NCBI RefSeq assembly: GCF_000189635.1
Contig: NW_002476352.1
Span: forward strand, 62,001 to 126,000
DNA length: 64,000 nt
DNA from: Tetrahymena thermophila SB210
Taxonomy: Eukaryota; Ciliophora; Oligohymenophorea; Hymenostomatida; Tetrahymenidae
Reading direction: 5' to 3'
Shown here: in pieces, positions 1 through 64,000 of the stretch
Layout of the letters: the number at the start of each line of letters is the position of its first letter
Position numbering within the stretch: position 1 is the first letter of the stretch
Notes under the pieces: model-generated
Told to the model about the DNA's origin: nothing
The model's database searches: none
The model's input: only the letters and a program-made list of their open reading frames with translations
Position numbers and translations under genes: made by a program

Positions 1-2
1 TT

Positions 3-3000
3 AAAGGTTTTTTTGAGGACGATTTTTCTAATTTGAGTTTTGAAGAATATGGTTTTAATTTCAATCCTATTTTGCCTGAGGAAAGTAATGTTAATTTAAA
101 GGATTGGGCTTAGTTTTCTGACTGCAATGATAACTCTGTTTTAAAGCGCTTTTATGGAGGATTTGGAATTATTGGAAAAGATGTTTCTATCAAGAAAACA
201 TGGGACATTGTTGATTAAAATAAGAAGCCAATCAAACACAGTTCAGTCTTAGTTAAATTTTACTACGCTTAAGTTGAAAATTACGAAGAACTCAAAGATG
301 GAGTTACTCCTGAAGAAGAGTTTGTCAAAATTAATGATCAAAAGATCTTTTCTTTGTATGGTGGTGGTACCTAAATGGGTTGCGGAAGATTGGATTAAGG
401 AGAAAATTTCGGATGGATAGAAGCTAACTCAACATAAACTAATAAAACCAACTAGATTAAGCTTGAAATAGGCAATAATTTCATTGATCCAGCTTGGTAT
501 GAAGGTTTCGGAATTAGAGAAATGATGATCATTGTCTCAAGGGTAAAAATCATATTATTTACTTCTTTACTTATACTTTATTTACAGATTACTAGAAGAA
601 AATACATGACAAAATGCATTATATATATAGATGAATTAATCGATGATATCCATTCCCTTTTTTATAATTTTTATCTGATTAATTCTTAATTTCTTTTTTC
701 CTATTTTTTGATCCATGAAACAAAGATCTTTAATCATCATATCAAAAATTCTTTAGCTTACAGTAGTAATTCACATTAATTTAATTGATTTCACAAAATA
801 AATTAATAAACCATATCAAAATAATTGGGTGATCTCTTACTTGCTTTTGATTATTTGCTTAACACTATTTTAATGATACTTATTTTTGATAGAGATATTT
901 AATAATTCCTTTTTTCGATTATTTTCTGAGCAATTTAATCAATGTAAATGCGAAACAATTAATTCCAATATCTAAAAATAAATTGAAATCAAATAATAAT
1001 TGAATTTACCATTTAAATTGAAGTTTATATTGAAATTAATTAATATTAACCTCTAAAAATTTTCAACTATTTACAATAAACATAATTTAGGCAGATTGAA
1101 TATAAAGCAGTATTTTGAGACAGTCTCAAAAATATTTACAAATAGTTAATTTTTTTTGTGCGAGTTAAAACAAATATAAAAAATTATTTTTTAGATTTTA
1201 AAAGGGAATCAAATATTTTTAAGATTTTTTTAGGATTAAAATTTATTTTTTTAAGATAAAAATCTATAGATATATTGCTGAGTTGTTTCTTTTAATTATA
1301 TAAATTCAGAGGGAAATTATATTTTGGATATATTTTTCTTATTAGAAGAAAGTAGAAATTTTATTCCAATAATTAAATTTGATTATTTGGATAAAAATGC
1401 TTTATTAAAAAATATTAATTAAAGAATGAATGAATATTTGTTTTCATAATTTTAGGTGCTAAAAAATAAAATAATTTAAAGCAACTTATTTCTTTATTTT
1501 TTGGAATTTTTTTAGCAATTTCGTAATCATTCTAATTTCCAATAAAATGATATTTTCATTGCTAAAATTAGAAATTACCAACTCCTTTTCAACTTTTTAG
1601 GATATTCAATCAAATATTTTGTTAAATTCTCTACAAAGTGATTGCCTGACCTTTTTTAATAAAAAAATTATCAATCTATGAATGAATATTTGTTTTCATA
1701 ATTTTAGGTGCTAAAATTAAAATAATTTAAAGCAACTTATTTCTTTATTTTTTGGAATTTTTTTAGCAATTTCGTAATGATTCTAATTTCCAATAAAATG
1801 ATATTTTCATTACTGTAATTAGAAATTACCAACTCTTTTTCAACTTTTTAGGATACTCAATAAAATATTTTGCTAGATCTTCTACAAAGTGATAGCTTAA
1901 TGTTTTTTAATAAAGAATTTAGAATAAAATTGTTGGGAATTATTTTTAATTTTTTAAAAATGACAAAAAAGTGAATGAAAATATTTCAATGTTAATATGT
2001 TAATCATATGGAATTCTTGAGATGATTTTAATTATTTTTTAATATTTTAATAGTGTATCGATAATTGTGAAGAATGTGGGGATTACGATGGCTGTGTAAG
2101 ATGTAGTACTGGCTATTACTTGTGGAGGGCATAGTGCTATAAAGATAAATGCCCAGATGGTTCATTTTTAAATTAGGATATAAAAACTTCTAATGTTTGC
2201 AAAGATTGTCATCCAACATGTCTAACTTGCAATGGACCTAAATCTGATTAGTGTCTAACTTGTTTAGATCCACTCCTCTTTAAAAAAGGTTCATGCAATT
2301 TAGATTGTGGATTAGGATTTTACCCAAATAAACCAATCTGTTCTCCCTGTCACACAGAATGCTATTCTTGCTTTGGACCAAACAATAACTAGTGTCTAAA
2401 ATGCACAGGTAATAGATACTATTTTAAGTAAACAAATAGCTGTCTACTAGAGTGTCCTGAGACTTATTTTCCAAATACCCATTCTAATTATTGCGATCCA
2501 TGCAACTCTAAATGCCTAACTTGTGATGGGCCCAGTGAAAACCAATGCTTAACTTGCACATCTGTAGCGCCATCTAGATTTCTTATGGATCACAAATGTG
2601 AAGCTTAATGCCCAGTAACACAGATTTATTTTTTCTATTATTTATCTTCTCTTATTAATTTATAATCTTCATTTTAAATAATTTTAATTAAATTAATTCT
2701 TTAAAGACATCAACAAAAATTTGATTTTAACATTAACAATTTAAAAAAAAGCAATTTAATCAATTCAAAATAATGATTTAAATTTCTTTTATTTTTAAAT
2801 TTATTAAACAAAATATTTCCAAAATACAAAACTCAAACATATTTTTCAAGTACAATTTTAATTTCTTTTTGTTTTATTAAAAATTAAATACAAAACAAAA
2901 TTATAAAATTTTTTAAAAATTCAATTGAATAATTTTATGAAAATTATTATTATTAATTTCTTATTCGATTTAAATACAGCTTTGATGTTTAAATATCTTA

Positions 3001-6000
3001 AATTTTGGTTGTTTATTTGTTTTTGAATATCTCAATTTTCTATAATTTTTATTATTTTATCTTAATAAATTATTAATTCAAATAAATGTTTTCTAAATAT
3101 GGTTTTTTGATTTTAAATATTACTTTTTACTTATAAAAGCCGGGCTATTATGGAGAGACGGCTGATTAAACTTGTTAACCTTGCAAGAGCCCTTGTGTTA
3201 CCTGCAAGAATACAGCTAATAAGTGCACTTCTTGTATTGATAAACGATTCTTATATGGAGAAGAATGCTTGGAGAACTGTCCAGACAGAACTTATAGTAA
3301 TACTTTTACTTAAATGTGTGAAGCTTGCCATGGGTTATGTGGCAATTGTAATGGTGCTAACTTTAATAATTGTTTAACATGCGATGATGAAGATGGTTAT
3401 TATGATAGCACTACGAATTAATGTGTTAGTTAATGTCCTTCTAAATATTTTGCTACTAAAGAGAATAAGCTATAAATTTGCAAGCTTTGTGATATAACTT
3501 GTGGTGAATGCAAATCACCCGGAGATAAATTTAGTTGCACTATTTGTACAGGAGGAAGATACTTAAATTATAATAATTCTTGTGATAAAGATTGTCCAGA
3601 TTATTATTACAAAGATAGAAGCAATTATGTGTGTAAAAATTGTCATCCAAGTTGTTTAACCTGCCACGATAGTTCTTCTACTAGCTGTATTACCTGTCCT
3701 AAAGGAAGGTATTTTAGTTAAAACACTTGTCTTTCAAGATGTCCTGAAGGCACCTATCCAGATGACGTCAATTCATAATGTATTCTTTGTCATCCTTCAT
3801 GTGCAAGCTGTGATGGAGATCTGTATAATCAGTGCACCAGATGCAAATTAGGTAATTTTTATAAAGCAAACTCTATCTATCATAACTGTAACTCCTCAAA
3901 TATTAAGGCCATTCCCATAAACGAAACTTATACTTTTTTTGCATTAAAAAAAATTAAATTTAAAAAGCCCTAATTTTTGAAGAACTCCAATATAAATGAG
4001 CAAATACATATTTTATTCTGAAATTTTGTAGAAGATGCGTTTTTTAAAAATTACTTTCAATTAATTATTTTTAGAATAGGATTCATACATATTTCTCTTT
4101 AAATTTTTTTCTAAAAAATTGAGACTAACAATTTAATTTGCTTTTGTTATTTTAGAATTATTATTAATAATTTTTTTGTTTGTAAAAGGAAAATATTTAT
4201 AAGATAAAAAATGCTCTGAGAAATGCAAAGATGGGTATTTCCCTAATAAACTTACAGGGATGTGTTAAATATGTCACTAAACATGCGCTACTTGTGCTGA
4301 TGAGAAGGATTCTTCTTGTTTATCTTGCAAATCCCCTTTGTATTTAAGTAATAATAAATGCTTTTCTCTGTGTCCTGATGGATAATACCACAATAATAAC
4401 ACAAATCAATGTGAGTCGTGTCCTTTCACTTGTAAAACTTGCTTAGGAGTTAACAAGGACGAATGCCTCTCGTGCTCTGGAAACAGGTAAACATAAATTT
4501 ATTAAATACAAAATTGCATAAAAATATTTTTTTATTTTATTTTAAGATACTTAGTTAGACCTGGTTTGAAATGTGAAACAGTTTGTCCTACTGGATTTTT
4601 ACCTAATTAATTAACAAATGAATGCGATTAATGCCACTCTTCTTGTAAAAACTGTTTTGGATTAAGTGAAAATGAATGTAAAGAATGTCCATCAGGTACT
4701 TATCTTTACTAAAATAAATGCTTACTTGTTTGTCCTATGGGATTCTTCCCAACAGAGTTTCCAAATATTTGCACACCATGCCATTCTACATGTCAAACAT
4801 GCACTGGAAGTTTAGAATCTTAATGCACTTCTTGCAAAGGTAAAAGATACTATCTTCCGTATAAATGTTTGGAGGAGTGTCCTGATAGTTATTTCGGAGA
4901 TAATGCAAATAATTCTTGCTAAAAATGTGATAAATCTTGCAAAACTTGTATTGGTGTTAACAATAATTAATGCACTAAATGCAAAGAGGGAACTTATTTA
5001 TTAAATAATTCTTGTGTTTTTTAATGTCCAGATGGATATGTCGTTTCACTAGATAAAGCTTAGTGTCTTATTTGCCATTCAACTTGTTCTACTTGTCATC
5101 CTGGAAACTTAGATTATTGCTTAACTTGTCTCGAAGGTTGGTACAAACATGCAAACAGATGTCTAAAGGAATGCCCAGATGGAACCTATCCAAGCTCTAA
5201 AAGTGAAGAAAAAATTAATGGTCTCATACATGAAATCTTAATCTGCAAAAATTGTATAAAAAACTGCAAGACATGCACAGGTAATTTATTTTGATTAACT
5301 TATTCATTTATTTATTTATTTATTCTTATTCTTAAAATTTTAATTTATCTGCTTATTTACTTAATTAATGTTATATTAAAATATTTATTTAAAAGGACCA
5401 TCTGATGTGCAGTGCTTAGAGTATTACCCTGTTTCTGAATAAGATCTGTTAGGTATGCTGATATTCTACATATTTATAGGAAAGTCTGTTTATTGTTTCT
5501 TAACTTTTGCTGTAGGCATTTACTTAGATTATAACGAATACAAAAGAAAAAGAGAGATTGAACTTTTTGAAGCTCAAAAAACTGAAATTGAAGATTAAAG
5601 AAATAAAGACATTCCTAAGATAACTGTAAACGATGTTGAATTAAATAAAACAGCCAAAACTGACTAAAAATTGTTATTTAACTTTGATAACACAAACAAA
5701 GATTATAGTCCAACTGGATCTCATAACATAACAAGACAAAACTTAAATACTGACAATTAAAGTCCAACTTCTAAAATATTTAAAAACTCTCCAGTGAGAA
5801 AACAAAGAAAATTTCAAACAGCTATCAATCCAAGCGAATAGCATGTATTCATTCATCTTATATTTATTTATTTATTAATTAATTAATTCTCCTTTAATTT
5901 TTTTCATTTATTATTTATTTATCTAACTGTCAATTGATCTTTATGTTTTTTTAATTGACGCATTTTTATTTATTTATTTTTCTAGATTTTATTTTAAAAT

Positions 6001-7041
6001 TTTTGATCATTAAATATTTAGGAAAGCATGGAGAATGAAAAATTGAGATATACAAAATTCCGTAAAGGAACTTATGGACAGAATTAAAGCATTGTAAATG
6101 TATCAACTTAAAAGTTAGTAGATGAAGAACTAAAAAGTCAAATAGCCAAAAAGCATGGAAAGATTGTGGGTTGTTATGACCCAGTTAGCAAATCTTTTGT
6201 TCAAATTCCAGACTATCTCGTTAAAAAAAATCCTGAGTTACCTTAGAAGAGTTTCATTTCTTTCTTTTTCGTAAAAAATTTATTTGTCTTTTTTTTTGTT
6301 AAATAAATATTTAATGAATAGACTTTCTTCGAAATAACCTCGTTGTTCCTATATAGAGATTCTAATTTGTTACACATTCTAAGGGTTTTAACATATTATT
6401 GCAAACTACTATTCATGTTTTATCTGTCTTCAAGATTATTATACGTAAAATTAGATTAATATTTATAAGAAGGGCATATATTTTTTTATAAAAATTAAAA
6501 GATTTCTCCTCTGTCTATTATTGGATTTGTGGTTGCTATTCAAATAATCATGGTTTCTATAGAAAAAATTATATATAATTTATCTTTAAATATTGAAAAA
6601 TTACTCTCTGTGATTTTCACATCATTTATTTTGTTGATTGTCTATCACATTAATTGGTTTTTCTCTCCTTAACTTGCTAAAATTTCCTACTAATAAGACT
6701 TTGATTGGAGCATTTACTACTTGACAATATTCGGAACTGATATGGTTGGTATATAAATAGTTTTTATGTCAATTCAGTACTGGTTTACCAAAAAGCATGT
6801 ATTTACAGATCAGTTAAAGCTCAGAAAAAGTTAAAGAATTTTATGCTTTTTCTTATTTAAAGACAAATTTGCAAGATGGCTTAAAGAGTAAATAAATTTT
6901 CTTTTAAAAATTCGCACTTTTTAGTTATAAGAATTAATCTAATTTATTTTACAATATTTTTTTAATATATTTAGATCTAAAGCAGATGTAATTAGCTCAT
7001 AAAAAGAAAATTAAAATGAGAGCTTTTAAAAAGTAAAATGA
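3..7041 (+). CDS. Cysteine-rich furin-like-repeat surface protein with C-terminal membrane domain (5' end outside window)
   Basis: The model reads TAA/TAG as Gln. Visible exons are 3-542, 2054-2614, 3140-3851, 4189-4486, 4547-5280, 5396-5844, 6022-6887 and 6975-7041. They sum to 4227 nt (1409 codons) with matching splice phases and a TGA stop at 7039. The first exon encodes a non-repetitive, probably extracellular domain with aromatic-rich motifs such as WYEGFGIREMMIIVS. Exons 2-6 encode about 16 modules of the form CxxCxxxCxxCxGxxxxxCxxC separated by CPxGxY loops, as in furin-like cysteine-rich repeats. A hydrophobic stretch follows (LLGMLIFYIFIGKSVYCFL, exon 6), then a Lys/Glu/Asn-rich linker, then several hydrophobic segments in exon 7 and a hydrophilic tail. 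This suggests a plasma-membrane receptor-like or surface protein with a cysteine-rich ectodomain. The ligand and role are unknown. The N-terminus and any signal peptide lie upstream of the window. Confidence 0.85.
1426..1670. repeat. Direct repeat copy 1 in intron
   Basis: Begins atgaatgaatatttgttttc and runs through a cluster of recognisable words (taaagcaacttatttc, ggaatttttttagcaatttc, caactttttaggatattc). The same order recurs at 1678-1914 with few differences. Confidence 0.85.
1678..1914. repeat. Direct repeat copy 2 in intron
   Basis: Near-identical, nearly adjacent second copy of 1426-1670. It differs by small indels (for example ctaaaattaaaat against ctaaaaaataaaat) and point changes, which suggests a fairly recent tandem duplication. 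Confidence 0.85.
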
Positions 7042-7737
7042 TATACCAAATAAGAGTTAAGGAATACATTTAAATTTTTAGTTAATGAACCAAAAATATA
7101 AAGTTTTAAAAAATAATTAAAATATAAAAATATTAAAAAAAATTAAATAATCAAAATTATTAATAAGTAAATAAATAAATGTTTAATTCTTCATGTAAAA
7201 TTAAACTAAAAATTAGAAAATTCTGTTTTATTCATAATTTCGGTTTATTTTTTCATTTAATTACTAATGAATGTAGGTAAATAAATACTAGTGATCGACC
7301 GAATAAGACTTTTTTTGATTCAGCAGAATAAAGAATCATTTAATAATTATCTTAATTAAATCAAAATATTAAAATTTGCTTATTGTAAATCAATATGGCA
7401 TTTTACTATATATAAAAATAATTATGAATCAATGTAAATTTTTGTTTAAATGATTTTATTTGAAAATTTTATAAAATAAAACATATTTATTCATCCTATT
7501 TTCATCATTTATTTATTTATTTATCATAAATATATTCTTTTAACAACTAATTTTTTTAATTTAATGCACTTGCTTTTGACCTCAAATTTTTCTGATTTAT
7601 TGATTCTGTTTTTCCTTTTAAAATAAGTTAATGAAAATTATTAATCAAAATAAACTAGAATAATATGTTTAAATTAAAAATGATATTTTAAATCTTTAAA
7701 TAAAGAAAATAAAATCATAATAAAAAAGAAAAATTTT
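7042..7737. other. Convergent intergenic region, nothing recognised
   Basis: AT-rich spacer between the 3' end of the cysteine-rich gene (plus) and the 3' end of the LRR array (minus). It contains short TTTA and AAAT runs. No ORF with convincing composition, no RNA gene and no extended repeat was found. Confidence 0.5.
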
Positions 7738-10700
7738 TCAAAAACTGATAAAAGTACAATCTAAAACAAAAAAACTTTTTTACATCAGATCAAGTGTCAA
7801 ACTTGAGAGATTAGTGACTTTTGTTAAGGCATAGACCAAACCTGATGCGCCCTTATCATTGATTTCATTCAACCTTTTTAAATATTGAAGAAAAAATATA
7901 ATTAATTAATTAGAAGGAAAAAATGAAATAATAGTATGAAATATATTGATTAATAATCAAAATAAAAGTTGAAAATGAATAAATGAATGAGTGAAATTAA
8001 GAAAAAAATTAAACATAATTAGAGTTAATAATAAAAATAAATAAAATAAAAAGCTTATAGAAAATTAATTTATAAATAAATTTAAAGAATCTTTCTGTTT
8101 TAAAATCCAAAACAAATAAACTGTTTTTACCCAAGGTAAAGTCTCAAACTTGAGAGATTAACGCAGTTTGCTAAAGATGAACCTAAACCTGATGCACCAA
8201 TTTCACCAATTTTATTAGAACTTTTTAAATATTCAAGAAAAAAATATAGTCATTTAGTTAGTTAGAAGGTAAAAATGAAAAAAAACTATCAAATAATCAT
8301 AAATGAATTAATTAATTAGTGATTAAAATAAAGTTAAAAATGACTTAGATTAAAAAAGAAAGAAAAACACTAGCAAAAAAACAGTTTTTACATAAGACTT
8401 AGTGTCAAATTCGAAAGATTAGGGCATTTAGCTAAACCAGAACCTAAACCTAGAGCATCAGTATCACCAATTTAATTATTACTTTATAATTATCGAAAAA
8501 ATATTTACTTAATGAATTAGTTAGAAAAAAAAATATTATATAAAAAGTAATGAATAAATAATCAAACTAAAAGTTGAATTTAAAAAAATTTATTAACAAA
8601 ATTTACAAAGAAAGAAAAAACACAAGCAAAATTAAAACAAATAAATAAAAAAAAACAAATTTATAAATTTATTTTTATATAAAAAATATCATAATCCAAA
8701 ACAAATAAAGTGATTTTACTAGAAATAAAGTGTCAACTTTAAGAGATTAGTGCAACTAGCTAAAGCAGAGTCCAAACTCAAAGCACCAGTTGAACCAATT
8801 TTATTTTACCTTTTAAAATATTGAAGAAAATGAAGTTAATTTAGAAGGAAAAAAATGAAAAAATAAAATAAAATAATAAGAAATGAATGAATTAATAATC
8901 AAAGGAAGTAAAAGTATAAAATGAAAAAATGAATGAGTTAAATTAAAAAGAAAAATAATACAAATAGAAAATAAATCAAATAAATATCAAATTTCAAAAA
9001 AAAAAAACTGTTTTTACCCAAAATCAAGCGTCAAACTTGAGAGATTAGCACACTTTGCTAAAGCAGAACATAAACCTTAAACACCAGTTTCACTAATTTA
9101 ATTGCCACTTTTTAAATATTGAAGAAAAATTTTTAATAAAATAGTTAGTTAGAAGGGAAAAATGAAGAAAAAATATAAATACCGTAAATCCTCATAAATT
9201 CTCACCAGCAAACATAAATTTTCACCATATTTTCTGAATATTTATCATATAGTACTCTTGGAGTTTGGGGGGGAGGGGGGTTGGTGAGAATTAATGAGGA
9301 TTTACGGTAATCACAAATTAATTAATGTCAAATCAATAATCGATAATAAAGAAATGAATGAGCTTAATTAAGAAAGAAAAAAAATACAAATAAATGAAAT
9401 AAAAATCTAATAAAAAATAAATATCTTTTAAAATTTTTATTGATTTAAATGAATTTTTATCTTAAAAAATAACAAAATCCAAAAAAAAGAAATTGTTTTT
9501 ACCTAAGATAAAATTCTAAATTTGAGAGACTTTTGCTGTTAGTTAAAGCAGAACCTAAAGCTTATGCACCAAGTTCTCCAATTTAATTGTCACTTTTTAA
9601 ATATTCAAGGAAAAATATTAATAAATATATTTAATTAGAAGGAAAAAAGAAGAAAAAATAAGAAATTAATTAATTAATTTTAAAAGCAAAACTTAAAAAT
9701 GAATAAATAAGCGAGATAAATTAAGAGAGAGAAAAATACAAGCAGAATAAATTAATAAATATATTTTAATTTTTTTTAATTCATTTTTATATTAAAAAAT
9801 AATAAAATCCTAAAAAAATAAATAAATTGTTTTTACACAAAATAAAGTGCTAAACTTGAGAGCTTAATGCAGTTAGCTAAAGCAAAACAGAAGCTTGATG
9901 CACCCTAATCACCAATTTTATTTCCCCTTTAAGAATATTGAAAAAAATATAAATAATTTATTAGTTAATTTGATGGAATAAATGAAGATATAATAAGAAA
10001 TGTGAATGAATGATTTAAATTAAGAAAAGAAAATAATGAAGAAGAAACAATTCAAATTATATAAAAAGTGTTTTATTGCTATAAATTCATTTTAATATTA
10101 AAAGATATCATAATCCAAAACAAATTAATTGCTTTTACCTAATATCAAGTATTAAATTTGAAAGATTGGTACATTTGGCTAAAGCAGAACCTAAGACTGA
10201 CGCACTTTCACCATCTATTTCGTTCTCTCTTTTTAAATATTGAAGAAAAATTATATTGTTAATTAGTTAAATAGAAGGAAAATATGAAGTCAAAATAAGA
10301 AATTAGTTAATTTAACCAATTAATAACTAAAGCAAATTGAAAATGAAAAAATGAATGAGTTAGTTAATTTAAGAAAGAAAAAAATTATAAGCAGAATAAA
10401 TAAGAAAAATAAAGTAATAAAAAATTAATTAATAAGTAAAATATAAAGTGTTTAATGTTTTAAATTCATTTTTATATTAAAAAACATCACAATCCAAAAC
10501 GAATATCTACCCGATATAAAGAGCCAAATTTTATATTTTAGTGCAGTTTGCTAAAGCAGAACTTAAACCAGATGCACCAATTTAATTTTTACTTTTTAAT
10601 TATTGGAGAAAAAATAAATATATAATTAATCAATTTGTTTGTTTGCTAGAAGTAAAAAAGAAAAAAATATGAAGTAATAATAAAAAGTTAATTAATCAAT

Positions 10701-11004
10701 CAATTAATAACCAAAAAAATATTGAAAATGAATAAATTAATGAGTTAAATTCAGAAAGAAAAAAAATATAAGCAGAATAAATAAGAAAGTTAAATCAAAT
10801 AAAAAACTAATAAATAAACTTAAAAAGTTTAACAGCTTTAAATTTATTTTAAAATTTCAATATATCAAAATCAAAAATAAATAAATATATAAATAAATAA
10901 AATGATTTTACCCAATATAAAGTGTCAAATTTGACAGATTAGTGCAGTTTGAAAAAGCAGAACCTAATTCTGATGCACGTTCATTACTAAATTTATCATC
11001 ATTA
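7738..11004 (-). CDS. Leucine-rich-repeat array, one LRR per exon; 5' end not identified (partial gene or pseudogene)
   Basis: Ten LRR exons on the minus strand (plus-strand positions): 10912-11004, 10511-10591, 10139-10228, 9837-9926, 9503-9592, 9018-9107, 8720-8809, 8392-8481, 8131-8220 and 7784-7873. The last can read through to a TGA at 7738. Eight are exactly 90 nt with symmetric phase-2 boundaries; one is 81 and one 93 (both multiples of 3). Each encodes about 30 residues like NKIGEIGASGLGSSLANC then VNLSSLRL, an RI-type LRR. Donors are mostly GTAAAA(C). Acceptors follow a conserved aatatttaaaaag-like tract. The same repeat is found in the kinase gene at 28219-33262, where a kinase domain precedes it. 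Here the 0.9 kb upstream shows no kinase or other start, so the array may be an orphan, a decayed gene, or have a distant unrecognised 5' exon. Confidence 0.7.
7784..11004 (-). repeat. Tandem exon+intron repeat units (about 260-485 bp) carrying LRR exons
   Basis: Units consist of a 90 nt LRR exon plus an AT-rich intron. Starts are spaced 347, 261, 328, 298, 485, 334, 302, 372 and 401 bp. Words such as ttgagagattagtgcagttagctaaag (mixed forms) and gaaggaaaaaatgaa recur in exon and intron, so the whole genomic unit was duplicated. The 485 bp step is explained by the inserted element at 9181-9308. Confidence 0.8.
9181..9308. mobile_element. MITE-like element 1 with 27 bp terminal inverted repeats and a G-rich tract
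   Basis: The left end accgtaaatcctcat... (9181-9207) is the reverse complement of the right end (9282-9308) over 27 positions with one mismatch. The interior is 74 bp and carries a poly-G run (seven G, A, six G) just inside the right arm. It lies in an intron of the LRR array and accounts for one unusually long unit. No coding capacity. The ends are related to those of the element at 24904-25044 (shared core taaatcctcattaatt). Confidence 0.7.
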
Positions 11005-11904
11005 CTTTTTAAGTATTTAAAAATAGATAAATTATTAATTCATTTATTAAAAGAAAAAAATAAATGAAATAAATATACATGAGTTCAATTTAGATATCTG
11101 AGTGAGATTAAAGTGAAGAGTTTAAAAACTTTTTTTATAAAAAAAATAAATTTAGAGAAAATTTATTAAAAATAAATAAATTACATCTTCTATATTATTG
11201 AAATATTTTTTCTATTATATCATTTATTTATTTTTAAATATTAAATAACAATAATTGGAAATTTAATTAATTATAAATATATCAAAAAATTTAATTTATT
11301 TTTATATCAAGTTTATTTGAATAGGATAAACTATAATTAGAAAGAAGACATATCAAATATGAACTTATAAAGTTTGTTTTTTGGGAGAAATATGATAAAA
11401 AATATAGTGAAACAATTATCAAATTAATCAAATTTCATTATAATTAATTTCTAAGTTAAACAATGAATAACTATAGAAACAATTCAATTTTACAATACAG
11501 GAAAATAGGTATATAATTAATTATTAGCTAAATTAATAAATTAATTAATATCAATTTAACTTAAATATTTTTTATATTTGTAAAAAGAAATTATTTGAAA
11601 TTAATTAAAACTGAAAATTATTTTTAAAAAAATGATAAAAATGATTAATTATAATCAGTGTTGGAATTTGGCGTCGTTTTATCTCTGAAATAGTTATTTT
11701 ATTCTTAAAAAATATGTTAAAATATATATAAATAACTTTCTATATATATTATAGCCCATGAAATCCCCCCTCACTATTGAAATACTTATTAATTTCAAAA
11801 AGTACATGTTTTTTTTTAGATTATAATTAAATAAAAAAATTTTTGTAGATTTAAATTTTTTAACAAAACAAATATTATAAAAAACAAATTTATACTTTCA
11901 ATTT
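11005..11904. other. AT-rich spacer, nothing recognised
   Basis: Lies between the 5'-most LRR exon and the 3' end of the first NACHT-WD40 gene. No kinase, LRR or signal-peptide-like segment was found that could be the missing start of the LRR gene. A short less AT-rich patch near 11659 (gttggaatttggcgtcg) has no assignable function. Confidence 0.4.
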
Positions 11905-14900
11905 TCAAAATTGATATAATTAGAAAGCATTTTTACTTTTAATTATATTAGTTAATATATTTTTATTTTATTTTTTGCTCAGTTAATAGATAATTTACTT
12001 AATCTCATTATCAGCCATTTCATTTTAGCTCAACAATTCAAATCCTTTTTCTGCATTCCAGATTTTAAAAGTCTCCTCATCGTGTTAGCATGTTATGAGA
12101 TATTTACCATCAGCAGAAAATAAAACTTAGGAAATATAAGTTGTAAGTCCTTCAATATTTTTTATCAGTTAAAATCCATTTTGTAGATTCCAGATTTTGC
12201 AAGTTTTGTCTAGTGAAGCAGTTGCAAGATACTTGCTATCTGCAGAAAAAGCAACTGATAGAATACTACTGTTATGTCCTTCAATCTTATTAACGAGTTC
12301 AAAACCATTTTTGACATTCCAGATTTTACAAGTGGTATCATCTGAACCTGTTGCTAGATACTTGTCATCAGCTGAAAATGCTACTGATTAAATAGTCTTA
12401 TCATGCCCTACAATTTTATTTGTAAGTTCAAATCCTTTTTCTAAGTTCCAAATTTTGCAGGTGATACCCTCTGAAATTGTGACAAGATACTTTCCATCTG
12501 ATGAAAAAGAAGTTGATGACTGATTGCTATTATATTTATCAATGCTATTTATTAGTTCAAACCCAGTTTCTACATTCCAGATCGTACAAATATTTAAAAA
12601 TGAGCCAGTTGCAAGATATTAGTCATCAGTAGAGAAAGCATTTGAGTAAATATAACCTGCATGATCTTAGATTGTATATACAAGTTCAAATTCTTTCTCT
12701 ACACTCCATATTTTACAAGTTTTATCTCTTGAACCTGTAGTGAGATACTTGCTATCTGAAGTAAAAGCAGCTGAGTAAACATTATCGGTATGACCAGTTT
12801 CAATTTTATTTATCAGCTCAAATCCGTTTTGCATGTCCCAGATACAACCATTTTTTTAAGAAAATGTTGCTAGATACTTGTTATCTGTTGAAAAAACAAC
12901 TTTTTAAATAAATCTAGTCTCCCCTTCAACCCCGTGTATGACTTCAAATCCTTATTCTACACTCCAAATAAAGCAAGTGCTATTATCGTCATCTATTCCT
13001 GTTGCTAGATACTTGCAATCAGCAGAAAAAGTAACTGATATAACTTATTTATCAAATCCTTGCATAACTTTGATGAGCTCGAATTCATTTTCCACTTCCC
13101 AAATTGAGCAAGTTTTATCTTGGGAACCTATTGCAAGATATTAACCATCTGGAGAAAAAGCAACTGAATTAACTGATTCACTATGTTATTCAATAGTAAT
13201 AATAAGTTCAAAACCTTTATGTACGTTCCAGATTTTGCAGGTATTATCATCTGAACCAGTTGCTAAATACTTGCCATTTGTAGAAAAAGCAACTTATCGT
13301 ATATTTGAAGTATGCCCTTCGATTGTATTTATGAGTTCGTAACCTTTTTCTATATTCCAGATTTTGCAAGTGCTATCCCAAGAACCTGTTGCCACATACT
13401 TGCCATCTGCAGAAAAATCAATTGAGTAAATACACTCAGTATGCCCTTCATTACTATATATAACTTCAAATCCTTTTTCTATATTCCAGATTTTACAGGT
13501 TTTATCATCTGAACCTGAAACGAGATACTTACTGTCTGCAGAAAAAGCAACAGAGTTTATTAAAGAAGTATGTCCTAGAATTGTATTGAATAGTTCAAAT
13601 CCTTTTTCCACATTCCAAATTTTGCAAATTTTATCATTAGAACTAGTTGCCAAATATTTGCCATCTGTAGAAAAAGTAACTGATGTAATTTAATCTCTAT
13701 GTCCTTCAATTTTATTTGTAAATTCAAATCCTTTTTCTATATTCCATATTTTGCAGGTATTATCATCTGAACCTGTTGCTATGTACTTTCCATCTGAAGA
13801 GAAAGCAACAGAGTAAACAGTTTTCCTTTCTTCAATAGTAATAACAATTTAAAATTCTTTTTCTACATCCCAGATTTTGCAAGTACTATCGAAAGAACCT
13901 GTTGCAAGATACTTGCCATTTGGTGAAAAAGCAACTGACTAGATTGCTCTATCATGTCCTTCAATGCTATTTATCAGTAAAAATCCTTTTTGGATATCCC
14001 AAATTTTGCAAGTAAAATCACTTGAAGCCGTTGCTAGATACTTGCTATCCGAAGAAAAAGCAACTTAATTTATTGCTTTTTGATGTTCTTTGATTGTACT
14101 TATGAGTTCAAAATCTTTTTGAGCATTCCAGATCTTACAAGTATTATCCCTTGAACTGGTTGCTAAATACTTTCTATCAGAGGAAAAAGCTACTGAGGTA
14201 ATCTTTTCTGTATGTCCTTCAATTTTAGTAAAGAGTTCAAATCCTTTATCTACCTTCCATACTTTGCAGGTCTTATCCTAAGAGCCTGTAGCAACATATT
14301 TACCATCTGCAGAAAAAGCAACAGATGTAATCCAACTAGTTTCTCCTTCTATTTTATTTAGCAAGTCAAATCCTTTTTCTACATTCCAGATTGAACAGGT
14401 TTTATCTTCAGAGCCTGTTGCTAGATATTTGTTATCTACTGAGAAAGCAACTGATGAAATACTACCTTTATGCTCTTTGATTGTATTTTAGAGTTAAAAT
14501 CCATTTTCAACAACCCAGATTTTGCAAGTTGTATCTAAAGAACCTGTGGCAAGAAACTTCCCGTCTGAAGAAAAAGAAACAGAAGATAATGCTTTAGTAT
14601 GTCCAGTTTCAATTGTATTAATGAGTTCAAATCCGTTTTCTAAATTCCAGATTTAGCATTTCTTATCATCGGAACAAGTAGCAAGATATTTACCATCATG
14701 AGTAAGAGATGAAAGAGTTAAACTAGAGGGAAAATTTTGAATATTTTTTATGATTTAGAGGCTTGATAAACTATAAATGTCAATTTCTTGGTTTTGAAAA
14801 GTGATAATGTTATTATTTGTTAATAAGGACTGCTCAGCTTAGATTCTATTTACATCAAGGAGCTTGAAACCACTTTAAATGTCACCGTAAAATACTTAGT

Positions 14901-17900
14901 TGGAAACTAATGTAGCAAGGTATTTTGAATTATTGATTGTTAAATTGGAAATAGGGAAGGAAAATGTAAAAGTATTAAGTATTTCAAAAGTTTCAGTATT
15001 TATCTCAAATAAAGACTTTTTTGCACTAACAACGAATATATTTTTGGGGTTGATTAAATGAATAGTTTTCAAAGGGGAATTAGTAATATGCTTTGAAATG
15101 AGCTGTTTATAAGATTTATTGTTATTGTGTTTAATATCAAATTAATTTATATAACCAGTTTTTGTGATAGTTACAAGAGTATTTTTATAAAAAATAACTT
15201 GATTAAATGAGAAAACATCTTCAGTATCACAATATTTCTAGAAACCACTAAAAACTGCATTTCTGGTGTTTGAAGTTTCATAATTTTCTAAATTTTATCT
15301 TTCTATCAATGAATCATTCAAATTGCAATCTATAAATTCAACTGATCTAGCAGGTTTAGAAGATATGTATGTTTAGGAGAATGAACATTTTTTGAAAATC
15401 AAATGAGGATAAGAAAATTTAGAAACAAAAAGAGCAGACAATAAGTTAGAGGCTCCAATATCTATATCGCTTATTTAAGTTTACTTAGAAATCGTAGATT
15501 TTTTAATGAATTATATGTATTTGTTTGTTTTAGAAATGTCATCCTGAGTATAAGTTTACTTAAAAAATGGTGAGCAAAGATAAGATTTCATTAATTTGTA
15601 AAGCTTTAAAAGAATTTATTACTCTGAAGCATTTTTTTAGTTGCTCATTATGATTCTTTTGTTAATATTAAATTATTTCAGTTATTAAATATCTAGCTTG
15701 AAGACATTATCTTAATGCAAATCGAAATCATATTTCATGGCTCTAGCAGCAAAATATTCAAAAAGAGACTTGTGTCTGAACTCAAATTCTTATTTTAAGT
15801 CTTCTCTTTCGACTTTCTATTTCTCAGTTTGAGACTATGTTTATTTAGATTTTGTTTATTCATTAAATTTCAATTAAATCCTTGTTACAACTCTAGAATC
15901 AACATAATTGTTTAATTTTTCAATAAGATCATCAACATTTATTTTACTTTTTTTGAAGAAAGCAGAAACTTCTTCTCTGATTTTAAATTAAATAGAATCT
16001 CTTGTTGTTGAAAGATAATTTGATTTTTAACCTTTTTAAATAAACATGTGCATCGCAATAAACTAGAAATATTCAAAGTAGCAAGATTCTACTTTTTCCA
16101 TTAATTCTTATTTTTACATATCAGTGATACTTAGTTTTTTCTATTATTCAATGAAAATTTTAGATTGTTTTTTGAACTGTTATGAAAAAAAGAGTTCTTA
16201 AATCTCAATCTAATCAGAGACTTCTTAAAAAGCATTGGATATATTTTCATTATTAAGGTCTAAATCATTAATCATTCTGGTTGCGAGATACAAATTTATT
16301 GGCAGCTTAAGCAATTAAGTCAATTATTTATTTTTAAAAATAATATCTTTAAGCTTATCATGCTATTCAGGATTAAAATCTTTGGTATTTTTTGACTATT
16401 GTTTATACTTTGATAAATAATCTTCGATGTCTTGATGAGTAATTTTTTCAAGTTTGAAGATTGCAAAAGAATTATTTTGACCTTTCATCCCTTGCGAATC
16501 ATAGTAGTTAAAGTAGATTTTAGCATCAGAAACTGTGATTTTTTCTAATCTAGAAGTTACGATAATTAAAGTATTCACCCACTCATTAAGTTTCAATTTA
16601 TGATAAACTTTAAAATAGTCTCCGTTGTATTCATCATAACCATCAAGCATGATTAGCTTATTTCTCTCAGATTTCTTTAATAAGTCAATATCTTTTCTCT
16701 ATATATTTACGGATTCTAGATAGTCTTCAATAGAAGGATTCTTACTGTCTAAAGAGTTGCATTTTATTATTAAAGGTATAAAATCTGATCTGTTGTCTTT
16801 GGTGTAATCTGAATCCCGATTCAGAAGTTCAACTTCTAACTTCTTTAAAAGCATTGACTTTCCAGATCCTCCTTCAGCTAAAATTGATATGATTTTACAT
16901 GATTATTCATTATTTTTTTGATTATTTTCTTCATCTCCCTCCTCTTCTTCTTAAATATCATCTTAAGAAACTACGAAGTTAGGAATGAGGAATTGATCAA
17001 TAATTTATTTGACTGCGTCTTTTTCTTCTGTGTTAATTTCTTATCCCTCTATATAAGTTATCTGTTAATTGACATATAAATGAATAGCTTCAAGTAGAAC
17101 ATCATCCTTGTGTGCCATTTAGAGCATTTTTTATCTTTATTCAACACTTTGCTTCCAAATTTCGACATAATACTTAGCTAGCTGCTTATCTAAATCATTT
17201 TCATTTTAAATGTCATATGCAAATTCATTATATTCTTATTTGTCGTCTAAATGCTTAGTAATTTGGTTTTTGAATTAATTTATTTGTATTAAAATTTGGC
17301 TCTTATCAAGGTGATTATGAATGAAATCAGCCAAAATTTAATTGTTTTAATAGGTAATCTTAACAGACTTTTGTTTTTCCTACAAATAGTTTGAGACTAT
17401 ACCAATCATTAAAGCATCAAATTCATTTTTTTTTTATAGTTGAGAGAGGATTTAGGCAAAATGTAAAAGCAACTAAGCTTTTAAATATCTAAATTGGTGA
17501 TTTTTGACCATAAAATTAGCTAAATTTTTAAGCTTATTAATGATACCGTCAGAGTATTCTTCAACTTACAAGAACTTTGATTAATTAATAATTAGTTCTA
17601 GCTTATTTTCTTTTTGCAATCTATTAGATAGCTCTTTAAAATTATCCTTTTTTTGCTACTTAGATAACAAATAATTTAATTGCATATAAACAAATAATCT
17701 TGTGTCATTATTTGTAATTTTTTCAGATTCTTCCAAATAAAAAATAATTTCTAAAATGTTATCAGAAAGATTATCTCCCATGAATTCAACTTTTTGTAGC
17801 CATAAAGACATCATATTATTGGTTAAATTATTGCTATTATAATTATAAGCAATCTCCTTTCCATCTTTAATAGCTTAAGCTGCAATTTACTTGACTTAAT

Positions 17901-19725
17901 TAAAGAATTTTTTTAATTTATCTAAATCAATTTCTGTTAAATTTTTGATGGCTCCAGAAATACTTACAAATCCTGCTCCAAATTTAACAACTTCGACTAC
18001 TCTTTCAAATATTTTGATTGCAATATGTTTATTAGCTTCATCTAGCCCTATTCTTTGAGAATTTAAAGCTTTTAAAATCTCAAAATATTGATAAAGATCC
18101 AAACATGCATGTCTCTCTTTATTTTCTTTGCAATATATAATGAGTCTTTATATTTTCTCGCCAATTTAATTGATGTCGGATTGTATTGATGATTTCGAAT
18201 CGCTTTATTTAATAATGAGCAAATAATTTATGAGTAAATTAATCAGATCAATCACTTTAAGTCTAATGTCTGTCTAAACTATTTATTCTCTAAAGTCATA
18301 TAATGCATTCTCGATGATTCTTCTGACATGTGTTTCTATTTCTTTTGCACTCACTTCTTCAGTATCAAAATATTCATCATATTTTTTGTTAAATTCTTTA
18401 AAAATTTTTAATTCTTCATAATTTGTATCTTCAGATTTCTAAATTTCAAAATCTTTCTTAAGCTATTCCTTTTCATCAATTATTTTTTCTATTTATTTTT
18501 ATTATTATTACTCTTTTTTTTTTGAATCCGCATTTTTAGAGGTAAGTTTTGGTTTGCTACCACATCCTCCTCCTCCTAAAAGTTTATTTTCCTTGAATTA
18601 GCATTAATCTTAAATCTATTTTAAGGATTTCTATTTAAGAGAACAAGATTATTTGGTTGAATAGTAAATTAGTTTCTATTTAAATTGTGTTATTTGCCTA
18701 CTCTAAATAAGATTGGATAGGTTTGCTCTTTAAGTCTAAGATAAGTCAAAGGTTAATTTTTAACTTGCTAAATTAGATGAAATATTTGAGTATTTTCTTT
18801 CACATTCTTTCGATATGTTTCTCTATTATTCTTATTACTTCTACTTTTCTTCTTAATTTTTGGATTGTTTATTTTATTCATTCCTGCAATATTTTCGGAG
18901 AGCTTTAAATTATTATTAACATTTTTCTTAATTATGAAATAATCCAATGTATTTCATAGCATTCTAATTATCATAGACTCTCATTACATTTTCCTAGTTT
19001 TCATGACCTAAAAATTTCAGAAAATAGCTTTGATGTTATATTTACATCACCTTTTATTAATATTTTTGTAAGATTTAATAGTAAGATCTATTTAGATACT
19101 CTTTCTACCAAGATTCAAGCTATCTGATAGTATTTATTTCTTTATAGACTCTCATAGCATTTTCCTTCTTTTTATGAGCTAAAAATGCTATTATAATACT
19201 TGCAGTCTATCTTGAATTTGCTTCTCTAAGATAAATCTGTTAGATCTATGAGTCAAATCTATTTAATAGCACTTCTCTTTAAAGCTGTCTTTGATTATAA
19301 AGACATTAATGAACAAAAGGAAGATCATATAACTCTTGAATCTCTGTCAAATGATGAGATAACTACTTTAGAATGACCTTCCTCATTTAATTTCTAGTAT
19401 TTCGCACTTGAGGATAAAATTGCTCTTCATCTAAGTGAGAATCCAAATGCTTAAATACCTCTTAAACCTGGTTTTGATCAAATGCAATCAAGTTAATTTC
19501 CTACCTTGTGTTTTCATACTTTTAGAGCAAATTAACTACTCTTGATAGTGTATCAAGATGGCTTAAAATTACCTCAGTTAATACCACTTCTTTAACATAA
19601 ATCTATGGGATTAATTTGAGTTCCTCTAAACTTTACAGTCTAATTATTTTTTCCTACTTTTTTGATACCTTTTAGCTGTTTTTGTTTGAATATTTAACAC
19701 TTTATCCTACTGATTTTACTCTCAT
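11905..19725 (-). CDS. NACHT-WD40 (NLR-like STAND ATPase) protein 1, 21 WD40 repeats
   Basis: A single uninterrupted ciliate-code frame of 7821 nt (2606 aa) starts MRVKSVGQ, a start shared with paralogs, and ends at TGA 11905-11907. The N-terminal ~380 residues are Gln/Lys-rich and divergent. They contain LSQTQRANLSNLI and then LLGGGGCGSKPK near residue 380. A helical region follows, then a NACHT NTPase: Walker A GGSGKS (952-957) and Walker B MLDGYDEY (1026-1033), with IIVTSR shortly after. The segment FRHKSLFEYFAARA (about 1315) matches the motif found after NACHT helical domains in NLRs. A degenerate propeller-like stretch precedes 21 WD40 repeats of 43 aa (about 1660-2560; SVAFSADGKYLATGS, TCKIWNVEKGFEL). 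Twenty-one repeats could form three 7-bladed propellers. Known family behaviour is ligand-triggered oligomerisation; a recognition role here is inferred. Confidence 0.88.
12030..14740 (-). repeat. WD40 repeat array of NACHT-WD40 gene 1 (21 units)
   Basis: The plus-strand hallmark (a/t)tccagattttgcaag recurs 21 times at about 129 bp spacing (12056, 12184, 12317 ... 14509, 14641). Most units encode WN(V/I)EKGFE, the signature of this gene and of gene 2 but not of gene 3. The repeats differ mainly at a few loop positions. Confidence 0.9.
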
Positions 19726-19749
19726 TTTTTTTACTAACACTTTTTCTAC
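19726..19749 (-). promoter_or_regulatory. Conserved 5' leader shared by NACHT-WD40 paralogs
   Basis: Read on the minus strand, gtagaaaaagtgttag followed by an A-run ends directly at the ATG. Very similar leaders precede gene 3 (50212-50231) and the relic at 59925 (59926-59951); gene 2 has a weaker match. It may be a transcription-start or translation-context element, or simply common ancestry. Confidence 0.4.
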
Positions 19750-20154
19750 AATTATTTATTAGCTATTGCTTTATTCAATATTACAAAATTTAATCTATCT
19801 ATATTATCTAAACAACAAAAGTAAAGATATGTTATTAAAAATCAAAGATATAAAGTTAATATTTTAAGATTAGGTTTTTCAAAGTTTACAAAAGTAATAG
19901 CCATACTAAAATAATCTCATTTAATTAAAACTAAAAAAATACAATTTATTAATTGTTAAGATAAGAAAGATATGCATATTTTTTGATTTCTTTCTTCAAG
20001 TATAATAAAGAGTAAATTTGAATAGATTAAATTTATGCTTAACGCTTTTCATTAAACAGCCCAATTCAAACATTTAAATACCATTAAAATATTGAAGAAA
20101 TGCTTAACAATGCAGATCAATATATTCCTCTTTTAAAAATTATTAGCTGGTACT

Positions 20155-20416
20155 ACAATAATAAATTTTAGTATGGTAGCACCAGTCAATTTAAATAAAA
20201 AATAAGGAATTTAATTAATATTTAAATATGTGAATTATTTTTAAAGCTATTAATAGCATAAAAAATGAAAAAAATAAATTAGCTTAAATTAAAAAATAAT
20301 TTTAATTTTACAAAAAAATAATAAATTTTAGTATGGTAGCATCAGTCAATTTAAATAAAAATGAAAAAAATCAATTAACTTAAATTAATAACTAATTTTA
20401 GTTTTACTAAAAAATA
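20155..20416. repeat. Interleaved direct repeats
   Basis: Pair one, 20155-20202 and 20317-20363, shares aataaattttagtatggtag and cagtcaatttaaataaaa. Pair two, 20261-20320 and 20357-20416, shares aaaatgaaaaaaat and cttaaatta. They look like an imperfect duplication of one segment with an internal deletion in the second copy. Confidence 0.7.
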
Positions 20417-20938
20417 AATGAGAGTTTTCAATAAATGTATTTTTATTCATTTTTAAAAACCAATAATTTTAATTGCTTTATTATATATACATTAAACAAA
20501 ATCTACATCAAAAATATGTTATAAAAATTATAGAATTAGAAAAATTAAGTAAAAAATAATTTTTTTAAAAAAATACACATTAATTTAGAATAGTGCATTA
20601 ACTTAGAGATACCTTAGCTTAAAACGAATAAGATATTATTATTGATAGTTATAATTCTTTTAAATTTTTTCAAATAATATCTAAAATTTTTATTTTGACT
20701 TTTATTTGGTTTTTTTAATTTTTATTTGAATAATTGCAAGAATTTTGATAAATTTTACAGAATTTCAACATAAAAATACTTGTTAATATGATTATTAATT
20801 TGACAATTAACATCAAATAAATGATTAAAATATCATGAATTATTAAATTGAGAAATTTATTATTAACTGCAGAAACAATATTTGAATTAGAAATATTAAG
20901 TTGACAAAATAAATATAATAAATAAATAATATTGAGAT

Positions 20939-20962
20939 ATTAGTATTAGTATTAGTATTAGT
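20939..20962. repeat. (TATTAG)4 microsatellite
   Basis: Four perfect 6 bp units lie 37 bp downstream of the PDI-like stop codon. Confidence 0.85.
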
Positions 20963-20998
20963 AATTATTTATTTTATTAAAATTGTTAAATTAATTGA

Positions 20999-22875
20999 TC
21001 AGAGTTCTTAGTTCATTTCAACCCAAGGGAAGCTATTAATTAAAAAAAAAAAATATGTTTAGATATGATTTCTTTGCATTCAAAAAATTTTGAATAAAAT
21101 GTTATTTACGTAGTCTTTTCCTTGAGGAACTTGAGGATATCTTCTTCAGTTCTGTCATCTTCGAAATCAAGTGGAGTAGATTTATTACCGTTTTGATAGA
21201 ACTTAATTGTGGGGAAACGTCTAATATTGACTCCAGGAACATCGTTAGCCGTGTAATCAATCTTGGCGATGATGATGTTGTGATTATGGTTGAGGGAGAG
21301 CTTCTTGGCAACGGCTTCTAAGATGGGAGCAAATTTCTTGCCATGACCCACCCAGGGAGCGTAGAATTGAACTAAGACATCCTTGTTGCTGTTAATAACG
21401 AGATCATCGAAACTGTTGCCGACGAGAACCTTGACGGGTTCGTCATTGGTAGCAGGGATATCTTCAGACTTCAAGTAAGTTTGGAGCTTACCAGAAAGGT
21501 AGTCACTAACGAATTAGTTAATGGTCGCAACGGTGATTTCAGAAGCAGTGAACTTGTATTTAAGGACTTAGTCGCTGGAGTGAACGAGCAGCAAAGCGGG
21601 GACTTAAGCAGTGTTTACACCTATGTATTAGGCGAGTTTTTCTTAGTTTTCGAAGTTTTCATCAGGCTTGGAGATAGAGAAGACTATCTTACCTCTGTTT
21701 TCTTCAGCAGAAGCAGCGAAAGCCTTTTCAGCTGCAAGGGAAGCTTCGTTGCTGTTGGAGAAAAGGAATAAAGTGGGGTTATCTTGTTAGAAGACCCTTT
21801 CTATGGCTCTGCCGTTGTATGGCATAACGATGGGGAAAGCGTAAGTGTCAACAAAAGTCTTCAAGTTATCTAGATTGAATGTACCAGTGAAATCATTTCT
21901 CTTTTCATCGAAGTGTTTATAGAGGACGAGGTTGTGAGCAGCAGCATTTTAAGCAATTCTCAAGTCAGCGTTGAAAACGTGAGCGAAAGCGAGGTCATAA
22001 TAAAACATAAGCAAATACTTGAAGGTTTCGTATTTGGTATCCTTTTCACTTTCCCCTTATAATTAAAAACAAATAAATTAATAATTGAATATTAATGGCT
22101 TATCTTTCTTAATCGATTAGACATTAATTAATTTTTTGATGGCTTGTTGGTAATTTATGTGCAAGTATGTTTTTTTAATGATGAATGAATGAATAACTAT
22201 CAATTTAGAGAATGTTAAGTATTTTAATTTGATAAATATATTTTATGTTTTAAAAATTTTATTTTTTTATGATGTCAACAAGAAGAAATTTAAAATTTTT
22301 GATGAAACATCTTAAAAAAGATTTTTTTATATGAGTTGCTATAGATAGTTTTTAATCTTTACATAATTTCATTTGTTTATTTGTTAATGTTTTGGATCTA
22401 ATTTTTTACTTAAATAAACAGAATAGGAATTTTATGGAGCTAATTTTTATATTATCTGTAAGGCTTCCATTCGTAATATTCTTTATAAAACTTCTCTGCA
22501 ATCATAAATGACTTTCATAATCCTCTAAAGTTAGTTACTACATTAAAATTATTCGAAATCTATTAAATATATTAATTAATTTTCTTGGGAGTAAACTTAT
22601 CTTAATGGAATGCTGGTTTCCATTAGCAGAAATTTATTTGATTTGATAGGCATTCGTTTGTTTTTAAATAAATAAATAAATACTCTTTATTGGTTTTTTC
22701 TAAATAATAAAAATAAAATATACTTACCAAAATAAACAATGGCGACTTGGTTCTTTTGAGTGAAGGCATTTAATTCTTCAGCAGTGTTAAGAGCTTCAGT
22801 AATAAAAAAAGCATCGGAAGTGCAAGTCAAAGCACCCACAAATAAAATTGTTAATAAAAGGAAAGTCTTATTCAT
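20999..22875 (-). CDS. PDI-family ER protein (b-b'-a') with cysteine-less active site
   Basis: Exons (plus coordinates) are 22728-22875, 21110-22055 and 20999-21032. They sum to 1128 nt (375 aa) with consistent phases. An N-terminal signal peptide (MNKTFLLLTILFVGAL, about 1-22) is followed directly by a b-type thioredoxin fold, a b' domain (FPIVMPY, about 120) and a C-terminal a'-type thioredoxin domain introduced by VKVLVGNSFDDLV. The expected WCGHCKK is WVGHGKK (W284, V285, G286, H287, G288), so both redox cysteines are gone. The cis-proline segment RRFPTIKFY is kept. The C-terminus reads WVEMNQEL, a KDEL-like ER-retention tail supplied by the 34 nt last exon. The N-terminal a domain of classical PDI is absent. 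Codon use is less AT-rich than in neighbours, as in highly expressed genes. Probably a chaperone or escort rather than an oxidoreductase; substrate unknown. Confidence 0.9.
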
Positions 22876-23524
22876 TTTTTTGGGTTTTTCTTGAATGATA
22901 TTTTTTCAATATTTATTATTTTAAAGATAATGATATTTTTTTTATTTTTATTTATTATTTTACAAGATATTTTCTGACTTTTATATGTGCTTTAATATCA
23001 AAAGAATCCCTATCTCCTTTCTTAACTCCTTAGTTTATTTGTCCTCAATAATTAGTTCGTTTTCTCTTTTCCCTACCCAGATTTGATTTTGCTAGAAATT
23101 TTAATAATTTTTCTTAATAATTCATAAGATTTCCATCAAACATCTAAAATTTGAAAACATTTATTTCCATTATTTTTTTATTGTTTTCAAAAGGTTTTTT
23201 TCATGCTTCATTGATATTAAAAAATTTATTATCACGATTCATAAGGTCTTTCAATTTTAGAAATCATATATTAATATTTGCTATCTCTTTTCAAGTTCAC
23301 CTAAGTTGTATATATTTTCATTTCAGAAAATTCCCCAAATTATATAATTTGTAAAAAAATATCTCTATTTTAATAATAAATAATCAGTTAATATATAGCA
23401 AGGAGTTAAAGCAGAAGATAATAAAACAAAAAAGTGAATTATATGTATGTAATAATATGTTAAACAGATTTGAAATAAGAATGCTGATTTATTCTTTATT
23501 GTTAAAAATATAGCATATAATAAG

Positions 23525-23691
23525 TTAATTTAAAGCCTCTATTCATTAATTAATTAATTTCCTAACACGTTGTTAAAATTGGTAACAGCACTTGTCAATA
23601 TCCTAAAAAAGATACTTTAATTAAAATCAAATATCTGATTATTTTTAAATAAACATAATACAATAAATAATAAACAACAAATTTTAGAAAT
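23525..23691. repeat. 167 bp direct repeat copy 1
   Basis: Runs from taatttaaagcctctattca to acaaattttagaaat. It matches 23699-23865 with only a handful of substitutions and small indels (cacgttgttaaaatt against catgttgttaaatt). Confidence 0.9.
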
Positions 23692-23698
23692 ATAATAA

Positions 23699-23865
23699 TT
23701 TAATTTATAGCCTCTATTCATTAGTTAATTAATTTCCTAACATGTTGTTAAATTGGTAACAGCACTTGTCAATATCCTAAAAAAGATACTTTAATTAAAA
23801 TCAAATATCTGATTATTTTTAAATAAACACAATACAATAAATAATAAACAACAAATTTTAGAAAT
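23699..23865. repeat. 167 bp direct repeat copy 2
   Basis: Second copy of 23525-23691, only 7 bp downstream. The high identity in non-coding DNA points to a recent duplication. Confidence 0.9.
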
Positions 23866-24245
23866 TTAAATCATATTAATTAATTTTGAGATTAAAAATT
23901 TTTTAATAAAGAAAGATATCTTTTCTCATTTGTTTATATATTTTTAATAAATAGAAAATCTCAACAAAATTAAGATAAATAATTTTTTAATATAAAAACT
24001 TTAGTAGAAACACATTTATTTATACTTTAGAAGACAAATAAATATCTTTAGATTAAAGAAATAATAAATATCTGTAGGTTAATTTTTTTTTAGGCAAGAG
24101 ATAAGAAACATATTGAAAAAGTCTTTTAAAGATAGATGCAAAAACTTTGAATTAAAAAGCACAAAGAATAGCAAAATAATTTAGAAGTAATACCTTAGTA
24201 ACAAATAAAATTAATTGGTTTCGTGCATGAATTTCAAAAATTTAT

Positions 24246-24578
24246 TCAAGTTTTTTGTAAGACTTAATTTAAATCCTCTGTTGGAGCTCGTTCGCACAGT
24301 GAGCATTCATGCCAACACTTTAAAATTATAAATTTTTTTGTTGCGAGTAAATTAAAAATTATGCTAAAATTTTTCACCACACTTTTCCCTTTATGTTAGG
24401 TTTCTTTTGAAATCTACTGTATTAAGAATAGCTCCAATTCTTAATTCTCTTAGAAATTCCTAGTGATGTTCAATCTCCGTAAAATCCGAAGCAAGAAGAT
24501 ATCAAAAAATAATTTTATCAAAACTTACCTAAATTTAAAAATCTTAGTAATTTTTAACTCATTGCTAGAGTGAAACAT
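24246..24578 (-). CDS. Small hypothetical ORF (110 aa, ciliate code), possibly spurious or a relic
   Basis: Open from an ATG at 24578 to TGA at 24246. The C-terminal part contains KCWHECSLCERAPTEDLNQ with three cysteines, and the DNA here (ttggagctcgttcgcacagt) is less AT-rich than the surroundings. The N-terminal half is Leu/Phe/Ile-rich. It is not recognised as any family. With only one stop codon, ORFs of this length arise by chance, so this could be non-coding or a remnant of a larger gene. Confidence 0.2.
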
Positions 24579-24903
24579 AGAGGTAAAAATAAAAATAACT
24601 ATTTTATTTCTTCCTAAGGTTTTCAATCATGATATCTAATTTCTCATTGTAAATAAATAAATAATAAATAGAAATTTATGGGTTGCAATTTGTAACCCCT
24701 CAAATTGTTTAATATGATAGAGGATAATATTTAACATTTTAAACTTTGATTGTTTTTGGTGAAAATTGAGGACTGGTTTTTGAGAAATTCATTCATTTAT
24801 TTAAGTAAATTTAATTTGTAAATTTTCATATTTAGTAGGTATTTATTAACTTACCAAAATATAGTATTTATTCATAAATATTAAAAAAAATAAACATATT
24901 TAT

Positions 24904-25044
24904 ATATATACTCTAAATCCTCATTAATTAATTAAGGGTTACATAAATTTAGGGCCAAAAAAAATTTTGTAGGCTCCAAAGAAGGTGGGGGGGGGGGGGG
25001 ATGCCCTTAATTGCCCTTAATTAATGAGGATTTAGAGTATATAT
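24904..25044. mobile_element. MITE-like element 2 with 28 bp perfect inverted ends and a G14 tract
   Basis: The left arm 24904-24931 (atatatactctaaatcctca...) is the exact reverse complement of the right arm 25017-25044. The interior is 85 bp with 14 consecutive G just inside the right arm and short ttaaggg/cccttaa words. The outer parts are TA-repeats, so the exact ends are uncertain. Shares taaatcctcattaatt and the G-tract position with the element at 9181-9308. Confidence 0.7.
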
Positions 25045-25785
25045 TTTTTAGGTTAAATTATCTTATTACATAATAATTAGGAGCTATTTAAAATTGGACA
25101 AAGATTTTGATCCCAAATTAAACTTTTTCATTAGAAAATCTGTATAATCTTTGAAATATTTACATTTTTGGAAAAATATTAGGATCTTTTGGTACTTACG
25201 TTTATTATGTAAAATATTTATTATAACTCATTAAAACATAAAAAAAACTTATAAATATTAAAATTTAAAGATTTTATTTATTGTAAATGAATATATTTAA
25301 AGTTAACTTGCTTTAAAAGCCTCTAAGTAATATATGTATCTATCTATACACGTATTAATTATTAATATTATCTTAATTATTCAGTGATATATTTAATATT
25401 ATACAAATCTATGTTAATATATTAGCATAAAAAAATTGTTATTTATATATATTAATTGATTGCTTACTATCTTATCCTTTAATAATAATAATCTAAAAAT
25501 AGAAAGTTGTTAGTATATTTGAAAATTAATTAAGATTCTTGTTGATTTTTAACCAATTTCACCTGATAGATAGATCTTTTGATCTATTTACTTTTATTAT
25601 TTAGTTGATTCTCTTCTTTAATTAGAAGAAACAAAGTGATTTTGATATTTATAAATTTTACATCTCTTATATATAAAAACATCTACTTTTAGTAAAAAAG
25701 CAAACCCCTCAGCCTACTTTAAGTAAGTCAGTCAGTACCCCAGTTAACAACATCAGTTAATTAGATAGCGAAATTGAATAGCCAA

Positions 25786-27777
25786 ATGTCTAAGAAAGTT
25801 CAAAACGATTTAATCGAAACTATCTCAAGCAAAGTATCCTAAGATTGTTAAATTCAAAGACCATCAATAAAGGAATTAGTCAAGTTGATGTTCAGTTAGA
25901 AAAAATACTTCAAAAATTTTGAGTACTTAAGCAGTGGTGCTTATGCTCTTGTCTTAAAAGCTTAAAATATTTAACAGAATCGCTAAGTAGCTCTCAAATT
26001 TTTAGGGAGTTCAAACCAAAATGACAAGAATGGAATCGAATCTTTGAAAAAGGAGTATGAAATGCTTCAAAAGTTTAGCTAATCAGAATTTTTGGTAAAT
26101 GTCTATGATTGCTTCTATTTAATGGAAGAAAAAGAAGATGAAGACGCTGATGGAAACGATATTATCGTTTAAACTGAAGTCAAATCCTTCTTTGTAATGG
26201 AAATGGAGCTTTGCGAGAGTAAAAAAAATCACATATTTTTCATCCATTTTTTTATTTGATTTTATTTTTTTTAAAAACGTGTAAAAATACATAAAATAAG
26301 ATAAAAAAAGCAAATTCCTATATTAAAAATACTTGATCACCAATGATTAATTTATGAGTTATCAAGCAAATAATTTTAATTTAAAATAGAATTATAAATA
26401 AAAACAACATTTAATTATTATTGATTTATTTAGATTTTAAATAGTGTGTGGATTAAAAAAATTAATAAAAATTACAAAAGCTCTGCCTGCTCATTTAAGA
26501 ATTTAAATTTTATTTTCTTCTTTAAATACTGATTTTAATATATTAATTTTTATATTAAATTAAAATTATTTAATTTGACCAAAACATACATACATACATC
26601 TATCTATCTTAATTAATTTAATAAAATTAATAATATTTTTAATTCATGGATAAGCTATAAATAAAGTAGATTAATGTTATAAATAAAAAATCATTAAATT
26701 TAGTAATTTTAGCTTTTTTTTATTTTTTTAAAATAAAATTAATAATTTTAAATTACCTGATTTATTTATTTTTTATAATAGTTTTTTGATTTATAATATT
26801 ACATTTTTAATTTTTTTAAAAAAAATAATTTAAAGACTTAAAAAAAAAATTTTTTAATTTTTATTTGAGAGAACATAGTAATTAATAATAATTAATTTGT
26901 TTTTATAATTAACTAGACAATCTCAAATAACTCTTTGATATTCTCAGAAAAGAATAAGTTCCGCCTCCGAAACAGATGAAGGAAATAATAGCTATTCAAA
27001 TGTTAGAAGGGCTGAATAATCTTCATGTCAAAAATATTATGCACAGGGATATCAAGCCTTAAAATTTCCTTGTTTGTCCATCTAAGGAGTATGGTTTCTC
27101 AATCAAACTATGTACATAATTATTTTTATATTATTTAATTTTTAAAAAATATCGTTTAAATTAAGGTGATCTAGGTTTTGCATCAGCTGTGTCTAAATCA
27201 AAAAGTTTCAAATCTAAGGTTAAAAAATTAAATATTATTTTAATAGGTTTCAATATTTTTTATAATTTTCAGAAAGGAACTGATCCATATTTTGCTCCAG
27301 AAGTGGATGAAGGATAATCTAGAATTTAGGTTTTAATAATAATGTTGTATTATTTATTTTTTCAATTTCATTTTAATTAAATAGTCAGACCTATTTTCAC
27401 TAGGATTAGTTTTATTAGAACTTGATAATCTCAATACTTTAAATGAGAATTGGATAGATTTCAAAACAAAAAATTATCTATTCAAAGGAGAAGAAATACC
27501 GAAAGAAATATATTAGATAGACAAGAATTCTAATATATACAAAATAGCTTAAATATGTTTAAAACCTAGGTATTTAGAAAGGACTACAGCAGGAGAATTA
27601 CTATCCTAGCTCATCTAAATGCATGGTTAACCATTGAAATTTGTATTGACTTCTATGATACTAAAAGTAAAATATTATTTCATAATTTATTTCAAAATAG
27701 TCTCAAAATAAACTTAAACTTATTAAAAAATTCCCAAAAGCAAACAAGCAACCAAGCAAACAATTAAATTTTATTGA
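25786..27777 (+). CDS. Protein kinase-domain protein (variant DLG motif)
   Basis: Exons 25786-26218, 26917-27111, 27166-27218, 27273-27329 and 27385-27777 sum to 1131 nt (376 aa). Three of the four introns are about 54 bp and the first is 698 bp. The kinase-domain motifs are in order: a weak glycine loop LSSGAYALV (about 47-55), VALKFLG with the beta3 Lys, HRDIKPQNFLV (H187), CDLGFASA with DLG in place of DFG, KGTDPYFAPEV, and SDLFSLGLVLLEL. The pre-kinase segment (LVKLMFSQKKYFKNFEYLS) aligns with the downstream gene (LLKTLYENKKYSNNFQILS), which fixes the reading frame. The start is the only ATG in this frame downstream of TGA 25564. The divergent glycine loop suggests reduced or unusual activity, but Lys, HRD-Asp and the DxG-Asp are present. 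Substrate unknown. Confidence 0.8.
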
Positions 27778-28218
27778 AACTCTTAAAAAAAGCATTAAAA
27801 ATAATTAATTTAAAGCAAAATTATTAATATTTTCCTAACAAATTCTATAAAATAAAAATATTGTTAAGAGCTTCATAAAATAAAAATAGCTTATCTTTCT
27901 TAAAATTTTTTATTTTTAAATGAAAAACAAAACACACCAATCATTTTAAATGATCAATTTATATAAATTATATAATAAATTTATTATTTATTTATTTTTA
28001 TTTTTGATGCAAATTATTTATTTATTGTTTTTCATTAGAGAGTCAATATAAAAAGAAATTTTATTTCAGTTATTTTTACATTAATCTCTTAAAATAAAAA
28101 AAATTGATTTTATTTTATTTGGAATATTTGAATTCAACAAATAATTTTATATAAAAAGGAATAAATACCAAAATAGGCACAGTAAATATTTTATAAAATT
28201 AATCAACTGCAACAACAA
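27778..28218 (+). other. Short spacer between the two kinase genes
   Basis: AT-rich, 441 bp, no recognised element. It contains the promoter region of kinase 2 if the start at 28219 is right. Confidence 0.4.
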
Positions 28219-31200
28219 ATGGTAAAAAAATTATAATTTTTGGCTTAAATTTTTATATAAAATGGAAATTATATGATAATTTAATTAAAAGAATAATTAA
28301 TTTGATGAGTATGCTTAGTTTATTCTAGGGAAAACCAATCAGAAAATTATACAAAAAGATTTTAAATAACAATTTACAAAAGTGGAAGTATTATCTAATC
28401 TGCTGAAAACTCTCTATGAAAATAAAAAATATTCAAATAATTTTCAAATTTTAAGCTTTGGAAGCTTTGGAATGGTATTAGCTACAAAAAAAGTTAAACT
28501 TGATAACAAAGAAATAGTGTTAAAAATACAAAAAATAGAAGATGAATCACAAATCTAAAATGAAATTAGTATTATGCAGAAATTAAAAGAGCCACTAGTC
28601 GTATAGCTTTATGATAGCTATATAATAGAGAATAAAATAGGACCTGATAGATACTCAGTCTTTGAATTAGAAAAATGTTCATGTAATTTATTAAATTCTT
28701 AACGTTAATTTTAATTTAGGTTTCAATTCAATAATTATAAAGATATTTTTATCAAATAAAAGCCAAATTATTTCAAATAAACAAATGAATAAATAAAGAA
28801 ATAAATATTTTTTTAATAAAAAGAATTTAATTCGTTTTTTAAATTTTTAAAAAATAAAAAATTAAATTTCTTTTAAAACATTTTAAAAAAAATTACTTTT
28901 AAAAAGATATTTGATTATATTTTACTGTTTATTTTGTTAAAGGTTCATTAGATGAATATCTTGACAGATAAAACAAAGATGGATAATTAAGCGAGGATGA
29001 TAAATTTTAAATAGCTATTTAAATTATAGATTCTGTTAATTATATTCATTCATTTAATATCATTCATAGAGATATTAAACCAGATAATTTTTTGGTTTAT
29101 CTAGATGGAAAATAACCAGAAATAAAATTATGTAAATAAATTATTTTTATTCAGAAAGTATTTTTCATTATCTTTTCATTTTAAGGTGATTTTGGCTTAT
29201 CTGCTTAGATTTCAGATAACAAAGAATCAATTCAAACTATAGAAGTAGATTGTTAATTCTATTTATATTAAATATTAAAAATAACTTTATAGCACATAGG
29301 AAATTTTGGATATTCAGCACCTGAAATTTTAAATAAAAAAGATAATGAATTTAAGTTTTATACAAAGAAAGTATTTACTTTTTTTATAAAAAATGTTAAC
29401 TTTAAATTAATTTTTTATTTTAGTCTGATTCATATTCAGTAGGGTTATTGTTAGCTTTGTTAGATAATTATTAAGTTCTGAAGAAAAATGCAGCTTTAAC
29501 TTTCGCATAAATGACACAAAAGCAGTTAGATAAGCCTTTCGAAAAATCTAATATTAATATTAACAAAAATTCATAAATTTATAAATTTATAAACCATCTT
29601 GTTGTTTCTGATAGCGGTAAAAGGGCATCTCTGTATGATATTGTTGAATAAAATGATATAAAATTCGTTTCTAAATCAAAATAAATGAAGTAAATCCTAC
29701 AAAAAACACTTTTGATGCAAAATGATACAAATATAGAGCAATTTACGACTATTGAAATTCATTCTATAAACGATTTGTATAAAATTTAGTATTACAATAT
29801 TGTTAAGATATATTTTAGGTAATTTTTTCTTTTAAATTAATTTATACTAATATTATCAGAAGAAAAAAAATTTATTTAGGTTTTTACCGAAGGTTTTTTC
29901 AGAAATTTAACCAAAAAAAATACCTAAATTAAAAATCCCTATTCAAAAAAATCAAAAAGAAGCAATTTTTTTTACAATAATTTCTCCTCCTAATTTATTT
30001 TTTTAATTCATAATTTTTCTTATACTCAAAGGTCTATTGATATTGGTGATGAGGGTGCATAAGATTTAAGTACAGTAATAGCTTAGTGCAAGAATATCAC
30101 AAGTTTGACACTTGATTTAAGGTAAAAACTTAATTTATTGATTGATAAAGCAATAAATATAGAAAAAATTGATTATTATGTTGATTTATTCTTTTCACTT
30201 ATTGATTAGCGAATTAAATCACTTCGTTAGTAAGTTAGTTAGTTAGTTATTTTTTTATTAGATTGCTTATTTACTTACTTTTTTACATACATATAATCAT
30301 ACTTATTTACATACTTACTACTCAACTAAAAAATAATCAATTTTTTTACTTACTCCTTCAAAAATAAACTAAAATGCTAACAAAAGCAGCAATTTTTTTT
30401 AAAATCATTTCTCCTCCAAGTTTATTTTCTTAATTCATTATTTTTTCTTATATTTAAAGCTATAATAGTATTGGTGATGAGGGTGCATATGATTTAGGTA
30501 TAGGAATAGCGTAGTGCAAGAATATCACAAGTTTGACACTTGATTTAAGGTAAAAACTTAATTTTTGATTAATAAAGCAATAAATTTTGAAAAATAAATT
30601 AATTATTTTGTTGATTTACTTTTTTCACTTAGTGACTAGCTAATTAAATAACTTCTTTAGTTAGTTATTTTTTTATTAGATTGCTTATTTACTTACATAC
30701 ATACAATCAACCTTATTTACTAACTTACTTTCTTACTATTTAATTAAAAAATAATCATTTTGTTTCTGACTTACCTTTAATAAAAACTAAAATTTTAACA
30801 AAGGCAGAAATATTTTTTTACAATCCTTTAACCTCCAAATTTATTTTCTTAATTAATTATTTATTCTTATATTTATAGCTATATTAATATTGGCTGTATG
30901 GGTGTAAAGTTTTTAATCACAGGAATAGCTTAGTGCAAGAATATCACAAGTTTGACACTTGATTTAATGTAAAAACTTAATTTACTGATTGATAAAGCAA
31001 GAAATTTTGAAAAAGTTGATTATTTTGTTGATTTACGCTTTTCATTTACTGAGTGATTAGCTAATTAAGTCACTTTTTTTTAAGTTAGTTAGTTATTTTT
31101 TAAACAAATGAAGCAATCTCTTTTTATAATCCTTTCTCCTCCAAATTTATTTTCTTAATTAATTATTTATTCTTATATTTAAAGCAATAATAGTATTGGT

Positions 31201-33262
31201 GATGAGGGTGCAAGATATTTAGGCACAGGAATAGCTTAATTGAAGAATATAACAAATTTGACACTTAATTTTGAGTAAAAACTTAATTTATTTATTGATA
31301 AAGCAAGAAATTTTGAAAAAATTGGTGTAGCTGTTTCTGGTTTTAAAATACCTTGGAATTTGTAAAAATATTAAAATTTTAATGAATAAATGGCAGTAAA
31401 CAAAAATAGGTTTAAGTTCATATTTCATTCAAATATTCATGAACCTCAAAACCTTCTATTTTAGCTAAAAATGTTTTAGAAAATATTTTGAAAAATTTTT
31501 TTACTATTAAAAGAATTTTTTTACTCTTAAGTTTGAAAAAAGTTTTCTGTATTTTGATTAGTTTTGCAAGCGCTTAAAGATCAAATATAAAAAAATAATT
31601 AAGATATAGAACAAAAAAATGTTCTTAATTAATGTTATAACCATTTGAAATATTAACAATCAAAATATCATTAATGGTTGAAGATATTTCAAATGCATGA
31701 ACAGACTTCGTTAGTTAGTTAGTTAGTTATTTTTTTATTAGATTACATATTAACTTACTTACTTACCTATTTATTAATCAACTAAAAAATAATCAATTTG
31801 CTTACTTACTTACTCCTTCAAAAAAAAAACAAAAATATTAACAAAAGTAGCAATATTTTTTTATATACCTTACTCCTCCAAATTTATTTTCTTAATTCAT
31901 TATTTATTCTTATATTTAAAGGTCAAATGGTATTGGCGATGAGGGTGCAAAAGATTTAGGTAGAATAATAACATAGTGCAAGAATATCACAAGTTTGCTA
32001 CTTGATTTATAGTAAAAACTTAATTTATTGATTGATGAAGCAAAAAAAATAGAAAAAATTGATTTTTTTGTCAATTTAAGCTTTTCACTTAGTGATTAGC
32101 TAATTAAGTCACTTCATTAGTTATTTTTTTATTAGATTTCTTATTTACTTACTTTCATGTGATTATACTTATAACTTACTTACTACTCAACTAAAAAATA
32201 ACCAATTTGTTTACTTACTTACTTACTCCTTCAAATACAAACAAAAGCAGCAATGTTTTTTTAAAATCCTTCATCCTCCAAAATTATTTTGTTAATTGAT
32301 TGTTTATTCTTATATTTAAAGGTCTAATAGTATTGGTGCATAAGGTGCATACGATTTAGGTAAAGCAATAGCGTAGGGCAAGAATATTACTAGTCTGACA
32401 CTTCTTTTAAAGTAAAAACTTAATTTATTAATTGATCAAGCAAAAAATATAGAAAAAATTGACTATTTTGTTGATTTATGATTTTTGCTTAGTAATAAGC
32501 TAATCAAATCACTTTTTTAGTTAGTAAGTTAGCTATTTTTATAATAGATTGCTTATTTACTTACTTACTTACTTACTTACTTACTACTCAATTAAAAAAT
32601 AATAAATTTATTTACTTACTCATTCAAAAATAAACAAAAAACTAACAAAAGCAGCAATATTTTTTACAATCCTTTCTCCTCCAAATTTATTTTCTTAATT
32701 AACTATTTATTCATATATTTAAAGATGTAATAGTATTGGTAATGAGGGTGTATATGATATAGTCATAACAGGAATAGCGTAGTGCAAGAATATCACAAGT
32801 TTAATACTTAATTTAGAGTAAAAACTTAATTTATTGATTGATAAAGGAAAAAATATAGATAAAATAGATTATTTTATTGATTTAAGCTTTTCACTTAGTG
32901 ATTAGCTAACTAAATAAAAATAAATATAAAATAATAATTTTAATACCCTAAAAAAAAATGAGTTTAAAAAATAAATTTCAAAGATATTATTTGAAAATTA
33001 TACCTTTAATATATTATAATTAATAGAGAAAATGAGATTTTTGAAATAAGCGCATCAGAATTAGAAGAATAATTAAAAATTTAATTAAAAAAATTCGAAA
33101 TCTATGTAAAATTAATTAATAAGACTTTAAAATAATTTAAATATTTATATTTATAAATAAGATTAACATATTTTTGTGAAGGACTTAAATAACTAACTAA
33201 ATTGCAATTAAAATAGAGATAATATATTTATAAAGTATACAACATAAATCCCCAAGTGTTGA
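28219..33262 (+). CDS. LRR-kinase: protein kinase domain followed by seven single-exon leucine-rich repeats
   Basis: Proposed exons: 28219-28221 (ATG alone, tentative), 28292-28682, 28943-29131, 29186-29244, 29293-29370, 29424-29818, then LRR exons 30032-30121, 30460-30549, 30879-30968, 31185-31274, 31922-32011, 32322-32411 and 32725 onward. Phases agree throughout. Kinase motifs: LSFGSFGMVLATK, IVLKIQ (beta3 Lys), HRDIKPDNFLV, CDFGLSA, GYSAPEIL and SDSYSVGLLLALL, all canonical, so probably active. LRR units are 30 aa, for example NSIGDEGAYDLG, IAQCKNITSLTLDL. A domain of about 130 aa lies between kinase and LRRs. The stop is uncertain: reading through after the last LRR reaches TGA at 33260, but a donor GTAAAAAC at 32818 could lead to another exon. 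The LRRs may be the ligand- or partner-binding part; function unknown. Confidence 0.75.
30032..32817 (+). repeat. Tandem LRR exon+intron units in the kinase gene (seven)
   Basis: Exons are 90 nt (the last 93 nt), phase 2 on both sides, spaced 428, 419, 306, 737, 400 and 403 bp. The introns are also homologous: they start gtaaaaacttaattta, contain TTAG and TTAC tetranucleotide runs, and end near cttatatttaaag. Whole-unit duplication is therefore evident. The long 737 bp step contains unrelated DNA at about 31320-31700. Confidence 0.88.
31320..31700. other. Non-repeat insertion within an LRR intron
   Basis: Only this LRR intron carries this sequence (begins attggtgtagctgtttctgg). It is about 380 bp, interrupts the otherwise homologous intron, and contains short inverted words (ttgaaatat/atatttcaa, gttcat/atgaac). 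No terminal repeat or coding capacity is evident. Confidence 0.45.
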
Positions 33263-34197
33263 AGAATTTAAATTTATTATCAATTTAAAATTATGATGGA
33301 GAGACATCTAATAATCTTATAGAAAGAAAATGAATAAATTGTTTTAAAAACATGTATGTTTTTATATTTGTAAAAGAAAAATAAATACAAAAGAAATAAT
33401 ATATTTATTAATATTAAAATTATAATATATATTTTTATGACAAATAAATTAAATATATATTTTCTAAAATTAATTGAATGTGAAAAAATATCATAATTAA
33501 AATTAGTCAAAATCAATATTAATAATGATAACAATTAATATATATAGATTATTCTTGATAAAATGACATAGAAACTGTTATGCAAAAATATATTCATATT
33601 TATGTTTACAAAATTTTTAATTTATGTATAAATTACGAAATTTACTCTTAATTTTTATTAATAACGGGGTAGAGTATTCATTTTATTTATTTAAAAGTGA
33701 ATTCATTTAAACAAAAATGAAAGGTTGAAACATAATTTTATTTCTTAGAATATTTAAGAAAATAAAAAATTATTAAATTTATTTTTTAACTTTAAATAAC
33801 TTTAAAAAAGAACCTATTTAGTAATTTGTGCTATTAAAATCTATAGAAAATAAATTTTTGATTAAATCATTTTTAAAAATTAAATTATTATTTTACTTAT
33901 TTATGGATTGAATAGTCCAAATGATTAAATATTTTAAAAAGATTTAAGAATTTTATGAAAAATAAAAAGTTTTTAGAGCACATCTTAACATAATTAATAA
34001 TTTTAGAAAATAAGCGTGAATTCAATTTGAGAATTCGATAAAATTTTTAAGAATATATATTTTTAGTTTTAAAGTATCCAAAAAAATGTAAAAATATGAA
34101 TGAGTACAGAACATTTATCAATTAATCTAAATAACTTAAATTTATATTCGATTTAACTAAGTTTAAAATCAAGTAAATTATAAAAAACTCTTAATTT
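33263..34197. other. Convergent AT-rich spacer, nothing recognised
   Basis: Lies between the LRR-kinase (plus) and the 3' end of NACHT-WD40 gene 2 (minus). No repeat, RNA gene or supported coding segment was seen. A possible unrecognised last exon of the kinase gene could lie at its left edge. Confidence 0.4.
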
Positions 34198-37100
34198 TCA
34201 TATTTAATAAACCTATTTAAATATATTTAGATTTTTTAATATCGGAATTAACATATTTTTATCTTAGTTTATATTGGATTTTAACTTAATATTATACTTT
34301 TCTATGTCATCTTTACTCAATAAATCAAATCCTGTTTCTATATTCCAGACTTTTTATTTATTTTCACTTAAAGAAACTCCAAAATAATTACCGTCTGCAG
34401 AAAAAGCAAATGAAGAAATGTCTTGTACACATTCTTCAATCATATTAATGAACTTAAATCCTTTTTCTAAATCCCAGATGCTAGTACAACTATTTTAACT
34501 TATTGTAAGGTATTTTCCATCAGGTGAAAATTAAATTGAGTGTATAAAAGTATAATATGTATGAATTATGTTAATGAGCACAAATCCTTTTTGTATATCC
34601 CAAATCTTGCAATTGCTATCAAATGAACCTGTTACTAAATATTTACTATCTTTAGAAAAAGCAAGTGCACTAAATCCTTCTGCATATCCTTCAAGAGTGT
34701 ACATGAGCTGAAATCCATTTTTAACATCCCAGATTTTACAAGTATAATCCCAAGAACCTGTAGCAAAAAATCTTCCATCTCGAGAAAAATTAATACAAGC
34801 AATAGATTCTGTATGTGCTTCAATTGTGATATAGAGTTAAAATTCATTTTCAACATTCCAAATTCTGCATGTATTATCTTAAGAACATGTTGCAAGATAC
34901 TTTTCATCTATGGAAAAGCAAACTTTTAAAATCTCACCAGTATGACCTTGAAGTGATTTTATAAGCTCAAATTCATTATCTACATCCCAGATCTTGCAAG
35001 TATTATCTTATGAACCTGTAGCGAGATATCTGCTATTTGAAGAAAAAGCAACTGTTAGTATAGATCCAGTATGCCCTTGTTCAATCGTTTTTATGAGCTC
35101 AAACCCTTTTTCTACATTGAAAATTTTACAGGTTTGATCTTGAGAACATGTTGCTAGATATCTACCATCTTGTGAAAAACTAACTTATTTAATTGTTTTT
35201 GTATGTGCTATTTTTGTATTTATAAGCTCAAATTCTTTTTGTGCATCCCAAATTTTGAATGTTTTATCATATGAACAAGTTACTAGATACTAGCCATCTA
35301 TACTAAAAGCAGCTGCAGAAACTATACTTTTATGTTTTTCCTCGATATTAATTAGCTCAAATCCTTTTTCTATATTCCAGACTTTGCAGGTATAATCGTC
35401 AGAACCTGTTACAACGTATTTGCTATCTGTAGAAAAAGCAACTTAGTTAATATATCCCATATGGTCTTTAATACAATTTATGAGTTCAAATCCCTTTTCT
35501 ACATTCCATATTCTAGAAGTATGATCGTTAGAACCTGTTGCGAGATACTTATTATCTGGTGAAAAAGCTACTGATTTGACTTCTCCTGTATGTCCTTCAA
35601 TCTTATTTATAAATTCATATCCATTCACTGCATTCCAAATTTTACAAGTATGATCCTAAGAACTTGATGCAAGATACTTACCGTCTGGAGAAAAAGCTAT
35701 TGATAGAATTTATTGCTATTACGTTTCAATATTATATGCCAGTTTAAACCCTTATTCTACATTCCAGATTTTGAATGTTCTATCATGAGAACCTGTTGCA
35801 AGATACTTACTATCAGGAGAAAAAGCTACTGATTTTACACAACCTGTATGTCCTTCAATTGAATACTAAAGCTCAAAATGATTCTCTAGATTCCAGACTT
35901 TACAAGTTTTATCATTAGAACACCCTGCAAGATACTTACCATTGGTGGAAAAAGAAAGTTAAGGTATCCAATCAGTTCCTGTTTCAATCGAAATAATTAG
36001 CTCAAATCCTTTTTCAACTTGCCATATTTTGCAAGTTTTATCATAAGAAGCTGTTGCTAAAAGTTTACTATTAGAAGAAAATGTTATATATGTAATCTTA
36101 TCTGTATGTCCTTGAATAGTATTTACGAGATCATATCCTTTTTCTATATTCCAGATTTTGTAAGTTTAATCAAATGAACTTGTAGCAAGATACTTACCAT
36201 CTGGAGAAAAAGCAACTGATTGAACTATTTATGTATGCCCTTCAATCTTATTTACAAACTCAAATCCTTTTTCTATGCTCCAAATTTTACAACTAATATC
36301 TCTAGAGATGGTCACAAGATATTAACCATTTTATGAAAAACTAACATATTAAAAAAAAGAATGATCCTTTTCTTCAATAGTCTGAAGTAGTTCAAATCCC
36401 TTTTCTACATTCCAGATCATGCAAGTTTTATCTTCCGAACTTGTTGCTAGATACTTGCCATCATTAGAAAAACAAATAGAATAAATATCACCCTTATGCT
36501 CTTGGATTGTATATACGAGTTCCAATCCATTTTCTATATTCCATATTTTGCAAGTATTGCCACTTGATTATGCTGCAAGGTACTTGCCATCAGGTGTTAA
36601 GGAAGCTATGTAAAAATTACAGGGAAAATTTTTTATATTTTTAACTAACTAGAGATTTGACAAATTATAAATATTAATTTCTTTATTTTGATAAGTTAAA
36701 ATTTTATTATTAATTGATAAAATTTAGTCAGCTTAAATTTTTATTTAATCAAGAAGTGTGAAGCCATTTTAAATATCACCATAAAATATACTATAGTTTT
36801 AAAAAGTAACAATATATTTTGAGTTATTTATTGCAAAACTGTTAATAATATAATTAAAAGAGAAAGTGTTTATTATATCAAAAGTTTCTGCATTAATCTC
36901 AAATAGAGACTTTCTTGCTAAAACAACAAATATATTTTTTGTGTTAATAAAATAAATTCTTTTTAAAGTATCATTGATAATATGTTTTGATTTTAGTTTT
37001 TTACAGCATTAATCTATATTTTGATTAATCTCAAATTAATTTATATAACCAGTTTTTGAGATAGTGACAAGAGTATTCTTATAAAATATGGCTTACATAA

Positions 37101-40100
37101 ATGAGTAAATATCATCAGTACCAAAGTGTTTTTATAAATTATCAAAAATTGCATTTTTAGTGTTTGAAGTTTCAAAGTTTTCTAAGTTTTATCTATAAAT
37201 TAGTGAATCATTTAAATTACAGTCATTAAATATGGCAAGCTTAGGCGATCCATTAATGATATATGCCTAAGAAAATGAACATTTTTTGAAAGTCAAACTA
37301 GGATATGATAATTTTGAAAGATAGAGAGCTGATAATAAATTAGAAGCTCCAACATCTATTTCGCTCTTTTCAGTTTACTTTGAAATTGTGGATTTTTTAA
37401 GATATTAAATATACCTATTTGCTTTAGATATATCTTCTTAATAATAAGTTTTCTTAAAAAAAGATGATTGAATATCTGATAACATAAGTTTGTAAAGTTT
37501 TAGTAGAATTTATTGTTCGGATGAATTTTTTTGGTTACTCATGATGATTTTTTTATTAATATTAAATTTTTTAAGTTATGAAATGTCTAATTTAAAGATG
37601 TTTTCTTTATGCAGATCAAAATCATATTTTATTGCCCTAGCAGCAAAATATTCAAAGAGTGATTTATGTCTGAACTCAAATTCTTATTATGTTTCGTCAT
37701 CTTTTACTTTCTGTTTCTCATTTTAAGAACTCTCAGCATTATCCTCATCAAGTTTCAATTTAATCTTTGTAATAGCTCTAGAATCAACATAATTATGCAG
37801 TTTTTTAATGATATCATCTATCTTTAATTTATTTTATTTGAAGAAAGCAGAAACATCTTCTCTAGGCTTAAATTGAATAGAGTCTCTTGTTATTGAAAGG
37901 TAATTTGATTTTTAGCCTTTTTAAATGAACATATGCATAGCTATAGACTAGAAGTATTCAAAGTAGCAGGATTCTATTTTTTCCAATAATTCTTATCTTT
38001 GTTTCTCATTTAGTTTTAATTATTACTGTTGTTCAATAAAAATCTGAGATTATTTTTTGAATTGTTATGAGAAAAATAATTCTTGTATCTCAATCTAGTC
38101 AGAAAACTCCTAAAATGCTTTTGAAGTATTCTCATCATTAAGATTTATATCTATAATCATTCTAGTTGTAAGATACAAATTGATAGGAAGCTTAAGTAAA
38201 TTAGTTAATTATTTGTTTTTAAATATAATTTCTTGCAGTTTATCATGACTTTATGGATTAAAATCTTTTTGGTTTTATGATTGTTTTTTATATTTTTACA
38301 AATAGTCATTGATATCTTCAACTGTTATTTTTTCAAGTTTTAAAATTGAAAATGAATTATTATCACCTTAGTTACCTTACTAATCATAGTAATTAAAGTA
38401 GAGTTTAGCATCAGAAACTGTTATTTTTTCTAATCTAGAAGTAACAATAACTAGAGTATTTACCCATTCATTAAGTTATAATTTTTAGTAAACCTTAAAA
38501 TAGTTTCCTGTATATTCATCATAACCATCAAGCATGATTAATTTATTTCTCTCAGATTTCTTTAAATTATCAATATCTTTTCTCTTAATATTAAGGGACT
38601 CTAGATAGTCTTCAATAGATGGTTTTTCTCTATCTAAAGAGTTGAACTTGATAATAAATGGTATGAACTCAGATCTGAAATCTTTTGTATATTCAGAATC
38701 ACGATTTAATAGTTCAAATTCTAACTTTTTTAAAAGCATCGACTTTCCAGAACCTCCTTCTGCTAAAATTGATATGATTTTACATGAAGATTAATTAGAT
38801 CGTTGTAAATTTTGTTGGTTCTCATTTTATTGTTAAATGTCATCTTAAGATAATACAAAGTTAGGGATGAGGAATTATTATATAATTTATTTGACAGCAT
38901 CTTTTTCTTTTGTATCAATTTTATAACCTTCAGAGTAAGTAATCTATTAATTAACATATAAATGAATTGCTTCCAATAATACATCGTCTTTATGAGTTAT
39001 TTCGAGCTTTTTCTATCTTTATTTAACACTTTGTTCCCACATTTCTACAAAATACTTTGCAAGCTACCTATCTAATTCTTTTTCATTTGAAATATCATAT
39101 GCAAAGTCATTGTACTATTACTTATTATCTAAATGCTTGGCCATTTATTACTTGAACTAGTCTATTTAAGTTAAAATTTAAGTTTTATTAAGATGATTAT
39201 GAATGAAATCTGCCATAATCTAATTGTTTCTATAAACAATCTTCACAGACTTTTATTTCTCTTGTAAGTAATTAGATATTATGTCAGTCATAATATCAGT
39301 AAATTCATTCTTGTTGGTCAGTTAAATAATTTGAGCAAAGTATAAAAGCAACTAAGCTTTTATATATCTAAATTGATTGTTTTGTGCAATCAGATTTGCT
39401 ATATTTTTAAGCTTATCTATGACACTATCAGAAAATTCTTTTACTTGTAAACTATTTGATAACTTAGTTATTAATTCATTTTTATTCGAATCTTTGAACA
39501 CCTCAGATAGTTTTTTAAAATTATCTTCCAATTTTTATTTTGATAACAGATAATTTAATTGCATATAAATAAATAGTTGAGTATCTTTATTTATTATTTT
39601 TGGAGACTCTTCCAGATAAAAGATTATTTCTTAAATAGGATCGCTTTGAGAAAGACTGTCTCCCATGTATTGAACTTTTCTTAGCCACAAGGCTTACATA
39701 TTATTAGCAATATTGTTGGAGTTATAGTCAGAATAGCTATCAAGTCCTATTTTTATAGCACCAGTTGAAGAATCAGAAGTAAGTTTTTGAACTATTTATT
39801 TAATTTGATTAATAAATTCATTTATTTCTTTTAAGTTAATTTCTGTTAAATTTTTGATAGCTCCTGCAATACTAACAAATCCTGCTCCAAATTTAGTAAC
39901 TTAAATAACTTTTTAAATGATCTATATTGCAACACTTTTGTTTGCTTCATCTAAGCCTTATCTTTAAGAATTCAAAGTCTTTAAAATCTCAAAGTATTAA
40001 TAAAGATCTAAGCAAGGGTGTCTCTCTTTATTTTCTTTGCAATATATAATTAGTGTTTCCAGCTTATCAGTTACTTAATTAATATCAGATTGTATTGATT

Positions 40101-42000
40101 AAGTTGAGTTATTTTATCTAATAATGAGTAAATAATTGATTAATAAGTTAATCATATCAATAACTTTATGTCTAATGTCTTACTAAACTATTTATTCTCT
40201 AAATTTATGTAGAGAATCTTCAATTATTAATCTAACATGAGTTTCTATTACTTTTTCACTGACTTTTGAAGTATTAATATACTTATTATATTATTCATTA
40301 AAATCTTTGAATATATCATCTACTTCTTGATCATCATTGTTATCACTCTAAATTTAGAAATCTATTTCAAGTTACCCTTTCCCATTTATGATTTACTTCA
40401 TTTTTTTCTATTTTTACTCTATTCTTGATTCTAAAGGTCCGACTTTTGATTTACTTCCACAAACTCCTCCTCCTCCTAACAACTTATCTTCTAAAACTTT
40501 AAATTAACATTTAAATTAGTTATTTTTTGTAATTTTACATAATTTTTAACTCAATGTTGAATTAATTATTGATTATTAATGTTGTTAATTTGTAACACAG
40601 GAGAATTAAATCTAGTTATTGCTAAAGCATTCTTTTTGGAATGCCTCTTTTTTCATGTCAAAAATATTTTTTTTAATGCTTAACTATTACTACATGTGAA
40701 TTTTTAAGCTTTATGAATATTAGAGGAAGCTTATTTCTGATAAATTTAATTAGTGCTTTTTACTAATGTGTTGACTATTTTTATTATTTTATATTGATTT
40801 TTGCTATTAATGAATATTAATTAACTTTTTATTAAATTGGGATATTTTATTGTTTAAAATTAAATTTAGGAGGTATCTTCTTTGAGTCTAAGATAAGCTC
40901 ATGCTAATCTCCTAATTTTATCCTTTTAAATCATTTGCTAAATTATGGAATACATTTCTGAAAATTATTTCAATTGTATTTGAGCTATTTATTTAATTTA
41001 AAGAAATTACTATTTTTGGTATCTATTTTTTTTCATTTACCACAAAACAATCTTTGATTAATAATATTTACGAATTCAAATATTTCTTGCATTTGAATTA
41101 ACATTTTTGATCTAGATACTTCTAATTCATTTCACCATTAGTTTGATTAGATAAGAATTTAATATCATTTGAATATTCTTTAATCTTTTCATAGTGATAG
41201 AACCTAACTTATGATTCAAAATTTCTACTTTTTTCTATATTAAAGCCTGTTATTTCATTTGAAAGTTCTACTTATTCATAAATTTGGTTTGTATTAACAT
41301 TTTTTTCATTCAAACACTCTTATTTACAATTTTTAAATTAATCTTTTTTAAATTAAGCATTGCCATCTTTTGAGTCTATTTCTTCTTTAACATTAAATTC
41401 AACTATTTAAGTACTAGGTACACTAATACCTTTATTAATCTCATTTATATTAATTACCTTATTTTTTTATGCTAATTTTTGCATAAATACCTTTCTTAAT
41501 GATTATTCTAAATCTTCCTGATATGGTTGTCTTACTTATTCTTTTAAGCTCATCATCTATTCTTTTATTGAAATCTTTTCTCCTTCAATAAAATGTTGAG
41601 CAGCGAAAAGATTGGTAATCAAATCTATTAAATGGGGATAAAGTTACTTTTGAATAATCATCCTTATTTATTGTTTAGTCTTGCGCTTTTTGAGATATCT
41701 ATACTCTTAATTAGAGTTAGAATTTAACTTCTTTGATACATTTTTAGCATAATATTCATTGACTTAGATAGTTATTTACCTTTTGGCCTCATTTTGTTTG
41801 TGTAGATCAATTATTTCTGATAGTTTTTATATATCCTTAGCTAAATCGTTTCTTAACATAGCTTTTTCCTTCAAAAATGGAGAGATTTCTTAAAGCCCCA
41901 CTCTTTTTTTATAAATATTCGCATATTTATTTGGCTTTAAAACCTTTTTCCCAAGTTTAGATTAATCTTTAACCCTAATACCTACTGATTTTACTCTCAT
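34198..42000 (-). CDS. NACHT-WD40 (NLR-like STAND ATPase) protein 2, 18 WD40 repeats
   Basis: A single ciliate-code frame of 7803 nt (2600 aa) runs from MRVKSVGIRVKD to IFKQVYQI and TGA. The N-terminus (about 500 aa) is unlike that of gene 1 except for the start, a LSQTQRRYLLNLIL motif, and KLLGGGGVCGSKSK near residue 510. It ends in the conserved helical block (ERHPCLDLYQYFEILK, KFGAGFVSIAGAIKNLTEI). NACHT: AEGGSGKSMLLKKLE (about 1080) and LIMLDGYDEY (M1156). FRHKSLFEYFAARA lies near 1450. Eighteen WD40 repeats occupy about 1790-2560, mostly with EKGFEL units. All key NTPase residues are present, so the product should be competent to bind nucleotide. Alternative view: a generic WD-repeat scaffold; the complete NACHT makes the NLR-like reading more likely. 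Confidence 0.88.
34310..36620 (-). repeat. WD40 repeat array of NACHT-WD40 gene 2 (18 units)
   Basis: Hallmark positions run 34337, 34468, 34596 ... 36409, 36538 at about 129 bp. The first units at the C-terminal edge are more degenerate (vwniETGFDLL) than central ones. Confidence 0.88.
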
Positions 42001-42612
42001 TTTAATTCTTTTTCTTTTCTTGCTATTATTTTTTAGCTGTTTCTTTATCTTAATTTAATTAAATCTAAAAAATAATTCAAAATGATGTATTTATTTAAAG
42101 TAGTAAAAAAGTTATACTTAACATAATCAAATTTTTTATTTAAATAAATGAAAATGAATTCATCTTTTAATGTTTGTGTTTAAAAAATTAGTAAAAGTTA
42201 AAAATTTTTTTTAATAAACAACCTATTCTGCAGATTAAAAACGGAAATATAAATTAACAAATATTTTGTGACTAAAAACTCTTAAAAAATAAATAAGAAT
42301 ATAAAACGATAAAATGAATAAAATATATTTATTTTAAATAATATTATAAAAAATTACTTGTGAAACTAATTTCTCAAATTTCTCTTAATAAATAGGAATA
42401 ATTATTTATTTAAAATTTAATTTATTTATTTTAACATAAAAAATTATTTTTTTAAATAAATTTTTATTATGAATGCTTTAAAATATTGAATTAATTATAT
42501 AATTTGTAAATCAAAATTTTTTTCATGAAAAATTAAAATATATATTCTGTCAATATTTATTTTCTAATAAAAGAGATAGAAATATTAAATATAAAAGTTT
42601 AACACATAAATT
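42001..42612. other. Spacer between NACHT-WD40 genes 2 and 3
   Basis: 612 bp, very AT-rich. Immediately 5' of gene 2 the minus strand reads agaaaaagaattaaa, a weaker version of the leader of genes 1 and 3. Nothing else was recognised. Confidence 0.4.
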
Positions 42613-45600
42613 TCAAATTTGATAAACTTATTTTGGTTTTATTTACCTAATTAAAATCTCTTCGTTTTAATTTTTTTTTTCCTATGAAGCAATAGCATTT
42701 ATTTCATTCGTTTTTTCATTTTTAATCAATAATTGAAATCCATTTTCTACATCCCATATTTTGCAGGTGTTATCATGAGAACCAGTTGCAAGATACTTGC
42801 CATCAGCAGAAAAAGCAATTGAGGTAATTAATTTAGTATGTCCTTCAATAGTATTTATGAGCTGAAATCCATTTTCTACACTCCAGATTTTGCAAGTTTT
42901 ATCATGAGAACCTGTTGCGAGGTACTTGCTATCTGCAGAAAAAGCAATTGACACAATAATATGCCTTGGTGGTACTTCAATCTTATTTATGAGTTGAAAT
43001 CCATTTTCTACATTCCAGATTTAAAAAGGATTATCATAAGCAGCTGTTGCGAGATACTTGCCATTTGGTGAAAAAGCAATTGAATTAATCGCTCTTACAT
43101 ATCCTGTTTCTAAAGTATTTATTGGTTTAAATCCATTTTCTACATTCCAAATCTAGCAAGTATAATCATAAGTACCAACAGCGAGATACTTACCGTCTGC
43201 AGAAAAAGCAACTGAGTTAATTTACCCAGGATGTCCTTCAATATTTTTTATCAATTAGAATCCATTTTCAACATTCCATACATCACACATATTATTTATG
43301 AAATATTTTCCATCTACAGAAAAAGCAGCTACTTCAGCTTCTTTTTCAATCTTATTTATGAGTTAAAACCCATTTTCTGCATTCCATATTTTGCAAGTGA
43401 AATTTTCAGAACCTGTTGCAAGATACTTTCCATTTGCAGAAAAAGCAACTGATGATTGAAGATTAATTACTCCAACTTCAAGTGTATTTGTAAGTTGAAA
43501 TCCATTTTCAACATTCCATATTTTACAAGTTTTATCTATAGAACCTGTAGCCAAATACTTACTATCTGTAGAAAAAGCAACTGAGTAAATCCAGTGAGTA
43601 TGTCCTTAGATCGTGTTTATGAATTGAAACCCATTTTGAACATTCCAGATTTTAAAAGTTTTATCCCAAGAACCTGTTGCAAGATACTTGCTATCTGCAG
43701 AGAAAGTAACTGAATTAATTGATTAAACATGTCCTGTCTCAATTGCATTTATCATTTGAAATCCATTTTCTACATCCCAGATTTTACATGATATTTCACT
43801 TAACTAGAAACAACCAATTGCAAGATACTTGCTATCTGGTGAAAAAGCAAGTGAATAGATTGCATCAGTATCTCCATTAATTGTATTCATAAGTTAGAAT
43901 CCGTTTTCTGCATTCCAGATTTTTATAGTGCCTCCTGAACCTGTTGCCAGATAATTGCAATCTGAAGAAAAAGCAACTAAGCAATTTGAACCATGGCTTG
44001 ATTCAATCGTATTTGTGAGTTAAAATTCATTTTTTAAATTCCAGATTTTACAGGTGCCATCTTATGAGCCCGTCGCGAGATAGTTTCCATCTGTTGAAAA
44101 ATCAATTGAATAAACACTATGCCCTTCAATAGTATTTTAGAGTTAAAATCTATTTTCAGCATTCCATATTTTGCAAGTTCCATCATCTGAACCAGTTGCT
44201 AAATATTTGCTATCTGCAGAAAAATTAACAGAGAAAATTCCACCATTATGTCCTTCAATCGAATTTGTGAGTTAGAATCCATTTTGTACATTCCAGATTT
44301 TGCAAGTTTTATCCTAAGAACCTGTTGCTAGATACTTGCCATCTGCAGAGAAATCAACCGATTAAATTTTATCTGTATGTCCATTAATTGTATTTATGAG
44401 TTAGTATCCGTTTTCTAGATTCCATATATTGCAAGTGAAATCTTTTGAACCTGTTGCGAGATACTTGCCATCTGCAGAAAAAGCAGATGATAAAATAAAT
44501 TATGTATGCCCTTAAATAGAATTTTTGAGTTTAAATCCATTTTCTATGTCCCAGATTTTGCAAGAATCATCTTCTGAACTTGTTGCAAGATACTTCCCAT
44601 CGGCAGAAAAAGCAACTGAGTAAATATATTATTTATGTCCTTCAATAGTATTTTAGAGTTGGAAGTCATTTTCTGCATTCCAGATTTGACAAGTGCTATC
44701 TTTTGATCCAGTTGCTAAATACTTGCCATCTGCAGAAAAGGTAATTGAGGAAATTGATCTTTAGTGCCCTTCAATTGTTTTTATCAGTTGAAATCCATTT
44801 TCTAAATTCCAGATTTTGCAATTTTTATAATCTGAAACTGTTGCAAGATACTTGCAATTTGGAGATAAAGAAGATATACTTAAATCAATGTTACGGCAAT
44901 CTTTAATACTTTCTATGATTGAGTGAGTTTAAAAATCATAGATATTAACTTCTTTATTTGTAGAAGTAATAATTTTATTATTTATTAGTAAAGAGTATGT
45001 GGCTTAAAATTTATTTTCATCAAGAATTTTGAAACCATTTTAAATATCACCATAAAATGTTTAATTAGTATTTAAGGTAATAATATATTTTGAATCATTT
45101 ATTCCAAAGCTAGAAATAGGAAAGGCAAAAGTGAAAGTATTAATTATTTCAAAATTTTGAGGATTTATTTCAAATAACGATCTATTTGTTCTAATAACAA
45201 AAATGTTTTTTGCATTGATAAAACGAATACTTTTCAAATGGGTATCAGTTATTTTTTTTGATAACACCAATTTAAAAGTTTGATTATTATTTTGTGATAT
45301 GTCAAATTAATTTACATAGCCAGTATTAGTTATTGATACAAGATAACCTTTATGAAATATTACTCCGTTGAAAGAGAAAAAATTCTAAGTATCAAATTGT
45401 TTTTAGAAAGTACCAAATGATGCATTTGTAAGATTTGAAGTCTCATAATTTTCTAAATTTTATTTTAGAATAAATGAGTTACTTAAATTACAATCCTTAA
45501 ATTCAACAAGTTTAGGATATTCTGAAGAGATGTATGCTTATGAAAATGAACACTTTTCAAAAATCAAATTTGGAAAATAAAATTTGGAAAGAAAGAGAGC

Positions 45601-48600
45601 TGATAATAAATTGGATGCTCCAATATCAATTTGGCTTTTTTCAGAATTTTTTGAAATCGTAGATTTTTTAATGTATTGTATGTATTTGCTTGTTTAAGAA
45701 ATATCTTCTTTGGCATATATTTTCTTGAAATTCTATGAATCTATTTCAGATTACATTAGTTTATAGAATTTTTAAAGAATTTATGACTCTGATGCATTCG
45801 TTTGGTTGCTCATGATAATTCTTTTATTTATATTAAATTCTTTTAGATGCTTTATATCTAATTTATAGATATTCTCTCTATGAATATCAAAATCATATTT
45901 CATAGCCCTAGCAGCAAAATATTCAAAAAGAGATTTATGTCTGAACTCAAATTCTTAAAATTTATTCTCATCTTAATCTTTCTATTTATTATTTTGGGAT
46001 TGATTGTTATTATTTTGTTAATCAAATTTCAATTGAACTCTTGTAATAATTCTAGAATCAACATAGTTATTTAGTTCTTTAATGAGATCATCGATCTTTA
46101 ACTTATTTTTTTTGAAGATAGTAGAAATCTCCTCCCTTAGTTAAAATTACACAGAGTCTCTTGTTATTGAAAGATAATTTAATTTTTAACCTTTTTAGAT
46201 AAGCATTTTCATAGCAATTGATTAAAAATATTCGAAGTAGCAAGATTCTACTTTTTCGATTAGTTCTTATTTTTCTTATTGGTTTAAATTTAGTTAATTT
46301 TATTTCTCAATAAAAATTTAAGATTGTTTTTTGAATTGCTATTAAAAGAAGAGCTCTTAAATCTCAACTTGATCTGAAACTTAATGAAAAGTCTTTATAA
46401 TTTTTTGATCACCTAGATCGATATCTGCTATCATTCTTGTGGTGAGATATAAATTAATAGGTAACATTAATAATTCAGTTAATTATTAATTTTTATGAAT
46501 AATCTCTGAAAGTTGATTTATTTTCAATTCTCTTTGATTTCCTTACTATTTTTTATATTTTTCTAAATAATCTTCAATGTCCTATTTTGTAATTTTTTCC
46601 AATTTAAAAATTGCATAGGAATTTAATTAACCTTATTTTCCTTAATTATCATAATAACTAAAGTATTTTTTGGCATCAGAAACTGTGATTTTTTCTAATC
46701 TAGAAGTAACAATCACTAGAGTGTTCACCCATTCATTTAATTTTAATTTTTAGTAAACTTTAAAATAATCTCCAGTATATTCATCATAGCCATCTAGCAT
46801 GATTAGTTTATTTCTCTCAGATTTCTTTAACAAATCCACATCCTCTTTTTTTATATTTACAGATTGTAGATAGTCCTCAATCGAAGGTTTTTCTCTATCC
46901 AGAGAGTTACATTTAATAATAAATGGTATGAAATCGGATCTTTGGTCTTTTGTATATTCTGAATCAGTGCCTTTCAGTAGCTCGACTTCTAGCTTTTTTA
47001 GAAGCATAGATTTACCAGATCCTCCTTCTGCTAAAATAGATATGATCCTACACTTATTAGAATTATATTTTTCAATTTTTTGCTGATTTTAATCTTGAAC
47101 ATCATCAGAAGAACTCTCAAAATTAGGGATGAGAAATTAATCAATAATTTATTTCACTGCGTCCTTCTCTTCTGTATTAATTTTATAACCTTCTAAGTAA
47201 GTTATTTGTTAATTAACATATAAGTGTATTGCTTCTAGTAGAGCATCATCTTTGTGACTTATTTCAAGATTTTTCTATCTCTGCTTAACACTTTATTCCC
47301 ACATTTCAACGTAATATTTAGCAAGTAATTTATCTAAATCATTTTCATTTTAAATACTATTTGCAAATTCATAATACTATTATTTATTTTCTAAATGCTT
47401 CATTAACTAATTTTTTTATTCGTTTATTTATATTAAAATTAGAGCTTTATCAAGTCGTTTATGTATGAAATCTGCCATTATCCAATTATTTTTATAAATA
47501 ATTTAAACACATTTTTATTTTTCCTATAAATAATTTGAGACAATATTTATCATGATATCTGTAAATTCATTTTATGCATTTAGCATTAAAAGGATTTAGG
47601 CAAAGTATAAAAGTAACTAAGCTTTAATATATCTAAATTAATTACTTGAGGCAATTAAACTTGCAATATTCTTTATTTTATCAGCGATACTATCAGAATA
47701 ATCTTTAACTTGTAGAATGTTTGATAATTGAATTATTAGTTCTTGCTTTTTTGATTCTTTAAATTTCTTAGTTAATTAATCAAAATTATCTTCAATTTTC
47801 TATTTAGAAAGTAAATAGTTTAACTGCATGTAAACAAACAATTGGATATCTTTATTTGTTATCTTTGGAGATTCTTCTAAATAGAAAAATATTTCTTAAA
47901 TTGCATCATTTTATGAAATATTTTCTCCTAAATATTCAACTTTCTTCAACCATAAAGCTTACATGTTATTGGCAATGTTATTGGTATTATAATCAGAATA
48001 GCCTTTAAGTCCTATTTGTACAGCTTCTGTTGAAGATTTAGAAGTAATTTGTTGAACAATTTATTTAATCTCATTTATAAATTGATTTATTTAATTTAAA
48101 TCTATTTCTGTTAAATTTTTTACGGCTCCTGCAATACTTACAAATCCAGCTCCGAATTTAGCAATCTAAACAATTTTTGAAATGATTTTGACTGCTACAC
48201 TTTTATTAGCTTCATCTAAACCCTATCTTTAAGAATTCAATGTTTTTAGGAAGTCAAAATATTGAAAAAGATCCAAGCATGGAATCTTGTCTTTATTTTC
48301 TTTACAATATGTAATGAGTATGAGCAATTTATCAGTTATTGAGTTAATATCAGATTGAATTGATTATTATGAATTACTTTATCTAATGATTAACAAATAG
48401 TTTATTAACAAGTTAATCATATTTATGACTTTATGTCTAATTTCTTGCCTAACTATTTATTCTCTGTACCTGAATAGAGTCTCTTCAATAATCAATCTAA
48501 CATCTGTTTCTATTTCATCTTCACTAACTGTTTTAGTTGTAAAATACTCACTATACGAATCATTAAACTTTTTGAATCGAGGTTATTCCTCAATTTTTTT

Positions 48601-50211
48601 ATTCTCTTCACTCTAAATTTCGAATTCCTTCTTAAGTTATTCCTATCCATCAATAATTTACTTCATTTACTTATTTTTATTTAATTTTCCTATTTTCGAT
48701 TTGCTACCACAAATTCCTCCTCCTAAAAGTTTATCTTCTGAAGTTTGGATTATGAATTACTATTTGAGTTTTTTATTTGCTTACAGTAATAATTATTCTT
48801 AATTTTCTTATAAATCTTTTGTTGAAAGCTTAAGTTGTCCTTTATTAAAATTATCATAACCATTTTACTCAAAGAGACTTAAGATGTTGATTTTTCTTAA
48901 CTAAATAAAATTATTTTTCGAAAGCCTTAGACTAGAGGATTGATACTCTTCTTGTTAACTAGCTTGATGAGTTTAAATGCAAACTCTATTTGATGTATCA
49001 TTAGATAATTTATTCATTGTAATTTAATTAATTACTTGCTAAGATATACTATTTTAATAATATTTATTTTCATACTTTTTAGTTATCTCATTCTAAAATG
49101 CTTATTTAGTAAGAATAGTGAATAACTTATTATTAAATTTAGTCATTTAATTTTTTTATATTAAATTCAACAGATATACTCTTTAAGGCTGAGAAATTCT
49201 TAAATTTTTTATTGAATTTCCTATATTAATTTTAATGTCTAAATTTAAAATGAATTTTTCCTTTGAATTGTTACTATCTTTTTCTTGTTTTTTCAATATC
49301 TTTTGTTCATCAAATGCTTTAGCGTTTTTTATCTAAATTTATTTTCTTTCTATCGATAAGGCTTTTGAGAGTGATCTTGATTATTATAGAAACAACTTAT
49401 CTAATAAGAATATCTATATTTATTGTTAAGAAAGCTCTCCAAACTTTCTGCTGCCTATTTTAGGAAGAACTTTTTTAAATATTTTTGAAAGTTCTACTTT
49501 TATTTAATTCCTAAAATCACATTCAATTAGTTTTATAGAAAATCTTAATGCATCAATCTTTCGTTAAGCAAAACCATACATTGCTTCACCTGTTTCTTAG
49601 TTTTCTAAGATAAACATTTAACAGCTTTTTAATCTGAATTATTTCTCATCCATTTTTTCATAATAGACTTTTAATTGGTTTTCCTAATTTGTATCTGCTA
49701 TTTTTTTTATTTAAGTAGTGAAATATACCCTTGCTACATAATACTTTTAAATTTAGTCTTTTAATCTATTCAGCATCTAAACCTATGATAGCTTTGCTCT
49801 GTTGTAGAGTTTCTTTACATAGTAAACGTTGGTATGCAACTCTCTATTGCCTATTATATAAAGATATAATTTTTAAAAAATGATTATTCTTATTTATTTT
49901 CTACTCTTGAGCATTCTATTTTGGTCTGAAAAATGATTAAAAGGAAGATCAATATTCTTTGAGCCCTTTTCAAAAAATATCTCTAAGTGCTATCTCTATT
50001 TAATTCCATTTCTAGTTATTCCATTATTTTTGAGCTTATCAGCAGCTATCCTTGATAATAAAAACAGTTATCTTACAATACCTCCATCTAAAACTATTTA
50101 TTTAACTTAAGGGAAGGTTTCTTTAATCTCAGCTTAATTTTTAAACTTTTCCACATTTTTGGTAAGTTTGGTTAAATATTTAGCTTTAGTTCCTACAGAT
50201 TTTACTCTCAT
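42613..50211 (-). CDS. NACHT-WD40 (NLR-like STAND ATPase) protein 3, 17 WD40 repeats
   Basis: A single ciliate-code frame of 7599 nt (2532 aa) starts MRVKSVGTKAKYL and ends KPKQVYQI before TGA. The ~490-residue N-terminus has its own sequence, with only RISQPQRVYLLNLIQ and LLGGGICGSKSK shared. NACHT: EGGSGKSMLLKKLEVELL (about 1062) and LIMLDGYDEY (M1138). FRHKSLFEYFAARA follows near 1425. Seventeen WD40 repeats cover about 1777-2500. Most units read WNVENGFQL instead of the EKGFEL of genes 1 and 2, showing homogenisation within the gene. A divergent segment before the repeats (SLFEINPQNFEIINTFTF) matches the same place in genes 1 and 2. Confidence 0.88.
42735..44880 (-). repeat. WD40 repeat array of NACHT-WD40 gene 3 (17 units)
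   Basis: Hallmark positions run 42748, 42880, 43011 ... 44676, 44806. One spacing is short (43270 to 43380). The gene-specific ENGFQ signature corresponds on the plus strand to tgaaatccattttc, against tcaaatcctttttc in gene 1. Confidence 0.88.
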
Positions 50212-50905
50212 TTTTTTCTAACACTTTACTTCTTCTAAATCTTTGATTTTTCTTTTGTTAATTTAATTAAATCTAAAAGATAAATAAATAGGAAATAAGT
50301 AATTAAATTAGGAAGCTGTATAATACGACAAATATTTATTTAATTTTAGAAGAAAATTGCCATTCAGTTTTTTAATTAATTTCATAAAAAAACGACTTTT
50401 TATTTAAGAAAAACGAAAAATTGAAATAAAATAATTATTTTTTATTAATTGTGAATAAATCACAAATTATATTAAAAAAATCTCTAAAGTACATAATTTT
50501 ATTAACTTAATCAATTTTTTACTAAATTTAATAAACAACTGAAATATTATTTAAAATGGATTTAAAGGACATTCTCTAAGTAAAAGAAATAGTAATAGAT
50601 AATATATACTGAGGGTAAATAATACAATATTTATTGGTAAAAGCCAACTGTTTAATTGGTCATTATCTTATAAAATTAATAAATATAGTAAATAATTAAA
50701 ATTAAAAAAGTATTTTACTTAAATTTTTCTTTAAAAAGATATTTTTATTCTAAATTAATATAAAAATCAGTATTCCATAAAAAATTTTTTTATAATTAAA
50801 ATAATATAAATTATATAATTTATTTTAATTGTTTAGTCAAAAAAACTAATTAAATTATAATTTTTAATATTAAGTACGAATATAAAAATTTAATACTAAT
50901 GATTT
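50212..50905. other. Spacer between NACHT-WD40 genes 3 and 4
   Basis: 694 bp and AT-rich. It includes the conserved leader of gene 3 at 50212-50231 (minus strand agtaaagtgttagaaaaaa). No other element was recognised. Confidence 0.4.
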
Positions 50906-53900
50906 TCACAGTTAATAAACTTATTAGAAAATATTTTTAATATTTTAAATCTTTGTCTAACAAGAAACTGCTTAAGTATCGTTATTTTATGCTCCATTTT
51001 TATTCAACAGTTTCAAAACTTTTTCAACATTCCAGATTTTACAAATACCTAAAGAAATGGTTGCTAAATACTTACAATCTTTAGAAATTTTAGAAAAACC
51101 TTCTTAATTACCTTAAGGATGATCTATTTTAATCTCATGAATGAGTTAAAATTCATTTTCTGTATTCCAAATTTTAAATGTAAAATCATAGGAACATGTT
51201 ATTAAATATTTGGAATCTGCAGAAAAACTAACTGATATTTTACTTTTAGGATTAATTTCTATCTTTTTTTTTAGTTTGAATTTATTTTCTACGTTCCAGA
51301 TTTTGCAGTAGCAATCATGTGAAACTGTTACGAGAAACTTCCCATCTGAAGAAAAATCAACTGTATAAATATCTTTTGAGTGTTCTTTAATGTCCTTTAT
51401 AAGTTAAAAATTATTTTCTACATTCCAGATTTTACAAGTTTTATCAATAGAACCTGTTGCAAGATATTTGTAATTAGCAGAAAAAGCAACTGAGGAAATT
51501 TATTAAGAATGGTCTTTAACTGTATTAATTAGTTTAAATCCATTTTCTATATTCCAGATTTTGCAAGTCATATCCATACAATATGTTGCTAGGTACTTGC
51601 CATCTATAGAAAAAGCAACTGGGTTAATTTTATCATTTTGTGCGTTGATAGTTTTTATTAGCTCCAAACCATTTTTAATTTTCCAGATTTTACATGTCGA
51701 ATCTTTTGAACCTATTGCAAGGTATTTACCATCTGAAGAAAAAATAACTGATAAAATCTAATTAGGATGATTCTCAATAGTGTAAATTAGTTCTAATCCA
51801 TTCTCTACACTCCAAATTTTACATGTATTGTCACCTTAGACTGTTGCTAAATATTTGTTATCTGAAGAAAAAATAGCTGAACAAACATTCAAATAATTAT
51901 TGTCACCAATAATCTAATTCATGAGTTCAAATCCTTATTCTAAATTCCATAATTTGCAAGTTTTATCTTTTGAACCTGTTGCTAGATATTTTCCATCTGC
52001 AGAAAAAGCTATTGAGAAAATACAGCTTTCATGTCCTTAAATTTTATTTATGAGTTTAAATTTATTTTCTACATTCCAGATTTAGCAAGTCTTATCATCA
52101 AATGAACTAGTTGCTAGGTACTTGCTATCTGCAGAAAAATGAATTGAAGAAACTTTATTAATATCTTCTTTAATAGTAATTTCTTTTTAGAATCCATCTT
52201 ATACATTCCAAATATTGCATGCGCCATGTGAACCTGATGCGAGATACTTGCAATCAGCAGAGAAAGCAAGTGAGCTAATCTCATTAGTATGGCCAGTTTC
52301 AATTGTTTTAAGCTGTTCAAATCCATCATTTTTTACTTTCCAGATATTTATCATGCAAACACTATTACCTTAACGAGTTGTTGTTGCCAAATAATTACCA
52401 TCAGTAGAAAAAGCTATATGACATATTATATTATCATCACCAGTTTGGATAGTTTTTAAAATGTTAAATTCATTTTCTACATTCCAGATTTTGCATGTAT
52501 TTTAGTAAGAACTAGTTGCAAGAAATTTGCTATCTGGAGAAAATGCAACTTAACAAATTTCTGAAGTAGGATCTTCAATTGTCTTAATATGTTATAATTT
52601 ATCTAGATCCCAGATTTTGCAAGTTTTATCCAAAGAACCTGTTGCAAGGTACTTGTTATTAGCAGAAAAAGCAACCGAAGAGATCTTTTTAGTATGTCCT
52701 TTTATAGTATGTATCATTTATAATTCATTTTTTACTTCCCATAATATGCAAGTATTATCCTAAGAACCTGTTACAAGATATTTACCATCAGCAGAAAAAG
52801 CAACAGAAGAGACCGAATCAGTATGTCCTTCAATAGTATTTATGCATTCGAAGTTATTTTCTACATTCAATATTTTGCAAGTATTATCTTCTGAAGCCAT
52901 TGCAAAATACTTTCCATCTTCAGAAAAAACAATTGAGTTAACTATTTTGTTTTACCCTTCATCAATAGATTTTATTAATTAGAATCCCTTTTCTTTATTC
53001 TAAAATATGGAAGTTTTCTTATTTGAACTGATTGCCAGATACTTACCATCAGGAGAAAAAGCTATTTACGAAATTTAAACCTAACCTTCATCAATACTCT
53101 ATATTAGTTTGAATTTATTTCCTGTATTCAATATTTTACAAATCTTATCATTGATCTTTATTGCAAGATACTTGCCATCTGAAGTAAAGGAAGATACAGC
53201 CAAATTACAAGATTCATTTTTTATCTCTTATATAATTTTAAAATCTGATAAATTATAAATATTAATTTTTTTATTTTAAGAGGCTATGATTGAATTGTTT
53301 AGCATTAAACACTATTTACCTTAAATTTTATTTTCATCTAGAAGTATGAAATCATTTTATAAATCTCCATAAAATATTTATTGTGTGTTTAAGGTAACTA
53401 AGTACATTGAATTATTTATTGCTAAGCTGGAAATAGGATGTGCAAAAGAGAAAGTATTAATTGTCTCAAAAGTTTGAGTATTAATCTCAAATAAAGATCG
53501 AATCGCTCTAATTATAAAAACATTTTTTGTGCTAGCATATTCAATACTTTCCAAACGGGAATTAGTAATTTTTTTTGATTATAATTTTTTACATGGTTGA
53601 TTTTTATTTTGAGAAATTTCAAATTAATTGATATATCCAGTTTTTGTTATAGATACAAGAGTATTTTTATAAAATATAACTTGCTTAAAAGAATAAATGT
53701 CTTCAGTATCAAACTATTTTTAGAAACTATTAAAAGCTGCATTTTTAGTGTTAGAAGTTTCATAATTTTCTAAATCTTGTTAGTGAATAAACGAATCACT
53801 TAAGTTACATTCCTCAAATTAAGCAAGTTTAGGATATTTAGAAGAGATGTAAGCTTAAGAAAATGAGCATTTTTTAAAAATCAAATCTGGAAATAAGAAT

Positions 53901-56900
53901 TTTGAAAGAAAGAGTGCTGATAATAAATTTGATGCTCCAACATCAATTTAGCTTTTTTCAGTGGGTTTTAAAATTGTAGATTTTTTAATAAATTGAATGT
54001 ACTTATTTGTTTTAGATATGTCTTATTCACTATAATTATTCTCTGAAAACTATGAGTGAATATCAATTTACATTAATTTATAAAGTTTTAAAAGAATTTA
54101 TTGCTCTGATGCATTTCTTTGGTTGCTCATGATAATTCTTTTATTTATATTGAATTCTTTTAGTTACTTTATATCTAATTCATAGATATTTTCTTTATGA
54201 ATATCAAAATCATATTTCATAGCCCTGGCAGCAAAATATTCAAAAAGAGATTTATGTCTGAACTCAAATTCTTAACATTTATTGTTTTCCTATTAATCTT
54301 TCTATTTATTATTTTAAGATTGATTCTTAGTATTTTCTGCATCTAATTTTAAATTAATTCTTGTTATGACTTTACAATCAATATAGTTATTTAGATTTTA
54401 TATGAGGCTATTTATATTGAGATTATATTTATTGAAGAGAACAGATACCTCTTCACTTGGTTAAAATTGAATAGACTCTCTTGTTGTTGAAAGATAATTT
54501 GATTTTTAACCTTTTTAAATAAACATTTGCATAGCAATTAACTAAAAGTATTCAAAGTAACATTATTATACTTTTTCAATTAATTCTTGTCTTTAATTAT
54601 CATTTAAATTTAGCTCTTATTATTTTTCAATAAAAATTTGAGATTGGCTTTTGAATTTTTATAAGAAAAAAAACTCTTATATCTCAATCTGATCTGAAAC
54701 TTGCGACAAGCCATTTGAAATTTTTTGATCAGTAATATCAATTTCTTCAATCATTCTTGATATTAGGTATAAATTAATAGGTAGCTCTAGTAATTTATTT
54801 AGCTATTTATTTTTGGATATAATTTCTTTAATTAAATCGTGAAAATCTTTCTTTTTTTTTGAATATTTTTAATACTTTTCTAAGTAATCTTCAATGTCTT
54901 TATCTGTAATTTTTTGGAGCTTGTAGATTCCAAACGAATTATTATTTTTAGCTTATTTTCCTTAGTTATCATAGTAGTTAAAGTACTTTTTAGCATCAGA
55001 TATTGCTATTTTCTCTAATCTAGAAGTTACAATAACGAGAGTATTTACCCAATCGTTGAGTTTTAATTTCTCATAAACCTTAAAGTATTCTCCAGTATAT
55101 TCATCATAACCATCGAGCATGATTAGTTTATTTCTTTCAGAGTTCTTTAACATATCGATGTCTTTTCTCTTTATTTTCACAGATTCTAAATAGTCTTCTA
55201 AAGATGGTTATTTTCTATCTAAAGAGTTGCACTTGATGATAAACGGAATGAAATAAGATCTAGTATCTTTTGTGTATTCTGAATCACGATTCAGTAGTTC
55301 AACTTCTAACTTTTTTAACAGCATTGACTTTCCCGAACCTCCTTCTGCTAAAATTGATATGATTTTACACTTGTTTTAATTTACTTCTTAACTTTAAAAC
55401 TAGCTTTCCTCTTTGTTTTAGCTATCATCAGAAGAAAATACAAAATTTGGAATGAGGAATTATTCAATAATCTATTTTACAGCATCTCTTCCTTCTGTGT
55501 TAATTTTATAACCTTCCTAGTATGTAATCTATTAATTAACATATAAATGAATGGCTTCAAGTAATGCATCATCTTTATGCGTCATTTTTAATTTTTTCTA
55601 CCTCTGCTGCACACTTTATTCCCACAATTCAACATAATTCTTAGCAAGTTACTTATCTAAGTCTATTTCATTTTAAATTTTATATGCAAAATTACTGAAT
55701 TTTTCTTTATCATCTAAATAATCTGTTATTTAATTTGTGTTCTCATTTATTTGATCTAAGATTTATTTTTTAGTAAGATTAAGATGGTTATCATTAAAAT
55801 CTCTAATAATTTAATTGTTTTGATAAATAATTTTAACAGATTTTTCTTTTTCTTACAAGTAATTAGCTATTATATTTATAGTAATATTTTGAAATTAATT
55901 TTAATTTGTCTTTTAAAATATTTTAGCAAAGTATAAGAGTAACTATGCTTTAATATATCTAAATTAAGTGTTTTAAGCTATTAAATTTGCTATCATTTTT
56001 ATTTTATCTAAAATGGTTTCAGAATATTTTTTAACTTACAGATTATTTGATAATTTTATAATAAGTTCTTGCTTTTACTCATTTTCAAATCTTTTAGAAA
56101 TCTTTTAGAAATTATCTTCTATTTATTGCTTTGACAATAAATAATTTAATTGCATGAAAACAAACAATTGTGTGTCTTTATTTACTATTTTAGGATATTC
56201 TTCTAAATAAAACATGATTTCTTAAATTGGATCTTACTGAGAAAGATTATCTCCCAGATAATAAACTTTTCTAAGCCACAATGCTTACATATTATTTGCA
56301 ATATTATTAGAGTTGTAATTAGAATAGCTTTCAAGTCCTTTTTCTGCTAAATCAATTGAAGGCTGATAAATTTTTTTGATAAAATCCTTTATTTCGTTTA
56401 AATCTTTTTATATATTAATAAAATTTTAGAAAACTCCAGCTATACTGACAAATCCAGCTCCAAATTTAGCAACTTGAATAACATTTAAAATAATTTAGGC
56501 TGCAACACTTTTATTAATTTCATCTAAACCTTATCTTTAACCATTCAAAGTTTTTAAGATATCAAAATATTGATAAAGATCCAAACAAGGATGTCTCTCT
56601 TTATTCTCTTTGCAATATATAATAAGTGTTTCCAACTTATTGTTTATTAAGTTAATATCAGATTGTATTGACTAAGTTGACTTGCTTTATCTAATGATAA
56701 GAAAATAATTGATTAATAAATTAATCATATCAATAACTTTATGTCTAATTTTAACTTAAATTATGTCTTCTCTATAATCATAAAGACTATTTTCAATCAT
56801 CCTTCTTACATGTCCTTCTATTTCTTTTTCACTTATTTTATGTTTATTGAAATATATTTTATATTATTCATTAAACATTTTAAAAGTGATTTCATCATCC

Positions 56901-58669
56901 CTTTGATTCTTTTATACATAAACTCTGTTTATAGGCGCAACTTTTGACTTACTGCCACATACTCCTCCACCAAAAAGTTTGTCTTCTTTAAATTTTAATA
57001 TGCTTCTTAATTTTCTAAATTCGCTTTTCTATTTTTTGAGCTCATAAATTTCATACAAATTCAATTTTGATAGTTAAAACAGCTGGAAAATATAATCCCA
57101 ATAAAGTCTAAAGCGATATTCACAATTGATTGGTTATTAATAGCTTTTGTTATTAGTAAATGCATCCTCTTAAATATTTTAAATTTTAAATTATTACTAG
57201 TGATTGTATTAGTTTTTCTAACTATCATATGCAGACTTCCCTGATGATTCAAAATGTGTGTTTATTATCTTAGCAAATGAGAAATTAAAACTTTGTTACT
57301 TCCTCAATCTTAACTGGTTTTCAGAAATAAAGCTTGAAGTTAACCTTTTTGTTTCTTCTTTGAATTAATCTAGATACTAAATTTTATTATTTTCATTATT
57401 TTCTCTTAATTTATGCTTGTAGACATGGCTAATTAATTTTTTATTGAATTAATCTATTTGATTTTTCAAAACTAAATTTTGCAGATTATTTCTTTGAACC
57501 TAGGATATGCTAAAATTAATTTCCATTTATGAAGAAAGACTTTGCTTAAATTTCCTCTGCTAATAGCTATCGCATGTAGCTACTTAAAACCTCCTCTAAT
57601 ATTGTTTATCATCTAGTTTTTTTTGATGCTATTCTCGATTGTCATCATTAATTTTCTAATTTTTATTTTTACTTGTTCCTGGCCTTACTTCAAAGCACTC
57701 CTTTTTTTCTTAATATTAGCTTTTTTTAAGAGTTTCTGTTTACATTTTTCTTAGCATCAACCTTTCACATGTTTTAGATTAGGCTCTCAATGCATTTGAT
57801 ATTTCTCTTTAATTTAATTAACAGGCAACTCGAAATATTTATTAAAGCTTTTCGCTTTTTACTTTAACAAGATTTTTAATTTTTTGATTTGAAAATTCTA
57901 CTTTTTCTTTAATTGAGTTTTAACTTTCCATTATTTCTTCTTTGAAGTTTTCTTGCAAAGAAATTATAAATTCATTTTAACTTAGATATTAAATTTGATT
58001 ATTTACTTCTTATTCATCTCTGTAATTAAGTTTTTCTTTACTTGATAACCTCAACTTACGATTCTCTTCATAAATTGTTTTCATTATTGCTTTCATTTTT
58101 ATTTGCTATTATCTTTTTTGTGCTAAAATTTGAAAAAGTATTCTTGTTTTAGTTTATTTTTGTTTTGTTTTTTCTTCCAAGAGAAGTTCTATTGAGTCTA
58201 TTAATTAATTCAGCCTTATTTTCTTTTAAATTTTTGCTAAATTAAAGAAGCATTGAAGACTAAAAAGGTTAGTAAGCAATTCTTCAATATTTTTCTGATG
58301 AGTATACAGTTATTTTGAAATAATAGTCCATCTTTATTAAGTCTTTTGTTTTTGAAATTGAACAAACTATTGATTTTAATTAAAATCTACCTTCTTTGAT
58401 ACCTTTAGAGCTTGTTTTTTATTGACTTAAAACTATTTTAACTACTACCTAGTGGTTTCATGTTTTTTTAATTGATCAACTATTTCTAATGATGTTTGCA
58501 AATCATACGCAAAATCCTAACTCAAATCTTCTTTTTTCGCCTAAATTAAAGGCATATCTTTAAACTTCTTGATGCTTTTCAATTTAATTTCTTATTTCTT
58601 AGGCTTTGGCATCTTCTTTATTTTTTCCGCTTAATATTTTGCTCTAAATCCCTCTTATATTACTCTCAT
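50906..58669 (-). CDS. NACHT-WD40 (NLR-like STAND ATPase) protein 4, 17 WD40 repeats
   Basis: A single ciliate-code frame of 7764 nt (2587 aa). The start MRVIQEGFRAKYQ is a diverged form of MRVKSVG and was chosen because it aligns with the other starts. The N-terminal ~560 residues are Lys/Gln/Glu-rich with coiled-coil character and share only SISQVQRNNLQNLVL and LFGGGVCGSKSK. The helical block (ERHPCLDLYQYFDILK) leads to NACHT: EGGSGKSMLLKKLE (about 1108) and LIMLDGYDEY (M1184). FRHKSLFEYFAARA lies near 1475. The WD40 array covers about 1826-2550, and the C-terminus is IFQQVYQL. Repeat by repeat it matches gene 5 rather than genes 1-3, including degenerate units 11 and 15-16, so genes 4 and 5 descend from one recent duplication. 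Confidence 0.88.
50995..53200 (-). repeat. WD40 repeat array of NACHT-WD40 gene 4 (17 units)
   Basis: Hallmark positions run 51027, 51163, 51294 ... 52998, 53129. Unit 11 (52340) has an altered core (ttccagatatttatc). Units 15-17 carry attcaat or attctaa instead of attccag. Confidence 0.85.
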
Positions 58670-60581
58670 ATTTTTTGGTCTACTTCTCCTATTACTATCT
58701 TTTTTTTGCTTTTCTCTTAATTTTTGTTACTTACTTTAAAATATCTTTAATAGAATATCAATTTTATTTTAATAAGAGAGATACATCAATATAAAACTAA
58801 ATAGGTATAAATAAAAGTATTTTATAACTTTACCTGCTATTAAAATATTATGAACTGGATATTTCTATACCATGATTTATTTCAATCAATTTATAATTGA
58901 AAAATAATAAATAAATAAATAAATTAAAAAGATATAGCTTACATTCATTTTTATAAATATTTATTATATAAAGTACACAAAAATAGAATTTTTGCATAAA
59001 ATTAAAAATATCTTTAAACATAGTCTAGCGGCTTCGCATTCTTTAAGTCTATTATATTTTATTAACACAAATTAAGTAAAATAATTATATCAATTTAAAT
59101 GCGCACCAGTTCTAAAGGCAGTAGTGATAGCAGTAGTAACAAAATATATATTAAAGACCCCTTAAAGATCAATGAATTTTCAATGTATGAATGTTAACAC
59201 CAATTTTCTCTCTTATATATTCCTTTTCATACAACAAAAGCAAATCTTTATTCAGAAAAGAAATGCACGCTTAACTTTGTATTTTTTTTTAGACAAGTAG
59301 CTTAAATTTTTGAAATTTAAAATTGTTTTTAAGGATTCTATTCATTTTTTGCTTTCAATTGATTACTTATTTCACTCTTTTAAAATAATTTTATTTTGAA
59401 ATAAACTTGATGGTTAACTAGAAGTTGCTTTTTCTTAATAGGAATGTCAAATTTAATCTATAAAGCTATTTATTAAAACTCTTTTTTAAATACATCATCC
59501 ATTTTAGAGGAATTTGTGAGCAAAAAACTCTTTTTAATTTTCTACTATATCAATCTATATATCATAATATGAGAAGATATTTTTTGTTAAAAAATTCTGT
59601 TAACTAGTTTGAATCTTACTCATTTGGGCTATCTTGTCCCTTGGTAAGATGAAAGATCTAAATAAATATGTTTAGATCATTTTTCAACGAATAAACTCAG
59701 CTTTAATAAAAGTTTGATAGTTTCACCTTCACTAAATGTTTAATCAATCTTTGAAGATGGTAAAAAATATTCCTGCTTAAAACTTCTTCTTATTCATAAA
59801 TAAAAGCGATTTTTTTGTAACTCAATAATTTTTTCAATTCATAAATACTCTTTTTTTATTTTAATATACATTTGCTATTTTTATTTATAAATTTTACCTC
59901 ATAATCTTACTCATTTTACTCTCATTTTTTTCTTAATACAACTTTTTCTACTTCGTTGTTTATTTATTTAATAAAATATTATCATATAAATAGTCTTTAT
60001 TTTAAATGTATAAATGCATCACTGAGGTTATGTCTCAGTTTTTTTTTAAATTCAGTAAAAATTGCAATACTTTGATATAGAAAAGAGTGAAAAATTATTT
60101 TATTTTACTTCATTCAAAATCAAAAGAAAAAAATACAAAACAGATAAAAAATAAAATAGATTCACTAATAAAAACAAATATAAATAGACTTATCTAAATT
60201 TTTCATATATATTAATAATTGAATATCTTTTTTATATAGTGAAATCAATATATGTCATTGATAGTCTTTTATCATCCATAAATTTAATTACCATAAAGCC
60301 TAAGAAATCACTATAACCAGAGATACGAGTTCTATCTAAATTTCCATATTTTTAATTTTGCAAAAAATAAATAAATTTATGAAATTTCTAAAATTCATAA
60401 TTTTGCTCAGTCGAAAATTAATATAAAATTAATCTTAAAGAAAAAATTTTTTTCTAATTCCAATAAATAATAATATTAATATTTTATTATGATTATTTTG
60501 TCAATAAAAAAACTTATAAAGCTTATTAAATATGAATTTTTCAAATTATGTAATTATAGGAAAATTTTAAACTAGTTATTT
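58670..60581. other. Spacer between genes 4 and 5, containing a gene relic
   Basis: 1.9 kb, longer than the other spacers in the cluster (about 0.6-0.7 kb). It contains the decayed gene start at 59227-59925. The remainder is AT-rich without recognised features. Confidence 0.5.
59227..59925 (-). pseudogene. Decayed 5' fragment of another NACHT-WD40 family gene
   Basis: The minus strand carries the family leader (gtagaaaaagttgtattaag then an A-run) and ATG AGA GTA AAA at 59925, then TGA as codon 5 where living copies have Ser. Several more in-frame TGA codons follow in the first ~105 codons, then about 125 codons are open, to TGA at 59227. The open part is Lys/Gln-rich like other family N-termini but shows no specific match, and no GGGxCGSK block follows. 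The conserved leader and start make a relic of a lost paralog, or of the original start of gene 4, the best reading. An intact unrelated small ORF is less likely. Confidence 0.55.
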
Positions 60582-63500
60582 TCAAACAATATAAACTAAT
60601 GAGAAAACAATTTTAATATTTTAATTTTTTTAAGATGAATTTGCCTAAATTTCTTTATTTTATGTTTCATTTTTATTCAATAGTTTCAAACCTTTTTCAA
60701 AATTCCAGATATTAATTGTATTACAATTAGTGGTTGCTAGGTACTTGCAATCTTTAGAAATAGCAGCTAAATCAAAAAATTAATAATCAATTTTTTTATC
60801 CATTTAATAAATGAATTAAAATTTATTTTCTACATTCCAGATTTTAAAATTTTTAAACCTAGGGCATATTACTAAATATTTGGAATCTGCAGAAAAATCA
60901 ACTGAATTTATAAGATAATCCTCTTCTATCGAATCTATAAGTTAGAATCCATTTTCTACATTCCAGATTTTGCAACTTTAATATTTTGAAATTGTTAGGA
61001 GTAACCTTCCATCTGAAGAAAAATTAACTTTATAAAAATAATCATAATCTTTTCCTTCAATTGTTTTTAAGAGTTAAAAACTATTTTCTATATTCCAAAT
61101 TTTGCAATCTAAAGAAGCTGTTGCAAGATATTGGCAATTAGCAGAAAAAACAACTGAGCAAATTCCTTTTTCAAATCCTTCAACCGTTTTAATTAGCTTA
61201 AATCCATTTTATATATTCCAGATTTTGCAAGTCTTATCATTAGAACCTGTTGCTAGGTACTTGCCATCTATAGAAAAAGCGATTGACTCAAATTGATAAG
61301 TATGTCCATCTATAACTTTAATTAACTCGAATCCATTTTCAACTTTCCAGATTTTACATGTGAAATCACCTGAACCTGTTGCGAGGTACTTAGCATCTGA
61401 AGAAAAAGTAATTGAAGAAATAAATATATCATGCCCTTCAATAGTGTAAATAAGCTCAAATCCATTCTCTAAATTCCAAATTTTGCATTTATTATTAGTA
61501 TGTGTAGTTGCTAAATACTTATTATCTGGAGAAAAACAAAGGGAAAAAATTTATTCATGAAAATAATTATCGTTTATCAAACTAATATTAAGCTTAAATT
61601 CATAATCTAAATTCCACAATATGCAAGTATTATCTTCTGAACCTGTTGCTAGGTACTTTCCGTCTACAGAAAAAGCTATTGACAAAACATCATCACAGAC
61701 TTAAATTCCATTGAAGATTTAAAATTTTTCTTCTACATTCCAGATTTAGCAAGTGTTATCAAATGAACCAGTTGCAAGATACTTGCTATCCGGAGAAAAA
61801 AGAATCGAAGAAATTCTATCAGTATGTCCTTAAATAGTTATTACTTGTTCGAATCCATTTTCTACATTCCAAACTTTGCATGTTCTATCTTATGAACCTG
61901 ACGCGAGATATTGACCATCAGCAGAAAAAGCAAGTGAGATAATCTAATCAGCATGGTCAGTTTCAATTTTTTTAAGATGTTCAAATCCATTTTTAATATT
62001 CCAGATATTTACTATGAAAATACTGTGATCATATGCACTTGTTGCCAAATAATTACCATCAGCTGAAAAAGCTACTTGACAAGTTAATCCTGTTTGAATA
62101 GAATTTACAAACTTAAATTTATTTTCTACATCCCAGATTTTGCATGTATCATCCTAATAAACAGTTGCTAGATATTTATTGTCTGGAGAAAAAGCAACTT
62201 AACAAATTCCTGAAGTGTGTTCTCCTATTGTTTATACGTGTTATAATTTATGTAGATCCCAGATTTTGCAAGTATTATCTAAAGAACCTGTTGCAAGGTA
62301 CTTGCTATCAGGAGAAAAAGCAACTGAAGAAATCTTATCAGTATGTTCTAGTACCGTATCTATCATTTATAATTCATTTTATACTATCCAGATTCTGCAG
62401 GTGTTATCATAAGAACCTGTTGCAAGATACTTGCCATCAGCAGAAAAAGCAACAGAAGAGATCGAATCACTATGTGCTTCTATAGTATTTATGTATTCGA
62501 AGTTATTTTCTACATTAAATATTTTGCAAGTGTTATCTTTTGAACCAATTGCAAAATACTTTCCATCTTCAGAAAAAACAATTGAGTTAACTATTTTGTT
62601 TTACCTTTCATCAATAGTTTTTATTAATTAGAATTCCCTCTCTAAATTCTAAAATATGCAAGTTTTATCGCTTGAACTTGTTGCCAGATATTTACCTTTT
62701 GAAGAAAAAGCAAGAGTATTAATAGTCAACCTATGTTCTTTAGTTGTCTTTATGACTTCAAATCCATTTTCTGCACTCCATATTTAACAAGTTTAATCTT
62801 CAAAACCTATTGCGAGGTACTTGTATTCTGAAGTAAAAGAAAATAAATGCATATTCTGAATATCATTTTTTACATTTTTTATAATTTATAAATCTGCTAA
62901 ATTATAAATGTTAATTTCTTTATTTTAAAAAGCTATGATTGAATTGTTTAGCATAAAACATTATTTAGCTTAAATTTTGCTTTCATCAAGAAGAATGAAA
63001 CCATTTTATATATCTCCATAAAATATTTATTCTGTTTTTAACGTAATTAAGTATTTTGAATTATTTATTGCTAAACTGGAAATTCGAAAATCAAAAGTGA
63101 AAGTATTAATAGTCTCAAAAGTCTGAGTATTAATCTCAAATATAGATCTAAATGCTCTAATAATAAAAATATTTTTTATGCTAACATAGTGAATACTTTA
63201 CAAATCAGAATGAGTAATTTTTTTTGATTATAATTTTTTACAAGGTTGATTTTTATTATGAGAAATTTCGAATTAATTGATATATCCAGTTCTTGTTATA
63301 GATACAAGAGTATTTTTATAAAATATAACTTGCTTAAAAGAATAAATGTCATCAGTACCAAATTATTTTTAGAAACCACCCAAAGCTGCATTTTTAGTGT
63401 TAGAAGTTTCATAGTTATCTAAATTTTGATTGTGAATATACGAATGACTTAAGTTACAATCCTTAAATTCAGTAAGTCTAGATTCTTAAGTAAAGATGTA

Positions 63501-64000
63501 AGCTTAAGAAAATGAACATTTTTTGAAAGTCAAATCAGTAAATGAGAATTTTGAAAGATAGAGTGCTGATAATAAATTAGATGCTCCAACATCGATTTAG
63601 CTTTTTTCAGTGGATTTTGAAATTGTAGATTTTTTAATGAATTGAATATACTTATTTGTTTTAGATATGTCTTCTTCGCTATAATTATTCTCAAAAAACG
63701 ATGAATATATATCAGATTACATCAATTTGTAAAGCTTTATAAGAATTTATTGCTCTGATTAGTTGCTCATCACAATTCTTTTATTTATATTAAATTCTTT
63801 TAGTTATTTTATATCTAATTTATAGATATTTTCTCCATGAATATCAAAATCGTATTTCATAGCTCTGGCAGCAAAATATTCAAAAAGAGATTTATGTCTG
63901 AACTCAAATTCTTAACATTTATTGTTTTCTTAATCTTTCTTTTTATTATTTTAAGATTTATGATTAGTATTTTCTGCATCTAAATCTAAGTTAATTCTTG
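60582..64000 (-). CDS. NACHT-WD40 protein 5, C-terminal part (5' part beyond window), 17 WD40 repeats
   Basis: The ciliate-code frame is open from the window edge to TGA at 60582. The visible part begins just before EFEFRHKSLFEYFAARA, so the NACHT core lies outside. It then shows the same linker as the paralogs and 17 WD40 repeats at about 60680-62840 (SVAFSADGKYLATGS-like, WNVENGFE units). The C-terminus is VFSLVYIV, weaker than the KQVYQI ends of genes 2-4. It tracks gene 4 unit by unit (for example the odd unit at 62000 with cagatatttac and the attctaaaatatg unit at 62643), marking the two as closest relatives. Confidence 0.82.
60675..62850 (-). repeat. WD40 repeat array of NACHT-WD40 gene 5 (17 units)
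   Basis: Hallmark positions run 60700, 60832, 60961 ... 62643, 62775. Order and oddities are collinear with the gene 4 array. Confidence 0.85.

Follow-up and report, generated by a model that had tools for sequence, protein, structure and literature searches.

The window analyzed here, the whole 64,000-nucleotide stretch of the Tetrahymena thermophila SB210 genome that spans positions 62001-126000 of contig NW_002476352.1 (hereafter C185), contains five long open frames on its minus strand when read under the ciliate code (code 6). In window coordinates they lie at 11905-19845, 34198-42000, 42613-50538, 50906-58885, and 60582-64000, the last being cut at the window edge. The four complete frames span 2600 to 2659 codons, and the five proteins can be aligned end to end with the same order of parts: a divergent N-terminus is followed by a helical part of about 500 residues, a NACHT-type NTPase bearing GGSGKS and LDGYDEY, an EYFAARA motif, a linker, and 16 to 20 WD40 units. 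The five same-strand paralogs with one open frame each that the original prediction described are thus present, as four complete genes plus the 3' portion of another; as it had stated, the four complete copies all retain GGSGKS and LDGYDEY unaltered, and every one of the five has EYFAARA. The genes do form a tandem array, but not a continuous one, since genes 1 and 2 stand about 14 kb apart, with a thioredoxin/PDI-type gene and fragments of protein kinases in between.

A conserved MRVK or MRVI start makes three of the four complete frames shorter. Gene 1 (11905-19725, minus strand, as are all features below) encodes a NACHT-WD40 protein of 2606 aa from an MRVKSVG start within the frame that reaches 19845. 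Its N-terminal LGGG-type motif, LLGGGGCGSK, lies at 18553-18582, its Walker A motif GGSGKS at 16855-16872, its Walker B motif LDGYDEY at 16627-16647, and the EYFAARA that marks the end of the NTPase module at 15739-15759; the best Pfam NACHT stretch (residues 991-1095; 16561-16875) stays under the Pfam cut-off. The WD40 array (12031-14607, ends approximate) comprises 20 repeats, mostly of 43 aa. Gene 2 (34198-42000; LLGGGGVCGSK at 40450-40482) encodes a NACHT-WD40 protein of 2600 aa, gene 3 (42613-50211; LLGGGICGSK at 48700-48729) one of 2532 aa from MRVKSVG in the frame to 50538, and gene 4 (50906-58669; LFGGGVCGSK at 56948-56977) one of 2587 aa from MRVIQEG in the frame to 58885. The window holds the 3' part of gene 5 (60582-64000), comprising the end of the NTPase module and the WD40 array, and the frame stays open on to C185:130618. 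Counted by the conserved repeat anchor, genes 1 to 5 have 20, 17, 16, 17, and 16 WD40 units, so that the 17 to 21 repeats claimed earlier come close without matching exactly; the Pfam WD40 model alone recovers 18 stretches in gene 1, 15 in gene 3, and 13 in the partial gene 5. The array extends past the window to a sixth gene (g6) at C185:131831-139441, giving six genes on this contig. Of the six array proteins, four share the MRVK start, inside the frame or at its edge and agreeing between copies, and a fifth has MRVI; in the remaining one the start falls at the second codon of its stop-to-stop frame. By eye, no telomere repeat is seen at the end of C185 (position 141776), so that the assembly may break off within the array.

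A TERT exon of this genome agrees at 67 of 67 residues with the T. thermophila TERT sequence of PDB entry 2b2a_A. A genome-wide search (101.0 Mb, 445 contigs) with the core of gene 1 gave 38 matches, which, after gene pieces were merged by position and one weak match (L005, on C78) was excluded, resolve into 29 loci of a single family and two truncated relics. Twenty-seven of the loci were analyzed; C122:1090191 and C160:155902 matched and stand outside this set. The relics (C185:139642-139932 and C196:14520-14765) both lie outside the window, within which tblastn found none; gene 5 is complete on the contig. The relic copy that had been proposed is not in the window. Close copies occur on three other contigs: two on C260 (C260a and C260b) and others on C110 and C196. 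In a tree of the 27 cores, those of the ten genes on C185, C260, C110, and C196 cluster with support of 87/80, and two young clades within it, g4-g5 and g6-C260a-C260b-C110-C196, each receive 100/100. These supported groups and the recent tandem duplicates bear out the view of an expanding family. Most copies keep frames of about 2500 codons open, with a frameshift in C110. The C-terminal sensor looks WD40-like in the members whose C-terminal part was read, and no swap of sensor was noticed among them.

That the central module is an NTPase of the NACHT/STAND type, as the original prediction held, is supported at the level of sequence. The NACHT (PF05729) and nSTAND_NTPase5 (PF25199) profiles are each matched by 25 of the 27 members at E<=0.01, and NB-ARC by only one. 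All 27 have the Walker A lysine and the Walker B aspartate, and 26 the serine of the Gly-Lys-Ser triad. The NACHT cut-off is exceeded at 12 places in the genome, gene 1 of the window remaining under it (22.8 of 26.7 bits). In structure prediction, AlphaFold2 with the four window paralogs gave models of low confidence (pLDDT 32.9 over 961 residues and 48.5 over 231 residues). With the 231-residue, low-confidence model of the NTPase core, the best Foldseek match was human NLRP7 (E 9.7e-5, TM 0.39), and NLRP3, NOD2, NLRC4, and NAIP5 were among the best 50; AAA+ proteins followed close behind, so this match offers weak support. With NLRs mixed with AAA+ ATPases, TM-scores between 0.3 and 0.4, and an rmsd of about 10 A, the scores of this predicted core are no evidence of membership in the animal NLRs, and profile searches found no NLR among PDB sequences.

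The N-terminus is the most divergent part of the six array genes, with a mean identity of 28%, as against 76% over the 15 columns around the LGGG motif. In window genes 1 to 4, the N-terminal regions contain no Pfam domain above its cut-off, and no HET, CARD, PYD, BIR, or death-fold domain was found there. A GGG followed by a cysteine within three residues is seen in 24 of the 26 members whose N-terminus is in view, mostly in the form [LI]LGGGxC[CG]S[KR]; the C114 member has GGG without the cysteine, C116_599k has no motif in the stretch covered, and the 26 do not include C115_258k, the N-terminus of which is not in view. Upstream of this motif, 16 of the 26 sequences scanned show an SQxQR-type helix motif. 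A stretch so well conserved amid rapidly changing sequence suggests a motif shared for binding or assembly; possible roles as an amyloid-type motif, as a site of lipidation, or as an LxGG protease site are speculative. Three protein queries for a partner gene carrying the N-terminal motif matched family members only, the first of them being insensitive (two places recovered, against 24 carriers of the motif).

Differences in constraint between these parts are apparent in the recent paralog group of g6, C260a, C260b, C110, and C196 (dS about 0.27). By the Nei-Gojobori method, dN/dS in this group rises from 0.22 in the NACHT module through 0.31 (helical part) and 0.32 (linker) to 0.71 (N-terminus; no data from C110) and 0.80 (WD40 array); the g4/g5 pair gives 0.42, 0.62, 0.58, 0.78, and 0.77 for the same parts. 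Codon likelihood estimates of omega over the five genes are likewise low in the NACHT module (0.19), helical part (0.23), and linker (0.30). The proportion of synonymous differences (pS) in this group is alike across the parts (0.21-0.23; 0.31 in the motif), and its near equality in the WD40 (0.230) and NACHT (0.225) parts indicates that the repeats being compared are about equally old.

Within the repeats, the fast change is concentrated at few positions. In the fungal NWD genes, codons 7, 9, 25, and 27 of the repeat, which lie on the propeller's top face around the conserved positions 8 and 26, are under positive selection, according to the portions consulted of Paoletti et al. (2007, PMC1805685). 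These four positions were fixed beforehand from the fungal study, and the numbering was transferred through the conserved V/I (8) and D (26), a correspondence drawn from those two anchors. Change in the Tetrahymena arrays falls mainly at the same four positions, along with 5 and 6. In the C260a/C260b and g6/C196 pairs the four are the fastest of 43 (dN/dS 2.08; 1.30-3.33), and over all pairs of the five genes they reach 1.73 (bootstrap 1.25-2.36). With C196 left out and gap-free repeats only, dN/dS at the four positions is 1.61 (1.11-2.45) in the remaining four genes and 0.45 elsewhere in the repeat (Fisher p 1.3e-11 over pooled, non-independent pairs). Single pairs scatter more widely: C260b/C110, the most closely related pair, gives 0.85 (0.43-2.00), g6/C260b 1.45, C260a/C260b 2.25, and g4/g5 1.63 (0.84-3.80), the ranking in the last being 25, 5, 6, 7, 3, 27. 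The bootstrap excludes 1 for pooled pairs and not for C260b/C110, g6/C260b, or g4/g5 singly; g6/C260a and C260b/C110 together yield 1.46 (0.85-2.94). Codon likelihood over the five genes returns an omega of 1.61 at the four positions (59 codons) and 0.39 in the rest of the repeat, a set that here also omits positions 5 and 6, and the two differ clearly (2dlnL 22.2). Against an omega of 1, the five-gene group alone is not significant (2dlnL 2.66); once g4/g5 is added and a common omega assumed, 2dlnL comes to about 4.5 (p about 0.03, chi-square, one degree of freedom).

The entropy of the repeats was also considered as evidence. Across 102 repeats of six genes, the most variable positions are 7, 25, 9, 6, 27, and 5; in a control of 23 ordinary WD40 repeats from 10 other loci of the same genome, however, positions 5, 25, 6, 7, 9, and 27 rank 2, 3, 4, 5, 6, and 8 of 43. 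The location of the variable sites is a general property of WD40 repeats, and entropy and location were dropped as evidence; the case therefore rests on dN/dS. What sets the family apart is the speed of change between recent copies, the ordinary-repeat control consisting of variability ranks and not of dN/dS. Positions 18 and 19, which rank 1 and 9 in the ordinary repeats, are here among the slowest (19 in all three gene sets, 18 in two of the three). The loop positions escape the constraint acting on the remainder of the repeat, and diversifying selection at them is likely. The fast evolution foreseen for this locus is found in the WD40 sensor part, at those positions where a recognition surface would be expected.

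We favor the view, with a probability of roughly 0.6, that these genes constitute a Tetrahymena family of NLR-like recognition receptors with diversifying propeller faces. The proteins would be intracellular receptors of the STAND NTPase class; their C-terminal WD40 array, with 16 to 20 repeats, probably folds into two to three propellers. Through the exposed loops at positions 5 to 7, 9, 25, and 27 of each repeat, the array may bind partner proteins that themselves change rapidly. Such binding would release the NACHT module and permit nucleotide exchange, presumably with ensuing oligomerization, and the N-terminal region would relay the signal, possibly by way of the LGGGxC-type motif. As read from their sequences, the anatomy and the pattern of change fit a receptor with a conserved switch, contact loops that turn over, and an N-terminus with one fixed signal. 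A role in the recognition of microbes or other non-self may be inferred; as the ligand, these are more likely than an allorecognition partner, two options that the present data do not separate. More tentatively, and at somewhat less than even odds, one may see here an NLR-type repertoire of about 30 loci, with diversifying selection at the propeller face and a signaling N-terminus of its own (SQxQR helix and LGGGxC-type motif) unrelated to known death folds, through which a free-living single-celled eukaryote came to NLR-style recognition independently of, or long before, fungal HET-E.

The alternative that survives best, although we consider it unlikely, keeps a sensor function and changes its target: the proteins might perceive bacterial food, or fast-evolving proteins of the cell's own genome or of mobile elements, and not pathogens. 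No specific observation speaks against this reading; the sequences do not distinguish one ligand from another. In the parts consulted of Xiong et al. (2019, PMC6564038), WD40 and P-loop NTPase are among the seven top domains of species-specific Tetrahymena genes; bacteria recognition is proposed there for the LRR genes, with both bacterial food and defense under discussion. The gene families of that study resemble the present one in being tandem and fast evolving, and NACHT is absent from its main text, with no NACHT-WD40 receptor family described in the parts consulted.

Slightly less probable is relaxed constraint, under which the genes would encode redundant WD40 scaffolds that drift after duplication and recognize nothing. 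Duplicated genes often lose some constraint while they are young, WD40 repeats commonly vary at loop positions, and an omega above 1 is weakly supported, even when g4/g5 is pooled; in g4/g5, moreover, dN/dS is raised in the NACHT and helical parts too. Against such drift, the rest of the repeat remains under constraint in the five-gene group while its loops depart significantly from it, and most copies other than the frameshifted C110 retain their very long open frames.

Allorecognition in the manner of HET-D/HET-E of Podospora anserina, in which the proteins would sense genetically different conjugation partners during cytoplasm sharing and block or kill the pair, we regard as improbable. In favor of it, the fungal and Tetrahymena proteins are both multi-gene families in which NACHT precedes a WD40 array, and, from what was seen of Paoletti et al. 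(PMC1805685), both change fast at 7, 9, 25, and 27, flanking the conserved 8 and 26. However, neither HET nor another known effector was found in the four Tetrahymena N-termini scanned. The Tetrahymena proteins further differ from the fungal ones in their size, about 2500-2600 aa, and in the helical part of about 500 aa before NACHT. The repeats also behave differently: those of the fungal genes are up to 100% identical and exchange units, whereas in Tetrahymena they are not homogenized. Concerted evolution was not detected: of 100 repeats, 16 find their best match within their own gene, against 16.0 expected, and mean DNA identity between repeats is 0.583 within genes and 0.576 between them. 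Within-gene repeat identity averages 0.31-0.48 in nine of the ten genes compared and 0.22 in C196. It also counts against allorecognition that we know of no vegetative-incompatibility system in Tetrahymena.

The least probable alternative is that the fast repeat change arises artificially, from repeats that were misaligned or exchanged. In its favor one may point to the C196 array, an outlier that shares only 55-56% identity with the others, shows single-residue gaps at scattered places, and in which the positional repeat is the best match of its g6 counterpart in only 2 of 16 cases (ungapped comparison); yet the loop excess persists in gap-free repeats without C196, the WD40 and NACHT parts have about the same pS, and the positional homolog is the best match for most repeats in the close pairs (14 of 15 in C260a/C260b, 13 of 15 in C260b/C110, 13 of 16 in g4/g5, and 11 of 16 in g6/C260a).

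The NLR-like receptors proposed here may also be set beside other known systems. NLR-type receptors occur in animals, plants, fungi, and bacteria; to our knowledge, their use by free-living protists has hardly been studied. With the fungal NLRs at large, as covered in the portions consulted of Dyrka et al. (2014, PMC4986451), the family shares a tripartite plan of a NACHT center and a C-terminal superstructure-forming repeat, and about half of the fungal NLRs likewise have no annotated N-terminal domain. The fungal proteins swap WD, ANK, and TPR sensors, whereas the sensor looks WD40-like in the Tetrahymena members whose C-terminal part was read. Animal NLRs (NLRP, NOD2, NLRC4, NAIP) share the NACHT NTPase; in contrast to them, the Tetrahymena sensor is WD40 and not LRR, and CARD, PYD, and BIR were not found in the four N-termini. 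APAF-1 combines a STAND NTPase with WD40 propellers in the same fashion, and APAF-1 chains are among the best 60 PDB sequence matches of a gene 1 WD40 stretch. Unlike APAF-1, the Tetrahymena NTPase is NACHT-like, NB-ARC being matched in the single member noted above, and no CARD was found in the four N-termini.

Very probably, the public annotation of T. thermophila includes these genes, named by their domains. The genes themselves are not new; among the literature matches listed, none gives an account of a ciliate NACHT-WD40 family or of its selection pattern. A conserved switch joined to a fast-changing predicted binding surface points to possible NLR-style recognition by a free-living cell. 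T. thermophila is easily knocked out, tagged, and grown on defined bacteria, which makes the question directly testable; the pattern of change points to the residues to swap for specificity, and the N-terminal motif provides a handle on the signaling mechanism. On the prokaryotic side, a search of IMG/VR and prokaryote genomes, a coarse test for this query, returned no relatives. Among the 27 members, the PADLOC model mad8 was matched by two and the NCBIfam model of the antiphage protein EruA by one.

The copy of the NACHT-WD40 family on contig C196 has an ordinary NACHT domain, at 86-89% identity to its four sister genes; over its WD40 array (about C196:6251-8300), identity is just 55-56%, and one-residue gaps are scattered near positions 24-27 of the repeat unit, which is mostly 43 amino acids long. 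In the family copy on contig C110, the core is divided between two overlapping frames at C110:68022-68139, reflecting either a frameshift or an assembly error.

The top-scoring NACHT match in the T. thermophila genome (L001, C182:426737-427162, 55.5 bits) is absent from the matches of the genome search with the family core, and is a NACHT protein different from the NACHT-WD40 family. A further NACHT protein (L005, C78:438841-439209) weakly matches the end of that core and is possibly a thirtieth locus of the family.

Within the window, array genes 1 and 2 flank a protein-disulfide-isomerase-type gene on the minus strand (21013-22281), with matches to Thioredoxin_6 and Thioredoxin. The same 14-kb gap in the array contains two or more fragments of protein kinase genes on the plus strand (25636-29428), their frames interrupted as if by introns. 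Nearer the window start, on the plus strand (2777-5937), fragments of cysteine-rich coding sequence match the Furin-like_2, GF_recep_IV, and Giardia VSP profiles; they are spread across several overlapping frames and are probably exons of a single growth-factor-receptor-type gene.
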